From assembly GCF_000381545.1 (NCBI RefSeq), contig NZ_KB906676.1:186001-250000 (forward strand): a stretch of DNA of 64,000 bases, given 5' to 3'. Source of the DNA: Rhodonellum psychrophilum GCM71 = DSM 17998 (lineage in GTDB: Bacteria > Bacteroidota > Bacteroidia > Cytophagales > Cyclobacteriaceae). The translations under genes were made by a program, and so were the position numbers. Shown one piece after another: positions 1 to 64,000 of this stretch (position 1 is its first letter; the number at the start of each line of letters is the position of its first letter). A model generated the notes under the pieces. The model was not told the DNA's origin and did not search any database. It saw only the letters and a list, made by a program, of their open reading frames with translations.

Positions 1-1
1 T

Positions 2-3000
2 CATGAATTGGGCAACAATACCTTTCGGACATATCCTGTTACAACCTTTGGAATTGGGCCACCTGTGCTTTCTTCTGTCGGTTCTGCGCATACTTTTGGA
101 TCTGGTGTCGGAAGCATGAAATTTAGTCCAGATGGGTCAAAATTGGCGGTAACCATCCAGAATGGGAGTTGCAGTCGCTTGGAAATTTTTGATTTTAACC
201 AAACTACGGGGAAGCTCACCGAATATGCACTCTTGGAATTGAGCTGCAGTGGGGAAGACGTATATGGATTGGAGTTTTCAGATGACAGCAATAGGGTTTT
301 TGTCTCCTACACTGGTGGTGGAGGAAAGATCGAAGAGTTTTTGATCAAAAACCCGGATGCCCAGGGGGCGGCAACCCCTTCTGCCTGCGCCACATGTTTT
401 GAAAATGCAGGAGATAAAGCGGCTGTTGAATCCTGCATATTGGGCACGAGAAACACATTGAGCAGCGCCGGTCCATTCGGAGCTTTGCAAATAGGGCCTG
501 ATGGACAGATTTATGTGGCAAGGCCCGGTCAAAATGTATTGGGAACCATCAATGCAGGGCAAGGTTGCGCAAACAGTGCTTATGTAGAAATGGGGACATC
601 CACCCTAACCGGAACTACGAATTTGGGACTGCCTTCTTTTGTCCAAAATTCAGGCAGCAGTATTCCTGAGCCAACCTTGGGTGGGCCGGACCGACTGTGT
701 CTGGATCCCGAAAACGGGACAGAAGCATTGTTTGAGGGTGGAGGGGAACCGGATATTGACAGTTATTTCTGGACAATTGTGTCAGAGAATGGTCAAGCAG
801 TATTGACCAATTTTGGAGGTCCAGGTGAGGAGTTCCAAACCTTAACACATGTCTTTCAGGAAGATGGCACCTTCACCGTTTCGCTAAGAGTGGACAGGTG
901 TGGTGATGCCAATTACTTTGAAGCAAGCATGGAAGTGGTCGTGGTCGCTCCACCACCAATCACCCTCGTGGATGATGTCACGCTCTGTAGCGGGACGCCC
1001 GTAACCTTGGTGGCGATTGATGGATATGATCCCAATGAAGGCTTGTATGATTTTGAATGGAGAAATGCCGCCGGTCAATTGATTGGGGATGAAAATTCCA
1101 ACAGTATTGCAGTAGAGGAAGAAAGCATCTACACCGTTACGGTTTCCTACAGAACTCCCAGTGGTTCTGATACTGTGTTTTTTGATGTCTGTCCGGCTTC
1201 AAAATCTGTCTTTGTAGGTCCAGCCTTTGAATTTGACTTGACGCAAAGTGCGGAGGAAGTCTGTTACGACGAGACATTGGTGGTGTTTGCCCCGAATACT
1301 CCTGTGATAGGAGACTGGTATTATCAGCAGGTCGGTAGTCCCACCAGAACATTGATTGGTGAGTTTTTTGAATTGGAATTGATTCCAACAGACCTTCCCG
1401 CTCCAGGCTTGTACGAAATCATATTTATCACCGAAGACCCGATTGTTCCGGGATGTTTGGTGGAGAAAAAACTTGAACTTTTGGTGCATCCCTTGCCCAA
1501 TTTTGAGCTGTTGGTCTTGACCGATGCGGATGACTGCGCCACGCCAAACGGGAGTTTCGAAATTACGGCGCTTCTGGATGCGGAACGGATAGAAATATTG
1601 GAAACCGGGGAGGTTTTTAACAATGTCAATGCCGGGGATGTGTTGCCGGTGATTTCAAATCTTGAACCAGGCATTTACACGGTTCAGGCTACAAACAGTT
1701 TTGGCTGTGTGTTCACAAGAAGCGTGACCATCGCGAACCTCAACCCACCAGTAGCGCTTGAATACACAGTCGCAGTCAATCCGGAAGTGTGTGGACCTAA
1801 TGAGGTTGAAAATGGTGCAGTGATCATTACCTTCTCCAATGGACCTCAATCAGGATCTTATGTCCTTACCCGACAGCAAGATGGGCTACAGTTTTCAGGA
1901 ACAATTACAAATCAAGAAATTGTGACAATCTCTGTGCCCGAAGGGGATTATGCTGTGGAGGTTTCGGACGCCCTCGGCTGTACCTTGCCTGAACCTGTCA
2001 ATTATTTGGTCGATGAAAAATTAGAGGTCGATTTCACCGTGCCGACGAATTTGATCGCCTGCGGATTATTTTCATTTATTCCACAGACCAATCAGTCCTT
2101 GGTTTTCACCTTGACCGATGCATTAGGAAATGGAATAGCAGCGGATGCAAATGGGGAATTTACCCTTTTGGCTTCCGGGGCTTACCAGATCACCGGAGAG
2201 GATCCAACTGGAATTGACTGTCCTAGGGTCAGAACCATGAATGTTGAGATCAACGGTCCAATAGGATTTTCTCTTTCCGGACCGGCTGATCCCTGTGCGA
2301 CGGCAATTTCTTATGATGCTATTCTCAATGGTACTGATCCTGCGGATGTTTTCTTCTTTTGGAAAAATGAAAGCGGGGCTATTGTCGGAAGAAATCAAAC
2401 TTTTTTTCCAGCAGCTGCAGGGGAGTATTCTCTTGAGGTGCAGCCACGGGCAGGTTCATTATGCCCAGCCGCTCCGATTGATTTTACGGTGGAGGATTTT
2501 GGTCAACCAGTGAATGTGGTTTTGGATGCATTGCCTTTCTGTGGCGATGATCCTTTCACCACGATTACTGTTGTCGCAGATTTAACCAATGTGGCATCCA
2601 TCCAATGGTTTTCCCTTCAGGGGGGGGTGGCGACCTTGCTTCCAGGATTTGATGATCAGCAAACCATTACCGTCATTGAAAATGGTGTCTATCAAGCAGT
2701 TCTTTTTAGTGGGTTTGGATGTGAACTTGGAAGGCAGCAGGTCCAAATCACCAAATCCTTTATCACGCCTCCGGTATTGGAAACACGCTATGTCATTTGT
2801 GCCGCCGAAAATGTGGTCAATGTTTTAGATCCCGGAGTTTATGACAATTATTCATGGGAATTGGAAGGTGAAGAAGTGTCCAATTCACCGACATTTACAC
2901 CCACCCTGCCGGGGAATTATGCACTCACAGTGAGCGATGAATTTGATTGTCTTTTTACGATTGAGTTTGTCGTGGAGGAGGATTGTGAATTGAAGATAAT

Positions 3001-3283
3001 CTTCCCTAACGCCATGAGACCGAGCGATCCTTCGAGGCTCTTTGTTGTGTATGCCAATGATTTTATCGACCATGTAGATGTGTTGATTTATAACCGATGG
3101 GGAGAATTGATTTATTTTTGTGAAAGTGAAAATGTTCAGGGTGAGGAAGTTTTATGCACATGGGATGGGACTGTTGGAGGGAGAGTTGTGCCCATCGGAA
3201 CATATCCCGTGATTGTGAGGTTTAGAAGTGAGAATCAAAACATAGTGAAAACCATTAGAAAATCCATTGTAGTAATCGAGTAA
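2..3283 (+). CDS. Large secreted T9SS type B protein, propeller plus PKD/Ig-like modules (5' partial)
   Basis: The reading frame is open to the window edge, so the N-terminus and signal peptide are missing; the internal TTG at 8 is unlikely to be the start. The first ~210 visible residues resemble a YVTN/WD-type beta-propeller (MKFSPDGSKLAV, GLEFSDDSNRVFVSYTGG, IGPDGQIYVARPG). Then comes the GPDRLC motif that opens a PKD-like domain, several Cys-containing Ig-like modules, and a C-terminal CHU_C/gliding-motility-associated sorting domain (FPNAMRPSD, YNRWGELIYF, GTYPV). Proteins with this tail are exported by the type IX secretion system and placed on the cell surface. It is the first of five tandem paralogues and the only one with the propeller. 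It carries one copy of the ~250-residue module (DNA about 2027-2763) and a G8 tract at 2620-2627. The architecture call is firm; ligand and role are unknown. Confidence 0.85.
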   Translation, partial: HELGNNTFRTYPVTTFGIGPPVLSSVGSAHTFGSGVGSMKFSPDGSKLAVTIQNGSCSRLEIFDFNQTTGKLTEYALLELSCSGEDVYGLEFSDDSNRVFVSYTGGGGKIEEFLIKNPDAQGAATPSACATCFENAGDKAAVESCILGTRNTLSSAGPFGALQIGPDGQIYVARPGQNVLGTINAGQGCANSAYVEMGTSTLTGTTNLGLPSFVQNSGSSIPEPTLGGPDRLCLDPENGTEALFEGGGEPDIDSYFWTIVSENGQAVLTNFGGPGEEFQTLTHVFQEDGTFTVSLRVDRCGDANYFEASMEVVVVAPPPITLVDDVTLCSGTPVTLVAIDGYDPNEGLYDFEWRNAAGQLIGDENSNSIAVEEESIYTVTVSYRTPSGSDTVFFDVCPASKSVFVGPAFEFDLTQSAEEVCYDETLVVFAPNTPVIGDWYYQQVGSPTRTLIGEFFELELIPTDLPAPGLYEIIFITEDPIVPGCLVEKKLELLVHPLPNFELLVLTDADDCATPNGSFEITALLDAERIEILETGEVFNNVNAGDVLPVISNLEPGIYTVQATNSFGCVFTRSVTIANLNPPVALEYTVAVNPEVCGPNEVENGAVIITFSNGPQSGSYVLTRQQDGLQFSGTITNQEIVTISVPEGDYAVEVSDALGCTLPEPVNYLVDEKLEVDFTVPTNLIACGLFSFIPQTNQSLVFTLTDALGNGIAADANGEFTLLASGAYQITGEDPTGIDCPRVRTMNVEINGPIGFSLSGPADPCATAISYDAILNGTDPADVFFFWKNESGAIVGRNQTFFPAAAGEYSLEVQPRAGSLCPAAPIDFTVEDFGQPVNVVLDALPFCGDDPFTTITVVADLTNVASIQWFSLQGGVATLLPGFDDQQTITVIENGVYQAVLFSGFGCELGRQQVQITKSFITPPVLETRYVICAAENVVNVLDPGVYDNYSWELEGEEVSNSPTFTPTLPGNYALTVSDEFDCLFTIEFVVEEDCELKIIFPNAMRPSDPSRLFVVYANDFIDHVDVLIYNRWGELIYFCESENVQGEEVLCTWDGTVGGRVVPIGTYPVIVRFRSENQNIVKTIRKSIVVIE

Positions 3284-3286
3284 CCT

Positions 3287-4030
3287 ATGATCGTCCTTAT
3301 ATCACCCGCCAAGACTTTGGATCTTAGTACCACTGATAATGTAACCTATACAACTCCGGATTTTCAAAAAGAAACAAGGGAACTTGTCTCCATTATGAAG
3401 AAAAAATCCACGGAGGAAATCAAGAAGTTGATGAGTGTGAGCGAAAACATCGCTGCGCTAAACGAAAGACGGTACCAAGATTTTAAAAAAACTTTTGAAC
3501 CCACCCATGCAAAACAGGCTTTGTTGACTTTCAACGGAGATGTGTATACTAAAATAGACGTTGAAAATTACAGTGATGCCGATTTTGAGTTTGCGCAAGC
3601 GCATTTGAGGATTTTGTCGGGATTGTATGGTTTGTTGAAACCCATGGATCTGATCCAAGCTTATCGGTTGGAAATGGGGATCAGATTGGGAAATAAAAAG
3701 GGAAACAATCTTTATGAATTTTGGGGGACAAGGATTGCAAAAGCAATCAATGAAGTGGCCAACAAGAGACCGATCATCAATCTGGCCTCGCAAGAATATT
3801 TCAAGGCGGTAGATCAAAAAACCATCGAATCCACTGTAATCAGCCCTCTGTTTCAGGAATACAGAAATGGAAAATTCCAGACGATCGGGCTTTTTGCCAA
3901 GCAAGCAAGAGGAATGATGACGAATTATATCATCAAAAACAGAGTGGAAGATCCTGAGCAACTTAAGCTTTTCAATGAAGCGGGTTATCAACTGACAGGA
4001 GACGAAAAGGATTGGCGATTTGTGCGGTAG
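3287..4030 (+). CDS. yaaA: Peroxide stress protein YaaA (DUF328/UPF0246)
   Basis: A 247-residue protein beginning MIVLISPAKTLDL, the family's conserved N-terminus. Further conserved stretches are FNGDVYTKIDVENYS, LRILSGLYGLLKPMD, NLASQEYFKAV and GLFAKQARGMMTNYII. Length fits the family (E. coli YaaA is about 258 residues). In E. coli YaaA lowers free intracellular iron during peroxide stress and protects DNA from Fenton damage. It is cytoplasmic: no signal peptide or membrane segment is seen. The ATG lies only 3 nt after the stop of the preceding surface-protein gene, so the two are probably co-transcribed although no functional link is evident. An AT-rich gap of 246 bp follows. Identification is confident from family motifs. 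Confidence 0.93.
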   Translation: MIVLISPAKTLDLSTTDNVTYTTPDFQKETRELVSIMKKKSTEEIKKLMSVSENIAALNERRYQDFKKTFEPTHAKQALLTFNGDVYTKIDVENYSDADFEFAQAHLRILSGLYGLLKPMDLIQAYRLEMGIRLGNKKGNNLYEFWGTRIAKAINEVANKRPIINLASQEYFKAVDQKTIESTVISPLFQEYRNGKFQTIGLFAKQARGMMTNYIIKNRVEDPEQLKLFNEAGYQLTGDEKDWRFVR

Positions 4031-4276
4031 GACAATAGTCCTTAAATCACCCAGATCAAGGAAAGCTTTCTTGACCCTTCTGCCCGAATTTCTGCCTTGT
4101 ATTTTTATAGGCGTTTAATACTGATTTTTTGAATTTTTTACCCTAAAGTTGGTGATGAATATTTTTTCTACATAATTATATGTTTTTTACATGAAAAAAT
4201 ATGTATTTTATTCTCTAAATATTTTTAATGAATCAGGAATAATTGTAAATTGAATTGTAATTTTTGACTTTTTTTT

Positions 4277-7200
4277 ATGGCTAAGGGGATCATTATATGG
4301 TTTTTGTTTTTGCCTGTGTTTTTAACTGGGAAGTCAAATCCTTTGGGAGTGGGGGTACGCAATGAAAACCCTTTATCAGAGCTCAAAGAACAGAACAAGG
4401 AATTGGGAATTTTTTCCCCTGATCAATTTTGCCTTTATTTTGGGAGCGTTATCGGGGATTTTTTTGGAGGGGGAAATCCCGATACCGATGTTTATTCCTG
4501 GAAGATCCTAAAGCCTGATGGAAGCCTGCTCGTGGAAAAGGTAGGTGGATTCCAGACTTTTAGCCATACTTTCTCGATTCTGGGGGAATATGAAGTCCAA
4601 CTTAAAGTTAGGAGAGGTTTGGAGGAGGTTTTTTCTGGCCACAAAAATTTCCAAGTGGTGAAAGGGGCTGATTTGTTGTTGGAGAGCTCCTATTTGCTTT
4701 GCGATGACGGAAATGCGGTTTTAACGCTTTTTGATCCCAAAATCCCATTCCTTGACAAATATGTCATTGAGTGGAAAAACAGCAATGGTGAAGTTCTAGG
4801 AAAGGCCAATAGTATCGTCGTCAATAAAGCAGATGTGTATTCTGTTTATTTCTACTCTTTGGATGGAGAAGGCGAATTGACCTGTCCTTATACCGCAAAC
4901 ACTTTGGTGTACTATCCAGAAGATTATTCACTTCAAATTTCCAAAACAGAGGAATGTGATGGGGGCACAGTCATCCTTGTGACTTCAAATAAGAATGTTT
5001 CTGGAAATTGGTACTATCAAAAAGAAGGGGATTCTGAAATGAAATTTTTGAATGAAGGTTCCCAATTGAGTTTTTCATCAAGTGGAGACCTAGAAGGTCC
5101 TGGGAATTATCAAATAGTCTTCAAATTGGACAATCAGGATAAAATCTACTGTAAAACCCAAGAAAGTATTTCCTATAAGGTTTTGCCATCTGTCGAATTT
5201 TCTATGTCCTTGGAAAAAGGCTCAGGAAATTGTGCGGATGATGATGGGGTTTTATTGTTGACGGCTTGGTCAGATATGGATATCGTCCAAATATTGGGTA
5301 CCGACATCGTCCTGAATGACTTAAAAATGGGGCAGACCTATCCAATACCCAATCTGAAAGCGGGGGTTTACCATGCACGAGGAAGGTTAGGGAACTGTTC
5401 AAAAGTAAGAGCGGCCATTGTCCCGCTCCTTGAACCACCAGAATCCATCAAATTTAACATTGTTGAAATCCGAGGAGAAGCTTGCAACGACATCGGAAAG
5501 ATTCCAGGCTTGATCAGGATAAAAATGGCGCAGATGGGATTCATGGGAGATTATAGGGTGCTGAACACGGGAGGAGTTGAAATCGCATCAGGTTCAATTG
5601 TCGCAACAGAACAGGAATTTGAGATTTCAATTGGTCCAGGCAACTATTATCTGGAGGTTGTAGAGGAAGACGGCTGTAAAAACCCATACATTGAGCGATT
5701 TGAGGTCCCATCAAAAGAACAGATTGCTTTTTCGGCACCTCAGAGATTCACCGTTTGCGAATCTTTTGAATACACTCCGGAAGTGGATGGGTTGGAGGAC
5801 CTGTCCTTTACCCTCACCTATCCAGATGGGAAGAAAGTCCACAAAATCCAAGGTGAGCCCTTTGTCCTTGATCAAGCAGGGAAATATTTCTTGCTTGGTG
5901 TTGACATGGATGGTAATCGTGGTTTTTGTCCAAGAGTATTGAGTTTTGAGGTAGTGCTTACCGCTCCCATAACCTACGAGCCGGAACTGGTTTTCCAAGA
6001 TTGTTTTGGGAATAAGGCATTCAGTGCCAATCTATCTGGTACAGATCCGAGCAAGGTTGTCATCAAATGGTACAATGAAAAGGATGAAATCGTGGGGAAT
6101 GGGATTTTATTGTTTCCAACTTCCCATGGTGAATTCAAGCTTGATGTTCAGCCTTTGAACAGTCAATCCTGTCCGTATCCCCCAAGAATCTTTCAAGTTG
6201 AAAAGGCTGATTTGGAAGAAGAATTATCGCTTAGTGCCACTCCCTTTTGTCCATCCGAAAAAAAATCGGTCATCAGTCTTGAAGCAGAATTTGACATTAT
6301 CCATTTGGTCAAATGGATTTACTATGACAACCAAGGAGCCAGTATTGAGCTATCCGAATTTCAGGAGCTACGAGAGATTCTTGTTGAAAAACAGGGAGTT
6401 TATGAGGTGGTGGTCTTCAACAAAGGCAATTGTGAATTGGGCAGAACAACAATTGAAATAAAGGAAAGCGTTGATCTGGTGGAGTTTGATGTACCGGAAG
6501 AGTTGTTCGTCTGCAAAGCTTATGCATTCACGCCAGTGACTCTCCAAGATCTTGTTTTCACAATGGTATTGCCCGATGGGCAAACCTTAGTTCGGGGTAA
6601 GGACGAAGCTTTTTTAATAGATCAGCAGGGAGAGTATGTTTTATCGGCAACCAGCAGTGATTTGTCGAAGAATACTTGCCCGACGACCAAGATTTTCAAG
6701 GTGAAGGTCAACCCACCCGTGGAGTATGATGTGGTCTTCGTGGAGCAGGATTGTTCCGGGAAATCCGTATATCGAGCGGAGCTTTTTGGAGCCGACCCAG
6801 ACTCCCTGATTATCAATTGGTACAATTCAGATGGGTCGGTCATCGGGAATGCAGCATTGATTTCATTGACGAGTCATGGGGATTTCAGTTTAGAAGTGTA
6901 TCCAAAAGGAAGCTTTTCCTGTCCTGATCCGCCGATTTCGTTTTTCGTCGAAGAACCAATCGTCAATCTGGATCTCAAGATTGTCACCAACACACTCTGT
7001 CCTGGGGCCGAATTTTCTTTGCTGACTTTGGAAACCGATCAAAATCGGGTTTTTCGGATTGAATGGTATTTCACTGATTTTCGTGGAAATAAATCCCCAA
7101 TCCATCCCGCCAATCCTATGGAAATATTTGCCAAGGAGGAGGGGACTTATGAAGTTGTGATTTTCAGCGAAAAAGGCTGTGTTCTGGCAAAAGACCAAAT

Positions 7201-7741
7201 CCTTTTGATGAGAAGCATGGATGCCGTGAGACCATCGGTAAAGGAAGAGTATACCGTCTGTTTTGAAAACAATATTGGGGAAAGGATTGATCCGGGATTA
7301 TTCAAAATTTACAATTGGTATTTTGAAGGAAGCTTAATTGCAACATACCCTACGTTCAAGCCCACAGCAGCTGGAAAGTACAGCCTGGTGGTCAGCAGTA
7401 AGGAAAATTGCGAATACAGTGTAGATTTTTATGCTGTGGAGGAATGTGAATTCAGGTTGGTATTTCCCAATGCCATCAAACTTGGAGATCCGGATCGGCA
7501 TTTTTTGATTTATGCCAATGGAGATGTCGAGGAACTTGAAATTTGGGTATTTGACAAATGGGGAGGGCTGATTTTTCATTGCAAGAATGACAATATTCTT
7601 TCGAAATCCTCGGGTTGCCATTGGGACGGGACACGCAATGGGGAGAGGATCCCGCCAGGAGTTTATAGCGTGAAACTATTCTATAAAAGGACGGGCATGG
7701 GAGCGGGTACCGACTTTGCCACCGTTTTGGTACTCGAATGA
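4277..7741 (+). CDS. Large secreted T9SS type B protein, PKD/Ig-like, two long modules
   Basis: A 1,154-residue protein with a hydrophobic N-terminal export signal (residues ~3-18). It lacks the exact GPDRLC motif but keeps the aligned PKD-like start (FSPDQFCLYFGSVIGDFF, then DTDVYSWKI). Ig-like modules with paired cysteines follow. A ~250-residue module occurs twice in direct tandem (DNA about 5723-6478 and 6479-7222), each copy opening with a V-P-x(4)-V-C-type strand and closing with GNCELGR or GCVLAKD. The C-terminus is a CHU_C/type B sorting domain (FPNAIKLGDPDRHFLIY, VFDKWGGLIFHC, WDGTRNGERIPPGVY). Predicted to be a cell-surface protein exported by the type IX system. Closest relatives are its tandem neighbours. 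Binding partner unknown. Confidence 0.87.
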   Translation: MAKGIIIWFLFLPVFLTGKSNPLGVGVRNENPLSELKEQNKELGIFSPDQFCLYFGSVIGDFFGGGNPDTDVYSWKILKPDGSLLVEKVGGFQTFSHTFSILGEYEVQLKVRRGLEEVFSGHKNFQVVKGADLLLESSYLLCDDGNAVLTLFDPKIPFLDKYVIEWKNSNGEVLGKANSIVVNKADVYSVYFYSLDGEGELTCPYTANTLVYYPEDYSLQISKTEECDGGTVILVTSNKNVSGNWYYQKEGDSEMKFLNEGSQLSFSSSGDLEGPGNYQIVFKLDNQDKIYCKTQESISYKVLPSVEFSMSLEKGSGNCADDDGVLLLTAWSDMDIVQILGTDIVLNDLKMGQTYPIPNLKAGVYHARGRLGNCSKVRAAIVPLLEPPESIKFNIVEIRGEACNDIGKIPGLIRIKMAQMGFMGDYRVLNTGGVEIASGSIVATEQEFEISIGPGNYYLEVVEEDGCKNPYIERFEVPSKEQIAFSAPQRFTVCESFEYTPEVDGLEDLSFTLTYPDGKKVHKIQGEPFVLDQAGKYFLLGVDMDGNRGFCPRVLSFEVVLTAPITYEPELVFQDCFGNKAFSANLSGTDPSKVVIKWYNEKDEIVGNGILLFPTSHGEFKLDVQPLNSQSCPYPPRIFQVEKADLEEELSLSATPFCPSEKKSVISLEAEFDIIHLVKWIYYDNQGASIELSEFQELREILVEKQGVYEVVVFNKGNCELGRTTIEIKESVDLVEFDVPEELFVCKAYAFTPVTLQDLVFTMVLPDGQTLVRGKDEAFLIDQQGEYVLSATSSDLSKNTCPTTKIFKVKVNPPVEYDVVFVEQDCSGKSVYRAELFGADPDSLIINWYNSDGSVIGNAALISLTSHGDFSLEVYPKGSFSCPDPPISFFVEEPIVNLDLKIVTNTLCPGAEFSLLTLETDQNRVFRIEWYFTDFRGNKSPIHPANPMEIFAKEEGTYEVVIFSEKGCVLAKDQILLMRSMDAVRPSVKEEYTVCFENNIGERIDPGLFKIYNWYFEGSLIATYPTFKPTAAGKYSLVVSSKENCEYSVDFYAVEECEFRLVFPNAIKLGDPDRHFLIYANGDVEELEIWVFDKWGGLIFHCKNDNILSKSSGCHWDGTRNGERIPPGVYSVKLFYKRTGMGAGTDFATVLVLE
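5723..7222 (+). repeat. Tandem pair of ~250-codon protein modules
   Basis: Two consecutive in-frame modules, 5723-6478 (252 codons) and 6479-7222 (248 codons). They align along their whole length at protein level: VC-E/K-x-F/Y strand, a D/E-QDC-x-GN segment, IKWYN/IINWYN, a Q/YP...CP.PP motif, CP/LCP, and a terminal EGxYEVVxF...G-C. Nucleotide identity is modest, so the duplication is old. The paralogues starting at 12110 and 15192 have one copy. Confidence 0.8.
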
Positions 7742-8131
7742 TTTTTTGTAGTCAAAAAAATGCAGATAAAAGTAAAATAAAATTTTCAATTGAATCAAAA
7801 GATGATTCTTGTATAAATAGGATTATACCTTTCAGAAATAGATTTATTTTCAATAAATCGGAGAATTTTTTAAAATAAACCCAAATAAAATGGGTAAAGA
7901 AGTAGGGTTTTTTCCATTGTGAAAGAAAAGTTTACTTCAATTAAATGGTCGTCCTCAAAATGATTTTTTCTGGTCAAAGAAAATTAACGTAGCTTTAACT
8001 TTGGATAATAATGGATTTACTAAATGATTGTAAACCATTGGTTTTGTAACCCTACCCGCCAAGGAGATGTGATAAGCCTATGGTGGTGCATGGATGAAAC
8101 CAGACACTTCCGGTTAATTACAAAATTGTAA
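7742..8131. other. AT-rich intergenic gap, no gene seen
   Basis: 390 bp between two surface-protein genes. It is very AT-rich, with no open frame of coding character on either strand and no clear terminator. Close to the downstream start there is a short inverted repeat, TTACAA-AA-TTGTAA, at about 8116-8129. It probably holds the promoter and leader of the next gene, but no TAnnTTTG element was found. Confidence 0.5.
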
Positions 8132-11100
8132 ATGAATTTAAAAAGTACCCTTGTTTTGTTGTCCCTCTTTGGGATGTTTCTTTTGACATTGTCGATTGTG
8201 AAAAGCAATGCCTTTTCTGGTAATGATTTTTTGAATCAGAAAGAAGCATCACAATTGGTGAACATGCCTGATATCATTGGTCCGGATCGGGTCTGCTTGG
8301 TGGTTGGAAATGTTCTAGAAGAGTTTTTTGGAGCAGGAATACCAAGTATTGATTTTTACCAGTGGAAGGTCACTGGCCCCAATGGTGTGGTGCTGAGGTT
8401 GGCAAGTGGAGGGCCTGCTTTGCAGACTTTTCCGTTTACTTTTTCCGAATTGGGTGAGCATACTATTGAACTCAAGGTCAGAAGGGGGGTGGTCCAAGAC
8501 TTTTTCACGAAGATCAAAAAGGTGAATGTGGTAAAAGGGGCAAAAGTACTGTTGAAAGAAAATTATGATTTGTGTGGCAGTGCTGGGCTAAACTTGATGG
8601 CGATAGATCCATTGACGCCAAATATTGGTGAATTTGTTTTTGAATGGACAGATGCTGATGGAAATACCGTGGGAAATGCCAATAACATAGCGATTTCGAA
8701 TACAGGTAATTACCAAGTCAGATATTATTTTGTAAATACTTTGGGTAATCCAGAATGTGAAAACATAGTAAAAACAGAGGTTTCTGAAGCGTTGTCCTTC
8801 AGCCTTTCATCAAACAAACCTATCGCTTGTCCCGAGGATTTTATTCAAATTTCTTCAAGCCTACCCTTGTTTGGGAAATGGTCCTACCAGAAAAACGGTA
8901 TTGGAACAGCAGTATCAATGGGGTCATCTAAAAACCTTGGCTTTCGTCCTTCGGTCGATTTGGATGGCTATGGTGATTATACCATTTCCCTATCTATCGA
9001 AAATCCGGATTTGCCAGGCTGTGAGATTACCAACAGCCTGAATATAAAATACAACCCAAGTCCGAGTTATGATGTGATTGTCGCAGAGCCGGCCAGCGGG
9101 TGCTCTGCTGCTGATGGGTCATTGACGATTACGGCATTCACGGATTTGGATCAACTCTATTATGAGATAGATCCGCTGACGATTTCTTCACCCATTTCCT
9201 TACAAGCAGGACAATCCTTTAAATTTGAAGGACTGCAGTCCGGGGTTTATAGTTTCGTTGGGAATTTGGGAGGATGTCCATTCAATCAAGCTTTTGTTGT
9301 GCCGCTTGCCAATATACCTCCGGAATTGGAATTTTCAATCGAAGGAGTTTATGATGAAATTTGTACTCCAACCGGCAAAAATCTCGGAGGATTTAAGGTC
9401 ACGAGACCAAATGGAACGACCGATGCCTTTTATAATCTGATTGATGAGATGGGAGATCTGACTAGGTCAGGTGTAATTCAGAAAGACACTGATTTGATCA
9501 TAGAGGTCCGAGGTGGGACTTATTATTTCGAGTTATTCAAAGAGGAAGAATGCGCTTTTCCTAGAATTGAGGAAATCAAAATTTTGGGACTTCCACAAGT
9601 TGACCTTCCTGAAGTGGATGATTTTAATATTTGTGGAAGCTATGATTTCATACCCCTGTCAGGGGATAATGTTTTTTTTACATTAACAGATCCCAGCGGA
9701 GGGGTCAGTACCAATCCCAAAGGAACTCCCTTTACTTTGGCGCTTCCCGGACTATACACCCTTCTTGCCACGCACAATTCAGACCCGGAATTTTGTCCAA
9801 GGCAACAGGAATTCACTGTCAGTTTGATTTCTGCAGTTGATTTTGAGGTTGAATTTTTCAATCAGGATTGTGTGGGAAATCAGACCTACCGAGCCGATTT
9901 GAAAAACAAGCCCTTAAATGAAGTTCTAATCCGTTGGTTCAATGAATTGGATGAGGAAATAGGTACTGGTTTGGAAATGTATCCTGTCTCGTATGGGATC
10001 TACAAGCTGGACGTACAGCCAATTAACAGTTTTGCATGCCCGATTCCACCCAAGGAATTTGAAGTGAAACGGCCTGTTTTGCAAGTGGATGTCGAATTGT
10101 CTGCTACGCCACTATGTCCGTTTGGTCCCGGAGCAATCATCGACATGGATACAGATTTTGACGAAGTGGATCGAATCGATTGGGTTTATTTCGACTTGGA
10201 CAATAATCAAGTAGAACTTACAGGGGAACAAAACAAACGATCCATCACCGTCACAGATGAAGGATTATACGAAGCCATTGTATGGAACAGGTTTGATTGC
10301 GAGTTGGGAAGAGAAATCATCACCATAAAGAAAAGTACCAATTTGGTTAATTTTGATATCGAACCAGTTTATACGGTTTGTGAGCGTTTTGAGGTCGGAC
10401 CGACTACCAATGAAGATCTTACTTTTACCATTACATATCCAGATGGTCAACAAACCATCATCAATTCCCAAGAAACCTTTACCCTGAATCAAGAAGGATC
10501 CTATACGATCAGGGGAGAAAGCAATGACGTTAATAATTTGGTTTGCCCGAATGAAAAGATTTTTGAAGTTTTTATCGTCTCGCCAATAGATTTTGAGCCA
10601 AAACTTATTGATCAAACCTGTATCGGACAATTCACCTTTGAAGCAGATATTTTTGGAACTGATTCGACTCTTGCCCTTTTCACCTGGAGGAATGAAAATG
10701 ACCAGGTGGTGGGTGACCAACAGCTTTTCATTTCCAGTATTCCCGGCAATTATTCGCTGGAAGTACAGCCAAAAGGCAGCATGCCATGTGATATACAGCC
10801 CAAAAGTTTCGAGATCATAAAGCCGGTTTTAGAGTTGGATGTTTTCTTAAATGCAGGCAGCTTGTGTCCAGAGGCTGATTTTGCGGTTTTGGTAGTGGAA
10901 GCAGACTTCACTTCAGTCGCCAAAATAGAATGGTGGTTTACGGACATCAATGGAAATCAATCAGCCTTGGATCAGTTGAATAAACAAGAAATCTCTGCCT
11001 TCAATGAAGGAACTTATGAGGTGAGGGTTTTCAATGCTCTGGGTTGCCCATTGGGAGAGGACAGAGTACTGGTGTTAAGAAGTACGGATACGGTAAGGCC

Positions 11101-11611
11101 TCAGGTTGAGGAAAAATATTTGATCTGTGCACAATACGAAATTGGCGAAACGATCAATCCAGGGGTTTTCTCCAATTACAACTGGTTTCTAAATGACAGT
11201 CTGGTTTCAAACAGTGCCAATTACAAACCGCAACTGGTCGGTGAATATTCACTTGTAGTCAACAGCGGTGAAGGTTGTGAATATTCCGTAGCATTTACTG
11301 TGGAGGAGGAATGTGAGCTGAAACTTGTGCTGCCGAGTGCGATCCGCCCTGGTGATCCAGAAAGAGGCTTTTTGATCTTCACCAATTATTTGGTAGATGA
11401 AATGGAAGTTTGGGTTTTCAATAAATGGGGAACATTGGTTTTCCATTGTGAAAATAAATCCTTGATCTCAGAGGAGTCCACGTGTTTTTGGGATGGAATG
11501 ATTGATGGTGAAAAAATCCCAAATGGAGCCTATGCCATAAAAATAGCCTTCAAAAACATCGAAAAGAATATCAATAAAACCTTGTTGAAAACGATTTTGG
11601 TGGTTGATTGA
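8132..11611 (+). CDS. Large secreted T9SS type B protein, PKD/Ig-like, two long modules
   Basis: A 1,159-residue paralogue of the gene at 4277. It has an N-terminal signal (hydrophobic residues ~6-24), then IGPDRVCLVVGNVLEEFFG opening the PKD-like domain, and Ig-like Cys modules. Two tandem copies of the ~250-residue module follow (DNA 9599-10345 and 10346-11092, 249 codons each). The CHU_C/T9SS type B sorting tail reads LPSAIRPGDPERGFLIF, VWVFNKWGTLVFHC, CFWDGMIDGEKIPNGAY. Its C-terminal third is closer to the 12110 paralogue than to the 4277 one: both have the TNYLVDE-x-EVWV-NKWGTL block, which suggests a more recent split or gene conversion. Predicted surface-exposed; role unknown. A hairpin about 2-65 nt after the stop may end transcription. 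Confidence 0.87.
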   Translation: MNLKSTLVLLSLFGMFLLTLSIVKSNAFSGNDFLNQKEASQLVNMPDIIGPDRVCLVVGNVLEEFFGAGIPSIDFYQWKVTGPNGVVLRLASGGPALQTFPFTFSELGEHTIELKVRRGVVQDFFTKIKKVNVVKGAKVLLKENYDLCGSAGLNLMAIDPLTPNIGEFVFEWTDADGNTVGNANNIAISNTGNYQVRYYFVNTLGNPECENIVKTEVSEALSFSLSSNKPIACPEDFIQISSSLPLFGKWSYQKNGIGTAVSMGSSKNLGFRPSVDLDGYGDYTISLSIENPDLPGCEITNSLNIKYNPSPSYDVIVAEPASGCSAADGSLTITAFTDLDQLYYEIDPLTISSPISLQAGQSFKFEGLQSGVYSFVGNLGGCPFNQAFVVPLANIPPELEFSIEGVYDEICTPTGKNLGGFKVTRPNGTTDAFYNLIDEMGDLTRSGVIQKDTDLIIEVRGGTYYFELFKEEECAFPRIEEIKILGLPQVDLPEVDDFNICGSYDFIPLSGDNVFFTLTDPSGGVSTNPKGTPFTLALPGLYTLLATHNSDPEFCPRQQEFTVSLISAVDFEVEFFNQDCVGNQTYRADLKNKPLNEVLIRWFNELDEEIGTGLEMYPVSYGIYKLDVQPINSFACPIPPKEFEVKRPVLQVDVELSATPLCPFGPGAIIDMDTDFDEVDRIDWVYFDLDNNQVELTGEQNKRSITVTDEGLYEAIVWNRFDCELGREIITIKKSTNLVNFDIEPVYTVCERFEVGPTTNEDLTFTITYPDGQQTIINSQETFTLNQEGSYTIRGESNDVNNLVCPNEKIFEVFIVSPIDFEPKLIDQTCIGQFTFEADIFGTDSTLALFTWRNENDQVVGDQQLFISSIPGNYSLEVQPKGSMPCDIQPKSFEIIKPVLELDVFLNAGSLCPEADFAVLVVEADFTSVAKIEWWFTDINGNQSALDQLNKQEISAFNEGTYEVRVFNALGCPLGEDRVLVLRSTDTVRPQVEEKYLICAQYEIGETINPGVFSNYNWFLNDSLVSNSANYKPQLVGEYSLVVNSGEGCEYSVAFTVEEECELKLVLPSAIRPGDPERGFLIFTNYLVDEMEVWVFNKWGTLVFHCENKSLISEESTCFWDGMIDGEKIPNGAYAIKIAFKNIEKNINKTLLKTILVVD
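9599..11092 (+). repeat. Tandem pair of 249-codon protein modules
   Basis: Two in-frame direct modules of exactly 747 nt each (9599-10345, 10346-11092), homologous to the pair in the 4277 gene. The second starts at LVNFDIEPVYTVCERFEV, which aligns with QVDLPEVDDFNICGSYDF of the first. Confidence 0.8.
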
Positions 11612-11612
11612 A

Positions 11613-11676
11613 CCTGCTTAGGTTGAATTTGATGGGGAATTCATTTTCAAGGGGAAGTTTTTTTGACCTAAGCAGG
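11613..11676 (+). terminator. Possible terminator with long loop
   Basis: CCTGCTTAGGT at 11613-11623 pairs perfectly with ACCTAAGCAGG at 11666-11676, and AGTTTTATTT follows. The 42-nt loop is long for an intrinsic terminator, so the call is tentative, but its position right after the stop of the preceding gene fits. Confidence 0.4.
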
Positions 11677-12109
11677 AGTTTTATTTCGCAATTGCTTTGA
11701 ATTTTTTTTGGAGTTGGAATGAATTCAGGTTTGGTAGCAATTGATTTTTGGAGAATCATTTGGCTATTGGTGTTTTGCTTTGAATTGTTTGGGGCCAGCC
11801 ATATATCGGGTTAAATTTTCACGAAATTTCTGACATTGCCTACAGAATTAAAATCAACTTTATTGGAATTTTTCGGTGGTAGTATCCTCTTTTGCAACGA
11901 AAGAACTTCCATCGGTTTGGAGTCTTAGCGAATCATATTGTATTGCTTTTGAATTAGGAAATGAGGAATTAAAGAAATCAATCTTAGGAAGAATTGATGG
12001 TATTGTTTTTGATATTGTGTCATGTCCTCAATTCCAATGAGGATTTGCCATACAGATTAAAGGGTTAATTGTTCCTTAATTTGAATTTCAGCACGTAAAA
12101 TCACCGGAA
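11677..12109. other. Intergenic gap, no gene supported
   Basis: About 430 bp upstream of the fourth surface-protein gene. A 67-codon open stretch on the plus strand ending near 12048 has no start codon and no recognisable similarity, so it is not called. The string CCATATATCGGGTTAAA near 11809 resembles the right end of the dispersed ~170-bp element, but the rest of an element is absent. No promoter motif was identified. Confidence 0.4.
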
Positions 12110-14851
12110 ATGCCCACTTCTTCTCTAAAAAAAAATATCCTCAATTTGATGACATTTACCCTGTTTTGGGTGTTTTTTGCTGGGGTTTTAAATAGCGCTT
12201 GGAGCAGGGTGTCGGGCTATAATTTGCCACAAAACCTTTTCAGTGCCTCCACTTCCAATGATCCGGAATTGACGGGGCCTGATAGACTCTGCATAGTTTT
12301 CGGAGGTGTTATCGGTCAATTTTCTGCTAATGGAGATTCGGGAACCGATGTCTATACCTGGCTGATCACCTCTGCCGGTGGCGCCGAAATTTTCAACAGA
12401 ACAGGAGGTTCGACCTTTCAAAATATCAATGTTCCTTTTTCCGAAATTGGAGAATATACCATTGCCTTGACTGTTAGAAGAGGCAATGACATTATTTATC
12501 AAACCAGCAGAAACCTTACTGTCCTTAAAGGTCCAGAATTGGCAATTCTTCCCGATTATTTGCTTTGTGGTGGGGAGCCCGCTCTGATTACAGCTTTAAA
12601 TCCTTCCACACCAAACCTTGATCAATATACCTTTGAATGGACCAATGGAGCAGGTGAAATCGTGGGGACCGAAAACTCTCTTTTGGTAACTGCCGAGGGG
12701 ACCTATGCAATATCTCTGTTTTTTACCAATTCCAGCGGAGGAGCAGATTGCTTGATCAACGGAGTCACCTACGTAGGACCGCCAAGTGATTTCAGCTTGA
12801 ATATATCATCGTCGCAGACTTGTTTGGGAGAAACGATCACAGTCTCGCCAAATATCCCGGTGAGTGGTGATTGGGCTTATGTTAAGGAGGGAAGCCCGGA
12901 AAGGATTTCTTTGGGTTCGGGCTTTGGGCTAAGTTTGGATACAAGTGAGGATTTAGGTGGTCCAGGAATTTACCAGTTATTTTTCAGCTATATCAATCCA
13001 AGAAATCCCGTTTGTGCAACAGAAAGACAAGTTGCCATTGAAATCAACGAAGGGCCAAAATTCCAATCCTCCCTTGTCCAATCCGCTGCGAATTGTACCG
13101 CCAACGATGGTGAATTCAATATTGTCACCATCTCGGTTCTCGATAAATTGGAAATAGAAGAACTGGGTTATCAAAATTTGAATGTTGGTCCAAACGAAAC
13201 GCTTTCTTTCACCAATATCAAACCTGGAATTTATACCCTTTCAGCTTCGCTCAGCGGCTGTACCCTTACAGAGATCCTGATAGTCCCAAATCAGGATCCG
13301 CCGATCGACCAAATTTATGATGTGGAATCCTTTGGGGAAAGTTGCAATGATTCCGGAAAAGAGGATGGTGAAATCAAAGTGATTTTTCCAATGGGCGTAT
13401 TTACGGGAACTTACCGTGTTGTAAATGAATCCGGAAATGAATTGTCTTCTGGCAGCATCACCAATACCTCTTCTTTTGTGATTCCAGCCCCCAATGGAAA
13501 TTATGCATTGGAGATTTTGAATGAAAATGGATGCACACTGCCATGGCCAACACTGTTGGAAATCCCAGAAATCAATTTTGTGACATTTTCGATTCCTGGA
13601 GAATTCATTGTTTGCGAATCTTTTGAATTGATCCCTGCGACGGGGCAGGATCTCAACTTCACGCTAACGACGCCATCGGAAGAAGAAATTATCAAAGGCT
13701 CAGGTCAAGCTTTTATCATCAACCAACCCGGGGTTTATTTGCTCAAGGGAATAGGTTTGGGAACTGAATCCGCGCTTTGCCCAAGAATCAGAGAATTTGT
13801 TGTTACTATTTCTGATCCATTTGATTTTGAACCAGTTTTGGTGGATCAGGATTGTTTCGGCATTCAATTGTTTGAAGCAAAATTGAATGGAATTGAACCT
13901 GAAAAAGTAAGTGTCCGGTGGATGAACGAACAATTGGAGATTGTAGGTCGTGGGTTACAATGGTTTCCGATTTCATTAGGGACGTTTTATTTGGATGTCC
14001 AGCCTTTGGGGAGTGGGATTTGTCCCGCCAGCCCCAAGCAGTTTCAGGTGGAATTGCCTGTTCTTCAGGTGGATGTTGAGTTGCAGGCAGGATCAATCTG
14101 TGAAAATCCTTCTTCAACCACGATTTCCATGCAGTCAGAACTTGATCAAATCTCAAGGATTGAGTGGGTTTATATTGATTTGGAAAACAATCAATTCATT
14201 TTGACGGATTTTGAAAATGAAACGGATATAGAGATCCAGGATGAAGGGACTTATGAGGTCATTGTTTACAATGAGAGGGGTTGTGAGCTCGGTCGGGACC
14301 TCATCCTGATCATGAAAAGCATGGACGAAAAGCGGCCGGAAGTCAATGCTCTATATTCGATTTGTGCAGAAAGCAATTATGGAGAAACCATTAATCCCGG
14401 TGATTTTGAAAGTTACAATTGGTTCTTTGGAGAGGACATGCTTGTGTCTTCCAGTGTTGATTTTAAACCTCAATTGGCAGGTCAATATTTTCTTCTGGTC
14501 AAGAGTAGAGAAGGGTGTGAATATTCCGTCCCCTTTACCGTCAAGGAAGAATGCGATCTAAAAGTCTCTTTTCCCAATGCCATCATCCCAGCTACGGAGG
14601 GGAAAGGGTTTTTGATCTATACCAATTATTTGGTGGATGAATTGGAAGTTTGGGTTTATAACAAATGGGGAACATTGATCTTTCACTGTACAAATAGTGA
14701 TTTGATCGCCGAAGAATCGACTTGTTTCTGGGATGGGACCATAGATGGTGAGAAAATCACCAATGGCACATATTCCATCAAAGTAAATTTCAAAAATTCC
14801 GAACGCAACATCAATAGAACCATGCTGCAGTCCCTTTCTGTTTTGGATTGA
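12110..14851 (+). CDS. Large secreted T9SS type B protein, PKD/Ig-like, one long module
   Basis: A 913-residue paralogue of the preceding genes. It has an N-terminal export signal (hydrophobic residues ~10-30), then ELTGPDRLCIVFGGVIGQFS opening the PKD-like domain (TDVYTWLI, YTIALTVRRG). Ig-like modules with conserved Cys and WAYVKEG-type strands follow. There is a single ~250-residue module (DNA 13580-14329), then the CHU_C sorting domain (FPNAIIP, EVWVYNKWGTLIFHC, CFWDGTIDGEKITNGTY). It is about 245 residues shorter than its two upstream neighbours, matching the loss or non-duplication of one module. Predicted to be exported by the type IX system to the cell surface; ligand unknown. Confidence 0.87.
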   Translation: MPTSSLKKNILNLMTFTLFWVFFAGVLNSAWSRVSGYNLPQNLFSASTSNDPELTGPDRLCIVFGGVIGQFSANGDSGTDVYTWLITSAGGAEIFNRTGGSTFQNINVPFSEIGEYTIALTVRRGNDIIYQTSRNLTVLKGPELAILPDYLLCGGEPALITALNPSTPNLDQYTFEWTNGAGEIVGTENSLLVTAEGTYAISLFFTNSSGGADCLINGVTYVGPPSDFSLNISSSQTCLGETITVSPNIPVSGDWAYVKEGSPERISLGSGFGLSLDTSEDLGGPGIYQLFFSYINPRNPVCATERQVAIEINEGPKFQSSLVQSAANCTANDGEFNIVTISVLDKLEIEELGYQNLNVGPNETLSFTNIKPGIYTLSASLSGCTLTEILIVPNQDPPIDQIYDVESFGESCNDSGKEDGEIKVIFPMGVFTGTYRVVNESGNELSSGSITNTSSFVIPAPNGNYALEILNENGCTLPWPTLLEIPEINFVTFSIPGEFIVCESFELIPATGQDLNFTLTTPSEEEIIKGSGQAFIINQPGVYLLKGIGLGTESALCPRIREFVVTISDPFDFEPVLVDQDCFGIQLFEAKLNGIEPEKVSVRWMNEQLEIVGRGLQWFPISLGTFYLDVQPLGSGICPASPKQFQVELPVLQVDVELQAGSICENPSSTTISMQSELDQISRIEWVYIDLENNQFILTDFENETDIEIQDEGTYEVIVYNERGCELGRDLILIMKSMDEKRPEVNALYSICAESNYGETINPGDFESYNWFFGEDMLVSSSVDFKPQLAGQYFLLVKSREGCEYSVPFTVKEECDLKVSFPNAIIPATEGKGFLIYTNYLVDELEVWVYNKWGTLIFHCTNSDLIAEESTCFWDGTIDGEKITNGTYSIKVNFKNSERNINRTMLQSLSVLD

Positions 14852-15191
14852 AAATTCTCTGTTTTCGCTAAATCCACGAAGTTGATATTCTTTTAAACAT
14901 GGTTATTTTGTGTAAAAAAATATTTAAATTAAAACATTAATTCAATAATATCATTTTTTATATATATAAAATTACTTTTTCTGCATTTTAATCTCAATAT
15001 TTGTTAATTGGGAATTTGTTTTGAGCTCAATCGATATGGATAGTTTCCATGTTTTAAGGTAGCCTTGTTTTGATTGTTTTAGCACTTTCGGTGTATTCAA
15101 AAAGGCAGTCAAAAATAAGACAATAGTCTTTGGTCATTAGTAAATGCTGTTTTTGGGCATTGAGTTTTTTCGTTTTTTAAGCATCGGTTTT
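14852..15191. other. AT-rich intergenic gap
   Basis: 340 bp of strongly AT-rich sequence (a poly-A/T stretch around 14925-15000). It contains no gene and no convincing terminator or promoter motif. The downstream frame is open from 15144, but the residues before 15192 look untranslated. Confidence 0.4.
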
Positions 15192-17927
15192 ATGAACAAA
15201 TGGTTTGTAGCAACTTTGATGGCCTGCTCATTTTGGATAAATCCTTTTATGGAATGTCTCGGCAATCCATCTCCTGGAATCAATAGAGGATTTATGGTTC
15301 CTTTGGAATGGAACGAGAAAATGGACATTCCTTTTTTTATCGATCCAGAGCTTACTGGTCCGGATCGGCTTTGTATGATTTTTGGCAGTGTCATCGGGGA
15401 CTTTTCAGGCCTTGGAGAGCCCGCAACAGATGTCTACAGTTGGCAAATCATTTCCCCAAGCAATGTGCAGCTTTTTAACCGTACAGGGGGAGGAACCTTT
15501 CAGAATATCAGTTTTTCTTTTGGACAAATCGGCAACTACAGCGTGAGTCTAAGTGTGAGGAGGGGGAATACTGTGATTTATAATGCAACTAAATCCCTGT
15601 CAGTCATCCAGGGTCCTTCCTTAATACTTCAGCCCGACTATTTGCTTTGCGGTAGAAACACCGTCAGTGTTTCCGTTCTTGACTCCAATACGCCAAACCT
15701 TGACCAATATACCTTCCAATGGAAAAATGCCCAAGGCGCTATCGTGGGGACAACAAATACCTTGGAGGTGTCGAGGGAAGGTACCTATTCGGTTTCCCTT
15801 TTTCTGAATAATGAAAGCGGAGGAGCGGACTGTCTGATCAATGGCTCCACTTTTGTCGGCCCTCCAAACGATTTCAAGCTTAATATTTCCAAAACCCTAG
15901 TCTGCTTGGGCGAAAGGATTACAGTAACGCCCGATGTGCCATTTTTAGGGGATTGGTCGGTCCTAAAAGAAGGAGCAACTTCCCGTGTCGATATGGGCAC
16001 TTCCTTTTCACTCAATTTCAATACAGACAATGAATTGGGTGGTGCTGGATTATATCGGGTGTTTTTCAATGTAGCAGATGAAAAACATCCAGATTGCGCT
16101 TCGGAGAGGGAAGTGTTGGTGGAGGTCAAAAATGGGCCGAAATTCCAATCCAACCTGCTGAAGAATGCTTCAGATTGCGAAATGGAAAACGGAGCATTTC
16201 AAGTTACCGCAAATTCCCCCTTGGATATTTTGGAGATCAAGGAATTGGGATCAAAAATTTTTGACATTGACCAAAATGAGAATATGCTTTTTGAAGGGCT
16301 AAAGCCGGGAATTTATACATTGGAAGGTACTTACAATGGATGTACCCGTTCCAGTATCATTATTGTCCCTAATGATTCTCCTCCTGCTACTCAAAGGTTT
16401 CAATTGGAAAAGATTGGGGAAAGTTGTACCGATACAGGCAAAAAGCTCGGCGAGATCAAGGTGGTTTTTTTGGATGGTGCTTTTGAAGGGGAATTTCGAT
16501 TGGTCAATCAAAGGGGAAGCATTGTCCAATCGGGGACAATCCCAAATTTGCCTTCCCTTGAATTGACGGTGTCAGGAGGGAATTTCGCCTTGGAAATAGT
16601 GGACACATCAGGATGTACCCTGCCCGAAGAGCTGGTATTTACCATTCCGGGCAAAAATTTTGTCTCCTATTCCGTGCCTGAGGAAATCAATGTTTGTGAG
16701 ACTTTTGAATTCATTCCATTCACCACGGATAGTCTTTTATTCAGTTTGACTTTCCCGAACGGAGAGGTAATCAACAAAAATGCAGGCGAGGCCTTTACTT
16801 TGACCGAGGCGGGCAGCTATTCTTTAATGGGATCCAGCTTGCTGGCTAATCCTGATCGCTGTCCCCGAAAAACGGATTTCAATGTTTCACTTTTTGAACC
16901 CATTGTGTTTGAAGAAAAACTTGCAAGTCAGGATTGCGCAGGCAATGTGGTGTATGAAGCCGAATTGTTTGGAAGAAATCCCAATACTGTCAGTATCCGC
17001 TGGCTCAACGAAAATGGGAGCATTGTGGGTAGAGGATCCCAATTTTTTCTCCCTGCATTTGGGCGGTATTTTCTGGAGGTACAACCATTGGAAAGCGGCT
17101 ATTGCCCCTCCTCAATTCACGAATTTTTCGTGGAAACACCTGTTTTTTTCGTAGACGTAGCCATTTCAGCGGAGATGTTTTGTCCGAATGCTCCTAGTGC
17201 AACCTTAAGTGTCCAAACAGATTTGAATACAGGGGATAGGCTGGAATGGATCTTTACCGATCTAAACGGAAAGCAAGAAATCCTCAAAGGCTTTGAAAAC
17301 AATAAAACCGCAGAAGTCGAAAATGAGGGCAGTTATGAAGCGGTAGTTTACAATGATCGGGGTTGTGAATTGGGGAGGGATTTGATTTTGCTGATGCACA
17401 GTGCTGATGATCCGCCAACTTTGGAAAGTATTTATTATATCTGTTCAGAAACCAATTTTGGGGAAACCATTGATCCGGGTGCTTATGAAGCATATGAATG
17501 GTATTTTGAAGGGAATTTGGTTTCTCAATCCCCAACTTTTAAACCCAGAGAAGTTGGGGATTATGAAATCATCGTCACCAACGCATTGGGCTGCTCTTTT
17601 CTGGGGAAATTCTCCGCTTTTCAGGATTGTGTTTTTAAATACGTGTTTCCTACGGGAATGATCCTTAGCGATGAAAAAAGGCATTTTGAAATATTCGTGA
17701 ATGATCCTGTGGAGGAGGCAAAAGTCTGGATACATAACAAATTCGGGTCTCTGGTTTTCTTCTGTGAAAACTACAGCGTCGTGCCAAGCGTATCCTTCTG
17801 CAACTGGAATGGGAATGAAAATGGGAGAAACGTGCCCTCTGGCACCTATATTGTCACCTTGGTCTATCGTAGTGAAAGATTTGGGTTAAATGAAAAGGTC
17901 AGCAAGAGCCTCCTGATTTTGGATTGA
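15192..17927 (+). CDS. Large secreted T9SS type B protein, PKD/Ig-like, one long module
   Basis: About 911 residues. I place the start at the ATG at 15192 (MNKWFVATLMACSFW), which gives a compact export signal; an in-frame ATG at 15144 would add 16 atypical residues. ELTGPDRLCMIFGSVIGDFS opens the PKD-like domain, followed by Ig-like Cys modules closely matching the 12110 paralogue. One ~250-residue module lies at about 16662-17408. The C-terminal CHU_C/type B sorting domain is more diverged (FPTGMILSDEKRHFEIF, VWIHNKFGSLVFFC, WNGNENGRNVPSGTYIV). It is the last of the five-gene array. Predicted surface protein of unknown ligand. Confidence 0.86.
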   Translation: MNKWFVATLMACSFWINPFMECLGNPSPGINRGFMVPLEWNEKMDIPFFIDPELTGPDRLCMIFGSVIGDFSGLGEPATDVYSWQIISPSNVQLFNRTGGGTFQNISFSFGQIGNYSVSLSVRRGNTVIYNATKSLSVIQGPSLILQPDYLLCGRNTVSVSVLDSNTPNLDQYTFQWKNAQGAIVGTTNTLEVSREGTYSVSLFLNNESGGADCLINGSTFVGPPNDFKLNISKTLVCLGERITVTPDVPFLGDWSVLKEGATSRVDMGTSFSLNFNTDNELGGAGLYRVFFNVADEKHPDCASEREVLVEVKNGPKFQSNLLKNASDCEMENGAFQVTANSPLDILEIKELGSKIFDIDQNENMLFEGLKPGIYTLEGTYNGCTRSSIIIVPNDSPPATQRFQLEKIGESCTDTGKKLGEIKVVFLDGAFEGEFRLVNQRGSIVQSGTIPNLPSLELTVSGGNFALEIVDTSGCTLPEELVFTIPGKNFVSYSVPEEINVCETFEFIPFTTDSLLFSLTFPNGEVINKNAGEAFTLTEAGSYSLMGSSLLANPDRCPRKTDFNVSLFEPIVFEEKLASQDCAGNVVYEAELFGRNPNTVSIRWLNENGSIVGRGSQFFLPAFGRYFLEVQPLESGYCPSSIHEFFVETPVFFVDVAISAEMFCPNAPSATLSVQTDLNTGDRLEWIFTDLNGKQEILKGFENNKTAEVENEGSYEAVVYNDRGCELGRDLILLMHSADDPPTLESIYYICSETNFGETIDPGAYEAYEWYFEGNLVSQSPTFKPREVGDYEIIVTNALGCSFLGKFSAFQDCVFKYVFPTGMILSDEKRHFEIFVNDPVEEAKVWIHNKFGSLVFFCENYSVVPSVSFCNWNGNENGRNVPSGTYIVTLVYRSERFGLNEKVSKSLLILD

Positions 17928-18074
17928 GTCCACATTGTTTTTTTTGCGCTGATCAAATTAATCGGCAATATTTTGAGAAAAAGACCAGCCATCTCCTTAA
18001 GTTTTTTTATATTTTCAGGTTGATAAATCTATCTTCAATAAAACCAAACCATTAACCTCTTAAACCCAGCTTCA

Positions 18075-19319
18075 ATGAACGAAAACATTAACAAAAGCGC
18101 CCTATTCAATGGGAGTTGCTTTGCTTTGATCACTACTGCTTTCACTTTTGCCATCAGGGCCGGTATTTTGCCGCAGCTCGGTCAGGAATTCGGTCTTTCG
18201 GGCGAACAACTTGGCTTCATCAACTCTATGTGGTTTTTGGGCTTTCCCATTTCCATGATCATCGGCGGTCTTGTGTACCATTCTTTTGGCCCTGCAAATA
18301 TCATGAGAGTAGCATTCGTCGCCCATACTTTGGGTATCCTGCTTACAATCTATGCAGACGGCTACACCACATTGTTGATTTCCACTCTTTTCATTGGATT
18401 CGGTAACGGCTGTACAGAAGCGGCTTGTAATCCGATGATCGCAGACATGTACTCAGGCGTTAAAATGAACAAAATGCTGAACAGATTCCACATGTGGTTT
18501 CCTGGAGGCATTCTCCTTGGCGCTCTGATCTCCAAGTTCATGACGGATTTTGGAGGAGTAATGGGCAACTGGCAAACCCAAATGTGGGTATTGATGATCC
18601 CAACGGTAATTTATGCCGTTTTATTCTTCGGGAAAAGATTCCCAACACCAAAAGTTGTGGGTGTCACTTCCCTCTCTGAAAACTTTAAAGCAATGGGCAG
18701 ACCGGTATTCATATTCCTGTTCTTTGCAATGGCGCTTACGGCCATCTCCGAATTTGGTCCTAATCAGTGGGTGAGCATTGTCTTGAGCAGCAGTGGTGCA
18801 GATGCCATGTTGATTCTTGCCTTGACCACCGGTGTGATGGCTCTCGCTAGATTTTTCGCTGGTCCCGTGGTGCAGCGACTGGGTCAAACAGGCGTATTGC
18901 TAACTGGTGCAATCTTAGCAACCATCGGCATATACATGTTTAGTGTAGTCACAGGACCAATTGCTTATTTTGCAGCGATAGTATTCGCTTTGGGTGTGGG
19001 TTATTTCTGGCCGGTTATGATCGGTGCCACCGCGCAAAGAGCGCCTTTGACTGGCGCCTTGGGAATGTCGATTATTGGTGGTGTTGGCATGTTTTCTACG
19101 GCTATCTTCCAACCGATAATCGGAGGTTGGATCGATGGATCCACTGCAATCAATCAGGCGGCAGGTCTTACAGGTGATGACCTCCAACTTGCTGCTGGTC
19201 AGGATACTTTGGCTAAAATGGTCATTTTCCCAATTATCCTTGTAGTCTTGTTTACCATATTCTATTTCTGGCAAAAGAACGCCAATCCAAGGACTGAAAC
19301 AATTGTTGCAGCACATTGA
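18075..19319 (+). CDS. MFS transporter, probable sugar permease
   Basis: A 414-residue, very hydrophobic protein with about 12 predicted membrane helices in two six-helix halves, typical of the major facilitator superfamily. The start MNENINKSALFNGSCFAL leads straight into helix 1. The loop between helices 2 and 3 carries the usual GPANIMR-type basic motif, and FIGFGNGCTEAACNPMIADM lies in helices 4-5. It faces galK across a shared terminator, so a role in hexose uptake is plausible, but the substrate cannot be read from the sequence. No promoter motif was found in the 147 bp upstream. Confidence 0.82.
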   Translation: MNENINKSALFNGSCFALITTAFTFAIRAGILPQLGQEFGLSGEQLGFINSMWFLGFPISMIIGGLVYHSFGPANIMRVAFVAHTLGILLTIYADGYTTLLISTLFIGFGNGCTEAACNPMIADMYSGVKMNKMLNRFHMWFPGGILLGALISKFMTDFGGVMGNWQTQMWVLMIPTVIYAVLFFGKRFPTPKVVGVTSLSENFKAMGRPVFIFLFFAMALTAISEFGPNQWVSIVLSSSGADAMLILALTTGVMALARFFAGPVVQRLGQTGVLLTGAILATIGIYMFSVVTGPIAYFAAIVFALGVGYFWPVMIGATAQRAPLTGALGMSIIGGVGMFSTAIFQPIIGGWIDGSTAINQAAGLTGDDLQLAAGQDTLAKMVIFPIILVVLFTIFYFWQKNANPRTETIVAAH

Positions 19320-19326
19320 TTTAAGT

Positions 19327-19493
19327 TTCACTGAATTATGCGCAATTGAATGGCGGGCTTAAATTGTTTGAAAATCAGTCACTTCATTGGTGTTTTCGAC
19401 TTCACCATATCAGTGCTATGGCGAAGGCTCCAAACAGTATGGTCTTTTTGCAATTTCAACCCTGAATAAAAAAGCATGTGCACAATACAGGTC
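19327..19493 (+). repeat. Dispersed ~170-bp palindromic element, copy 1 (degenerate)
   Basis: Forward copy. The left part TTATGCGCAATTGAAT and the core TTCGACTTCACCATATCAGTG, then TTGCAATTTCAACCC, match the other copies. The right terminal repeat is eroded (GCATGTGCACAATACAGG). Lies between the convergent MFS gene and galK. Confidence 0.7.
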
Positions 19494-19497
19494 TAAA

Positions 19498-19530
19498 AAT
19501 AAAGGCAGTCCATTCCGGACTGCCTTTATT
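19498..19530. terminator. Bidirectional intrinsic terminator
   Basis: Perfect 14-bp stem AATAAAGGCAGTCC / GGACTGCCTTTATT with a 5-nt loop and A/T tracts on both sides. It lies between the convergent MFS gene and galK and could serve both. Confidence 0.88.
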
Positions 19531-19568
19531 GCTTTATTGAAGTGTAAAAAAAATCAGTTTTGTCCCTT

Positions 19569-19740
19569 CAGCCCGAAATATGCATTCCGTTTCCAAATGA
19601 GATCGAAACTGCAGGAAAATTAGACTATTGGGAGACTAATTCCTGACACCAATAGCGTGAAGTTGAAATCAATCAATAAATAATTGAAAATCAGTTAATT
19701 GCAATATTGAATTGAGTTCGCAATGCATAAAATAGGTTCA
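19569..19740 (-). repeat. Dispersed ~170-bp palindromic element, copy 2
   Basis: Reverse copy. It starts GCCCGAAATATGCATTCCG and ends GCAATGCATAAAATAGGTT, with the internal GACTATTGGGAGACTAATT and AGCGTGAAGTTGAAATC segments of the family. Both terminal inverted repeats are intact. Lies 13 bp past the galK stop. Confidence 0.85.
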
Positions 19741-19753
19741 GATTTGGCTAAAA

Positions 19754-20902
19754 TCACACCAAGCCTGTCCCGTCCTCCAAACTCACCTCATAAAACTTTG
19801 GGTTAACGCCGAATTTGGATTCAAAGGCAGTTTCAATCTCCTGTTGCAAAGATGGTACGTTTTCCTTTTCGACAATATTGATGGTACAGCCGCCAAATCC
19901 TCCACCCATCATTCTGCTTCCCAAAACATAAGGCAAGTCTTTGGTGAAGTCCACCAAAAAATCAAGTTCATCACAAGAGACTTCATATAATTTCGACAAC
20001 CCTTCGTGCGAACCGTACATTTTTTCACCAAAACCTTCAAGGTCATTGTTGTCCAAAAGTGTGGAGGCTGTCAAAACCCTTTCGTTTTCCTCGATAATAT
20101 ATTTGCAGCGGTTGAATACAATGTCACTGACCTCATGTTGAATAGAGGCCAATATGCCCAGATCCATATCCCTTAAAGATTGGATCTCCGGATTGATTTT
20201 TTGTGCAGCGATTACGCCTTCCTGACACTCAAGTCTTCTTTGGTTGTAGGCAGAATCAGCCAGGGAATGTTTGACTTGGGTATCAATCAATAAAATACTG
20301 TGATGGGGGAGTACCAAAGGAAAATGTCGATAGTCCAAACTCCTGCAATCCAATCGGATCACATGGTCTTTTTTGCCCATTACAGAAGCAAATTGATCCA
20401 TGATTCCACATTGGACACCCGCAAAAACGTGTTCTGCCTTTTGGGCATAGTGAATCAAGGATCGTTGTGGAATTTCGAAATGAAACAGTTCGGACAATGC
20501 AAAACCTACTGCGCATTCCAACGCTGCCGAGGAAGACAATCCTGCGCCAACTGGAATGTCCCCCCCAAATACCATGTCAAATCCTTTCACTGGATATCCG
20601 GCTTGTTGAAATTGTGCAACCACACCCATGATATAGGTACCCCAATGGCCTTTTTTTGGAGAAAAAGAACTGAGGTCAAAGGTGAAATCTTCGTCAAAGT
20701 CAATGGAATGTATCCTTCCTTGATTGCCGTCATTGGAAGCGATCCCCACAACCATCTTTTTGTCAATCGCTGCGGGCATCACATAGCCCCCATTGTAATC
20801 TGTATGTTCTCCGATGAGGTTGATACGGCCTGGTGAGTGGCAAAGCAAAGGGCTTTCCCCAAAAGTCTGCAAAAAAACACTGCGAATTTTCTCTGTAATC
20901 AT
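19754..20902 (-). CDS. galK: Galactokinase
   Basis: GHMP-family sugar kinase that phosphorylates alpha-D-galactose at C1, the first committed step of the Leloir pathway. The galactokinase signature PGRINLIGEHTDYNGG lies near the N-terminus, the phosphate-binding loop is VGAGLSSSAALE, and the C-terminal motif is MMGGGFGGCTIN. About 382 residues from the ATG at 20902 (MITEKIRSVF), which I prefer because it falls 16 nt after the galM stop. The frame is open to an ATG at 20956, but that adds a poorly conserved stretch overlapping galM. Last gene of a minus-strand unit lacI-galM-galK. galT and galE are not in the window. Confidence 0.95.
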   Translation of the reverse strand: MITEKIRSVFLQTFGESPLLCHSPGRINLIGEHTDYNGGYVMPAAIDKKMVVGIASNDGNQGRIHSIDFDEDFTFDLSSFSPKKGHWGTYIMGVVAQFQQAGYPVKGFDMVFGGDIPVGAGLSSSAALECAVGFALSELFHFEIPQRSLIHYAQKAEHVFAGVQCGIMDQFASVMGKKDHVIRLDCRSLDYRHFPLVLPHHSILLIDTQVKHSLADSAYNQRRLECQEGVIAAQKINPEIQSLRDMDLGILASIQHEVSDIVFNRCKYIIEENERVLTASTLLDNNDLEGFGEKMYGSHEGLSKLYEVSCDELDFLVDFTKDLPYVLGSRMMGGGFGGCTINIVEKENVPSLQQEIETAFESKFGVNPKFYEVSLEDGTGLV

Positions 20903-20918
20903 GTCTTCAAGGATTGGA

Positions 20919-21992
20919 TTATTGGATTGAAAACCAAAATTTGGTTTTGGAATCAAAGGTTTCCCCGGGATTCAATACAATTGTTGGGAAATGAGAATGA
21001 TGGGTACTGTCGGCAAAATGTTGTGTTTCAAGGCAAATGGCTGCCCTCTTGTCATAGGTGATGCCATTTTTTCCTTTGAAGCGGTTATTGAGGTAATTGC
21101 CCGAATAAACCTGTACCGCGGGTTCTGTGGTGGAAAGGTGCAGCACCCTTCCGGATCCTGGGTGATGAAGTGTAGCGGTTGGTTGGTTTTTGTCCAATAA
21201 AAAAGCATGATCGATTCCATTGGCCAACTGCAATTGGGGATCTTCATTTTCAAGGGCAATCCCGATTTTTCCCGGCTTACGGAAATCAAAAGGGCTTCCA
21301 TTCACTTCCGTAAAAACTCCTGTGGGAAGGCTTTCTGTTCTTAGGGGCATGTAGTGCTCCGCCGCAATTTGAAGCAAATGAGCATCAATCGATTGGGTGA
21401 AATCCCCACTCAAGTTAAAATAGCTATGATTGGTAGGATTGATGATTGTTTTCTGGTCTGTTTCCGCCTGGTAGTGGATCTCCAAAATGCCGGCTTGATC
21501 CAAAGAATACGTGACAGTTACATCGACTTTTCCGGGGTAATGCTCTTCTCCATCGGCGCTTTGGTATTTGAATGCCACGCCAACTTTTTCAGCTGTCTGA
21601 AAAGGGGTGGATTCCCATATTTTTTTGTCCCAACCCTCGATTCCTCCATGCAGATGGACATGTCCTTGGTTGGCAGGAAGTGCAAAGATTTGATCATCAA
21701 TCAGGATTTGATTGTCTGCGGTCCTTCCGGCAACCCTCCCTACAGTGGATCCGATATAGCAATAATTGTCCAAATATTCCTTTTGGATATAGCCATCAAA
21801 ATCGTCGAATCCCAGCACGACATCTTCCATTTGCCCATTTTTATCGGGAACAAATAAGTGAGTAAGTGTGGCCCCATAATTCATGACGGAGACCTTGATC
21901 TTATTGGCCAACAAAAAAGTGAAAAGGTTGACTGTTCTACCATCTGGGGTTAATCCAAATATTTCGGTAGTCTGTGAGAGCTTGTTCTTCAT
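20919..21992 (-). CDS. galM: Aldose 1-epimerase (galactose mutarotase)
   Basis: A 357-residue protein that interconverts the alpha and beta anomers of hexoses, supplying the alpha form to galactokinase. Family motifs are VMNYGATLTHLFVPD near the N-terminus, VHLHGGIEGWDKKIWE (substrate-binding His), NPTNHSYFNLSG (catalytic His) and CLETQHFADSTHH (catalytic Glu). No signal peptide is seen. Starts 30 nt after the LacI-regulator stop and ends 16 nt before galK, so the three genes are almost certainly co-transcribed. Length and motifs are normal. Confidence 0.94.
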   Translation of the reverse strand: MKNKLSQTTEIFGLTPDGRTVNLFTFLLANKIKVSVMNYGATLTHLFVPDKNGQMEDVVLGFDDFDGYIQKEYLDNYCYIGSTVGRVAGRTADNQILIDDQIFALPANQGHVHLHGGIEGWDKKIWESTPFQTAEKVGVAFKYQSADGEEHYPGKVDVTVTYSLDQAGILEIHYQAETDQKTIINPTNHSYFNLSGDFTQSIDAHLLQIAAEHYMPLRTESLPTGVFTEVNGSPFDFRKPGKIGIALENEDPQLQLANGIDHAFLLDKNQPTATLHHPGSGRVLHLSTTEPAVQVYSGNYLNNRFKGKNGITYDKRAAICLETQHFADSTHHSHFPTIVLNPGETFDSKTKFWFSIQ

Positions 21993-22022
21993 GGAAAAGA
22001 AATAAATAACGAAAGAGTAGGG

Positions 22023-23048
22023 TTACTTACTTTTCAAGGAAGAATTCCTAACCATCAAGGTTGTGCTTAAAACAAAAGACTGAGGATCATCAGAAACAAG
22101 TTCTTCCAATTGATCCAATAGGTGATTGGCTGCCAGTTGTCCCATCTCGTAGCCAGGTTGGGACACGGTGGTCAGTGATGGTTCCACCACCGCCGAAGTG
22201 GGGTTGTTTGTGAATCCAGCCAAGGCAATGTCTTGTGGAATCCTGATTTTGTTTTCCTTCAAAACCATCATTACATCTACGGCCAGCGGGTCGATCATGG
22301 CAAATATTCCATCCGGCCTGTTTTTTTCATTTATGATTTCCAGCGCGATTTTTCGGTTCATTTCCAAGGTCAGATCGGTGATATAGGTCCGGCTTTCCTC
22401 CTCTGAAATACCATATTCAGAAAGCGCCAACAGGTAGCCCTCTTTCCTTTTTTTGCTGATGTACAAATCCTCTGGGCCGGAAAAATAAGCTATTTTTCTG
22501 CAGCCTTGTTCGAGCATGTGGTGCACAACGAGATAGGCGCCATGTGCATCGTCAACGGTCACCCGTGAGACCGGTATTTCCTCCGTTACCCGATCAAACA
22601 TGATGAAGGGGATTTCGCGGTCAACCAATTCCTTCAGATGTTCGTAGGTTTTGGTCTCCCTGCTCAAGGAAATCAACAATCCGTCTACCTGACTGGAAAC
22701 CAATATCTTGATGTTTGCCTTTTCTTGCTCAAAGGATTCATTGGACTGGCAAATCATGATGTTGTAGCCCCTTTTGTAGGCGGTATCCTGAATCCCGGAA
22801 ATATTGCTCGAAAAAAAGTGTGAGGTGAGCTCGGGCACGATCACGCCAAGGACTTTGCTTCGGCTGATTCTGAGGCTTTGAGCCAATAGATTTGGCTGAT
22901 AGTGCATGCTTTCGGCCATCTCGACCACCCGTTTTTTGGTGTCCGGATGCAATTCGGGAGAATCCTTCAATGCCCTGGAAACAGTAGAAACAGAGACATT
23001 CAGTTTCTTGGCAATCTCTTTCATCGTTACCTGGTGGCCTTTTTTCAT
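22023..23048 (-). CDS. LacI-family transcriptional regulator, likely of galactose genes
   Basis: About 341 residues from the ATG at 23048 (MKKGHQVTMKEIAKKL). The open frame reaches 23114, but that would overlap the preceding peptidase gene and add a non-family extension. The N-terminal helix-turn-helix is NVSVSTVSRALKDSPELHP, with the hinge HYQPNLLAQSLR. It is followed by a periplasmic-binding-protein-like sugar-sensing domain (GVIVPELTSHFFSSNISGI, IFAMIDPLAVDVMMVLKE, LTTVSQPGYEMG). Immediately upstream of galM and galK on the same strand, so it probably represses or activates them in response to a sugar. No operator could be recognised in the 28-30 bp gaps around it. Confidence 0.9.
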   Translation of the reverse strand: MKKGHQVTMKEIAKKLNVSVSTVSRALKDSPELHPDTKKRVVEMAESMHYQPNLLAQSLRISRSKVLGVIVPELTSHFFSSNISGIQDTAYKRGYNIMICQSNESFEQEKANIKILVSSQVDGLLISLSRETKTYEHLKELVDREIPFIMFDRVTEEIPVSRVTVDDAHGAYLVVHHMLEQGCRKIAYFSGPEDLYISKKRKEGYLLALSEYGISEEESRTYITDLTLEMNRKIALEIINEKNRPDGIFAMIDPLAVDVMMVLKENKIRIPQDIALAGFTNNPTSAVVEPSLTTVSQPGYEMGQLAANHLLDQLEELVSDDPQSFVLSTTLMVRNSSLKSK

Positions 23049-23076
23049 TTTGGGGGTATTTACGGTAAATGGCTTG

Positions 23077-24057
23077 CTACTCTTGATATAGGGTGAACAA
23101 TACGGTTTGTCCAATCGCCTTCAGGGTTCTTTTGTCAATCAGCTCCATGTTGTCGGCATGGGTGTGGTGATAATGACCAAACCCAAAATCCGGAGAAAAT
23201 TCTACAATATCGATCATTGGAATTCCCGCATCTTTGTTCACAAAAAGATGGTCATCAATGATTTCGGGGGCCTCTTTCATGATGAAGAAGTCCGAATATC
23301 CTAATTCTACTCCATAATTCCATACTTTATTGACGATGTTTTTGGCATAAGCCATGGAGTATCCTTCTTTGTAAAACCGGGCTCCTTTGCCGCCGACCAT
23401 ATCCAAGAGAATTCCATAGTAGGCCGAATAACCTCTTTCATGGGGTGTTTTTGACCAATGTTGGGAGCCAAGACACCACCAGATTTGGGAATTGTTGCGG
23501 GATACCGATTGTTCGGGTTCCCCGTCGTCTTCCCCGTCAAATAAAATGAAATCAATGCCTATTTCGGGAGAATTTGGATCCGATGCGACAATCCGTGCGA
23601 TTTCCAATAAAACACCGACACCTGATCCGCCGTCATTGGCGCCATCAATGGGTTGGTCGATTCTTTGGCTGTCCTTATCGGCCATTCTCCGTGTATCCCA
23701 ATGGGCGGCCAAAAGAATTCTTTTCTTGGCTGAAGGGTTGTAGGAGGCAATGATATTCGTCAGGTCCCAAAGTTTGTTGTCATAGGTTTTGGCCTGAAAT
23801 TCCTGCAATTGAACCTCCAAACCGAAACCTTCAAATTTGGAAACCAACCAGTCTTTGGTTTGGGAATGTCCTTTGGTATTGGGAACCCTCGGGCCAAAAT
23901 CCACCTGCTTTTGGATATAATGAAATGCGGAATCTGCATTGAAAGCTGGGGTTTCCCTGAAATCCACGGGAGTTTGAACGACCACTCCGTTTTTTTCGCC
24001 ACTACATGCCCAAAAGAGAGAAAGCAAAACGATCCCCAATCCCAGTCTATTCTTCAT
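23077..24057 (-). CDS. M28-family peptidase / glutaminyl-peptide cyclotransferase-like lipoprotein
   Basis: About 326 residues starting MKNRLGLGIVLLSLFWACSG, with a lipoprotein-like signal and a Cys at ~20; the -3 and -2 residues (F, W) are not ideal for a lipobox. Zinc-site residues of the M28/glutaminyl cyclase fold are visible: AAHWDTR, PIDGANDGGSGVGVLLE (Asp), FDGEDDGEP (Glu), LGSQHW, and the C-terminal GHYHHTHADN (His). This set resembles glutaminyl cyclases, which form N-terminal pyroglutamate, more than plain aminopeptidases. N-terminal Gln cyclisation of exported proteins is therefore the likely activity. The start overlaps the 3' end of cysS, suggesting coupling. Confidence 0.83.
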   Translation of the reverse strand: MKNRLGLGIVLLSLFWACSGEKNGVVVQTPVDFRETPAFNADSAFHYIQKQVDFGPRVPNTKGHSQTKDWLVSKFEGFGLEVQLQEFQAKTYDNKLWDLTNIIASYNPSAKKRILLAAHWDTRRMADKDSQRIDQPIDGANDGGSGVGVLLEIARIVASDPNSPEIGIDFILFDGEDDGEPEQSVSRNNSQIWWCLGSQHWSKTPHERGYSAYYGILLDMVGGKGARFYKEGYSMAYAKNIVNKVWNYGVELGYSDFFIMKEAPEIIDDHLFVNKDAGIPMIDIVEFSPDFGFGHYHHTHADNMELIDKRTLKAIGQTVLFTLYQE

Positions 24058-25534
24058 AAGCCCAATCAATTTTATCTTTCATATCCTTGACGATGATCCC
24101 CAAATCCTTCAATGAAGCCCGGATTTCATCAATACGGTTGTAGTCTCTGGCCAGTTTTGCCTCGCTATACAGTTTGATCAACAAAGACAACAGTCCTTCC
24201 TGATTGTCCGTTTTTTCCTCCAACAATCCCAAAATCTCCTCTACGAAGCGGATGAAGGTTTGGTTGGTTTTCTCAAACACTTCTTCTCCAAAAACACCAG
24301 GTGACAATTGCCCGGTGTACATGCTGTTGATTTTTTTCAACAGGTTAAATAAATGTCCAATGGCCTGTGCTGTATTGAAGTCCTCATCAAGTGCACGGTA
24401 GGCATTGGCAATGCTTTGCTCGACCTGTTTGATTTGGTCAGCATCCTTTTCAACTTGATCGGGATTGCTGTATTTCAGCGTTTTGGCTATGCGCAGTGCA
24501 TTGATGATTTTCTTGTATCCCTTTTGTGCAGCTTTGAGCGCATCATTGGAGAAATCCAAAGTAGACCGGTAATGCGCCGTCAAGATGAAATAACGGATCG
24601 TCATCGGGCTATACGCTTGTTCCAATAAGTCATGCTTGCCGGTGAACAACTCCTGTAAAGTAATGAAGTTGCCCAGCGATTTGCCCATCTTCTGGCCATT
24701 GATGGTGATCATGTTGTTGTGCATCCAGTATTTTGCCGGATCCTGATGGTTGCAGGCATTTCCCTGCGCGATCTCACATTCATGGTGGGGAAACATCAAG
24801 TCCATCCCGCCTCCGTGAATGTCAAATTGCTTTCCGAGGTACTTGGAGCTCATGGCTGTACACTCCAAGTGCCAGCCTGGGAAACCTAGTCCCCATGGGG
24901 ATTCCCACTTCATCAAGTGCTCCGACGAAGCTTTTTTCCAAAGGGCAAAATCCACTGCATTTCTTTTTTCGCTCTGTCCGTCCAGATCCCGGCTTCCGCT
25001 GACCAACTCCTCCAATACCCGGCCTGAAAGTTTGCCATATTGGTAGCTTTCGTTGTATTTCATGACATCGAAATATACTGAGCCATCGACCTCATAGGCC
25101 AATCCTTCCTTGAGAATCCCTTCTACCAAAGCAATCTGCTCCGGAATATGTCCAGTAGCTCTTGGCTCAATGCTGGGTTTGATGGTGTTCAACGCCAGCA
25201 TGTCCCGGTGGTAACTGTCCGTGTACATTTGCGCCACTTCCATGGGTTCCAATTGCTCCAGCTTGGCTTTTTTGGCGATTTTATCCTCCCCTTCGTCCGC
25301 ATCTCCCTGCAAGTGACCTACATCGGTGATGTTGCGAACATAACGGACCTTGTATCCCAAATGACTCAGGTACCTGTACACCGTGTCAAACGTGATAGCT
25401 GGTCTGGCATGTCCCAAATGGGCGTCTCCATACACCGTTGGCCCGCAGACATACATCCCCACGAAGGGCGCGTTTAGCGGCTCAAAGGTTTCTTTCTTTC
25501 TGGATAGCGTATTGTATATTTTCAGATCACTCAT
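24047..25534 (-). CDS. cysS: Cysteinyl-tRNA synthetase
   Basis: A 495-residue class I aminoacyl-tRNA synthetase that charges tRNA-Cys in the cytoplasm. It has the N-terminal zinc-ligand region MYVCGPTVYGDAHLGHAR (HIGH variant HLGH), a second zinc-ligand block HLECTAMSSKYLG and FPHHECEIAQ, and the KMSKS loop KMGKSLGN around residues 282-289. The C-terminal helical anticodon domain is present. It heads the minus-strand run cysS, M28 lipoprotein, lacI, galM, galK. The first junction overlaps by about 11 nt and the others are 16-30 nt, so at least part is an operon. Confidence 0.96.
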   Translation of the reverse strand: MSDLKIYNTLSRKKETFEPLNAPFVGMYVCGPTVYGDAHLGHARPAITFDTVYRYLSHLGYKVRYVRNITDVGHLQGDADEGEDKIAKKAKLEQLEPMEVAQMYTDSYHRDMLALNTIKPSIEPRATGHIPEQIALVEGILKEGLAYEVDGSVYFDVMKYNESYQYGKLSGRVLEELVSGSRDLDGQSEKRNAVDFALWKKASSEHLMKWESPWGLGFPGWHLECTAMSSKYLGKQFDIHGGGMDLMFPHHECEIAQGNACNHQDPAKYWMHNNMITINGQKMGKSLGNFITLQELFTGKHDLLEQAYSPMTIRYFILTAHYRSTLDFSNDALKAAQKGYKKIINALRIAKTLKYSNPDQVEKDADQIKQVEQSIANAYRALDEDFNTAQAIGHLFNLLKKINSMYTGQLSPGVFGEEVFEKTNQTFIRFVEEILGLLEEKTDNQEGLLSLLIKLYSEAKLARDYNRIDEIRASLKDLGIIVKDMKDKIDWAYEE

Positions 25535-25633
25535 AGGGGTTAAAAAAAACGGTATAGCGTACGGGTTATTTAGCAGCTCGTGCGCTTGGGATTTGGTATT
25601 TTAACTTCTTTATTTCTTGGTGTTTAATATTTT

Positions 25634-25679
25634 CAAACCCCGAATTCATTGTATTGTAAATCAATGAATTCGGGGTTTG
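25634..25679 (-). terminator. Intrinsic terminator of purH
   Basis: Perfect 18-bp stem CAAACCCCGAATTCATTG / CAATGAATTCGGGGTTTG with a 10-nt loop, 33 nt past the purH stop and followed on the minus strand by A/T-rich sequence. It separates purH from cysS. Confidence 0.88.
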
Positions 25680-25711
25680 AATACTACATAGCCAATACAA
25701 TGGATCGCAAA

Positions 25712-27238
25712 TTAATGTTTAAAATGCCTCACGCCTGTCAAGACCATGCTCATGCCGGCCTTGTCGCAGAAATCAATGCTGTCTTGGTCCTTGATAGAGC
25801 CACCTGGCTGAACGACCGCGGAAATCCCTTCTTTGGAGGCGATCTCCACACAATCCGGGAAAGGGAAGAAAGCGTCCGAAGCCATTACGGCACCTTTGAG
25901 GTCAAAGCCAAATGCCTTGGCTTTTTCAATCGCCTGAAGCAATGCATCGACCCTAGAGGTTTGACCCACGCCGGAGGAAAACAATTGATCTCCGTTGCTT
26001 AGGATGATGGTATTCGATTTCGTGTGTTTGCAGATTTTGGCCGCAAATACCAAGGCATCTTTTTCCAACTCTGTTGGCGACTTTTTGGTCACTGTTTTGA
26101 AGTCTGCCTTGGTTTCGGTTTGAAGATCTTTGTCTTGCTCAATGATACCATTGAGTAGCGTTTTGATTTGTTTTGTACCGCCAATCTGGATTTTTTGTTT
26201 CAACAAGACCCGGTTTTTCTTGCCTTTCAGCACTTTTAGTGCATCCTCGTCAAATGATGGGGCGATCAGCACCTCGAAGAAAAGGCCATGCATTTCTTCA
26301 GCCGCAGCCAAATCCACATTTTGATTCGTGATCAAAACCCCGCCAAAAGCGGAAGTGGTATCCGCTGCAAACGCTTTTTGGTAGGCTTCCTTGACACTAG
26401 ATGCCAAAGCCACGCCACAGGCATTGGTGTGTTTGAGAATGGCAAAAGCTGTTTCGCCTTTGAATTCGGCGATCAAAGCAACTGCTGCATCCACATCCAC
26501 CAGATTGTTGTAGGAGAGCTCTTTGCCATTCAATTGGTCAAAAACCTCATCCAAATTTCCATAGAAACGGGCAGACTGGTGTGGGTTTTCCCCGTATCTC
26601 AAGGCTTTTGCCTTGGTTTCAGAGATTTTAAGCGCAGGGATATTTTCGTTTAAGTTGAAATAATTGAAAATATGGGTGTCGTAATTGGAGGAGACCTGAA
26701 ACGCCTGGGCTGCAAAATACCGCCTGTCTTCCAAGGTGGTCGCGCCGTCCTGGTTGTTCAGTCTTTCTTCAAGTTCGCCATATTGATCTTTAGAGGCAAT
26801 GATGGTCACATCCTTGAAATTCTTGGCTGCTGCACGGATCAATGAAATGCCTCCAATATCGATTTTTTCGATAATATCCGCCTCTCCAGCGCCTGATGCA
26901 ACCGTTTCTTCGAAGGGATACAAATCCACGATGACCAAGTCAATGGCCGGGATGTCAAATTCAGTAGCTTGTGAAATATCCCCGTCGTGGTCTCTTCTCT
27001 GAAGAATACCGCCGAATACCTTTGGATGTAAAGTCTTGACCCTTCCTCCAAAAATAGAAGGATATCCCGTCAGGTCTTCAACAGGAATCACTTCGGCTCC
27101 TTGGCCTTCAATGAATGCCTGAGTGCCTCCCGTGGAGTATATTTTTACGCCATGTGCTTTGAGTAGGGCGATGATAGGTTCAAGATTGTCTTTGTAATAA
27201 ACAGAAATAAGGGCGGATTGGATTTTTTTGGCAGCCAT
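25712..27238 (-). CDS. purH: Bifunctional AICAR formyltransferase / IMP cyclohydrolase
   Basis: A 508-residue enzyme for the last two steps of de novo IMP synthesis. The N-terminal MGS-like cyclohydrolase domain starts IQSALISVYYKDNLEPI and carries KIYSTGGTQAFIEGQG and GRVKTLHPKVFGGIL. The C-terminal transformylase domain has LRYGENPHQSARFYG, ILKHTNACGVALA (catalytic Lys-His region), SDAFFPFPDCVE and VVQPGGSIKD. Length is normal. It lies downstream of purN on the same strand, about 120 bp away, with its own promoter-like element, so the two purine genes may be separate units. Cytoplasmic. Confidence 0.96.
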   Translation of the reverse strand: MAAKKIQSALISVYYKDNLEPIIALLKAHGVKIYSTGGTQAFIEGQGAEVIPVEDLTGYPSIFGGRVKTLHPKVFGGILQRRDHDGDISQATEFDIPAIDLVIVDLYPFEETVASGAGEADIIEKIDIGGISLIRAAAKNFKDVTIIASKDQYGELEERLNNQDGATTLEDRRYFAAQAFQVSSNYDTHIFNYFNLNENIPALKISETKAKALRYGENPHQSARFYGNLDEVFDQLNGKELSYNNLVDVDAAVALIAEFKGETAFAILKHTNACGVALASSVKEAYQKAFAADTTSAFGGVLITNQNVDLAAAEEMHGLFFEVLIAPSFDEDALKVLKGKKNRVLLKQKIQIGGTKQIKTLLNGIIEQDKDLQTETKADFKTVTKKSPTELEKDALVFAAKICKHTKSNTIILSNGDQLFSSGVGQTSRVDALLQAIEKAKAFGFDLKGAVMASDAFFPFPDCVEIASKEGISAVVQPGGSIKDQDSIDFCDKAGMSMVLTGVRHFKH

Positions 27239-27336
27239 GTTTTGTGTTTTGTAAACGCATCGCTTAGTAGGATTTGGATTTTTTCCTTAAGCACAATGCG
27301 GTTTATCGTTGGTTTTTAAGGTTTAAAATCAAAGGG

Positions 27337-27344
27337 CAAAGGTA
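27337..27344 (-). promoter_or_regulatory. Bacteroidota -7 promoter element for purH
   Basis: TACCTTTG on the minus strand matches the Bacteroidota TAnnTTTG consensus. It lies 98 nt before the purH ATG, between purN and purH. No clear TTTG -33 box. Confidence 0.5.
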
Positions 27345-27358
27345 GGAAAACCAATGCA

Positions 27359-27916
27359 TTAAAGCAGGCTTTCGATGACATTTGGAAAGTATTTGTGTTC
27401 TAAAAGATGGACTTTTGCCGCGATTTGTGCGGGGGTATCTTCGGGTGCAATCGCTACGGCAGCCTGAAAGATGATTTTCCCTTCATCATAATGTTCATTG
27501 ACCATGTGAATGGTAATGCCGGTTTCGGTATCCCCAGCCTCTTTTATGGCTTGATGGACTTTGTCGCCGTACATGCCTTTTCCTCCATAATTGGGCAATA
27601 GGGCAGGGTGGATGTTGACGATGCGGTCAGGGAATTTTTGGATCAGGTCATCCGTCACTTTAAGAAGGAATCCTGCCAATACCACCAAATCGATTCTCAG
27701 GGATTGTAATTTTTTGGTGAGTTCACCAGACTCCATTTCTGATTTGGTGAAGGTAAAAGTGGGGACGTCGAATTTCTTTGCCCTTTCCAGCACAAAAGCA
27801 TCTTTTTTATTGGAGGCCACCAGGACAATTTTACCTTTTGGGGAATGTTGGAAATACTCCATTATTTTTTCCGCGTTGGTTCCGCTGCCTGAGGCGAGGA
27901 TGGCGATCTTTTTCAA
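27359..27916 (-). CDS. purN: Phosphoribosylglycinamide formyltransferase
   Basis: A 185-residue protein starting MKKIAILASGSGTNAEKIMEYF, the GART N-terminal phosphate-binding loop. It transfers a formyl group from 10-formyl-THF to GAR in de novo purine synthesis. The catalytic block VNIHPALLPNYGGKGMYG (Asn-His) and the HMVNEHYDEGKIIFQ (Asp) segment are present, so the active site is complete. Length is close to the usual 190-210. It sits upstream of purH on the same strand. Cytoplasmic; no odd features. Confidence 0.95.
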   Translation of the reverse strand: MKKIAILASGSGTNAEKIMEYFQHSPKGKIVLVASNKKDAFVLERAKKFDVPTFTFTKSEMESGELTKKLQSLRIDLVVLAGFLLKVTDDLIQKFPDRIVNIHPALLPNYGGKGMYGDKVHQAIKEAGDTETGITIHMVNEHYDEGKIIFQAAVAIAPEDTPAQIAAKVHLLEHKYFPNVIESLL

Positions 27917-28056
27917 GGTGGGGTTCAGGTTGATTTGTACGGGTAAAAATAGGGATTATCCTTTGAAATCGAAGAGGATCGCTTTCTTTTCGTCCCAGTC
28001 CCTTTCGATTTGATTTTTGGAAAACAGTTGGTAGGAAAATAAAAGGCGCGCAACTT

Positions 28057-28228
28057 AACCCGTTTTGTGTAGTACCAATTTGATTCCAGTCTAAAATCCA
28101 CTATTAATCGGTTGGTTTTCTGCTGTTTTTGACTTCAATACCTTGGTGGGAAACCTTAATATTCCAAATAATCTGATTTTCTTATAGTTTCAAACCTCTT
28201 TAGGAATTCTATTCCATATTTTGGATTG
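28057..28228 (+). repeat. Dispersed ~170-bp palindromic element, copy 3
   Basis: Forward copy: TTAACCCGTTTTGTGTAGTACC at the left end (from 28056), GATTCCAGTCTAAAATCC, TTTTTGACTTCAATACC, AATAATCTGATTTTCTTATAG, and a diverged right end ATTCCATATTTTGGATTGAAA. Lies between the UbiA-type gene stop and purN. Confidence 0.82.
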
Positions 28229-28287
28229 AAAAAAGCGGAAAGAAGACCGGGATTTCAATTTGGAATTGAGTAGAACAATGAAATTGA

Positions 28288-29163
28288 TCATAAAAAACCC
28301 ATGCTCAAAATACCGGTAAGCATCAAAATCTTTGACAGGATGCTCAATTGGGTGAAATGGGCCTTCCGGTCGGCAACATATATTTTGTACATAAAGTAAA
28401 AGAAGAGGAAACTCATGCCCCCGAAATAATAAAAAAGCTGCAGGTTATTGATCTTGAAAGTCACGATCAGAATGGCGCAGACAAAACCAAAGGCAATCAG
28501 GAAAATCACTTTTTTGGTGTTTCGAAAGCCCAAGACAATCGGAAGCGTTCGACAACCGTGTTTTCGATCTCCTTGGCGGTCTTCAATGTCTTTGATGATT
28601 TCCCGGATCAGGTTGATAAAGAATGCAAAAATGGCATAGGTCAACACCAACAACTCCGATTGCTGGTAATAGTACCCAATCATCCATATCGAAGTCCCGG
28701 TCAGAAGTGCCACAGTAAAATTCCCGATAAAAGGAAGCCTTTTGAGGGAGTTGCTATAAAGCCATAAAAGAAAAGAAGCCACGAAATTGATCAATGCGAT
28801 CCTTGGACTGACAATTAGGGCGATACCAATTCCCGTGAAATTGAGTAGTGAATGTAGAAAAATCACCATTCTCCTGCGCATGCCTTTTCCTACGATCACC
28901 TCTTCGGGCTTGTTGATGTAATCGATTTTCACATCGTAATAATCATTGATCATGTAGCCGGCCGCAGCCAAAATCACGGTGGAAAGAATGATCAGATAAA
29001 GATTGATGTCTTGCAGGATCGGCAGTCCCTGTCGGGTAGTCCCTACCAAAAAGTGCGCTGTCATCAGCTGGGCAAAAGCCACGATCACCAGATTCACAGG
29101 CCTGCTGATTTTCAATAGACTCCAGATGGAAAATGACTTTGGCATAGGTTTGGGATTCTTCAA
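28288..29163 (-). CDS. UbiA-family prenyltransferase
   Basis: A 291-residue integral membrane protein with about nine hydrophobic helices. Both Asp-rich motifs of the UbiA superfamily are present: NDYYDVKIDYINKPEE and DIEDRQGDRKHGCRTLP. Members attach isoprenoid chains to aromatic rings or glycerol phosphate at the cytoplasmic membrane. Bacteroidota proteins of this type are often annotated as geranylgeranylglycerol-phosphate geranylgeranyltransferase, but the acceptor cannot be read here. A TAnnTTTG element only 2 nt upstream of this ATG favours the second in-frame ATG at 29145 (MPKSFSIWSLL) as the real start. No partner genes are adjacent. Confidence 0.85.
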   Translation of the reverse strand: MKNPKPMPKSFSIWSLLKISRPVNLVIVAFAQLMTAHFLVGTTRQGLPILQDINLYLIILSTVILAAAGYMINDYYDVKIDYINKPEEVIVGKGMRRRMVIFLHSLLNFTGIGIALIVSPRIALINFVASFLLWLYSNSLKRLPFIGNFTVALLTGTSIWMIGYYYQQSELLVLTYAIFAFFINLIREIIKDIEDRQGDRKHGCRTLPIVLGFRNTKKVIFLIAFGFVCAILIVTFKINNLQLFYYFGGMSFLFFYFMYKIYVADRKAHFTQLSILSKILMLTGILSMGFL

Positions 29164-29164
29164 T

Positions 29165-29172
29165 CAAAAGTA
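29165..29172 (-). promoter_or_regulatory. -7 promoter element for the UbiA-family gene
   Basis: TACTTTTG on the minus strand matches TAnnTTTG. With a start point about 6 nt further on, the ATG at 29145 would have a short leader, so this element bears on the choice of start codon. Confidence 0.42.
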
Positions 29173-29264
29173 AGCGATAAAGTCAATAGTCAACATCAAT
29201 CTTTCCAACTAAATTAATCTACCAATTGTTGAAAGTCAACTTTTAACAATTCATCAAAAAAATT

Positions 29265-29433
29265 AAGCCCGTGTTATGCATTACCAATTGGGTGCTGATC
29301 ATAAATATCTTTAAATCAGTGAGTTGTTAACCGTTATTGACTTCGCCAAATAGGTGTTACGCATTAATCTCCCAGTAGCCTGATTTTCTTGAAGTTTCGA
29401 TCCCATTGGGAAACGGAATGCTTATTTCAGGTT
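29265..29433 (+). repeat. Dispersed ~170-bp palindromic element, copy 4
   Basis: Forward copy: AAGCCCGTGTTATGCATTACC at the left end, TATTGACTTCGCCAAATAGGT in the core, AGCCTGATTTTCTTGAAGTT, and GGAAACGGAATGCTTATTTC at the right end. Lies between recQ (3' end) and the UbiA-type gene (5' end), both on the minus strand. Confidence 0.88.
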
Positions 29434-29514
29434 AAAATGTTTTTTTCAGAAAAGTTTTCAGATTTCAGATGATTTGTATTCTCAAAAAACTTCTACTTTT
29501 CTACTCATTAGACT

Positions 29515-29610
29515 TTACCCAAATCTCTCCTGTAAGGTTTCAAACTGCTGGGGATGAACTTGGTTTATTTTTTGACCTCCGGGAATTTTTGAATTAGCCC
29601 TCTCTTTCAT
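29515..29610 (-). CDS. Candidate small ORF overlapping the recQ stop
   Basis: An ATG at 29610 in the +1 frame relative to recQ opens a 31-codon frame, MKERANSKIPGGQKINQ then VHPQQFETLQERFG. It overlaps the last 17 nt of recQ and ends at 29515. The composition (Q, E, K, no rare stretches) looks coding, and the overlap would allow translational coupling. It is equally likely to be the start of a gene later truncated, because the dispersed element copy 4 follows about 80 nt downstream. No family was recognised. Confidence 0.3.
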   Translation of the reverse strand: MKERANSKIPGGQKINQVHPQQFETLQERFG

Positions 29611-31732
29611 CCGCCAATGCAACTTTCAACTGGAAATAGCTGTACCTGTCACCGAAATGTTCCTTCAAAGGTTTTAGGAATGAATTCCCCTGTCTTCGGT
29701 AGGCCAATCGGATGTTCAGGACATCATCTTTTGACAGGAATTTTTCCAGATCAATAAGCTGCCTTTTGACAAGGTTGGCGAGGTGGGACTCTATGGTGGT
29801 TGGCGTCATGCTTCTGGCCTGGGCAATCTGAAAAATATTCATGCCTTCCTCATGGTATTTCAAAGTCAGCATTTCAGATTGTGAGTCCTTACCCACGGGG
29901 GCTTTTCTTGGGCGGGCTTTTTGGATGGGTTCCAGTTGATGGTCTTTGGCGTATTTTTTTATCAGGCCGAGAAAATCTCTTCCATAGCTGTTTGCCTTGA
30001 TCTTACCAACTCCTGAGATCGTCAACAAGGCATCCTCATCCGAGGGGAAATACGTGGCCATTTCCACCAAGGTATTGTCTGCAAAAACTACGTATGGTGG
30101 CACATTGTCCTTTTGGGCAAGTCGATGGCGCAGCATTTTGAGCTCGTCCAAAAGACCTTCATCATGCTTAGCTGAAGTTGCAGAGGCTGTAGTCCGTTCT
30201 TCTTCCATCGGCAGGAGAAATTTCTCCTTGGATTTCAGTTTTTCCCATGCCAAGGTGGTGAGTTTCAGGGTTGGGAATTGGCTTCCTGCTTCAGCAAGAT
30301 AGCCTTCCTGTTGGAGTTTTTCTCCCAGATCCTTCCAGAAGGACTCGGGTCTGTCTTTTCCGATTCCGTACACGGAAAGTGCTTGATGGGCTTCCTGGAT
30401 TTTTGCAGATTTGGATCCCCGAAGGACCAGCACCACATATCCCAATCCAAACGCTTCGCTCAATCGGGCAATGGTGGACAACAGCATTTGAGAAGGGATG
30501 GTCATGTCCTGAAGGTTGCCTTTCTGAAAGCAGGTGTCGCAATTCCCGCAATTGTCGGCAGCCTCTTCGCCAAAATAATTCAGCAAGTACTTTCTCCGGC
30601 AGGTTTTGCTTTGGCAAAAAGCCTTCATCTTGTCAAGCTTCCCTTGCATGACATCGGAAAATCCCTGGTTTTCCGACTGCTCCAGCATCCTGCCCAAGGT
30701 GATGGCATCCCCGACACTGAAAAACAGCAAGGCATCGCTCGGCAGTCCATCTCTTCCGGCCCTCCCGGTTTCCTGATAGTAGCCCTCGATGTTTTGTGGC
30801 ATATTCATGTGCACCACGAAGCGCACATTGGATTTGTCGATTCCCATCCCAAATGCAATCGTGGCAACCATGATTTTGACTTCGTCCTTGATAAATAGTT
30901 CTTGGTTTTTTTCGCGGATTTCCCGCGAAAGGCCAGCGTGATAGGGGAGAACTGATAGTCCTTCTGCCTCAAGGGTGGCCGCTGTCTGTTCCACGTTTTT
31001 TCGGGAGAGACAATAGATGATTCCGGAATCTTTTTTGTGGAAATCCAAAAACTCCAACAATTTGTCCATCGAATCTCGTTTTGCAGTCACTCTATAGGTG
31101 ATGTTGCTCCGGTCGAAGGAGGAAATAAACCATTTTGGGGAATTCAATCCCAGTTTTTCTGCAATGTCTTTCCGGGTGAGTTTGTCGGCTGTGGCGGTAA
31201 GGGCGATAAATGGGGTGTTGGAAAATTCCTTCCGAAGCGCTCCGATTTTCAAATATTCAGGACGGAAATCATGCCCCCACTGGGAAACGCAATGCGCTTC
31301 ATCCACGGCGACCAATTTGAGATCCACGGTTTTTAGAAATTCAATCAATGGATATTCTCCCTTAAAAAGTCGTTCTGGGGCGATATAAAGAAGTTTTATT
31401 TTGCCTTCCTGGATCTGGGAAGTGATGTAGCGCTGCTCACTTATGCTCTGGGAGGAGTTCAGGAAAGCTGCAGGAATCCCATTGGTGTTCAAAGCGTCCA
31501 CTTGGTCTTTCATCAAGGAGATCAAGGGAGAAATGACCAATGTCAAGCCCCCAAAAAGGACCGCAGGAATCTGATAACAAACAGATTTTCCTCCACCGGT
31601 AGGCATCAGCACAATGGTGTCCTGGCCTTTGCTTACCGATTGGATGATTGCTTCCTGGTTTCCCCGAAATCCAGAATAGCCGAAAAAATTCTTGAGTATT
31701 TCTTGGGGATTTGATGTCAATGTTTGGGGCAT
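29594..31732 (-). CDS. recQ: ATP-dependent DNA helicase RecQ
   Basis: A 712-residue 3'-5' superfamily 2 helicase of DNA repair and recombination. The Walker A loop is MPTGGGKSVCYQIPA (Lys49) and the DEAH box lies at residues 144-147 in VDEAHCVSQWGHDFRPEY. Motif V/VI reads GMGIDKSNVRFVVHM and GYYQETGRAGRDGLPS. The RecQ zinc site is CQSKTCRRKY plus CGNCDTC, followed by an RQC winged helix and an HRDC domain (FPSDEDALLTISGVGKIKA). A C-terminal helix-turn-helix-type segment (MNIFQIAQARSMTPTTIESH) follows. Length and domain order match typical Bacteroidota RecQ. Confidence 0.96.
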   Translation of the reverse strand: MPQTLTSNPQEILKNFFGYSGFRGNQEAIIQSVSKGQDTIVLMPTGGGKSVCYQIPAVLFGGLTLVISPLISLMKDQVDALNTNGIPAAFLNSSQSISEQRYITSQIQEGKIKLLYIAPERLFKGEYPLIEFLKTVDLKLVAVDEAHCVSQWGHDFRPEYLKIGALRKEFSNTPFIALTATADKLTRKDIAEKLGLNSPKWFISSFDRSNITYRVTAKRDSMDKLLEFLDFHKKDSGIIYCLSRKNVEQTAATLEAEGLSVLPYHAGLSREIREKNQELFIKDEVKIMVATIAFGMGIDKSNVRFVVHMNMPQNIEGYYQETGRAGRDGLPSDALLFFSVGDAITLGRMLEQSENQGFSDVMQGKLDKMKAFCQSKTCRRKYLLNYFGEEAADNCGNCDTCFQKGNLQDMTIPSQMLLSTIARLSEAFGLGYVVLVLRGSKSAKIQEAHQALSVYGIGKDRPESFWKDLGEKLQQEGYLAEAGSQFPTLKLTTLAWEKLKSKEKFLLPMEEERTTASATSAKHDEGLLDELKMLRHRLAQKDNVPPYVVFADNTLVEMATYFPSDEDALLTISGVGKIKANSYGRDFLGLIKKYAKDHQLEPIQKARPRKAPVGKDSQSEMLTLKYHEEGMNIFQIAQARSMTPTTIESHLANLVKRQLIDLEKFLSKDDVLNIRLAYRRQGNSFLKPLKEHFGDRYSYFQLKVALADEREG

Positions 31733-31770
31733 GAGTTTTTAATATTGCGGAATTTGAAAAAAGGATGCCT

Positions 31771-31778
31771 CAAATTTA
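31771..31778 (-). promoter_or_regulatory. -7 promoter element for recQ
   Basis: TAAATTTG on the minus strand matches the TAnnTTTG consensus, 38 nt before the recQ ATG. No clear -33 box. Confidence 0.5.
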
Positions 31779-31831
31779 CGGAATTGTTTCTTCTCTTTGG
31801 CGCATTAGCCAAAATGGCTATTCGGAAAGGG

Positions 31832-32626
31832 TTATTTTTCCAGGGGTTTTTCCTTATAAACCCTCACATAATCAATTTCCATTTTTTGTGGCCAGATACT
31901 TTCATCCACACCCTGGGCGCCTCCCCAGTTACCGCCAACGGCAATATTTAGAATCAGGTGATGGGCATGGTCAAAGGGCCATTCATCCGACCCTTTCCCC
32001 GTATTTGCGAAGGTGTGGTACAGTTCATCGTCGATAAAGAAGTCGATTTTATCCTCTTGCCAATCAATCGCATATACATGGAATTCATCTGAAAAGGTGG
32101 GGACCAGTTTTGTTGCGCCTTTTTGTGTCTTTTTGATATGGTTGAAGGCTTCGGTATGGACGGTACCGTGAATGGTTCCGGGATCATAGCCCACATGTTC
32201 CATGATATCGATTTCCCCACTTTTCGGCCAGTTGCCATAGCTGTCTTTTTCGGGAAGCATCCAGATGGCGGGCCAAGTTCCCACTCCGTAAGGGATTTTG
32301 GCTTTCACCTCAAAGTAGCCGTAAAGCCAAGAAGCTTTTCCTTTGGTCACCAATCTTGCTGAAGTATAACCTTTATCGGTCGTGCTGTCGCGATGTGCCT
32401 CAATAATGAGTTTCCCATCTTCAATCCGAGCATTGGAGAGCTTTTCTTTCGTGTAAAGCTGCAGCTCCTTGTTGCCCCAGCCATGATCTCCCAGATCATA
32501 TCCCCATTTGGTTAGGTCCGGCATTCCGTCTTTTCCAAATTCATCGGACCAAACCAGGTTATCAGAATTTTTTTCGCTGCATGAAAAATGAAGGACTGCT
32601 AAAAATATTATTGTTATATATTTCAT
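31832..32626 (-). CDS. Glycoside hydrolase family 16 lipoprotein (beta-glucanase/laminarinase type)
   Basis: About 264 residues from the ATG at 32626, where MKYITIIFLAVLHFSCSEKN gives a clean lipoprotein signal with Cys at 16. The frame is open to 32785, but that extension lacks any signal-peptide character. The catalytic motif GEIDIMEHVG (Glu-x-Asp-x-x-Glu) is the GH16 signature, supported by TWPAIWMLPEKDSYGNWPKSG, HVYAIDWQEDKIDFFID and the C-terminal LILNIAVGGNWGG. Family members hydrolyse beta-1,3 or mixed beta-1,3/1,4 glucans such as laminarin; exact specificity is not visible. Likely anchored on the outer membrane. No SusC/SusD partner nearby. Divergent from the CsbD-like gene. Confidence 0.92.
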   Translation of the reverse strand: MKYITIIFLAVLHFSCSEKNSDNLVWSDEFGKDGMPDLTKWGYDLGDHGWGNKELQLYTKEKLSNARIEDGKLIIEAHRDSTTDKGYTSARLVTKGKASWLYGYFEVKAKIPYGVGTWPAIWMLPEKDSYGNWPKSGEIDIMEHVGYDPGTIHGTVHTEAFNHIKKTQKGATKLVPTFSDEFHVYAIDWQEDKIDFFIDDELYHTFANTGKGSDEWPFDHAHHLILNIAVGGNWGGAQGVDESIWPQKMEIDYVRVYKEKPLEK

Positions 32627-32708
32627 CTTTTTAGTTCTATTAAAAGGTTTTTGGAATGGTCTTTGTTTTAATTTTAGTGTAATTATTTTTAATCTAAACG
32701 AAAAATTT

Positions 32709-32900
32709 ATGTCTACTAACCTGAAATTAAAAGGAAATTGGAACGAGTTGAAAGGTAAATTAAAAGAAAAATACGGGGAACTCACAGATGATGACCTTAT
32801 TTATGTAGAAGGCAAAGAGGATCAACTTCTTGGCAAGCTTCAGAAAAAAACAGGCGCAGCCGAAGATGAATTGAACAAGTTCTTGTTCGACAAGGATTAA
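32709..32900 (+). CDS. CsbD-like stress protein
   Basis: A 63-residue, highly charged protein: MSTNLKLKGNWNELKGKLKE then KYGELTDDDLIYVEGKEDQL. The paired KGNWNELKGKLK and EGKEDQLLGKLQKKTG segments are the CsbD family pattern, small helical proteins induced by general stress in other bacteria; biochemical role unclear. Cytoplasmic, no Cys. Monocistronic: divergent from the GH16 gene with 82 bp between starts, and closed by a very strong terminator 10 nt after the stop. Regulation cannot be read from the AT-rich upstream region. Confidence 0.88.
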   Translation: MSTNLKLKGNWNELKGKLKEKYGELTDDDLIYVEGKEDQLLGKLQKKTGAAEDELNKFLFDKD

Positions 32901-32910
32901 CCCACTGATA

Positions 32911-32954
32911 CCCAAAACAAGAAAAGCGGCCTAGGCCGCTTTTCTTGTTTTGGG
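32911..32954 (+). terminator. Intrinsic terminator, perfect 44-nt palindrome
   Basis: CCCAAAACAAGAAAAGCGGC pairs with its exact complement around the centre CCTAGG. It lies 10 nt after the CsbD-like stop. The stem is unusually long, with a T-rich right arm. Confidence 0.9.
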
Positions 32955-33077
32955 GAAAACTGAATATCGGGGATAAGCGTTATCTAAAAAGAAGGTAGGA
33001 TTGAAGATTAACATTGGATCCTAAAATAATCCCGTCGATTTTTCTAAATTTAACCCTTGACATAAACCCAAAAGAAA

Positions 33078-34241
33078 ATGGCTTATTATTATAGATTGGG
33101 GAATATCCCGCCAAAAAGACATACGCAGTTCCGTCAGCCGGATGGAAGCCTTTATAAGGAAGAATTGGTCAGTTCTAAAGGCTTTTCAGGCATTTTTTCT
33201 ACTTTATACCACATCCACAACCCAAATTCGGTGAAATCCATTGGAAAACCCGTTCCCTTTTCTTGGAAAAAGACGGAAGATGTTGGCCTTTTGCAAACCC
33301 ATCTCAAAACTTCCAATGTCACCTCCACAGGAAAGGATTACCTGAATGCCAGGAAAATATTGCTCATGAACAATGACGTCATGATGGGGATTTGTTCCCC
33401 GGAGGAGCGCAAAATGGAGTATTACTTCAAAAATGCCGACGGGGATGAGTTGATTTATGTCCATGATGGTGAAGGATACCTGTATTCACAATTCGGGAAA
33501 TTGAAGGTGGTGAAGGGTGACTATATCGTCATTCCCCGAACGACCATTTACCGCTTTGAGTGGAATGAAGTTGGCCCTTTGAGGCTGCTGGTCATCGAGT
33601 CCCAAGGTGCCATCGAAACTGTAAAAAGATACAGAAACGAAGTCGGACAGTTGTTGGAGCATTCTCCGTATTGTGAAAGGGATATCCATCCCCCCGGGGA
33701 ATTGGTCACTGAAAATGAGAAAGGGGAATACCTCGTTCAAATCAAAAAAGGAGGCATGCTCCATCAATACACCTACGAACACAGTCCTCTGGATATCGTG
33801 GGTTGGGATGGTTATTTGTACCCCTATACACTTTCCATTCATGATTTCGAGCCCATTACGGGAAGAATTCATCAGCCACCGCCAGTCCATCAGACCTTTC
33901 AGGCCTCAGGATTTGTGATCTGTTCCTTTGTGCCAAGGCTTTTTGATTACCATCCTTTGGCCATTCCTGCCCCCTATAATCACTCCAATATTGATTCGGA
34001 CGAAGTTCTGTATTATGCGGAAGGAGAATTTATGAGCAGAAAAGGCATCGATAGGGGATCTTTTACCCAACATGTGGGCGGATTGCCTCATGGTCCGCAT
34101 CCCGGGACCGTAGAAAAGTCCATCGGAGCAAAAGCCACCGAAGAGCTTGCGGTGATGTTGGATACTTTCAAACCCTTGTACCTGACCACTGCCGCTCTTG
34201 AATTTGTAGATGAAAAGTATCCAATGAGTTGGACGGAATAA
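33078..34241 (+). CDS. hmgA: Homogentisate 1,2-dioxygenase
   Basis: A 387-residue cupin-fold iron dioxygenase that opens the ring of homogentisate to maleylacetoacetate in tyrosine and phenylalanine degradation. The N-terminus MAYYYRLGNIPPKRHTQFR is typical. The Fe(II) ligands of the family can be placed in APYNHSNI (His), DSDEVLYY (Glu) and GGLPHGPHPG (His), and ITGRIHQPPPVHQTF is the conserved active-site segment. Cytoplasmic, normal length for the Bacteroidota form. No other tyrosine-catabolic gene (hppD, fahA) lies in the window. It converges on pafA with a shared terminator. Confidence 0.94.
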   Translation: MAYYYRLGNIPPKRHTQFRQPDGSLYKEELVSSKGFSGIFSTLYHIHNPNSVKSIGKPVPFSWKKTEDVGLLQTHLKTSNVTSTGKDYLNARKILLMNNDVMMGICSPEERKMEYYFKNADGDELIYVHDGEGYLYSQFGKLKVVKGDYIVIPRTTIYRFEWNEVGPLRLLVIESQGAIETVKRYRNEVGQLLEHSPYCERDIHPPGELVTENEKGEYLVQIKKGGMLHQYTYEHSPLDIVGWDGYLYPYTLSIHDFEPITGRIHQPPPVHQTFQASGFVICSFVPRLFDYHPLAIPAPYNHSNIDSDEVLYYAEGEFMSRKGIDRGSFTQHVGGLPHGPHPGTVEKSIGAKATEELAVMLDTFKPLYLTTAALEFVDEKYPMSWTE

Positions 34242-34282
34242 ATTTCCCTTCAGGTTTGTCCAGATAAGCTTTCAAAAAAAAT

Positions 34283-34339
34283 AGCCGGAAAGGCTGAAAG
34301 ACAAAGGAGATTTTTCCTGAGCTTTCAGCCTTTCCGGCT
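34283..34339. terminator. Bidirectional terminator between hmgA and pafA
   Basis: AGCCGGAAAGGCTGAAAG at 34283-34300 pairs perfectly with CTTTCAGCCTTTCCGGCT at 34322-34339. There are A-rich and T-rich flanks and a 21-nt loop. Confidence 0.87.
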
Positions 34340-34362
34340 TTTCTGTTTTGGTATAAGTCGGA

Positions 34363-36006
34363 TTATTTCTTATCTGTAATTTCTAGAATCGGATGTCCCG
34401 TGGCTCCGTTTGGCAATCTGGTTTCGAGCAATACCGAAAGGGTGGGAGCGATATCCGTGACGGTCGCATATCTGCTGCTGCTGCCAGGCTGGATATTCCA
34501 TCCAAAGAATACGATCGGAACATGCGTATCGTAAGTATAACCCGTACCGTGCGTCGTTCCCTTGTAAGAATTGCTCAGCCAGGCTGGCTCAAGGATCAAT
34601 AATAAATCTCCGGAAGCCTTGTGGTTGTATCCCATCTGTAACAAGTTTTTTCTCCCAAAAAGGTACTCGTTTCTTCTCAGGTCGGTAGCAGTGTAGACTT
34701 CCTTGATCCCTTCAAATCCCAAAAGGAATTCGGCGATTTGTCTTTGCATCTTCTCATCATCCAATCCTTTCTCCTTCGCCAAAGCTTTGTTCAGAAAAAC
34801 CTGTTCGTTGGAGAAATTCAAAATCCAATTTCCTTCTCCGAATTGGGCTTGGGAAAAACCTCTTAGTTGTGTTAAAATAAATCTGGAGTTGAAATTCCCA
34901 GCAGGGATATTTTCGCTTTTCATGTAGTCCACAATGTCGGCTACGGCATGGTCAGCGGTTAAGAAAACCAAATATTCCCCCTTACCATATTCCTTGTCCA
35001 AGTAATTCAGGAATTTTTCCATTTCCCTGTCAAGCTTGAGATACGTATCCTCAACCTCTACTGAGGACGGCCCAAATCGGTGTCCAATATAATCGGGTGA
35101 GGAGAAGCTCACAGCCAATAAATCCATCTCGCCTCTTTTGCCCAGTTGCTCACCTTCCAAAGCGGCATACGCCATGTCAAGGGTAAGTGAATTTCCGTAA
35201 GGTGTGGTGGAGATCAATCCAAATTCTCCATTGTCTTGCATCAAGGCAGGCAGATCATAGGGGAATGAAGGAGATGTCATGCCGATAAACGGCCCCTCAA
35301 ATTCATTGTCATCTGCAATGCTTTGGGTATAAGTGGCGATGGGGAATAGAGGTTCCCATTTCTGGGAAAGGTATTTTTTGGCCAATTCCTTTTCATTGAA
35401 TGCACTCACCCACTTAGGCAATGTGTCATAATAGTAATTTGAAGTCATGAAATTACCGGTTTTGCTGTCAAACCAATAAGCGTCTCCCATGTGCCCTGCA
35501 GGAAGAGCAGCGCCACGGTCTTTGATGGCGATGCCTACCACTTTTGACCGCTTGTTGCTGGCAAACCGCATTTCGTCCGAAATGGTGGTGGACAACATGT
35601 TTCTCGGTGAGATTTTTCCATTTTCCGCCGAACCTCCCACTGCGGTCACTGTGCTGTCTTCCGCACAATAGATGCTGCGTCCCAAGCTGGGTACATACCA
35701 ATTGTTTCCGATAATACCATGTGTGGAAGGGGTGGCTCCTGTGTAAACAGAGGCGTGACCAGGACCGGTATAGGTTGGGATATAATTGTAATGGCCGTTT
35801 TTCATCATGAATCCTTCATTCATCAGCCTTTTGAAACCGCCTTCAGTGTACCTGTCTTGGTATTTGTAAAAATATTCCTGACGCATCTGATCCACTACGA
35901 TGCCAACGACAAGCTTTGGTTTTCCTGCGGGTTTTTCGGTTTTTTGGCCAAATGTGGCTGAAGTCAATATCAGTCCAAGGAATATGGTCAATAAGGTACT
36001 CTTCAT
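34363..36006 (-). CDS. pafA: PafA-type alkaline phosphatase
   Basis: A 547-residue secreted phosphatase with an N-terminal signal peptide ending around TSATFGQ. The alkaline phosphatase superfamily site is complete: VVDQM (Asp39), YIPTYTGPGHASVYTG (nucleophile Thr80), GIIGNNWY (Asn101), SPDYIGHRFG (Asp, His), FLTADHAVAD (Asp-His) and DTHVPIVFFG (His). Residue numbers match Elizabethkingia PafA with an offset of one, so it is a phosphate monoesterase that is active without the Ser nucleophile of E. coli PhoA. In Bacteroidota PafA releases phosphate from organic esters in the periplasm, often independently of phosphate status. It has a TAnnTTTG promoter element about 24 nt upstream. Confidence 0.93.
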   Translation of the reverse strand: MKSTLLTIFLGLILTSATFGQKTEKPAGKPKLVVGIVVDQMRQEYFYKYQDRYTEGGFKRLMNEGFMMKNGHYNYIPTYTGPGHASVYTGATPSTHGIIGNNWYVPSLGRSIYCAEDSTVTAVGGSAENGKISPRNMLSTTISDEMRFASNKRSKVVGIAIKDRGAALPAGHMGDAYWFDSKTGNFMTSNYYYDTLPKWVSAFNEKELAKKYLSQKWEPLFPIATYTQSIADDNEFEGPFIGMTSPSFPYDLPALMQDNGEFGLISTTPYGNSLTLDMAYAALEGEQLGKRGEMDLLAVSFSSPDYIGHRFGPSSVEVEDTYLKLDREMEKFLNYLDKEYGKGEYLVFLTADHAVADIVDYMKSENIPAGNFNSRFILTQLRGFSQAQFGEGNWILNFSNEQVFLNKALAKEKGLDDEKMQRQIAEFLLGFEGIKEVYTATDLRRNEYLFGRKNLLQMGYNHKASGDLLLILEPAWLSNSYKGTTHGTGYTYDTHVPIVFFGWNIQPGSSSRYATVTDIAPTLSVLLETRLPNGATGHPILEITDKK

Positions 36007-36029
36007 AATGCGTTGATTTTTGGTTGAGG

Positions 36030-36037
36030 CAAAGATA
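36030..36037 (-). promoter_or_regulatory. -7 promoter element for pafA
   Basis: TATCTTTG on the minus strand matches TAnnTTTG, 23 nt before the pafA ATG. Confidence 0.5.
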
Positions 36038-36203
36038 GGGATTCAAAAAGAAGGACAGATTAAGATTTTGTTAAATGCACTTTGCCTTGGATGGGCTGTC
36101 AATAATTGGTTTAGGAAGGTCAACACCATTTTTTGATCGACGGTTTAAATTATTTTGAAAGGAATGTTATCTTTCGAATACCGAAATCAATAATTATATC
36201 GAG

Positions 36204-37601
36204 ATGACAAAGACTTTGAAATGTTTTCTTTTTGCCTTCCTTTTTGGGTTTTTTGGATGGAATACCACGGCCAATGGCCAATCCTGGTTTGACGATGGCT
36301 TGAGTCCGGCTTTCCATAAAGAACGCCGCCAAGCCCTAAGGGCGCTGATGCCGGAAAATTCCGTCGCTGTTTTCTTCACCAACCCGATCAAAAACAGGTC
36401 CAATGACACTGATTTTGCCTTCAGGCCCAATTCTGATTTTTATTACTTGACGGGTTTTAGAGAACCGAATGCTGTTTTGGTGGTCTTTAAATCTCCCCAA
36501 GGTTTTGGAAATGGCAGTGCGGATGAATTTATCTTCGTTCCCGCCAGAGATCCCCGAACCGAACAATGGGAAGGTGCGCGATTGGGCGTGGAGGGTGTTC
36601 AGGAAAAACTGGGGCTGGAAGCCGTATTTTTGAACAGTGAATTCATGAAATCCCCCGCAATGGATCTTTCAAAGTTTGCACAAGTGCTTTCGCCGGCCAA
36701 AAGTCAAACAGAGGGAGGGCGACACAATGCGACTTTGAATGGCATGATGGAGGTTTTTTACACCAACAATCCTTCGCCAGCCAAACCCGCGGCAATGGCT
36801 TTGGATAAGATGATGAACCAGTTGCGGGTGATCAAGTCGGAGGAGGAATTGACAATATTGAAAAAAGCCATTGAAATATCGGGCATGGCACACATCGAAG
36901 CCATCAAGTCCATCCAGCCCGGTGTTTCCGAGCGGGCGATCCAGGGCGTGCACGAGTTTGTCCACAAAGCAATGGGTGCGGAAGACATCGGTTATGGCTC
37001 TATCGTGGGTGCCGGGAACAACAGCTGTATTCTTCATTATGTAGACAATGACAAGCGAGAACTCCAGGATGGTGTCATCCTGATGGATGTTGGGGCGGAA
37101 TACAGAGGATATTCAGGAGACATCACGCGGACTGTTCCGGTGAAAGGCGTTTTTTCCAAAGAAGAAAAAGCCATTTATGAAATCGTGTTGAAGGCCTTGG
37201 AGGCGGGAACTGAAGCGTGTAAGGTCGGAGAGGATTTCCGAGATGTTGGGCTTGTGGCCAAGCAGATCATCGACAAGGGATTGGTGGACTTGGGGATCAT
37301 CAAGGAAGGAGAGCGGCATCCCTATTTCCCACACGGAATTGGCCATCATTTGGGACTCGATGTACACGATAGGGGCGCCTACGGCAAATTGATGCCGGGA
37401 ATGGTATTGACCGTGGAGCCGGGAATTTATATTCCGGAAGGAAGCAATTGCGATCCCAAATGGTGGAAAATCGGCGTCCGGATTGAAGACAATATCCTGA
37501 TCACGGAAACAGGAAATCTAAACCTCAGCCAATTCGTGCCTAGGACGGTGGCTGACATCGAAAAATTGATGAAAGAAGATGGTGTTTTGCAGAAATTATA
37601 A
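36204..37601 (+). CDS. Secreted Xaa-Pro aminopeptidase (M24B)
   Basis: A 465-residue metallopeptidase that removes N-terminal residues preceding proline. An N-terminal signal peptide (hydrophobic residues ~6-20, ending TTANGQ) points to export, unlike cytoplasmic PepP. The N-terminal creatinase-like domain has DFAFRPNSDFYYLTGF. The metal ligands of the pita-bread domain are in DVGAEYRGYSGDITRT (two Asp), HGIGHHLGLDVHD (His), LTVEPGIYIPE (Glu) and GVRIEDNILIT (Glu), all present. It diverges from pafA with a 197-bp gap. TATCTTTC at 36168-36175 is a one-mismatch version of the -7 element. Confidence 0.93.
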   Translation: MTKTLKCFLFAFLFGFFGWNTTANGQSWFDDGLSPAFHKERRQALRALMPENSVAVFFTNPIKNRSNDTDFAFRPNSDFYYLTGFREPNAVLVVFKSPQGFGNGSADEFIFVPARDPRTEQWEGARLGVEGVQEKLGLEAVFLNSEFMKSPAMDLSKFAQVLSPAKSQTEGGRHNATLNGMMEVFYTNNPSPAKPAAMALDKMMNQLRVIKSEEELTILKKAIEISGMAHIEAIKSIQPGVSERAIQGVHEFVHKAMGAEDIGYGSIVGAGNNSCILHYVDNDKRELQDGVILMDVGAEYRGYSGDITRTVPVKGVFSKEEKAIYEIVLKALEAGTEACKVGEDFRDVGLVAKQIIDKGLVDLGIIKEGERHPYFPHGIGHHLGLDVHDRGAYGKLMPGMVLTVEPGIYIPEGSNCDPKWWKIGVRIEDNILITETGNLNLSQFVPRTVADIEKLMKEDGVLQKL

Positions 37602-37703
37602 GTGCTCAAGATGGGAGGAATTCACTTCTTTTGGAGTTGGTCTGTCTAAATTCTAGCCATACATAAATTTAATCCTTCAATTCTCGGATAAAGGAAATCG
37701 AGG

Positions 37704-37876
37704 TTAATCCCGTAATATGCAGTAGGTTTCCAAGTGGGATTGAAATGGAAAGAAAATCAGACCCTTGGGAGTATACTTTATGACACCAAAATGGTGGATT
37801 TATCAATAGTTTAAACTAACTGATTATCTGTTAATTCCAATATTGAATTGAGTTCGTATTGCATAAAGCGGGTTAA
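37704..37876 (-). repeat. Dispersed ~170-bp palindromic element, copy 5
   Basis: Reverse copy: TTAATCCCGTAATATGCAGT at the left, GGGATTGAAATGG, AATCAGACCCTTGGGAG, GACACCAAAATGGTGG in the core, and GTATTGCATAAAGCGGGTTA at the right. Between two convergent genes, just before their terminator. Confidence 0.87.
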
Positions 37877-37880
37877 AGGG

Positions 37881-37924
37881 AAATCAAAAGGCCTCAGAAA
37901 ATATTTTCTGAGGCCTTTTGATTT
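37881..37924. terminator. Bidirectional terminator, 21-bp perfect stem
   Basis: AAATCAAAAGGCCTCAGAAA at 37881-37900 (stem to 37901) pairs with TTTCTGAGGCCTTTTGATTT ending at 37924, with a 2-nt loop. It lies between the aminopeptidase gene and the minus-strand gene at 38042, immediately beside repeat copy 5. Confidence 0.9.
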
Positions 37925-37933
37925 GAATGGGGA

Positions 37934-38041
37934 TTATAAAATGAATGGTTTTTCTTCCCAGATTATTTCGAGATTCAATCGATACTTGTTTTTGTAATTG
38001 TTGAATTTCTCCTTGATTACAAGCAGTCTTTGTTTGACTTT
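37934..38041 (-). other. Open in-frame extension beyond the TAG stop of the next gene
   Basis: Directly after the TAG at 38042-38044 the same frame stays open for 35 codons to a TAA at 37934. It encodes a charged, helical-looking tail (KVKQRLLVIKEKFNNYKNKY, then LNLEIIWEEKPFIL). The terminator follows 9 nt later. The fit to the terminator suggests this was or is translated, by a recent nonsense mutation, readthrough or an independent start. There is no ATG in it. Confidence 0.35.
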
Positions 38042-38695
38042 CTAATCCTTCTTCTTCAAGTCACCTCTTTTGATGGACTGGATAAATTGTGACCAAGCAA
38101 ATGGATCAAGCAATCTGAAGGGTCTCGGTCCATATCGGTCCTGGATCTGCATGACCTGACCCTGTTGGAATCCCCGGAAATTCTCGTTTCCTGAGGCTGG
38201 CATGTTTTCCGCCCATCTGAGCAAAGTCGCAGGACTCAAATTTCCACGGCTGTCGATGGACATTGGCGCTTCGTAATTCATGGCCAAAACGGCCCTTTTA
38301 AATTCATCCTCGGTGGGATAAGGCATGACCTCAATTTCTGCCAAAGTAATTTCGTCATCCTGCATCGTGAGGATCAAGCTGATTTTATCGTCTACCATCT
38401 GCTTGGGCACCACGTAGGTTTGCCTTTTGAGACCGATAAAACTAAAGACCACACTATCACCTTCGAGCACTGGCATGGAAAAATATCCGAATCTACCACT
38501 ACTGGTTCCTCTTCCTTTTTTGGGCACATATACGTTTACTCCCGGCACAGCGTCTGTACTGTCCGAATTCAGGATGATCCCTGACAATTGTATTACCTTT
38601 CTTTCCTTTTGATCCTGAGCTTGGGTTTTTTCCATTCCCAGAAAGAGTAGGGCAAAGAATGTAAAAAGGACGATATGTGTTGGTTTTATTTTCAA
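38042..38695 (-). CDS. Exported carboxypeptidase-regulatory-like domain protein
   Basis: 217 residues with a signal peptide (MKIKPTHIVLFTFFALLFLG, cleavage near KTQAQ). It is followed by a CarboxypepD_reg-like beta-sandwich: VIQLSGIILNSDSTDAVPGV, then VYVPKKGRGTSSGRFGYFSM, SFIGLKRQTYVV. In Bacteroidota this domain is common at the N-terminus of TonB-dependent receptors and as free periplasmic proteins. Here it ends without a plug or barrel, so it is a stand-alone protein of unknown role with a helical C-terminal region. The TAG stop is followed by a further 35 open codons in frame before the terminator, which may mean the C-terminus has been shortened. Confidence 0.8.
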   Translation of the reverse strand: MKIKPTHIVLFTFFALLFLGMEKTQAQDQKERKVIQLSGIILNSDSTDAVPGVNVYVPKKGRGTSSGRFGYFSMPVLEGDSVVFSFIGLKRQTYVVPKQMVDDKISLILTMQDDEITLAEIEVMPYPTEDEFKRAVLAMNYEAPMSIDSRGNLSPATLLRWAENMPASGNENFRGFQQGQVMQIQDRYGPRPFRLLDPFAWSQFIQSIKRGDLKKKD

Positions 38696-38827
38696 TGTCG
38701 TTTTTCTTTATAATTACGGCTTACGGCGTAGCGGGTTTTCAAAAGCTTTCAAATTAAACCACTATAATAGCCTATTTCCGTATGATTTTATTAATTTCAA
38801 ACCATATTTCTTCGTTAAAAGTTATTA

Positions 38828-39211
38828 ATGAGACTAAAAAACATCAGTTTGAATTATGGAATGCGGGTTTTCAAAGCCTTGTCCGAGGAGCCACGCGTCA
38901 GGATAGTACATCTTTTGATCCACAACAAAGAACTGTCTATCTCAGACTTGGAGCATATCCTCGACTTTACCCAAACCAAGACAAGCAGGCACTTGGCCTA
39001 TCTCAAAAATGCAGGCCTGGTCGGAAGCCGAAGGGTGGACCAATGGATTTTTTATTACCTCTTAGAAGAGGCAACTGAAATCATTATTCAGATTTTTAAG
39101 TTTATACAAAAGGACATCAACCTGATCAAGGATCAGGAGGTCTACGAAATCCTACATTCCAATCGGGAATTGGCGACCAACAAGATCCAGAACAATCCTT
39201 ACCGTAAATAA
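38828..39211 (+). CDS. ArsR-family HTH regulator
   Basis: 127 residues with a winged helix-turn-helix: FKALSEEPRVRIVHLLIHNK, then LSISDLEHILDFTQTKTSRHL (recognition helix) and the wing AGLVGSRRVDQWIFYYL. It has no ELCVCDL-type metal site and no clustered cysteines, so metal sensing is not supported. It is probably a metal-independent member. The gene ends 6 nt before the HAD nucleotidase start, so the two are likely co-transcribed. A C-terminal helical tail (IIIQIFKFIQKDINLIKD) may dimerise. Target genes unknown; no operator recognised. Confidence 0.85.
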   Translation: MRLKNISLNYGMRVFKALSEEPRVRIVHLLIHNKELSISDLEHILDFTQTKTSRHLAYLKNAGLVGSRRVDQWIFYYLLEEATEIIIQIFKFIQKDINLIKDQEVYEILHSNRELATNKIQNNPYRK

Positions 39212-39217
39212 AACTGA

Positions 39218-39913
39218 GTGAAACGATACCAACATATTTTCTTCGATTTGGATCATACCCTTTGGGATTATGACCGCAATGTTCAGGAATCCCTGACCGA
39301 ACTCCATGATGTTCATCAATTAAATGAACTGGGGATAACTGACGCAAAGGCACTGATTCAGGCTTTTTACAACGTAAATTTCAAACTTTGGGCACTCTAT
39401 GATGTCGGTAAAATAGACAGAGACAGCCTTCGCGAAACCCGCTTCAAGTTGATTTTCGAAAATGCAGGAGTTGACCCGGAAAGTGTCCCCGCACTTCTCG
39501 AGCCTGACTTTATGCATCGGACTTCTTCAAAGAATTACCTTCTTCCCTATGCAATGGAGATTTTGGATTATCTGAAACCCAATTATCCCATGCACATCAT
39601 CACCAATGGGTTCAATGAAAGCCAGTCCAAAAAACTTCATGCTTCCGGATTGAATCCCTATTTTGACTTGATCGTGACATCAGAGACAACAGGCCACAAA
39701 AAGCCAGATGCAAGAATTTTTCAATATGCCTTGGATCATCTTGGGATCAACAATCAGGAGGTCATCATGATCGGAGACAATCCCAATTCAGATATTCTCG
39801 GAGCCATCAATGCAAATATTGATCAGGTCTATTTTGATCCACACGGCAAAGGGATAGAAATAAAGCCCACCCATACCATCAAACATTTGAAAGAATTGGA
39901 AGATTTTCTGTAA
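39218..39913 (+). CDS. yjjG: YjjG-type noncanonical pyrimidine nucleotidase (HAD)
   Basis: 231-residue HAD-superfamily phosphatase starting at a GTG codon 6 nt after the ArsR-like gene. Motif I is FFDLDHTLWD (Asp10, Asp12), motif II is IITNGFNESQ, the motif III lysine is in GHKKPDARIF, and motif IV is IMIGDNPNSD. The TLWDYDRN start and the helical cap are characteristic of YjjG, which dephosphorylates noncanonical pyrimidine nucleotides and keeps them out of DNA. Length agrees (E. coli YjjG 225). Cytoplasmic. Symbol given by family resemblance. Confidence 0.88.
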   Translation: MKRYQHIFFDLDHTLWDYDRNVQESLTELHDVHQLNELGITDAKALIQAFYNVNFKLWALYDVGKIDRDSLRETRFKLIFENAGVDPESVPALLEPDFMHRTSSKNYLLPYAMEILDYLKPNYPMHIITNGFNESQSKKLHASGLNPYFDLIVTSETTGHKKPDARIFQYALDHLGINNQEVIMIGDNPNSDILGAINANIDQVYFDPHGKGIEIKPTHTIKHLKELEDFL

Positions 39914-39931
39914 CCCTAATTGATAAATCCT

Positions 39932-39939
39932 TAGTTTTG
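39932..39939 (+). promoter_or_regulatory. -7 promoter element before the small OMP genes
   Basis: TAGTTTTG matches TAnnTTTG, 17 nt upstream of the ATG at 39956. Confidence 0.45.
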
Positions 39940-39955
39940 AGGTAAATTAAGGACC

Positions 39956-40528
39956 ATGAAGAAAATTTTATTGTTTCTGACTTTCAGCCTCTGTTCAATT
40001 GGCGTTTCTGCACAGTACTATGATATCGGTATTCACGGAGGGGTGTTTACACCGATTGATTTTTGGTATTATGTAGATGGGGGAATGGGGCCTAGCACAG
40101 GCGTGAAATTCAATTACCATTTCAATGAAAAACACGCCCTCTCTTCAAATTATTTCCATGGAAATTTCCATTTTTCTCCGGCAGGAGCAGAAGAGCGTAT
40201 CAATGGGCAGCGATACGAGAGAGAAAGATCCAGAGCAAGCTTCAATGCTGTTTCTTTTGTTTTTCTACGGAAGTTTAAACTCAAAAATGATTGGCAAATC
40301 CATGTAGGAACTGGAATCGGATATTTTTTGGAGCATTGGGAAGGTGAAGTGAATTATTTGTCTGGGGAAAAAGATTACAAACGAGATTTTACGATGCCTA
40401 TTGAGATCAATCTCAACAGGGAAATATCAAAAAATGTAATCATCGGTATCAAGTCCGGCGTCTTCCTAACCCCTTTTTATATTTTTGGCGGATTTCACTT
40501 AGGTCCTGAGGTCAGTTATAGATTTTAA
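39956..40528 (+). CDS. Small outer-membrane beta-barrel protein
   Basis: 190 residues with a clear signal peptide (MKKILLFLTFSLCSIGVSAQ). It is followed by alternating amphipathic strands (YDIGIHGGVFTPIDFWYY, FHLGPEVSYRF) and ends with an aromatic residue, the usual barrel-assembly signal. The pattern suggests an eight-stranded OmpA/OmpX-like barrel. No enzymatic motif. It forms a tandem pair with the next gene (13 nt between stop and start), with weak sequence similarity, so the two are probably an ancient duplication. Function unknown. Confidence 0.75.
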   Translation: MKKILLFLTFSLCSIGVSAQYYDIGIHGGVFTPIDFWYYVDGGMGPSTGVKFNYHFNEKHALSSNYFHGNFHFSPAGAEERINGQRYERERSRASFNAVSFVFLRKFKLKNDWQIHVGTGIGYFLEHWEGEVNYLSGEKDYKRDFTMPIEINLNREISKNVIIGIKSGVFLTPFYIFGGFHLGPEVSYRF

Positions 40529-40540
40529 ATTTAATCAAGT

Positions 40541-41149
40541 ATGAAAAGATCTGGATTAACCATCTTACTTCTCGCCTGTGTGCTGTTTCAAGTAAATGGA
40601 CAAAAACTCGATTTAAGCCTAGGCTTTGGCAGTTACAGAGTACCCAATCAAATTAAATTTGAATTGCCTAAACAAGGATTCAATATGAATATTGGCTTGA
40701 TGTACCAGCTCAGTGATCATTGGGAAATGGGTACGGTTATCAATCATTCAGTTTTTAATTTTGATAGAGCGTCATTGGCAGCTACGCCACTTTCCTTTGG
40801 CGATTTCATCACGTCCGGAAGGGTCAAATCAGATCATTTATACTTTACTTTTCAAAGGAAAGTCATATTTCCTTATCAAATTGAAGCAAGTCTGGGTGCT
40901 GGAATTGGAGGATATATCGAAACCAGTGAGAATTATGTTGCCGGAAACTTTGATGAAGAGAGGGGGCTTTACACCTCCATTTCATGGAACCGGGATATTG
41001 AGACAGGCATTCACTTTCCCCTGACATACGCTGTGAAAAAAATCATCGCCAATAAAGTGAGTTTGGGAATACAAGGAGGGATCTTTCTGGACAAAAATCT
41101 CAATACAAGAGGAATTTTCATAGGGCCAAAAGCCGGGATTTTTCTTTAA
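40541..41149 (+). CDS. Small outer-membrane beta-barrel protein
   Basis: 202 residues with a signal peptide (MKRSGLTILLLACVLFQVNG, then QKLDLSLGFGSYRVP). It has repeated amphipathic beta strands (MYQLSDHWEMGTVINHSVF, EASLGAGIGGYIETSE, SLGIQGGIFLDKN), closing GPKAGIFL. It looks like a paralogue of the preceding barrel protein and is almost certainly in the same transcript. Its TAA stop lies at the left edge of dispersed element copy 6, which fills the gap to the convergent gene. No known function. Confidence 0.72.
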   Translation: MKRSGLTILLLACVLFQVNGQKLDLSLGFGSYRVPNQIKFELPKQGFNMNIGLMYQLSDHWEMGTVINHSVFNFDRASLAATPLSFGDFITSGRVKSDHLYFTFQRKVIFPYQIEASLGAGIGGYIETSENYVAGNFDEERGLYTSISWNRDIETGIHFPLTYAVKKIIANKVSLGIQGGIFLDKNLNTRGIFIGPKAGIFL

Positions 41150-41316
41150 ACCCCTGTACTGCATTGCCATTTCTAATCCAGCCTAAAATTGCTTCATAAC
41201 CAGTTTTTGTCTGATTATTGACTTCACCATATCGGGTAGATACGTCATTCTCGCAAATAAACTGATTTTCTATCAGTCACATCCTCATTAGGAATTTCAA
41301 TGCATATTTCGGCTTA
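41147..41316 (+). repeat. Dispersed ~170-bp palindromic element, copy 6
   Basis: Forward copy: TTTAAACCCCTGTACTGCATTGCC at the left, CCAGCCTAAAATTGCTTC, TTATTGACTTCACCATATCG, AAACTGATTTTCTATC, and CAATGCATATTTCGGCTTAA at the right. It occupies the entire gap between two convergent genes, and its two ends overlap both stop codons. Confidence 0.88.
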
Positions 41317-41814
41317 AAAAGCATAACCAATGGAAACCTGAGGTGCAAGGAGTTGCGCAGGATCGGAAGAAAAGAAAGGGGTTAAACCCGCTCGCAAAAG
41401 AAATCCCGATTGAGCCACTCTTCTGTAACCAATGATGCCATTGAACAATAGACCACTTGCAGTTAACCGGGGGGCCGAAGATGTGAAGGTGGAATTGGTT
41501 CTAGACAAAAATAAAACCGTTGCCCCCAATCCAAGCTCCAGAAAATTCCTTTTCCGACCTACCAGATAATTAACCGCAAAAGGAAGGGTAGTAACGCTAT
41601 ATCCATCGATAGCGGTGTACCCCAGACCAACCTTCGCACCCAAACCATTTGCCTGATCTTTGAATCGCCAGTCATAGTTGAAGGAATAAAGAATCCCCGA
41701 ACCTAAGCCTTCCAGAAAAACCGCCTCTCTTTTGGTTTCGTCTTGACTGATTCCGGAAAGGGGAAGCATAAAAATAATGATGGCCACGATTAAGCTAATC
41801 CTTGTGTTCTGCAT
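41314..41814 (-). CDS. Small outer-membrane protein candidate
   Basis: 166 residues. The signal peptide has the hydrophobic segment LIVAIIIFMLPLSGIS ending near SGISQ. The mature part is rich in Gly and aromatics in alternating strands (FNYDWRFKDQANGLGAKVGL, LELGLGATVLFLSR, GFLLRAGLTPFFSSD) and ends VSIGYAF with a terminal Phe, as expected for a barrel. Convergent with the two preceding barrel genes, but not obviously homologous to them. No enzymatic motifs. Flanked on both sides by dispersed elements (copies 6 and 7). Function unknown. Confidence 0.7.
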   Translation of the reverse strand: MQNTRISLIVAIIIFMLPLSGISQDETKREAVFLEGLGSGILYSFNYDWRFKDQANGLGAKVGLGYTAIDGYSVTTLPFAVNYLVGRKRNFLELGLGATVLFLSRTNSTFTSSAPRLTASGLLFNGIIGYRRVAQSGFLLRAGLTPFFSSDPAQLLAPQVSIGYAF

Positions 41815-41840
41815 GGGGTAAAACTAAATGAATATTTTTT

Positions 41841-42009
41841 AAACCCCAAATATGCATTCCGCTTCCTGATTGGGGTTGAAACCGCAAGAAAACCAGACTA
41901 TTTGGGGATTAAGGCAAATGCCAATATGGTGAAGTCAAAAATAAAAACAACCGGCTGATTATGAGGTGTTTTTAGGCTGGAATTGAATTGGTAATGCATA
42001 AAACGGGTC
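41841..42009 (-). repeat. Dispersed ~170-bp palindromic element, copy 7
   Basis: Reverse copy: AAACCCCAAATATGCATTCCG at the left, GGGGTTGAAACCGC, CCAGACTATTTGGGGATTAAG, ATATGGTGAAGTC in the core, and GGTAATGCATAAAACGGGTC at the right. It lies in a divergent intergenic region upstream of pruA, about 130 bp from its promoter element. Confidence 0.88.
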
Positions 42010-42141
42010 AAACTTGGTCATTGACTGAATGATTATCTCTGAATTATTTTTACAGCGGTAGGCGAATAGCGCATTTCCCCATTGTCCTTCATGACCTGGA
42101 TAAAAGAATAGGATAAAAAAGGCATTCCAAGCCTAGTTTCT

Positions 42142-42149
42142 TATATTTG
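42142..42149 (+). promoter_or_regulatory. -7 promoter element for pruA
   Basis: TATATTTG, an exact TAnnTTTG match, 34 nt before the pruA ATG. Confidence 0.55.
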
Positions 42150-42182
42150 TCATATTCAGAAATCAAATAAACGCCAAATAAT

Positions 42183-43823
42183 ATGCTTAAAGGTTTTTTT
42201 AATGTCCCTACACCCAAAAACGAACCTGTAAAGGCTTACGCACCGGGTTCCCCTGAAAGAATAGAATTACAAAAAACACTTAAAGAATTCAGAGCCCAAG
42301 AAATAGATGTGCCGATGTACATTGGTTCTGAGGAAGTGAGAACAGGCAAGAAAAAGTCCATGTCTCCACCTCATGACCACCAGCATATTCTTGGCTATTT
42401 TCATGAAGGCGATGCTTCGCATGTGGAACAGGCTATCAATGCTGCTTTGGGAGCAAAAGAAGCTTGGGAATCCATGGAATGGGAACAAAGAGCTGCTATT
42501 TTCTTGAAAGCCGCAGATCTTTTAGCTGGACCATACAGGGCAAAGATCAACGCCGCAACCATGCTTGGTCAATCCAAAAATGCGATGCAGGCTGAAATCG
42601 ATGCAGCTTGTGAATTCATTGACTTTTTGAGATTCAATGTGCTGTACATGACCGAGATTTATGCACAGCAACCTCCGGTTTCGGGTGATGGTGTTTGGAA
42701 TAGACTGGAACAAAGACCACTTGAGGGCTTTATTTTCGCCTTGACGCCTTTCAACTTCACCGCGATTGCGGGAAATCTGCCAACTTCTGCCGCCATGATG
42801 GGCAATACCATCGTCTGGAAACCTGCTTACACGCAGATTTACTCTGCAAAAGTCTTGATGGATGTCTTCAAGGAAGCTGGCGTACCTGATGGTGTGATCA
42901 ACTTGATCTATGTCGATGGACCTACTGCAGGCAATATTATCTTCAATCATCCTCGCTTTGCAGGGATTCACTTTACGGGTTCTACTGGCGTTTTCCAGAA
43001 CATTTGGAAGACGATCGGTGCCAATATCCAGAACTACAAATCCTATCCAAGAATCGTCGGGGAAACCGGCGGGAAGGATTTCGTCATTGCACACAAATCT
43101 GCGCATGCCAAAGCCGTTGCCGTGGGTCTGTCAAGGGGCGCTTTTGAATATCAGGGACAAAAATGTTCTGCCGCTTCAAGGGCATACATCCCAACGAATA
43201 TTTGGGATGATGTAAAAACCTTTTTGGTAGAGGATTTGAAATCCATGAAAATGGGAGGAACGGAAGATTTCACCAATTTCATCAATGCCGTTATCGATGA
43301 AAAATCCTTCGATAAAATCGCCAAATACATTGACAATGCCAAGAATGCAGATGGAGTGGAAATCATCGCGGGTGGAAATTATGACAAGTCAAAAGGGTAT
43401 TTCATCGAGCCAACGGTAATTGTCGTCGAAGACCCAATGTACACCACCATGTGTGAAGAAATCTTCGGGCCTGTTCTGACCATTTATGTGTACAATGCAG
43501 AGCATTTTGAGACCGCTTTGGAATTGGTGGATCAGACATCTCCCTACGCATTGACTGGAGCGGTATTCTCCCAAGACCGCTATGCGATCGAATTGGCCAC
43601 CAAAAAGCTCAGAAATGCTGCTGGTAACTTCTACATCAATGACAAACCGACAGGAGCAGTCGTTGGTCAGCAACCATTTGGTGGAGCAAGAGCTTCCGGT
43701 ACCAATGACAAGGCAGGTTCGATGATCAATTTACTGCGTTGGGTTTCTCCAAGAACAATCAAAGAGACCTTTGTCTCTGCTGTGGATTACAAATATCCAT
43801 TCTTGGGAAAAGATCAAGGTTGA
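42183..43823 (+). CDS. pruA: L-glutamate gamma-semialdehyde (1-pyrroline-5-carboxylate) dehydrogenase
   Basis: A 546-residue aldehyde dehydrogenase that oxidises P5C/glutamate semialdehyde to glutamate with NAD+, the second step of proline catabolism and the exit of ornithine catabolism. It has the oxyanion/cofactor motif LTPFNFTAIAGNLP, the catalytic base region VGETGGKDFVIAHKS (Glu ~294) and the nucleophile GQKCSAASRAYI (Cys ~328). The C-terminal PFGGARASGTNDKAG block is typical of monofunctional PruA. No proline dehydrogenase domain is fused. It shares metabolism with rocD (51003), which makes the same semialdehyde from ornithine. Own promoter and terminator suggest a monocistronic unit. 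Confidence 0.95.
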   Translation: MLKGFFNVPTPKNEPVKAYAPGSPERIELQKTLKEFRAQEIDVPMYIGSEEVRTGKKKSMSPPHDHQHILGYFHEGDASHVEQAINAALGAKEAWESMEWEQRAAIFLKAADLLAGPYRAKINAATMLGQSKNAMQAEIDAACEFIDFLRFNVLYMTEIYAQQPPVSGDGVWNRLEQRPLEGFIFALTPFNFTAIAGNLPTSAAMMGNTIVWKPAYTQIYSAKVLMDVFKEAGVPDGVINLIYVDGPTAGNIIFNHPRFAGIHFTGSTGVFQNIWKTIGANIQNYKSYPRIVGETGGKDFVIAHKSAHAKAVAVGLSRGAFEYQGQKCSAASRAYIPTNIWDDVKTFLVEDLKSMKMGGTEDFTNFINAVIDEKSFDKIAKYIDNAKNADGVEIIAGGNYDKSKGYFIEPTVIVVEDPMYTTMCEEIFGPVLTIYVYNAEHFETALELVDQTSPYALTGAVFSQDRYAIELATKKLRNAAGNFYINDKPTGAVVGQQPFGGARASGTNDKAGSMINLLRWVSPRTIKETFVSAVDYKYPFLGKDQG

Positions 43824-43873
43824 AAATAGATAAGATTTCAGATCGAAAGAAGAATTAGAAATAGATGAATTGC

Positions 43874-43912
43874 AAAAGCCTCCGAGGGGATCAAACCTTG
43901 GGGGCTTTTTTT
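43874..43912 (+). terminator. Intrinsic terminator of pruA
   Basis: AAAAGCCTCCGAGG pairs with CCTTGGGGGCTTTT (two mismatches or wobbles), followed by a T run. It lies about 50 nt after the pruA stop. Confidence 0.8.
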
Positions 43913-44213
43913 GTTGTCTTTTGATCTGTCAGCTATTTCTTTCTAATGCTTGGCCCATTATGGAAGTGGATCAAGTTTTGAAAACCACCTGTAAATTTGG
44001 GTAATTTTGTTAATTGATCAGGTTCAGATATTTTTTTAAAGATTTTTTTCAAAACCTCAAAAAAAGTTTCATAAACTAAAAATAGGCAATTTACTTATGA
44101 ATTATTAGTTTTCAGGGGGGGGATTAGTATATCAGAACAATATTTGGTTTTTTTAGCTTTTAAAAGTTCAAAATGTACATGTTTTAGCTTTCCTGTCCAG
44201 ACGAAATTTGCGA
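43913..44213. other. AT-rich leader region with a G8 tract
   Basis: About 300 bp without a gene. A run of eight G at 44115-44122 stands out in AT-rich surroundings, about 90 nt before the candidate peptide and 220 nt before the lipoprotein gene. No TAnnTTTG element was seen. Confidence 0.5.
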
Positions 44214-44327
44214 ATGAAATTTTTAGGTTTTAATTTGATAAAGATTAGTTGTCCGGGCATCAATCAAATGGAAAGATTTCCCTGTCCTGCAGATTGCCAA
44301 TGGACTTGCGCTTTTTGTTTTAAATAA
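44214..44327 (+). CDS. Candidate 37-residue Cys-rich peptide with a CX3CX2C motif
   Basis: The short frame starts MKFLGFNLIKISCPGINQ and ends FPCPADCQWTCAFCFK. It has five Cys in the last 25 residues and ends 12 nt before the start of the propeller lipoprotein gene. The terminal CQWTCAFCF has the exact spacing of a radical SAM cluster motif (C-x3-C-x2-C followed by an aromatic), but nothing of the enzyme follows. The alternatives are a small Cys-rich peptide co-expressed with the lipoproteins, a relic of a radical SAM gene, or chance. No signal peptide is evident. Not long enough for statistical support. Confidence 0.4.
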   Translation: MKFLGFNLIKISCPGINQMERFPCPADCQWTCAFCFK

Positions 44328-44339
44328 AATCAGAATCAA

Positions 44340-45509
44340 ATGTCATTTTTCATGAAGAATGTGTTTTCCCCCGCAATCCTTGCGTGCATATTGATCTCCT
44401 GCACCTCCAATAAGCTCGAGGATTCCGATCGCGTTGCTCATCAAGGTCCAGCACTTGAACTTGCAGGTTCAATGATGCTCCATTTGGACGAGTATTCCAC
44501 TTATGAGTTTTTCAGTCATCAAGTCGTAAATGAGAACGGTCGAGAATTGCTTTGTGTGTTGAATAAGCAAAACAAGAGTTTCGATACCTATGATCTGGAA
44601 TCCGGTAATTTATCCAAAAGATTTCCAATCCCTTCAGAAGGGCCGTATGGTATATCGGATCCTTATGCATTTCTAATGGCGGGAAGGGATTCCATTTTTG
44701 TATTCAATCAAAATAGTTTTAAAAATACCCAGTTGCTGAACAATGAGGGTGCTTTGCAGGCATCGCTCACCCCTGACAATATGATGACATACAAGTATGG
44801 ATTAAATCATTATAGCCTACCGAATATCAGCAGCCAACTGGTAGGGAATAAGATTTATTATGGGGTGGTCGGTTTCTTTGATACTTCGGATCCTGAAAAT
44901 TTTCAAAATGACATGAAATTGTCCGGAGTATATGATCTAGGAACAAATCATTTGGAGGAAATGGAAAGTTTTACTTTTCCAAAAAGCTATACCAACAAGG
45001 GCTGGAGTACTTATCATGCCATGTTTTCGTGGATAAAAAACAATGAGAATGACTGGGTGGTTTCATTCCACGCTTCAGATAGTTTATTTGTCTATGATTT
45101 GGATTTTCAGCTGAAAAAATCCTTTTCTGCAAAGAGTCAATATGTAAAAGAGATTCTCCCAATGAAGAGAAATCTCGACAGTGAGGAGCATTTACGACAT
45201 GCGGTTCAATCAGGTCAATATAGAAGATTGCTATATGATGGGTACAGAGCATGTTATTATAGGATCGTAGTCCATCCGAGGGAATTCAACCAAAATGAAG
45301 ATAAAAATTCAATTGCTTTTAATCGCTCTCCCTTCAGTATTATCAAGCTGAATGCAGACATGGAAGTTGTCTCTGAAACCAGATTCCAAGGGTCGATTTA
45401 CAGCATATTCACGGCCTTCGTTTCTGAGAGGGGTCTCTGCATTCCCAGAACCAATTATTGGAACAATGAAATAGAGGAAGAAAAAATCCAAATTGACATT
45501 TTTATCTAA
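44340..45509 (+). CDS. DUF4221-like beta-propeller lipoprotein
   Basis: 389 residues with a lipoprotein signal (ILACILISC, lipid-attachment Cys ~20). The start may be the ATG at 44340 or the in-frame one at 44352 (MKNVFSP). The mature part consists of repeated four-strand blocks with Asp/Trp-Asp turns (YDLESGNLSKRFPIPSEGP, YDLGTNHLEEME, VYDLDFQLKKSF), as in six-bladed propellers of the DUF4221 type common in Cyclobacteriaceae. The conserved late segment CYYRIVVHPREFN fits that family. First long gene of a tightly spaced run with a thioredoxin-like lipoprotein (6 nt apart) and a second lipoprotein. Function unknown; probably facing the periplasm or cell surface. Confidence 0.72.
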   Translation: MSFFMKNVFSPAILACILISCTSNKLEDSDRVAHQGPALELAGSMMLHLDEYSTYEFFSHQVVNENGRELLCVLNKQNKSFDTYDLESGNLSKRFPIPSEGPYGISDPYAFLMAGRDSIFVFNQNSFKNTQLLNNEGALQASLTPDNMMTYKYGLNHYSLPNISSQLVGNKIYYGVVGFFDTSDPENFQNDMKLSGVYDLGTNHLEEMESFTFPKSYTNKGWSTYHAMFSWIKNNENDWVVSFHASDSLFVYDLDFQLKKSFSAKSQYVKEILPMKRNLDSEEHLRHAVQSGQYRRLLYDGYRACYYRIVVHPREFNQNEDKNSIAFNRSPFSIIKLNADMEVVSETRFQGSIYSIFTAFVSERGLCIPRTNYWNNEIEEEKIQIDIFI

Positions 45510-45515
45510 GGGGAA

Positions 45516-45929
45516 ATGATTCGATACGTTTATGTCATCCTTGTCTTAATTTACTTTACAAACTGTGTCGCCAAAAGCGATGGGAACTCCTGGATTCAGG
45601 ATCTAAAAATAAAAAAGGCTCTTTCTGGCAAAAGATTACTCCTGATTAATTGGGATCATTGCAGTTCCTGCAGGGCTTACTATACAGAGATGGTGACTCG
45701 CTATTTGGAAGTTGGGGATATCGATATCTTTATCATTTCCAATCAAAGGAAGAAAATTGGTACATTAATAAACCACGAACCACTTTATTATATCTCTTCG
45801 CAGGAATTGCTTGCGTTGGAGGTTTATGTTTCTTTGCCGCAGCTGATCTCCAAAGACCAAGATGGCCATTGGATGATTACCGAACTTGAACCCACTGACT
45901 TTGCTTATGAAAACGCGATTACTGAATAA
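45516..45929 (+). CDS. Thioredoxin-like lipoprotein
   Basis: 137 residues with a short lipoprotein signal (VILVLIYFTNC, Cys ~17). A compact thioredoxin-like region follows: KRLLLINWDHCSSCRAYYTE carries a CSSC (CxxC) redox pair after a beta strand and before a helix. Later strands (DIDIFIISNQ, YVSLPQLISKDQDG) and a cis-Pro-like P in SLPQL support the fold. The protein is short for TlpA/ResA types, so the call rests on the motif and layout. It sits between two propeller-type lipoprotein genes, 6 nt after the first and overlapping the second by ~23 nt, so all three should be co-translated. Partner thiols unknown. Confidence 0.68.
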   Translation: MIRYVYVILVLIYFTNCVAKSDGNSWIQDLKIKKALSGKRLLLINWDHCSSCRAYYTEMVTRYLEVGDIDIFIISNQRKKIGTLINHEPLYYISSQELLALEVYVSLPQLISKDQDGHWMITELEPTDFAYENAITE

Positions 45930-46959
45930 AGTATGGATTTTTCTGTTGATTACGATGGCCGCTATTTCCTGTATGGAAAAAGTTGTTTACGTTGAAAATG
46001 ACTATCTGATTCAAAAGGATTCGGTGAATGTCACTCCCCTTGTTTCCCTATCAAAATATGATCGGTTTAATTTTATGGCTTTGTACAAAGAGGGGGTGTT
46101 TTTTCTTTTTGCCAAAATGATAGGAGATTGCTATGCCGTCAATTCGAATGGGGAGGTTCTTTGGGAAATTAATTTAAGTGAAACAAGCGGAGATCCAAGT
46201 GGCATTTTTCAAATCCGCAATGCAACGGATTTTTTCGGATTCCATGGAGATGACTTGTTTTTTTATCAATCTGATAATACCCTGAAATTATTCGATTTGG
46301 ACGGAAATCTTTTAAGCGAGCATAAAATCCCAATTTCAAAAGATAAAAGCGTTGTTGATGTTGTTTCTTATTCGGAGCATGGGCTTGTTATTGGAACCGT
46401 TGACAGGGCATTAAACGACGGTAGAATGTCATCCGTGCATACCTATAATTTGAAATCCAAGGAGTTGGAACGCGTATTTTCTAAAGAAATGGATTTCCCT
46501 CTTGAAATAAAGATTGGTGCCCATGCTGGGAAAATATATTATGTAGAAAACTTAAGCACTCATTTGTCCATCCTGAATTTGGAATCAAAATCAATTGACT
46601 CCCTTCCTTTAAATCAGTCAAAGAATAGAAGTTTTCAATATCACCCACCGTATAATGGGGATACAGAAGCCTTTTTTTCTATTCCGCAGGCCGAAAGAGT
46701 GAATTACCAGAATGATGGATACAAGAGTCTTGTGGTTACGGGAGATGATATTCTTTTTCACCATAGGGTTTTGAAGAGAAATGACAAGGGGCTGAATTTC
46801 ATAGAGCTGATCACCCTGCAGCGTGAGAATGGTGAAATGACCGAAATGCTACTTCCCTACACTATTTTGAATCTGGACAATCATGGGAATACACTGAGAT
46901 TGGTCAAATATGACTCAGAAATTTACCTGAAGATAGCGGCATTGGATAATTCGGAATAA
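45907..46959 (+). CDS. Propeller-type lipoprotein of the same cluster
   Basis: About 350 residues from the ATG at 45907 (MKTRLLNKVWIFLLITMAAI, lipidated Cys ~22 in AAISC). An upstream in-frame ATG at 45886 would add seven non-signal residues. Repeated strand-turn units (VLWEINLSE, TLKLFDLDGNLLSEHKIPIS, LSILNLESKSIDSLPLN) suggest a beta-propeller related in style to the DUF4221 proteins on either side, though family motifs are weaker. It overlaps the thioredoxin-like gene by 23 nt. No terminator was found in the 250 bp after the stop. Function unknown. Confidence 0.65.
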   Translation: MKTRLLNKVWIFLLITMAAISCMEKVVYVENDYLIQKDSVNVTPLVSLSKYDRFNFMALYKEGVFFLFAKMIGDCYAVNSNGEVLWEINLSETSGDPSGIFQIRNATDFFGFHGDDLFFYQSDNTLKLFDLDGNLLSEHKIPISKDKSVVDVVSYSEHGLVIGTVDRALNDGRMSSVHTYNLKSKELERVFSKEMDFPLEIKIGAHAGKIYYVENLSTHLSILNLESKSIDSLPLNQSKNRSFQYHPPYNGDTEAFFSIPQAERVNYQNDGYKSLVVTGDDILFHHRVLKRNDKGLNFIELITLQRENGEMTEMLLPYTILNLDNHGNTLRLVKYDSEIYLKIAALDNSE

Positions 46960-47211
46960 AGGCTTCTCCATAGTAAAAACATCCTCTTTAGTTCGTGGTC
47001 ACGAATAGTCTTCGGAGAAAGATTGACAAATTCCAGGCACCGTAGGTCTAATTTTGGTGGAAGAATAACTTGAACAATTCCATTCCAAAATCGAGTTTCG
47101 GATAAAGTGTAGATTTAGGAAGAAAGAGGTAAAAAAATGATGTATTAAGATGATCATCAGGATATTGAATGCCTTCTATTCCAACTGCTAAAATTGCAAA
47201 AAAAACTAATC

Positions 47212-47260
47212 AATCAACCTTGTAAATTTAAAATATGATTTAAAATTTACAAGGTTGATT
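47212..47260. promoter_or_regulatory. Perfect 18-bp inverted repeat upstream of the ATPase pseudogene
   Basis: AATCAACCTTGTAAATTT at 47212-47229 pairs exactly with AAATTTACAAGGTTGATT at 47243-47260 across a 13-nt AT-only-but-one spacer. No T tract follows. It ends 4 nt before the open frame of the DUF4143 ATPase relic, so it could be an operator or a hairpin in the leader of that gene. Confidence 0.6.
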
Positions 47261-47263
47261 TGA

Positions 47264-47701
47264 AGAAAGAAATTTGCTGAACGCAAGGAATTAATGGAGA
47301 ATTTTCCTGCTGTGGTGATTATCGGACCAAGGCAGGTAGGGAAGACAATATTGGCCCAATTTGGATGCGCTCCTGAGTCATCCTGTTGCAGCTGCTAGCT
47401 GGGAAGGTTTTGTTATTGAGAACATGTTTTCTTGCCTGCTGAAAGAAGCGTATTATTGGTATATCAAGATAGCGGCAGATGCAGAAATTGATTTGGTATT
47501 GGAGGTTAAGCTTGAAGTTTTTGCATAGAAATAAAGCGTACGCTTAGGCCCAAATCAAGTAAAGGATTTCTGATAGACTGTGAGGACATTGTCGCCACGC
47601 AGAGGTTTTTTGTTTAGGATGGTCAGGAGACTTTTCCGATCGGAGGAGACACTTTAGCTATTTCATTTCAAGCCATTATGGTTAAATTAGCCTCATTATA
47701 A
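47264..47701 (+). pseudogene. Decayed AAA ATPase with DUF4143 domain (internal deletion, frameshift, stop)
   Basis: Three fragments of one family can be read in order. The first is FPAVVIIGPRQVGKTILAQF (Walker A, DNA 47324-47347). Then, in another frame from 47361, LDALLSHPVAAASWEGFVIE and the tail AADAEIDLVLE of the DUF4143 domain. Then, after a one-base frameshift near 47525, IKRTLRPKSSKGFL and TQRFFV, with an in-frame TAG where the family has Tyr, followed by DGQETFPIGG. Intact members are roughly 380 residues; the ATPase core between Walker A and DUF4143 is missing. It interrupts the lipoprotein cluster. Confidence 0.8.
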
Positions 47702-47756
47702 AAACTGAGTTTTACTGTCAATAGTTGAAAAACCATTTTAAGTACTATAATAGGAT

Positions 47757-48857
47757 ATGGGTAAGTATTTCTGGCTTCTTTCGTTTTTTATTTTTTCCTG
47801 CAGTTCTAGGGAACCCAAATCACCTGAATTTATATCTCGGGAATTGACCGAATTCATTACCGATACGCTCTACTTTGAAAAGGATGAATTCACAAAAAAT
47901 CTCCCGACAAAATTTAGCTTTTTTGAAAAAAGTGACAGCAGTTTACTTTATTGCTGGTCGGCCAATAGGCTTCTGCAATACGCATACCCCTCCGGAAAAT
48001 TGATTTCGAGTACCAACTTCTTTGCCGAAGGCCCTGATGGAATAGGTGCTTATATTTCAGGAACCCTGATTACGGATGATGGATTGTTTTTCATTTCAGA
48101 TCAAAAAGAGATTGTTCATACAGATCTTGGAGGAAAAGTAGTGCGTAGATATCTTTTGCCTGCTGTGCCGGGAGAGAGGCTTGGTGCTAATTTTTCCACC
48201 ATGAACGGCAATGAGATGTCCTATAATGCGGAGAGCAAAGTATTGGTATTGGCGGATGTGCCTTTTGTCCTGAAAGCAGCCAACATGTCCTACCGGGATT
48301 GGTTATGGAAACTTGATACCCAGACGGGAGATTTTGCAACGGTGGGTTTTGGATATCCCGAAATCTATAAGGAATACTATGATGACCCCGAACTAGGAAT
48401 GTTTTCACATACTTATCTGGAAGATAAAGGTCTTTTCGTTATCAGTTTTGCTGCAAATGATTCCTTGCTGCTGTTGGATACTGACCAAACCCTTTGGGTA
48501 GATGGGGGAAGCACTCGATCCTTGACTTTCCAAAAGGGGAAAACGGAACCAAGAGGTGAATGGACGGTTTTTCTTCCGAGTATGGAAACCAGCAGGTACA
48601 AAGGGACACAATTTGATCCCTACCGAAAAAGATTTTGGAGATATGTGGATATTCAGACATACAAACTGGAGGAAGACAAATTCAAAAACGAAAGCAGTTT
48701 TATTGTGCTGGACCAAGATTTCAACAAGGTTGCTGAATTGTTTTTCGACAACAGAAAGATCCTGACTACTGGCTTTTCAACCCCCAATGGGTTTTATCTG
48801 AAACTGGCAGAACAGGACAGCGATGATAGGGAAGCGTATTTGAGAATTCAATTGTAA
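47757..48857 (+). CDS. DUF4221-like propeller lipoprotein
   Basis: 366 residues with a lipoprotein signal (MGKYFWLLSFFIFSCSSREP, Cys ~15). The mature protein resembles the one at 44340: an N-terminal stretch with LTEFITDTLYF, blade-like repeats (RLLQYAYPSGKLISSTNF, DLGGKVVRRYLLPA, WKLDTQTGDFATVGFG), and a late RFWRYVDIQTYKLEEDKF segment corresponding to the CYYRIVVHP region. It is therefore a second DUF4221-type paralogue, separated from the first cluster by the decayed ATPase gene. A strong terminator lies just downstream. Function unknown, probably envelope-anchored. Confidence 0.72.
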   Translation: MGKYFWLLSFFIFSCSSREPKSPEFISRELTEFITDTLYFEKDEFTKNLPTKFSFFEKSDSSLLYCWSANRLLQYAYPSGKLISSTNFFAEGPDGIGAYISGTLITDDGLFFISDQKEIVHTDLGGKVVRRYLLPAVPGERLGANFSTMNGNEMSYNAESKVLVLADVPFVLKAANMSYRDWLWKLDTQTGDFATVGFGYPEIYKEYYDDPELGMFSHTYLEDKGLFVISFAANDSLLLLDTDQTLWVDGGSTRSLTFQKGKTEPRGEWTVFLPSMETSRYKGTQFDPYRKRFWRYVDIQTYKLEEDKFKNESSFIVLDQDFNKVAELFFDNRKILTTGFSTPNGFYLKLAEQDSDDREAYLRIQL

Positions 48858-48861
48858 CGAA

Positions 48862-48895
48862 AAAAGGCACAAAGAATGAATCCTTTGTGCCTTTT
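48862..48895. terminator. Bidirectional terminator between the lipoprotein gene and ftsY
   Basis: AAAAGGCACAAAG / CTTTGTGCCTTTT, a perfect 13-bp stem with an 8-nt loop between convergent genes. Confidence 0.87.
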
Positions 48896-48915
48896 GTGTT
48901 GAATTGAAATTTTAT

Positions 48916-49872
48916 CTACTTTTTCTTAAATAGAGAATCCACAAATTCCTTTCTGTTGAAAACCTGTAAATCCGTCATTTTTTCACCCACACCTATGTAT
49001 TTTACAGGGATTTTGAATTGGTCGGAGATGCCGATCACGACGCCACCTTTGGCCGTCCCGTCCAGTTTGGTGATGGCCAGTGCAGTGATGTCTGTCGCTC
49101 TGGTGAATTCCTTCGCTTGAAGAAAGGCGTTTTGCCCCGTGGATCCATCCAAGACGAGGAGCACCTCGTGTGGGGCATCGTCAATGAATTTCTGCATGAC
49201 CCTTTTGATTTTGGTCAATTCGTTCATTAGGTTTACTTTGGTGTGCAGCCTGCCGGCCGTATCGATGATCACCACGTCGGCATTCATTTCCACGGCTTTT
49301 TTCACCGTATCAAAAGCCACCGCGGCAGGATCTGTATTCATGCCATGGGAGATTACCGGTACATCGACACGCTCTCCCCACAGGATCAATTGATCGACAG
49401 CGGCCGCCCTAAAAGTATCCGCTGCGCCCAAGACAACGGATTTCCCCGCTTGCTTGAACTGGTGGGCCAGTTTGCCAATGGTGGTGGTTTTGCCCACTCC
49501 ATTGACGCCTACGACCATGATCACATAAGGTTTTTTGTCTTTGGGTAGGTCAAAGTTGGAAAGATCTTCCGTATTGTTTTCCTCTAAAAGTGCAGCGATT
49601 TCTTCCTTAAGGATGACGTCGAGTTCTCCCGTGCTGAGGTATTTGTCCTTTGCCACCCTTTCTTCGATTCTGCGAATGACCTTGATGGTGGTGTCCACCC
49701 CCACATCTGCCGTGATGAGGATTTCTTCAAGTTGATCGAGGACATCCTCATCCACTTTGGATTTGCCAATGACAGCCTTGCTTAACTTAGAAAAAATATT
49801 CTCACTGGATTTTTGTAGGCCTTGGTCAAGACTTTCCTTTTTTTCTTTCGAAAAGAAACCGAAAATTCCCAT
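48916..49872 (-). CDS. ftsY: Signal recognition particle receptor FtsY
   Basis: 318-residue SRP GTPase that docks ribosome-SRP complexes at the cytoplasmic membrane for co-translational insertion. The NG domain is complete: helical N domain, G1 loop GVNGVGKTTT (residues ~122-131), DTFRAAAVDQL, DTAGRLHTK (G3) and TKLDGTAKGG (G4/G5). The acidic A domain of E. coli FtsY is reduced to about 20 residues, as usual in this phylum. It follows the rpmB-rpmG-DUF4295 group on the same strand but is separated from it by a terminator-like hairpin. Confidence 0.95.
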   Translation of the reverse strand: MGIFGFFSKEKKESLDQGLQKSSENIFSKLSKAVIGKSKVDEDVLDQLEEILITADVGVDTTIKVIRRIEERVAKDKYLSTGELDVILKEEIAALLEENNTEDLSNFDLPKDKKPYVIMVVGVNGVGKTTTIGKLAHQFKQAGKSVVLGAADTFRAAAVDQLILWGERVDVPVISHGMNTDPAAVAFDTVKKAVEMNADVVIIDTAGRLHTKVNLMNELTKIKRVMQKFIDDAPHEVLLVLDGSTGQNAFLQAKEFTRATDITALAITKLDGTAKGGVVIGISDQFKIPVKYIGVGEKMTDLQVFNRKEFVDSLFKKK

Positions 49873-49905
49873 AATTTATGTCAATTTGAGCCCGAATATA
49901 ACAAA

Positions 49906-49941
49906 AAAGTCCCTCCTGAGACTTACCCGGGGGGACTTTAT
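49906..49941 (-). terminator. Terminator after the DUF4295 gene
   Basis: AAAGTCCCTCC pairs with GGGGGGACTTT (one wobble). On the minus strand it lies about 36 nt after the DUF4295 stop, and an A/T-rich run (TTTGTTATATTC) follows. It may limit read-through into ftsY. Confidence 0.7.
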
Positions 49942-49976
49942 ATTTTACAAAACAAGGAAAAACCTTGGTCTTGCAA

Positions 49977-50129
49977 TTATTTCTTCAATGTTTCCTGAAC
50001 CAATGCGGCCGGAACCATTTCTTCTCTGAAGGTATAAGCTCCGGTTTTTTCAGACCTTACGGCTCTGATCACCTTAGCATAAGTTACGCCACCTTCTTTT
50101 TTCAGGGTTGCTACTACTTTCTTAGCCAT
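49977..50129 (-). CDS. DUF4295 small ribosome-associated protein
   Basis: A 50-residue basic protein, MAKKVVATLKKEGGVTYAKV then IRAVRSEKTGAYTFREEMVP, ending LVQETLKK. It is a conserved Bacteroidota-specific family always found beside rpmG. As far as I recall, the Flavobacterium johnsoniae ribosome structure assigned this protein to the large subunit as bL38. The gene is third in rpmB-rpmG-DUF4295, 48 nt after rpmG. Identification is by sequence pattern and synteny. Confidence 0.88.
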   Translation of the reverse strand: MAKKVVATLKKEGGVTYAKVIRAVRSEKTGAYTFREEMVPAALVQETLKK

Positions 50130-50177
50130 TTTTTTGAGGTTAAATATCCTGCGAAGTTGCAGTACTATGTCCTAAAA

Positions 50178-50360
50178 TTATTTAATTTCTTTGTGAACCG
50201 TTACTTTCTTCATGATCGGGTTGAATTTCTTCAATTCCAATCTTTCGGTAGTATTCTTACGGTTTTTGGTTGTGATGTATCTTGAAGTACCTGGAAGACC
50301 AGAAGTTTTATGCTCTGTGCATTCCATAATCACTTGTACTCTATTACCTTTCTTAGCCAT
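50178..50360 (-). CDS. rpmG: Large-subunit ribosomal protein bL33
   Basis: 60 residues: [20 protein letters not shown], then the family core [19 protein letters not shown] and [17 protein letters not shown]. Only one Cys is present, so this is the zinc-free C-minus form of bL33. Second gene of the rpmB-rpmG-DUF4295 run, 38 nt after rpmB. Confidence 0.96.
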
Positions 50361-50398
50361 CGCTCTGTCTTTTTATTAGTAAGAGTATATCTTATTTC

Positions 50399-50641
50399 TT
50401 ATTTGATGATAATGAAACCCTTTTCCTGAGCTTTTTTCAAAACGGCACTGATCCCATTCTTATTGATGGTTCTCAAGGCTTTTGAACAAACTTTCAGCGT
50501 AATCCAAGAATCTTCTTCGGGAACGTAAAAACTTTTCTTATGCAAATTTGGATAAAATTTACGCTTGGTTTTATTGTTCGCATGTGATACGTTGTTACCT
50601 GATTGAGGTCTTTTTCCGGTGATGTCACAAACTCTTGCCAT
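50399..50641 (-). CDS. rpmB: Large-subunit ribosomal protein bL28
   Basis: 80 residues starting [20 protein letters not shown] with the family segments [18 protein letters not shown] and [16 protein letters not shown]. Length is normal. First gene of the small ribosomal operon. GATATTTG near 50689-50696 on the minus strand is a one-mismatch -7 element that may drive the operon. Confidence 0.96.
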
Positions 50642-50729
50642 GATATATGATCGTATTATTTAAGACGTTTTTACAATTGAGTTTGCAAATATCGGAAGTT
50701 TTCGGCAATTACCAAGAGAGGCGTCGAAA

Positions 50730-50918
<189 letters not shown>

Positions 50919-50938
50919 TTATCCTAAAGGGCTTTTGC

Positions 50939-50946
50939 TATATTTG
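50939..50946 (+). promoter_or_regulatory. -7 promoter element for rocD
   Basis: TATATTTG, an exact TAnnTTTG match, 57 nt before the rocD ATG. Confidence 0.52.
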
Positions 50947-51002
50947 TACAAAGGGATTCGATTATTGATGTTTCCCTTTCGAACTTTAAAAATACAAATT
51001 TT

Positions 51003-52277
51003 ATGATGGAAACCATAAATTCGAGTGAACAAGCCATCGTGCTGGAGGACAAATACGGTGCGCATAATTATCATCCCTTGCCAGTGGTGTTGAAAAGAGG
51101 CGAAGGGGTTTTCCTTTGGGACGTGGAAGGCAAGCGATATTATGATTTTCTTTCTGCCTATTCCGCTGTGAATCAGGGCCATTGCCATCCTCGGATTTTG
51201 CAAGCACTTGTGGAGCAAGCGGGAACACTCACTTTGACTTCCAGGGCATTTTACAACGATGTATTGGGCCCTTTTGAAAAATATATTACCGAATATTTTG
51301 GCTTTGACAAAGTGCTTCCTATGAATACCGGTGCTGAAGGAGTGGAAACCGCTCTCAAAATTGCCAGAAAATGGGGCTATGAGAAAAAGGGTGTTGAAGC
51401 CCATGAGGCTGTGATTATCGTGGCCGAAAATAATTTCCATGGTAGGACCACCACCGTCATTTCTTTTTCGAATGACGAGAATGCAAGAAAAAATTTCGGA
51501 CCCTTTACCCCGGGTTTTGTCAAGATACCTTATGATGATATCGCGGCGCTGGAATCGGCGTTGGAAGATAAAAATATTGTTGCATTCCTTGTAGAGCCCA
51601 TTCAGGGAGAGGCAGGGGTGTACACACCTGCCCAGGATTATCTCCGGAAAGCAGCGGATGCCTGCAAGGCCAAAAACGTACTTTTTATAGCGGATGAGAT
51701 CCAGACAGGAATAGCACGTACAGGATCACTACTGGCTGTCTGTGGCAACTGTACCTGTGAAGGACATTGCGAAAAGCAAGAGACGTATACCCAGCCCGAC
51801 ATGCTGATCTTGGGAAAGGCGATTTCCGGCGGCTTTTATCCGGTGTCGGCAGTATTGGCAGACAACCACATCATGGAAGTCATCAAGCCGGGCCAGCACG
51901 GCTCCACTTTCGGAGGAAATCCATTGGGAGCAAAGGTCGCAATTGCCGCATTGGAAGTAGTAAAAGATGAAAAACTCGCCCAAAACGCAAGAAAGTTAGG
52001 TAAAATTTTCAGGGAAAGAATGCAGATTTTGGTGGATAAATACAAAATCCTCAACCTCGTTAGAGGCAAGGGTTTGCTGAATGCCGTCGTGGTCAATGAT
52101 TCCGAAGACAGCAGCACAGCTTGGGACATGTGTGTGGCCCTGAAGGACAATGGTCTACTCGCCAAACCTACCCATGGCAATATTATCCGCTTCGCTCCGC
52201 CATTGGTGATGACCGAAGAGCAACTACACGAATGCTGCGACATCATCGAGAAGGTGGTGAAGGCGTTTGAAAAATAA
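51003..52277 (+). CDS. rocD: Ornithine--oxo-acid transaminase
   Basis: A 424-residue class III PLP aminotransferase that converts ornithine and 2-oxoglutarate to glutamate semialdehyde and glutamate. Motifs are [20 protein letters not shown] near the start, [35 protein letters not shown], the PLP-ring Asp in [15 protein letters not shown], and the Schiff-base Lys in [17 protein letters not shown]. Between these last two sits an insertion with four Cys and one His ([13 protein letters not shown] 51741-51770) that standard ornithine aminotransferases lack. It feeds pruA. TATATTTG promoter and hairpin terminator make it a single-gene unit; divergent from the DUF5522 gene. Confidence 0.94.
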
Positions 52278-52316
52278 ATAGGATTTGGATGATTGTTTGA
52301 TCCCAAATTGAAAGAG

Positions 52317-52352
52317 AGCCCTCCAAGAGTTTTAAGCCTTGGAGGGTTTTTT
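52317..52352 (+). terminator. Intrinsic terminator of rocD
   Basis: CCCTCCAAG at 52319-52327 pairs with CTTGGAGGG at 52338-52346, then TTTTTT. It lies about 40 nt after the rocD stop. Confidence 0.87.
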
Positions 52353-52364
52353 CATTTCATTCCC

Positions 52365-52372
52365 TAGCTTTG
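52365..52372 (+). promoter_or_regulatory. -7 promoter element for the HAD phosphatase gene
   Basis: TAGCTTTG matches TAnnTTTG, 26 nt before the ATG at 52398 and directly after the rocD terminator. Confidence 0.52.
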
Positions 52373-52397
52373 TGCATTCTTTAAAACCTATTGAAAA

Positions 52398-53057
52398 ATG
52401 AAAAAAGCAGTAATCTTCGACATGGACGGTGTCATTTGTCATACAAATCCCTTCCATTCCTTGGCCTTCCAATCCTTTTTTGCAAAAAGGAATATGCATC
52501 CCACCGAAGCAGAATTTGCCCAACACATGTACGGAAAGAGCAATTCCTATATCATGAGCCACTTTTTTGGAAGGAAAATCGAAGGTCAGGAGCTTTTGGA
52601 ATTGGAGGATGAAAAAGAAAGCCTTTTCAGGGAAATCTACAAGGACCAAGTGAATCCGATTGCCGGCTTTTTGGAGTTTTTTGATTCTTTGAGAACCCAT
52701 CAGTTTTTGACTGCTGTTGCCACTTCGGCGCCATTTGCAAACATGGAGTTGATAGGAGGACATTTGGACTTGTTTACCAGGATGGAATCTGTAATGGCAA
52801 GTGAGAATGTCACCAAACACAAGCCTGATCCAGAGGTCTACCTCAAGTCTGCCAGCAATCTCAAAGTGGATATTGCTTCCTGCGTGGTGTTCGAAGATTC
52901 TTTTTCTGGTGTTTCGGCGGCCAAAAATGCGGGCATGAAGGTGGTCGGTGTCTTGTCCTCACACACTGTGGAAGAACTTCCGATTTGCGACCTTTACATC
53001 AACGATTATACGGAAATTACCGCTGTTGATGTACGAAATCTGATCGCAGCTGGCTGA
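52398..53057 (+). CDS. HAD-family phosphatase, beta-phosphoglucomutase-like
   Basis: 219 residues. Motif I is VIFDMDGVICHTNPFHSLAF (Asp8, Asp10) with the helical cap inserted after it (FFAKRNMHPTEAEF, MYGKSNSYIM). Motif II is AVATSAPFAN, the motif III lysine is in TKHKPDPEVYLKS, and motif IV is CVVFEDSFSGVSAAKNAGM. This layout belongs to the beta-phosphoglucomutase/sugar-phosphatase subfamily. Whether it is a mutase or a phosphatase cannot be decided by eye. Cytoplasmic, with its own promoter element between rocD and the porin gene. Confidence 0.88.
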   Translation: MKKAVIFDMDGVICHTNPFHSLAFQSFFAKRNMHPTEAEFAQHMYGKSNSYIMSHFFGRKIEGQELLELEDEKESLFREIYKDQVNPIAGFLEFFDSLRTHQFLTAVATSAPFANMELIGGHLDLFTRMESVMASENVTKHKPDPEVYLKSASNLKVDIASCVVFEDSFSGVSAAKNAGMKVVGVLSSHTVEELPICDLYINDYTEITAVDVRNLIAAG

Positions 53058-53084
53058 TTTTGGTAACTTTCGGATAAAAATTTC

Positions 53085-53119
53085 TTAACATTTATCGAGG
53101 GTTTAACAATTGCGTAACA
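53085..53119 (+). promoter_or_regulatory. Direct TTAACA/GTAACA repeats, Pho-box-like
   Basis: TTAACA at 53085, TTAACA at 53103 and GTAACA at 53114. The last two are 11 bp apart with a 5-bp spacer, as in PhoP/PhoB boxes of other phyla; a further GTAACT lies at 53063. Located ~190 bp upstream of a phosphate-selective-porin-type gene. Tentative. Confidence 0.3.
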
Positions 53120-53308
53120 TATAAAACACCTTAGAAACGCAATATTTTAATGTTAAGCACTGCTGGATAGGAGGGTTGGGTTTTCGTTTTGATTTTTGAG
53201 GCTTTTGCCCATAACAAATTGGTAATATTTGATTCATTATAAAGAAATATTTGATTTGCAATTTTGCAGCGCTGTATAAAAAATCATTTATTTTAATTCC
53301 TTTCCTGT

Positions 53309-54517
53309 ATGCGATTTAAGTTCGCTATTGCCTTTGCCTGCATGGTATTGGCTTTCACTGACGTTTTTGCAAGAGACGCTGGTGAAGACTCATTGAAAAA
53401 AGAATCCCCTGTTCAAATTGTCAAGAAGCCTTGGTACGAAACCATCCAACTTCGCGGATATGCACAGTTGAGGTACAACCGACTTCTCGAAACAAATCCC
53501 GATCTCAAATGCGACCAATGCGATAAGTCCTGGGGAGAAAACGGGGGTTTTTTCTTTCGCAGAATCCGTTTGGTCTTTTATGGTCAGATCCACGAAAGGG
53601 TGTATTTCTATATTCAACCGGACCTTGCCTCTGGGGGAAATAATTTTGCCCAGATTAGGGATGCTTATTTTGACTTGGGCTTGGATGCAAAACAGGAATT
53701 CAGGCTGAGAATCGGGCAGAGCAAAGTTCCTTTTGGATTCGAAAACCTTCAATCCAGCCAAAACAGAATCCCACTTGATCGAAATGACGGGCTGAACTCT
53801 GCCGTAGCCAATGAACGGGATATTGGCGTCATGTTCTATTATGCGCCTTCCGAAATCAGGAAAAGATTCAGCTATCTTGTTTCCTCAGGTTTGAAAGGAT
53901 CAGGCGACTATGGCGTTTTTGGAATCGGTGTATATAATGGGCAAACGGCCAACATGCCAGACAAAAACAATTCCCTACATGTGGTGTCCAGATTGACTTA
54001 TCCTTTTGAATTGCCCTCCGGGCAAATCATCGAAGGCTCCCTTCAAGGATATACCGGGAAGTTTGTGATCAATAGAAATCCCGCAACAGATTTTGTCCAG
54101 ACTGAATTTTCGGAATACAGATATGGGACTTCCATTATCGTTTATCCGCAGCCCTTTGGCTTGCAGGCAGAATTCAATTGGGGAAGGGGGCCCGAATATG
54201 ATCCTGAGAGCAATACTGTGAAGGATGCCCCGCTTCGTGGCGGGTATGTGATGGCTTCATATTTTCTCAAAAAAGGAAACGATATCTTCATTCCTTTTTC
54301 CCGCTACCACTATTATAAAGGTGGGAAAAAGCATGAATTGGATGCGGCCAAACATCGGGTGAATGAACTCGAAATCGGCGTGGAATGGCAGCCACACAAA
54401 GCGTTTGAGCTGGTGGCGATGTACACGATTTCAGACAGGACCTTTGAAAACTCTCTAAATCCAGACAATCGCCAAAAAGGCAGTTTGCTCAGGCTTCAGG
54501 CGCAAATCAATTTTTAA
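53309..54517 (+). CDS. Porin_O_P-type outer-membrane porin (phosphate-selective porin family)
   Basis: 402 residues with a signal peptide (hydrophobic residues ~5-17, ending TDVFA). The family opening is TIQLRGYAQLRYNRLLETNP with FFFRRIRLVFYGQIHERVYF, followed by QPDLASGGNNFAQIRDAYFD, RLRIGQSKVPFGFENLQ and AVANERDIGVMFYY. These are the strands of the OprO/OprP (Porin_O_P) family. It ends QAQINF with a terminal Phe. In pseudomonads such porins take up phosphate or polyphosphate; in Bacteroidota the substrate is not established. Possible Pho-box-like repeats lie upstream. The insertion CDQCDKSW near residue 68 carries two Cys. Confidence 0.88.
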   Translation: MRFKFAIAFACMVLAFTDVFARDAGEDSLKKESPVQIVKKPWYETIQLRGYAQLRYNRLLETNPDLKCDQCDKSWGENGGFFFRRIRLVFYGQIHERVYFYIQPDLASGGNNFAQIRDAYFDLGLDAKQEFRLRIGQSKVPFGFENLQSSQNRIPLDRNDGLNSAVANERDIGVMFYYAPSEIRKRFSYLVSSGLKGSGDYGVFGIGVYNGQTANMPDKNNSLHVVSRLTYPFELPSGQIIEGSLQGYTGKFVINRNPATDFVQTEFSEYRYGTSIIVYPQPFGLQAEFNWGRGPEYDPESNTVKDAPLRGGYVMASYFLKKGNDIFIPFSRYHYYKGGKKHELDAAKHRVNELEIGVEWQPHKAFELVAMYTISDRTFENSLNPDNRQKGSLLRLQAQINF

Positions 54518-54528
54518 AGAATATTTCT

Positions 54529-54578
54529 CCCAAACAAAAAAGCAGGTCCTTTCGAAGGCCTGCTTTTTTTGTTTGGGG
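54529..54578 (+). terminator. Intrinsic terminator of the porin gene
   Basis: CCCAAACAAAAAAGCAGG pairs with CCTGCTTTTTTTGTTTGGG around a CCTTTCGAAGG centre, 12 nt after the stop. Confidence 0.88.
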
Positions 54579-54729
54579 AAAGCGCTAATTGCCATGTTGC
54601 CGAGGGTGTTGGAATCAGCTTTATTTCAATATTAAGTCAGAATTTTCCCATTGGGGGAAAACTAATGTATGAACCTTAGAAATGCATTCCCGATAAATTT
54701 TTAGCTTTCGGATATGAAAAGTTTGTTTT

Positions 54730-55425
54730 ATGACAGAAAGAATTATTTCGGTTGAGCATCTCAGTAAAAGGTACGGCAAACAGCTGGCGCTAAATGAGGT
54801 GTCCTTTGTTGTTGAAAAAGGACAGGTCTTGGGTGTGGTTGGTCCAAATGGGAGTGGGAAGACCACGCTGTTCAGTATTTTGTTGGGATTAAGGAAGCCC
54901 AACTCAGGTTCTTTTTCAATTTTTGGGCAGACCAATCCCGAGGATGTCAGGGCCAAAGTGGGAGTGATCTTGGACCAAGGGAATTTTTATGCAGGCATTT
55001 CTGCGAAAAAAAACCTGACCATTTCCGCGATGACCAAAAATGTACCGCTTGCTAAAGTGGACGAATTACTGGAAAAGGTAGGACTTGGTGAAGTAGGGAG
55101 TAAGCCCTTCAAAAGTTTTTCCTACGGCATGAAAAAGCGGTTGGAAATCGCTGACGCATTGCTTTCTGATCCGGAATTGGTCATCATGGATGAGCCGACG
55201 AACGGCTTGGATCCTGAAGGAGTTATTTTTATCAGGGAATTGATCATGGAGTTGAAAAGACAGGGAAAAACGATCGTGCTCTCTAGCCATTACCTCGAGG
55301 AAATCCAAAAGGTATGTACCCATTTTCTGATATTAAAGAAAGGGGAATTGGTTTTCCATGGCTCCCAAGAAGCCGTTTTAGGTAAATTTGACAGCTTGGA
55401 ATCCGCACTCACCAACAAACTTTAA
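54730..55425 (+). CDS. ABC transporter ATP-binding protein
   Basis: 231 residues. Walker A is GPNGSGKTTLF (residues ~38-48), then the Q loop ILDQGNFYAG, signature FSYGMKKRLEIADAL, Walker B LVIMDEPTNGLDPEG, and the H loop IVLSSHYLEEI. The signature has the SYGMKKRL form usual for ABC-2 type exporters, including antibiotic or lantibiotic-type efflux pumps. It is coupled to the membrane protein 5 nt downstream. Substrate unknown. No regulator or peptide gene is adjacent. Confidence 0.93.
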   Translation: MTERIISVEHLSKRYGKQLALNEVSFVVEKGQVLGVVGPNGSGKTTLFSILLGLRKPNSGSFSIFGQTNPEDVRAKVGVILDQGNFYAGISAKKNLTISAMTKNVPLAKVDELLEKVGLGEVGSKPFKSFSYGMKKRLEIADALLSDPELVIMDEPTNGLDPEGVIFIRELIMELKRQGKTIVLSSHYLEEIQKVCTHFLILKKGELVFHGSQEAVLGKFDSLESALTNKL

Positions 55426-55430
55426 GCAAG

Positions 55431-56153
55431 ATGCATTTCGATAGACTGGTAAAAATAGAGGTTTATAAATTGGCCCGAACGGATTATTATATTTTCACGG
55501 GGCTGTTTGTGTTGACGAATTTCGTATTGCCCTTGGTTGTGGGGGACCTTTTGTTGCAAAATTTGGATGGTCAGACTTTGCTCGGCTTTTATCATTCTGT
55601 AGCGACGAAATTCGTTTTTTGGGGAGTGATCGTCGCTGCCTCGAGGGAGTTTGACAACAATGTGAACAGAAAGCGCTTGTTGAATGGATACAAAAGACAT
55701 GAGCTTTTCATTTCGCAGGTTGTCCTGGTGGCGCTTTATGTGCTTTCGATGTTGATTCTGGCTTTTGTTTCTCTCACAGGTCTTTCCCTGATCACCACGG
55801 GTGACTTTTCATTTTTTATTGGAATCAATGCTGTTTCGTTCTTGGGATTTTTCCTCAGTCTGTTTACCTGGGGTTTTTTCGCGGTGTTTTTGGTCAATTT
55901 ATTTGGGAGAGCTTTGTGGCCAATCCTGATCTATTTTGCCTTGGTTTTTGTGGAAATGATCCTTGGTTTGATGGGGAAATTGAATGAGGCGCAAAATGGA
56001 GTGGATCACCTCAAGTATTTCCGTCCCATGGAGCTGATGAATGATTTGTATAATTTGGGGGGATTTCCGAAGGGATTGATTTTGGTGCTTGTGATTTACC
56101 TGATCGTTTTTCAGTTGACCTCCTTTTTCATTTTAAAGAAAGCGGATATTTGA
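55431..56153 (+). CDS. ABC-2 type transporter permease
   Basis: 240 residues with about six hydrophobic segments (IFTGLFVLTNFVLPLVVG, FVFWGVIVAASRE, VVLVALYVLSMLILAFVS, FLGFFLSLFTWGFFAVFLV, WPILIYFALVFVEMILGL, GLILVLVIYLIVFQLTSFF). The REFDNNVNRKRLLNGYKR loop after helix 2 is typical of ABC-2 subunits that contact the ATPase. It starts 5 nt after the ATP-binding gene, so the two form one exporter, probably a dimer of each. Substrate unknown. No hairpin terminator was found in the short gap to hemB. Confidence 0.85.
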   Translation: MHFDRLVKIEVYKLARTDYYIFTGLFVLTNFVLPLVVGDLLLQNLDGQTLLGFYHSVATKFVFWGVIVAASREFDNNVNRKRLLNGYKRHELFISQVVLVALYVLSMLILAFVSLTGLSLITTGDFSFFIGINAVSFLGFFLSLFTWGFFAVFLVNLFGRALWPILIYFALVFVEMILGLMGKLNEAQNGVDHLKYFRPMELMNDLYNLGGFPKGLILVLVIYLIVFQLTSFFILKKADI

Positions 56154-56192
56154 AACTTTCCGGTCCGGATACCCATTTTACTATCATTACCT

Positions 56193-56200
56193 TACCTTTG
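56193..56200 (+). promoter_or_regulatory. -7 promoter element for hemB
   Basis: TACCTTTG matches TAnnTTTG, 24 nt before the hemB ATG, so hemB need not depend on the ABC transporter promoter. Confidence 0.52.
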
Positions 56201-56223
56201 TGATCAAATGATATTATAACGAT

Positions 56224-57192
56224 ATGTTAAAAAGACCCAGAAGAAACAGAAAGTCCCAAGCCATTCGGAATATGGTGGAAGAAACCAGGCTTTCTGTCAA
56301 GGATTTTATTTTCCCCATGTTTTTGATAGAGGGAATCAATCAAAAAGTGGAGGTTTCTTCCATGCCGGGGATTTACAGGTATTCTTTGGACTTGATGTTG
56401 AAGGAAATAGAAATTTGCATGGAGCTCGGCATTATGGCATTTGATATCTTTCCGGCCTATCCAGAAAGCAAGAAGGACCGATTTGCGACAGAAAGCCATA
56501 ATCCTGAAACTTTTTACCTGAAAGCAATTCATAAAATAAAGACGACCTTTCCTGAGGCATGCGTGATGACGGATGTGGCCATGGATCCATACAGTTCAGA
56601 TGGCCATGACGGCCTTGTCGAAAAGGGCAAGATCCTCAATGATGAGACGCTGGAAATCCTCGGAAGAATGTCATTGGCGCAGGCCAGGGCCGGAGCGGAC
56701 ATTTTGGGGCCTTCGGACATGATGGATGGCCGTGTCGGGTATATCCGGAAGGTGTTAGATGAAAATGGCTTCACAGATGTCTCTATCATGTCGTACACGG
56801 CCAAATATGCCAGTGCATTTTATGGTCCATTCAGGGATGCACTGGATTCAGCGCCTAAAATGGGTGACAAAAAGACATACCAGATGGATTTCGCAAATCA
56901 TTCAGAGGCCTTGATTGAGGCGCAGCTCGACACTGAGGAAGGAGCGGATTTTTTGATGGTGAAGCCGGCATTGGCTTATTTGGATATTATCAAATTGCTC
57001 AAGGACAATTCCAACCTGCCCATTGCGGCCTACAATGTCAGCGGAGAATACTCCATGGTCAAAGCTGCCGCAGAAAGGGGTTGGATAGACGGGGAAAAAG
57101 CAATGTTGGAATCCCTGACCAGCATAAAAAGAGCAGGGGCAAATGTCATTCTGAGTTATTTTGCAAAAGAGTTTGCCATGATGGAAAAGTAG
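56224..57192 (+). CDS. hemB: Porphobilinogen synthase (delta-aminolevulinic acid dehydratase)
   Basis: 322 residues; condenses two 5-aminolevulinate to porphobilinogen in haem synthesis. The two Schiff-base lysines are in MSYTAKYASAFYG (Lys ~194) and FLMVKPALAYLD (Lys ~247). The metal site reads VMTDVAMDPYSSDGHDG, with Asp and Ala where zinc enzymes have three Cys, so it is the Mg-dependent type. N-terminus RPRRNRKSQAIRNMVEETRL is typical. Cytoplasmic. Own promoter element and a strong terminator. Confidence 0.96.
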   Translation: MLKRPRRNRKSQAIRNMVEETRLSVKDFIFPMFLIEGINQKVEVSSMPGIYRYSLDLMLKEIEICMELGIMAFDIFPAYPESKKDRFATESHNPETFYLKAIHKIKTTFPEACVMTDVAMDPYSSDGHDGLVEKGKILNDETLEILGRMSLAQARAGADILGPSDMMDGRVGYIRKVLDENGFTDVSIMSYTAKYASAFYGPFRDALDSAPKMGDKKTYQMDFANHSEALIEAQLDTEEGADFLMVKPALAYLDIIKLLKDNSNLPIAAYNVSGEYSMVKAAAERGWIDGEKAMLESLTSIKRAGANVILSYFAKEFAMMEK

Positions 57193-57214
57193 ACAAATCA
57201 GACAGTTTATTTTG

Positions 57215-57255
57215 AAGCCCTTCATTCTACAGGTTGTAGAATGAAGGGCTTTTTC
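57215..57255 (+). terminator. Intrinsic terminator of hemB
   Basis: AAGCCCTTCATTCTACA pairs perfectly (17 bp) with TGTAGAATGAAGGGCTT across GGT, then TTTTC. It lies 22 nt after the stop. Confidence 0.9.
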
Positions 57256-57790
57256 TTTTTGAACTGTTTAATTTAAAAAAACAGGGTATTAATTCAATCT
57301 CTTAATATCAGTTTTCTTCATTTTTTGATTTATTGGATAATTTTCGAGTCTATTAATGAGGATTTTAATTTTTTTTGAAAAATAAATAAATTTTTTTTAG
57401 AATAATTTTTGGAATAAATCCATGATACATAAAATTTTAAGTGTAAAGTATTGAAAGTTACAGTAATTCAAAATTTAATTTTGAATTTGATCTCTATGAA
57501 AGTAAAAAATAAAGGTATCCTAATTTACGGAATCGATTTCGCAGAAGGATATTGGCTTTTTGGAAATTACACATTTTAAAAAAAAGGTTTAAAAAAACAC
57601 TTCAAAAATAAAAAATTACAATAAAAAACGATTTTATGATATAAATAAAGGCGGTAAATGTTTCAAAAATTAAAAAATCTGTAAACATAGGTTTGTTTTA
57701 TTACCAAAAATATATTTAGATTTATGAAAATTATTCTCTTTAAAACCTATATAAAATTTTGATAATCCTTAAAAATTAAAATTTAAACCT
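57256..57790. other. Long AT-rich region upstream of amt
   Basis: 535 bp of extremely AT-rich sequence with no supported gene. It contains many A/T runs and a 27-codon frame at 57494-57577 that I do not accept. It probably holds the amt promoter and leader and could be bent or protein-bound DNA. No exact TAnnTTTG element was found near the amt start. Confidence 0.45.
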
Positions 57791-59101
57791 ATGAATTGGA
57801 ATTCTACGTTACTCGCACAAATAGGAAGCGAAAGTGTTGCGGCAAGTATAGACTACTCTGTCGAAATCACTCAAGGTCTTCTGACTACCAATAATGTTTG
57901 GATGATGCTCTGTACCGCGCTGGTATTTATCATGCACCTGGGTTTTGCAGGGGTCGAGACTGGATTTGGCCAGGCCAAGAATACCGTTAACATTCTCTTT
58001 AAAAATACAGTGACCCCAATTATCGGTATCCTCACGTATGCTGTCTGTGGTTTCTTTCTCATGTACCCAGGGTTTGAAGTCCCAGGATGGTTTTCTTTTG
58101 ATTCCGCAGGATGGTCCATGTTTTATATGAACCCGGAAAATGCCGATATCACCGCAGAATATGCGGATGCAGGATATACCTATTGGACAGACTTTTTATT
58201 CCAGGCAATGTTCGCAGCGACCTGCGCCACTATTGTATCTGGAGCCATTGCCGAAAGGGTGAAGATCTCTGCTTATCTAGTTTTTACACTGATTTTCGTG
58301 GGTATTGTTTATCCGCTCATTGGAAGCTGGAAATGGGGTGGTGGTGCATTGGACGCCATGGGCTTCTATGATTTTGCTGGATCCACGTTGGTCCATTCCG
58401 TTGGGGGATGGGGGGCATTGGCAGGTGTAATTTTGGTTGGTCCGCGTATCGGAAAGTATGTCAATGGAAAAACTGTCGATAAGCCAGGGGCCAGTGTTCC
58501 TTTGGCAGTAATCGGGGTTTTCTTGCTTTGGTTCGGCTGGTTTGGTTTCAATGGAGGCTCCGTACTCTCTGCTGACCCGGGACTTGTCTCTATGGTTCTT
58601 GTGATCACTTGCCTTGGAGCTGCAGCTGGTGGAATGGGGGGGTTTTTAGCCGCCTATTTTGCTTTCAAAAGATTGGATTTAGGCATGGTTCTCAATGGTA
58701 TTCTGGCCGGATTGGTGGGGATTACAGCAGGAGCTGATGTTTTTAAACCAGGAGCATCACTCCTCATTGGTTTCATTGCCGGCATCCTTGTGGTTCTTTC
58801 AGCAGTCTTTTTGGACAAAATGAAATTGGATGATGTGGTCGGTGCTGTCTCGGTTCACCTCACCTGTGGTGTATGGGGAACATTGGCCGTGGGGATCTTC
58901 TCAACAAATCCTGATCACTCCTTCTTGACACAGTTGATTGGTGTGGCTGTCTGTGGAGCAATGGCCTTCGGGTCGGCATTCCTGATCTTCTACATCCTAA
59001 AAGTAACCGTAGGAATCAGGGTTTCTGAGGAGCACGAAAGATCTGGTCTTGATTCTCATGAGCATGGTATCCGCGGATACACAATCGTATATGACGAATA
59101 G
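57791..59101 (+). CDS. amt: Ammonium transporter Amt
   Basis: 436 residues with about 11 membrane helices of the Amt/Mep/Rh fold, conducting ammonium or ammonia into the cell. The twin pore histidines are in STLVHSVGGWGAL (His ~202) and GAVSVHLTCGVWGTL (His ~356). FMHLGFAGVETGFGQAKN-like and GSWKWGGGALD blocks are typical, and the cytoplasmic tail has the conserved SGLDSHEHGIRGY motif. The first ~25 residues are polar, so no cleaved signal is obvious. No glnB/glnK gene is adjacent, which is unusual. An outer-membrane barrel gene follows after 125 bp with a hairpin between. Confidence 0.95.
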   Translation: MNWNSTLLAQIGSESVAASIDYSVEITQGLLTTNNVWMMLCTALVFIMHLGFAGVETGFGQAKNTVNILFKNTVTPIIGILTYAVCGFFLMYPGFEVPGWFSFDSAGWSMFYMNPENADITAEYADAGYTYWTDFLFQAMFAATCATIVSGAIAERVKISAYLVFTLIFVGIVYPLIGSWKWGGGALDAMGFYDFAGSTLVHSVGGWGALAGVILVGPRIGKYVNGKTVDKPGASVPLAVIGVFLLWFGWFGFNGGSVLSADPGLVSMVLVITCLGAAAGGMGGFLAAYFAFKRLDLGMVLNGILAGLVGITAGADVFKPGASLLIGFIAGILVVLSAVFLDKMKLDDVVGAVSVHLTCGVWGTLAVGIFSTNPDHSFLTQLIGVAVCGAMAFGSAFLIFYILKVTVGIRVSEEHERSGLDSHEHGIRGYTIVYDE

Positions 59102-59130
59102 TCCAATGCTCATAATATCTTAAAAAAAGC

Positions 59131-59186
59131 AGAACCCTGCCCAAGGAAAAAAATGCGACTCTCTTTCTGATTGGGTCAGGGTTCTT
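59131..59186 (+). terminator. Probable terminator or attenuating hairpin after amt
   Basis: AGAACCCTGCCCAA at 59131-59144 pairs with TTGGGTCAGGGTTCT at 59171-59185 (one bulge) over a 26-nt loop. The T tract is weak, so read-through into the porin gene is possible. Confidence 0.5.
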
Positions 59187-59226
59187 ATCAGTCAAATAAA
59201 ATATTCAACCAACAACTAAAATTAAA

Positions 59227-60399
59227 ATGAAAAATTTTCAACTACTAATAGTTTTACTATTAATATTCGTAGCAGTGCCTGGTTTTGCGCAAGAAGTTGA
59301 AACCGAAGAAGATCCAAAAGTAGCCATCACTGGGTCTGTTGACGCCTATTACCGTGCAAATTTCAATGCCCCAAACAAGGGTGAGTTTGCTCAGGCCCCT
59401 GCAACTTCCTTTGGGAACTTACCAGGATTTTCTCTTGGTATGGCGAATCTTATCGCAACCTATGAAGGTAAAAAAGTGGGTTTTGTAGCCGATTTAGTCT
59501 TTGGGCCAAGGGGGGAAGATGCGGTTTTCGGATCCCCACTTTATGCTGGAGGACTTGCAGGAAGCTCTCAAATTGTCAACCAGTTATACGTCTATTGGTC
59601 TGTAAATGATGCAGTGACGCTTACCATGGGTAATTTCAATACCTTCCTCGGTTATGAGGTCATTTCTCCAACTGGGAATTTCAACTACTCCACTTCTTAC
59701 ATGTTTTCCTACGGTCCATTTTCCCATACAGGTTTGAAAGCTGATTTTGCATTGACGGACAAATGGTCATTTATGGCGGCAGTGATGAATCCTACAGACA
59801 TGACGGAGTTTAATCTTGCCGGGTCATATACTTTTGGCGCACAATTGGGATATGCAACAGATGCGGGAAGTACCTACTTGAATTTAATCTATGGTGACCA
59901 AGATGGAAGATTGGATACGGATTTCCCTTTGACAAGTGGGCAATCTTCCATGGGATCAACGTTCCAGATCGATTTGACTACAGGATTCAATTTATCAGAA
60001 ACCATTTATGCAGGATTGAATGCCACTTACAATACATCTGCAGCCGGTGAAATTTTCAATGGCTCTTCAGTTAGTGACGTTGATGGTGACGGCGCAGGCT
60101 TTTATGGAATCGCCGGCTATTTACAGGCAGCTACTTCTGAAAAATTCTCAATCGGAACAAGAGCAGAATATTTTAAAGTGTTTAACGGTGGGCTTGGCGG
60201 TGTAGTAGGTACCAATGCAGCCGGTGATGGCAGTGTGTTTGCCTTGACACTTACCGGAAATGCCAAGGTAGCGAAAAACCTTACCATTATCCCTGAATTG
60301 AGGTTGGATACCATGAAAGAAGATTTCTTTGTGAATCCTTCCCTTTCTCCTACAAAAAACCTCTCCTCTTTTATCCTTGCTGCGGTATTTTCATTTTAA
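59227..60399 (+). CDS. Outer-membrane beta-barrel porin, bbp_2-like, partner of amt
   Basis: 390 residues with a signal peptide (MKNFQLLIVLLLIFVAVPGF, cleavage after AQ). A barrel follows: AITGSVDAYYRANFNAPNKG, GMANLIATYEGKKVGFVADL, VNDAVTLTMGNFNTFLGYEV, SYGPFSHTGLKADF. It ends SFILAAVFSF with a terminal Phe. The pattern agrees with the putative beta-barrel porin-2 family, whose members commonly sit next to amt in Bacteroidota, suggesting a role in outer-membrane passage under nitrogen limitation (inference). A strong terminator follows. Confidence 0.85.
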   Translation: MKNFQLLIVLLLIFVAVPGFAQEVETEEDPKVAITGSVDAYYRANFNAPNKGEFAQAPATSFGNLPGFSLGMANLIATYEGKKVGFVADLVFGPRGEDAVFGSPLYAGGLAGSSQIVNQLYVYWSVNDAVTLTMGNFNTFLGYEVISPTGNFNYSTSYMFSYGPFSHTGLKADFALTDKWSFMAAVMNPTDMTEFNLAGSYTFGAQLGYATDAGSTYLNLIYGDQDGRLDTDFPLTSGQSSMGSTFQIDLTTGFNLSETIYAGLNATYNTSAAGEIFNGSSVSDVDGDGAGFYGIAGYLQAATSEKFSIGTRAEYFKVFNGGLGGVVGTNAAGDGSVFALTLTGNAKVAKNLTIIPELRLDTMKEDFFVNPSLSPTKNLSSFILAAVFSF

Positions 60400-60425
60400 T
60401 TGAACAATTACAGTCAATTTTTTGA

Positions 60426-60466
60426 ATAAAACCCTCTGTCTTCCAAAAAAGACGAGGGTTTTATTG
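60426..60466 (+). terminator. Intrinsic terminator of the amt-linked porin
   Basis: AATAAAACCCTCTGTCTT pairs with AAGACGAGGGTTTTATT (one bulge) around a short A loop, 27 nt after the stop; T-rich tail. Confidence 0.83.
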
Positions 60467-60702
60467 TTTTTTGATGATTTTGTCAGAATTGGGTGTTCTT
60501 ACAGCTCATTTTCTGTTTTATGCATAGCCGGCACTAAAAACCGGTATAAAATCAAACCTTTTTTTCATTTTTTAAAATCGTTAAACAGTATTTTATTCTT
60601 ATTTTTTCGATTATTTATGTGTAAATCCCTGTTTTTGGAAAACATATTCTTCTATTTACGTATATAATACTGTAATCGAACGAAAAACAAACTAACTATA
60701 TT
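60467..60702. other. AT-rich intergenic region before the GPxxKN protein
   Basis: About 235 bp, AT-rich, with no gene. TGTTTTATGCATAGCCGGC near 60515 resembles one arm of the dispersed element, but nothing else of it is present. TTTTTGG at ~60632 and TATTTACG at ~60653 could be a weak -33/-7 pair for the next gene. Confidence 0.35.
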
Positions 60703-61002
60703 ATGACCAGATTCACATTTATATTAGCCGCTTTATTTCTTGCGTTTAATGTATCCTATGCGCAATCTCACAGTGATTTAAAAGGGCCAGCTGCCAAAAA
60801 CTACAAACCTTGGAAAGAACAAGCAAGAACAGGCGTTTTGATGGCAAAGGTAGTGGATACTACCGAAAAGGGACCTGCATTCAAAAACAGAAAAGCTTGG
60901 AAAGCGGATGCTGATCAAGTCGAGATCAATACCACATTAAGAGAGAAAAGAAGAGTAACGGGGCCTGAAGCAAAAAACAGAAAGCCTTGGAAAAATAATT
61001 GA
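60703..61002 (+). CDS. Small secreted protein with three GPxxKNxKxWK repeats
   Basis: 99 residues: a clean signal peptide (MTRFTFILAALFLAFNVSYA, cleavage before QSHSD) and a basic mature part of about 79 residues. The motif occurs three times at 29-30 residue spacing: GPAAKNYKPWK (28-38), GPAFKNRKAWK (57-67), GPEAKNRKPWK (87-97). No Cys, no lipobox, no sorting domain. I do not recognise a named family. The conserved Gly-Pro...Lys-Asn...Trp-Lys core suggests a ligand- or polymer-binding repeat in the periplasm. Single-gene unit with its own terminator 24 nt downstream. Confidence 0.8.
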   Translation: MTRFTFILAALFLAFNVSYAQSHSDLKGPAAKNYKPWKEQARTGVLMAKVVDTTEKGPAFKNRKAWKADADQVEINTTLREKRRVTGPEAKNRKPWKNN

Positions 61003-61026
61003 ACATAGATTGAAATTCAAATACTG

Positions 61027-61066
61027 GCGAAACTCCCAAGAATTTTTTGGAAGTTTCGCTTTTTTT
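61027..61066 (+). terminator. Intrinsic terminator of the repeat-protein gene
   Basis: GCGAAACTCCCAA at 61027-61039 pairs with TTGGAAGTTTCGC at 61047-61059 (one mismatch), followed by TTTTTTT. Confidence 0.83.
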
Positions 61067-61365
61067 ATATCTTCACTGCCAAAAAAAGGCCCATATATCA
61101 CGTTTTTTTTAAATTTGAATTATTTAATTCTGCTTAAAGATCTAAAAAATCTCCAGCCTCGTTTTCAAACACACAAATGGGAATCGAATAAATAAAAAAA
61201 TTCCTCTTGAAAGTTTTACGTTATCAAAATCCATCCCCAGTATAGGCATCCCAAACCGTGGGAGGAATGTAGATTGCCAGCTCGAAGATTTTCATCATAC
61301 AAAATGAAGACTAAATGGCCAGTATAATCAGTTTATACAGCTTGATTACTTTTAAATAAAGGTTG
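61067..61365. other. Intergenic region, nothing recognised
   Basis: About 300 bp between the terminator and the dispersed element copy 8. AT-rich, with no gene, hairpin or promoter motif that I can support. Confidence 0.4.
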
Positions 61366-61533
61366 GACCTGTTTTGTGCATTACAAATTCCACTTCAGTC
61401 TGAAATTGCCTAACAATCAGTCTTTGTTTCCTGTTTTGGACTTCACCAAATCGGCGCTACACCTTAGTCTCCAAATAGTCTGATTTGTATGCGGTTTCAT
61501 CCCATTAGGAAACGGCATGCATCTTTCGGTTTG
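61366..61533 (+). repeat. Dispersed ~170-bp palindromic element, copy 8
   Basis: Forward copy: ACCTGTTTTGTGCATTAC at the left, CTTCAGTCTGAAATTGCC, TTGGACTTCACCAAATCGGC in the core, CCAAATAGTCTGATTTG, CGGTTTCATCCCATTAGG, and ACGGCATGCATCTTTCGG at the right. Between the convergent repeat-protein gene and the GroES-like gene. Confidence 0.88.
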
Positions 61534-61710
61534 AGTCCAGTTCAATATAACTCTTTAAGCCTTGCGCATTGGGGCAGGAAACAAGGTTGATTAAGGTTCT
61601 GAGAAATTAAAAAAAAGCAAGGATCAGATGTTTTCGATTATCACTATTCCTGCTTTTTTACAGTTACAATCTTCCCCATTCTCTTTAAGAATTCATCAAG
61701 AGATTAATTG

Positions 61711-62085
61711 CTACATTTCTGTTTCTCTCTCCAGCATCAAGATGCTGCTTTGTGGAACGATGAAGTATTTCTCCCCCTCATAAACCACCTCAAAGGCTCC
61801 ATTCAATAAAAATATTGCCAAATCCCCCTCCTTTGCCTGAAGCGGGAGGTATTTGACATTTTCTTCCTGCTCTTTCCAGAGCGCATCATCCTCTGCGGGC
61901 ATTGGGATTGGGTATCCAGGTCCTGCTTTGATGATGTATCCCTGTTGAATCTTTTCTTTTTCCTGAACCCCCGGAGGCAGGTAAAGTCCGCTGCTGGTTT
62001 TGTCCTGGGATTTCTTCAATTTGACCAAAACCCGATCTCCCACGATAATGAGTTTTTTTAATTTATTATCTTTCGTCAAGTGCAT
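61711..62085 (-). CDS. GroES-like co-chaperone family protein (long form)
   Basis: 124 residues starting MHLTKDNKLKKLIIVGDRVL. The GroES fold is visible: IIVGDRVLVKLKKSQDKTSS then GLYLPPGVQEKEKIQQGYII for the first strands and mobile loop, GPGYPIPMP, and the C-terminal GDLAIFLLNGAFEVVYEGEK with YFIVPQSSILML. It is about 30 residues longer than canonical GroES and has no groEL beside it, so it is a divergent paralogue known in Bacteroidota rather than the main co-chaperonin. It lies 85 bp after dnaK on the same strand with a terminator between. Client or partner unknown. Confidence 0.82.
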   Translation of the reverse strand: MHLTKDNKLKKLIIVGDRVLVKLKKSQDKTSSGLYLPPGVQEKEKIQQGYIIKAGPGYPIPMPAEDDALWKEQEENVKYLPLQAKEGDLAIFLLNGAFEVVYEGEKYFIVPQSSILMLERETEM

Positions 62086-62115
62086 CTGTTTGATATTGGA
62101 TTAGGGTTTTGAAAC

Positions 62116-62157
62116 AAAGAAAGGCATCCATATAAATACAGATGCCTTCTTTCTTTT
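62116..62157 (-). terminator. Terminator of dnaK
   Basis: AAAGAAAGGCATC pairs with GATGCCTTCTTTCTTT across a 12-nt loop, about 14 nt after the dnaK stop on the minus strand. Confidence 0.78.
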
Positions 62158-62170
62158 TATTATCAAGCGA

Positions 62171-64000
62171 TTATTTTTTGTCTTCGCTCACTTCTTCGTA
62201 ATCTACATCCGATACACCATCACCAGCATCAGCTGATCCGGTACCTGAAGCATCTCCGCCAGCATCCTGTGCACCTGGACCACCTTGTGTAGAATTGTAC
62301 ATTTCTTGGGAAGCACCTTCCCAAGCCTTGTTCAGGTTTTCGGTAGCACTGTCAATGGACTCCAGGTTTTGCGTTTGATGCGCAGTCTTTAATGCTTCGA
62401 GAGCACCGCTAACATTGGCTTTGTTTCCTTCGGAAAGCTTGTCACCATATTCTTTCAACTGTTTCTCGGTCTGGAAGATCAAGCTATCTGCTTGGTTCAA
62501 CTTCTCGATTTTCTCTTTTTCAGCTTTATCAGTTACTGCATTTGCTTCTGCCTCACTTTTCATTCTTTGGATTTCTTCCTGTGTCAAACCTGAAGAAGCT
62601 TCGATTTTGATTTTTTGCTCTTTTCCGGTGCCTTTGTCTTTTGCGGAGACATTAAGGATACCATTGGCATCGATATCAAAAGTTACTTCGATTTGCGGAA
62701 CACCTCTTTGGGAAGGTGGGATGTCTGACAATTGGAATCTACCAATGGTCCTGTTGTCCTTCGCCAAGGGGCGCTCACCTTGCAATACGTGGATATCCAC
62801 CGCTGGCTGATTGTCAGCAGCAGTCGAGAACACCTCCGATTTTTTGGTCGGAATGGTCGTATTGGATTCGATCAGTTTGGTAAATACACCGCCCATCGTT
62901 TCGATACCCAAAGAAAGCGGGGTTACGTCCAAAAGCAATACATCTTTCACCTCGCCAGTCAAAACACCACCTTGTATCGCTGCACCAATGGCGACAACTT
63001 CATCAGGGTTTACACCTTTGGAAGGCTTCTTGCCAAAGAATTTCTCGACTTCTTCCTGAATTTTAGGAATACGGGTCGATCCACCTACCAAGATGACTTC
63101 GTCAATCTCAGAGGCACTAAATCCTGAATCTGCCAAGGCTTTCTTACACGGCTCCATTGATCTTTTGACCAAACTGTCAGCAAGTTGCTCGAATTTCGCT
63201 CTTGTCAAAGTTCTTACCAAGTGCTTTGGCCCGGTTTGGGTTGCGGTGATGTAAGGAAGATTGATCTCCGTAGTCGAAGAGCTTGACAACTCTATTTTTG
63301 CTTTTTCAGAAGCTTCTTTAAGTCTTTGAAGAGCCATGGGATCATTTCTAAGATCGATTTGCTCCTCGCTTTTGAATTCATCCGCCAACCAGTTGATGAT
63401 CACTTGGTCAAAGTCATCACCACCCAAGTGTACGTCACCATTGGTGGATTTCACTTCAAAAACGCCATCTCCCAGTTCAAGGATGGAAATATCGAAAGTA
63501 CCACCACCAAGGTCATACACCGCTATTTTCATGTCCTGGTTTTTCTTGTCCATTCCGTAAGCCAGAGCTGCAGCAGTTGGCTCATTGATGATTCTTTTTA
63601 CTTCCAATCCAGCAATTACACCAGCTTCTTTGGTGGCTTGACGTTCTGCATCATTGAAATAAGCAGGAACGGTAATCACCGCTTCAGTAACTTCATGACC
63701 CAAAAAATCCTCGGCTGTCGTCTTCATTTTTTGAAGAATCATGGCCGATAGTTCCTGGGGAGTATAAGACCTGTCCCCGATTTTGACGCTTATGGTGTCG
63801 TTTGGACCTTGTTCGATTTTGTATGAAGCATGTTTTTTCTCTTCGGAAACCTCGGAGAATCTTTTGCCCATAAATCTCTTTACAGATGAAATGGTGTTGG
63901 TTGGGTTAGTGATGGCCTGACGTTTTGCAGGATCCCCAACTTTTCTTTCTCCGTTGCCATTGTCCAAAAATGCCACTATGGAAGGAGTGGTTCTTCTTCC
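62171..64000 (-). CDS. dnaK: Chaperone DnaK (5' end outside the window)
   Basis: The Hsp70 frame is open to the window edge, so roughly the first 35 residues are missing. The visible part starts [20 protein letters not shown], upstream of any internal Met. ATPase-domain signatures are [40 protein letters not shown] and [14 protein letters not shown]. The substrate domain has [17 protein letters not shown] and [18 protein letters not shown]-like strands, then a helical lid. The C-terminal tail is Gly/Ala/Asp-rich and ends [10 protein letters not shown], a DnaK-type tail. Hsp70 folds proteins with DnaJ and GrpE; neither gene is in view. Terminator directly downstream. Confidence 0.96.

Follow-up and report, generated by a model that had tools for sequence, protein, structure and literature searches.

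The locus at the start of the window, by which we mean the whole 64,000-nucleotide stretch of Rhodonellum psychrophilum analysed here, raises the question of how five giant, related genes for putative surface proteins came to lie in one row and which carrier their products would use. The original prediction was a local expansion of one adhesin family that can diversify by recombination. On balance we favour another reading, which we consider reasonably probable: the locus would encode type IX-exported, cysteine-bearing Ig/PKD-like adhesins built on a core with a PorP/SprF carrier, with satellite genes that undergo birth and death and exchanged a sorting tail at least once. No published description of the locus was found in open-licence papers, the only ones covered. 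The following features were located (L015 is the record of this locus that extends beyond the window).

1–3283, plus strand: gene 1 (G1), the C-terminal 1093 of its 1838 aa, from the open reading frame 2–3283, which is open at the window edge
L015:10768–16284: the full G1, which starts 2233 bp upstream of the window
L015:9639–10685, minus strand, outside the window: PorP/SprF carrier gene, divergent partner of G1 (PF11751)
3287–4030, plus strand: yaaA (PF03883, 294 bits), part of the conserved core
4277–7741, plus strand: gene 2, satellite SA2, 1154 aa, with two 250-aa units
5690–7225, plus strand: tandem 250-aa units of gene 2, residues 472–734 and 728–983 (hmmsearch, HU profile)
8132–11611, plus strand: gene 3, satellite SA3, 1159 aa, with two 250-aa units
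9566–11092, plus strand: tandem 250-aa units of gene 3, residues 479–738 and 731–987 (HU profile)
12110–14851, plus strand: gene 4, chimeric satellite SB, 913 aa, with a gene 5-lineage body and a tail apparently from the gene 3 lineage
14405–14848, plus strand: tail of gene 4, residues 766–913
15144–17927, plus strand: gene 5, satellite SB, 927 aa
18075–19319, plus strand: MFS transporter (PF07690, 88 bits; synteny), the far border of the satellite slot in relatives where found

The five open reading frames lie head to tail on the plus strand at the predicted places. The predicted size of 913 to about 1,160 aa holds for genes 2–5 (1154, 1159, 913, and 927 aa), but gene 1, which the window edge cuts, encodes 1838 aa. 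The five proteins are homologous over their whole length and form one paralogous family, as predicted (pairwise identity 30–46% over 862–1143 aligned columns; BLASTP E down to 0). A five-gene profile searched against the 5.19 Mb genome (E 0.001) found body homology confined to the array, and its six other matches were tail only.

Each protein consists of an N-terminal hydrophobic stretch, a body of about 430 aa (HN), one or two units of about 250 aa (HU), and a tail of about 170 aa (HC) that ends in CHU_C; G1 adds propellers at its N-terminus. The body and tail blocks occur in this order in 86 of 86 array proteins from 40 loci, and the unit is doubled in 24 SA proteins only. This second copy accounts for the greater length of genes 2 and 3. 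A partial unit was found in G1 of L053–L057, L066, and L067, and none was found in G1 of L059. The cysteine scaffold is far better conserved than the remaining sequence: invariant cysteines occupy eight of nine body positions (86/86 proteins), all six unit positions (102/102 units), and three of five tail positions (86/86). These cysteines probably form disulfides. A candidate Sec signal peptide would lie in the hydrophobic N-termini of the array reading frames; the gene 4 model has a helix at residues 6–28. Judged from this anatomy, the five genes would encode surface adhesins made of strings of cysteine-bearing Ig/PKD-like domains followed by a divergent type B-like (CHU_C) tail.

We compared the locus with those of 39 relatives of the same family (Cyclobacteriaceae), a non-random sample picked for profile matches (at E 1e-30 a match was obtained in 154 of 295 genomes; the search scored the top two candidates per genome only). 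The recurrent order is PorP and G1 back to back, then yaaA, then any satellites and, in the regions that include one, an MFS gene. PorP, G1, and yaaA occur together in 37 of the 39 relatives, and PorP and G1 without yaaA in the other two; the M48 peptidase gene found beyond PorP in R. psychrophilum is also there in 37 relatives. Counting our own locus, the PorP/SprF partner gene is present at 40 of 40 loci. L068 (G262:C7:1–15000), a second, fragmented M48-PorP-G1-yaaA cassette in one genome, may reflect decay, contamination, or bad assembly; it is not included in this count and, like array reading frames shorter than 700 aa, was excluded from all trees. The carrier, G1, and yaaA make up an old core in the relatives. 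The original prediction treated yaaA as an interruption of the array, a description that does not fit the 37 relatives in which yaaA follows G1, eight of them satellite-free. In our locus yaaA starts 3 bp after G1 (gap 3284–3286); 33 of 38 loci, ours among them, have a gap between -8 and +17 bp. We observed in this connection that yaaA, a peroxide-stress gene, is tightly coupled to a cysteine-rich surface protein.

The number of satellites after yaaA differs between species; a comparison of copy number between strains had been proposed as a check. Within the compared loci, which reach about 12 kb past G1 and less at contig ends, so that satellites elsewhere would be missed, 10 relatives have no satellite, 16 have one, and 13 have two (8, 16, and 13 among the 37 with yaaA after G1). 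The same order, never with more than two satellites, is seen at loci of Algoriphagus, Cyclobacterium, Echinicola, Belliella, and Pararhodonellum, some of which recur among the 39 relatives; R. psychrophilum has four, the largest row of the 40 compared. The propeller-less satellites (SA with two units, SB with one) would thus form a birth-and-death row behind the old core of carrier, G1, and yaaA. Two observations were made outside the array. A G1-like protein of about 1420 aa, which shares the C-terminal homology, is encoded elsewhere in Algoriphagus, Belliella, and Lunatimonas (L116–L124; fragmentary in L121). At 44340–48857 of the window, two DUF4221 genes (94 and 93 bits) flank a 357-aa reading frame without a Pfam match.

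A type B (CHU_C) sorting tail had been predicted for all five proteins. CHU_C matches all five at the extreme C-terminus (26.2 bits for the full gene 1), but the PF13585 cut-off of 27 bits is exceeded by three of the five genes in the genome search and by two of the five as proteins, and none reaches the 35-bit cut-off of TIGR04131 (Bac_Flav_CTERM; scores 14.5–16.1). By sequence, the array tails are best described as divergent CHU_C tails that are type B-like and may work like type B tails, outside formal TIGR04131 membership. Type B behaviour is not certain, because a PNGD-like motif, present in four of nine other CHU_C tails of the same genome, is absent from the array tails (86 of 86). The genome has 14 CHU_C matches in total; the array tails are 32–66% identical to one another and 13–30% identical to those nine others. 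Genes 3 and 4 have the closest tails (66%), the gene 2 tail is 48% and 44% identical to them, and the tails of genes 1 and 5 are 32–39% identical to the rest. Most array tails have an extra cysteine pair (72/86 and 73/86 at its two positions).

The genome encodes a type IX system, in line with the original prediction (SprA, 2421.7 bits; GldK and GldJ above cut-off). The Sec system would deliver the adhesins to the periplasm and SprA would provide the outward passage. According to a study on Flavobacterium johnsoniae (PMC12618676), type B substrates require PorP/SprF shuttles, three orphan substrates share one shuttle, Fjoh_1677, and shuttle crosstalk is seen at 68% tail identity. The tails of G1 and gene 5, at 32–39% identity to the others, fall below that crosstalk level.

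The array carrier gene lies 82 bp from G1 on the opposite strand, and its product scores 243.5 bits against PF11751 (cut-off 22.3). A sequence search of the PDB with this carrier gave no match at E 0.01. All 40 orthologues of this carrier have a single cysteine in the C-terminal tail, four residues from the end (LPCPKF, but IPCPKN in two of them), and no other cysteine beyond residue 15; an SprF-type Cys-x-Cys was not found in the tails of these 40. We surveyed 31 of the 40 PorP matches in five genomes, namely those that could be found with the array-carrier profile and read to the end, and in 12 of the 31 tails, five of which belong to array carriers, a cysteine lies 4 to 6 residues before the end. 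The tail cysteine is thus not peculiar to the array carrier. Our own PorP beside gldK (L072, ending RFRF) and four look-alikes have no tail cysteine. Of the seven PorP carriers of the genome, a second one, which stands alone at C2:145808 (L073), ends in PCFFY with the cysteine at the same place. PCFKY-like ends with this single tail cysteine are shared by L073 and relatives L145, L148, L152, and L156, all of them PorP paralogues.

In F. johnsoniae, according to PMC12635249, the CxC of the SprF tail forms a bond with GldK Cys343, which couples the adhesin to the moving track; the same paper states that PorG of P. gingivalis has a single tail cysteine. The only cysteines of our own GldK are Cys29 (lipobox) and Cys241; Cys241 was taken as the putative invariant cysteine by elimination, since no other remains, rather than by alignment to F. 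johnsoniae. The locus resembles SprB/SprF and the other pairs of type B CTD and PorP/SprF in F. johnsoniae (PMC12618676, PMC12635249, PMC9143113) in that a giant T9SS-linked adhesin-like gene adjoins a carrier gene and GldK is present. The array carrier gene is, however, divergent and upstream, whereas theirs lie directly downstream; five substrate-like genes lie at one carrier gene; and most array tails have the extra cysteine pair, with one cysteine in the carrier tail in place of their CxC. The adjacent carrier would most probably bind the tails and retain the adhesins on the surface, and its conserved tail cysteine would allow a bond to the GldK track or to another periplasmic partner. We infer that a single tail cysteine suffices for a bond to the track.

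The carrier could instead be fixed, with the tail cysteine structural or bonded to a non-moving partner, and the proteins would then be static anchoring adhesins that no track carries. We regard this as quite conceivable, though not as the expected outcome. Some type B substrates are static according to PMC12618676 (Fjoh_3952), and the carrier tail has a single cysteine rather than CxC. The gene adjoining the carrier, however, encodes an M48 peptidase and not a PorE-like protein (judged without a PorE profile), and our own GldK keeps Cys241 besides its lipid cysteine.

Which products the carrier would serve is a separate matter. We think that the array carrier would serve the satellites as well as G1. 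The published work on Fjoh_1677 (PMC12618676) gives a precedent for several related tails per carrier, although that shuttle gene lies apart from its substrate genes, whereas the array carrier and its putative substrates lie in one locus. The other possibility, which we hold to be rather doubtful, is that the array PorP serves G1 only and that the satellites are orphan substrates of another carrier, such as the PorP at C2:145808. This PorP has its tail cysteine at the same place, and none of the 14 CHU_C matches of the genome lies near it; the F. johnsoniae orphans likewise use an orphan shuttle, according to the same paper. In addition, satellites are gained and lost while PorP stays single and paired with G1. 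Against this, the satellites keep to the locus of G1 and PorP, and their tails resemble that of G1 (32–39%) more than other tails of the genome (13–29%). Two genomes without a satellite at the locus (G217 and G219) also keep another PorP with a tail cysteine, and co-occurrence therefore does not decide between the two.

The upstream regions also bear on this point. The divergent PorP/G1 gap is 78–83 bp in 24 of 40 loci (starts picked mechanically), and this compact intergenic region (L015:10686–10767 in our genome) contains boxes conserved in sequence across genera. The box TTCGTT(A/T)(A/T)TT occurs upstream of 25 of 40 G1 genes but of none of the 46 satellites, against 3 hits in 860 shuffles; it was chosen from the alignment of the same PorP/G1 regions, and only the comparison with the satellites is a test. 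Our own G1 has the TTCGTT core upstream and not the full box. The satellites therefore seem not to be under the same box as G1, which favours a carrier reserved for G1. A Bacteroidota promoter consensus was of no use upstream of the array genes (6/86 against 12/430 shuffles).

We built block trees from 86 body rows, 86 tail rows, and 102 unit rows to follow the history of the row. G1 forms one group. The SA proteins split by body into two old groups: SA2 contains nine relatives besides gene 2, and SA3 contains 13 besides gene 3. The two groups never occur together in any of the 39 relatives. Genes 4 and 5 fall with 14 relatives in the SB group, and six further members form a distinct SB-prime group next to G1. 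Genes 2 and 3 as sisters were rejected (p-AU 0.0002). Both unit copies, a and b, divide into SA2 and SA3 branches, which places the internal duplication of the unit before the SA2/SA3 split. The topology-test trees for body and tail used 47 of the 86 rows: they omitted every row of the six SB-prime loci and of L057, L058, L059, and L067, and they retained 7 of the 40 G1 rows. On a locus tree of YaaA, M48, and PorP from 36 of the 40 loci, SA2 needs three changes, SA3 four, and SB eight, counts that cannot separate gain from loss. Two loss scars were found: a frameshifted 3′ SB remnant between SA and MFS (L047:12376–12772), and a 23-residue C-terminal remnant directly after yaaA (L057:11097–11165). 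No satellite remnants were found in the other 18 loci tested.

The satellites evolve faster than G1. In the 13 SA3 genomes the median identities are 38% for the SA body, 55% for the SA tail, 56% and 54% for the G1 body and tail, and 73% for PorP; in the nine SA2 genomes they are 47% and 49% for the SA body and tail and 68% and 66% for those of G1; and in the 14 SB genomes they are 40% and 47% for the SB body and tail. The higher conservation of the tail over the body is therefore clear for SA3 only, is not seen for SA2 (47 against 49), and is weak for SB (40 against 47).

Gene 4 is a chimera with a gene 5-like body and a sorting tail that appears to come from the neighbouring gene 3. Its residues 52–480 are 52% identical to gene 5 and 31% identical to gene 3, whereas over residues 766–913 the identity is 35% with gene 5 and 65% with gene 3. 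The maximum chi-square breakpoint, from 328 informative sites, is at residue 788 (about 14471), with a chi2 of 65.6 against 18.0 for the largest of 2000 permutations. The tail tree unites genes 3 and 4 as sisters within SA3 (support 100/93), and a single SB clade including gene 4 was rejected (p 0.014). In the body tree genes 3 and 4 together were rejected (p 2e-56); the AU test does not reject the gene 4 body joined to all SA (p 0.19). The tail DNA shared by genes 3 and 4 is just 71–75% identical, and the exchange is therefore not recent; the longest shared stretch in the array is 75% identical over 248 nt. A second exchange may have given gene 2 its tail, which is nearer to SA3 (45%) than to SA2 (36%), with a body nearer to SA2 (44% against 30% for SA3); the placement of this tail in the tail tree is without support. 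A search by DNA identity found no near-identical conversion tract between array genes. An invertible promoter or phase switch was also considered and rejected, as no inverted repeat of at least 14 nt occurs in six intergenic regions and two inverted pairs of 22–23 nt over 18.2 kb look like chance.

These results bear on the reading as a recent expansion that is still diversifying by recombination, which we now consider improbable. The size of the row, the private pairing of genes 4 and 5 in the body tree, and the exchanged tail of gene 4, perhaps also that of gene 2, would suit it. However, the relatives have separate orthologue groups, at the same locus and in a fixed order, for gene 1, gene 2, gene 3, and the gene 4/5 pair, and only the bodies of genes 4 and 5 and the tails of genes 3 and 4 are closest to each other, which is not true of genes 1, 2, and 3 as wholes. 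The rejected sisterhood of genes 2 and 3, and the lack of both near-identical tracts and switch-type inverted repeats in the searches above, also speak against it. Neither of the two refutations named with the original prediction applies, as the homology extends beyond the tail and the orthologues share one locus. Of the predicted recombination, one clear event stands, the tail of gene 4. For the most part the array seems to consist of ancient paralogues that were retained, with repeated losses; genes 4 and 5 look like the sole lineage-specific pair, from a duplication private to this lineage. Under the birth-and-death reading, satellite bodies would diverge while their tails stay compatible, at least once by exchange with a neighbour (gene 4).

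We examined structure models of gene 4 and of the first 1000 residues of a relative's G1. The G1 model (pLDDT 72.7, pTM 0.44) has two beta-propellers, at about residues 60–405 and 610–980, which match 3hfq (residues 62–405; Z 21.7, rmsd 3.8, 293 aligned) and 4qrj (residues 610–979; Z 22.7, rmsd 3.2, 296 aligned). By sequence, the G1 N-terminus had one weak PDB match (E 0.045). The extra propeller predicted for gene 1 is thus supported, and two propellers rather than one are predicted from the model of the relative. The archaeal surface-layer protein 1l0q has a YVTN propeller followed by PKD, as in G1, and matches the second propeller (Z 22.0, rmsd 3.2, 276 residues), a resemblance of fold only. 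The nearest solved sequence relative of the array tail is the Ig-like domain of FlgD (PF13860; PDB 7eh9, 7bhq; E 4e-5), a flagellar protein whose likeness to the array is limited to the tail domain.

The model of gene 4 is predominantly beta (pLDDT 84.2 on average, pTM 0.52). Its best Foldseek matches are pieces of GhpA of Aureispira, the nearest solved fold (9flp, E 7.5e-29; 9fly, 2.2e-24; 9flw, 2.1e-16), which is a T9SS-secreted hook protein according to PMC11205867; complement and macroglobulin Ig strings follow from E 7e-16. A grappling-hook-like appendage that catches other cells, to which these three best matches might point, is very improbable, given TM-scores of just 0.15–0.23 with the other Ig strings close behind, no match between GhpA and the array sequence profile at E up to 10, and GhpA residue numbers that reach 5009 against 913–1838 aa in the array. 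We take the likeness of the modelled structure to GhpA as a resemblance of Ig strings. The VIA-align rows for gene 4 were mostly multi-domain superpositions with large rmsd and were left out of the functional reading; a GhpA chain is absent from the 50 rows, an absence that excludes nothing.

A more specific proposal would combine the features above into a one-carrier, many-adhesin locus, in which a PorP/SprF carrier bonded to the moving GldK track by one tail cysteine presents alternative adhesins encoded next to it. The adhesin bodies would diverge fast, whereas their tails would remain interchangeable, at times through exchange with a neighbour, and the same moving carrier could thus receive new heads. 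Taken as a whole, this proposal is rather unlikely. The locus itself is best described as conserved, with a carrier, adhesin-like genes, satellites that undergo birth and death, and a single natural exchange of tails; it may work like type B export and is classed as a variant of it. Type B export has so far been described, in the papers covered, mainly as one-to-one pairs of substrate and shuttle in Flavobacterium. The present locus is a natural experiment in which one linked carrier is accompanied by zero to four extra substrate-like genes across genera, and it also offers a naturally swapped tail and a carrier whose tail cysteine is single where that of SprF is double. Two questions could be tested on it: what makes a carrier specific, and whether CxC is required for the disulfide link to the track.
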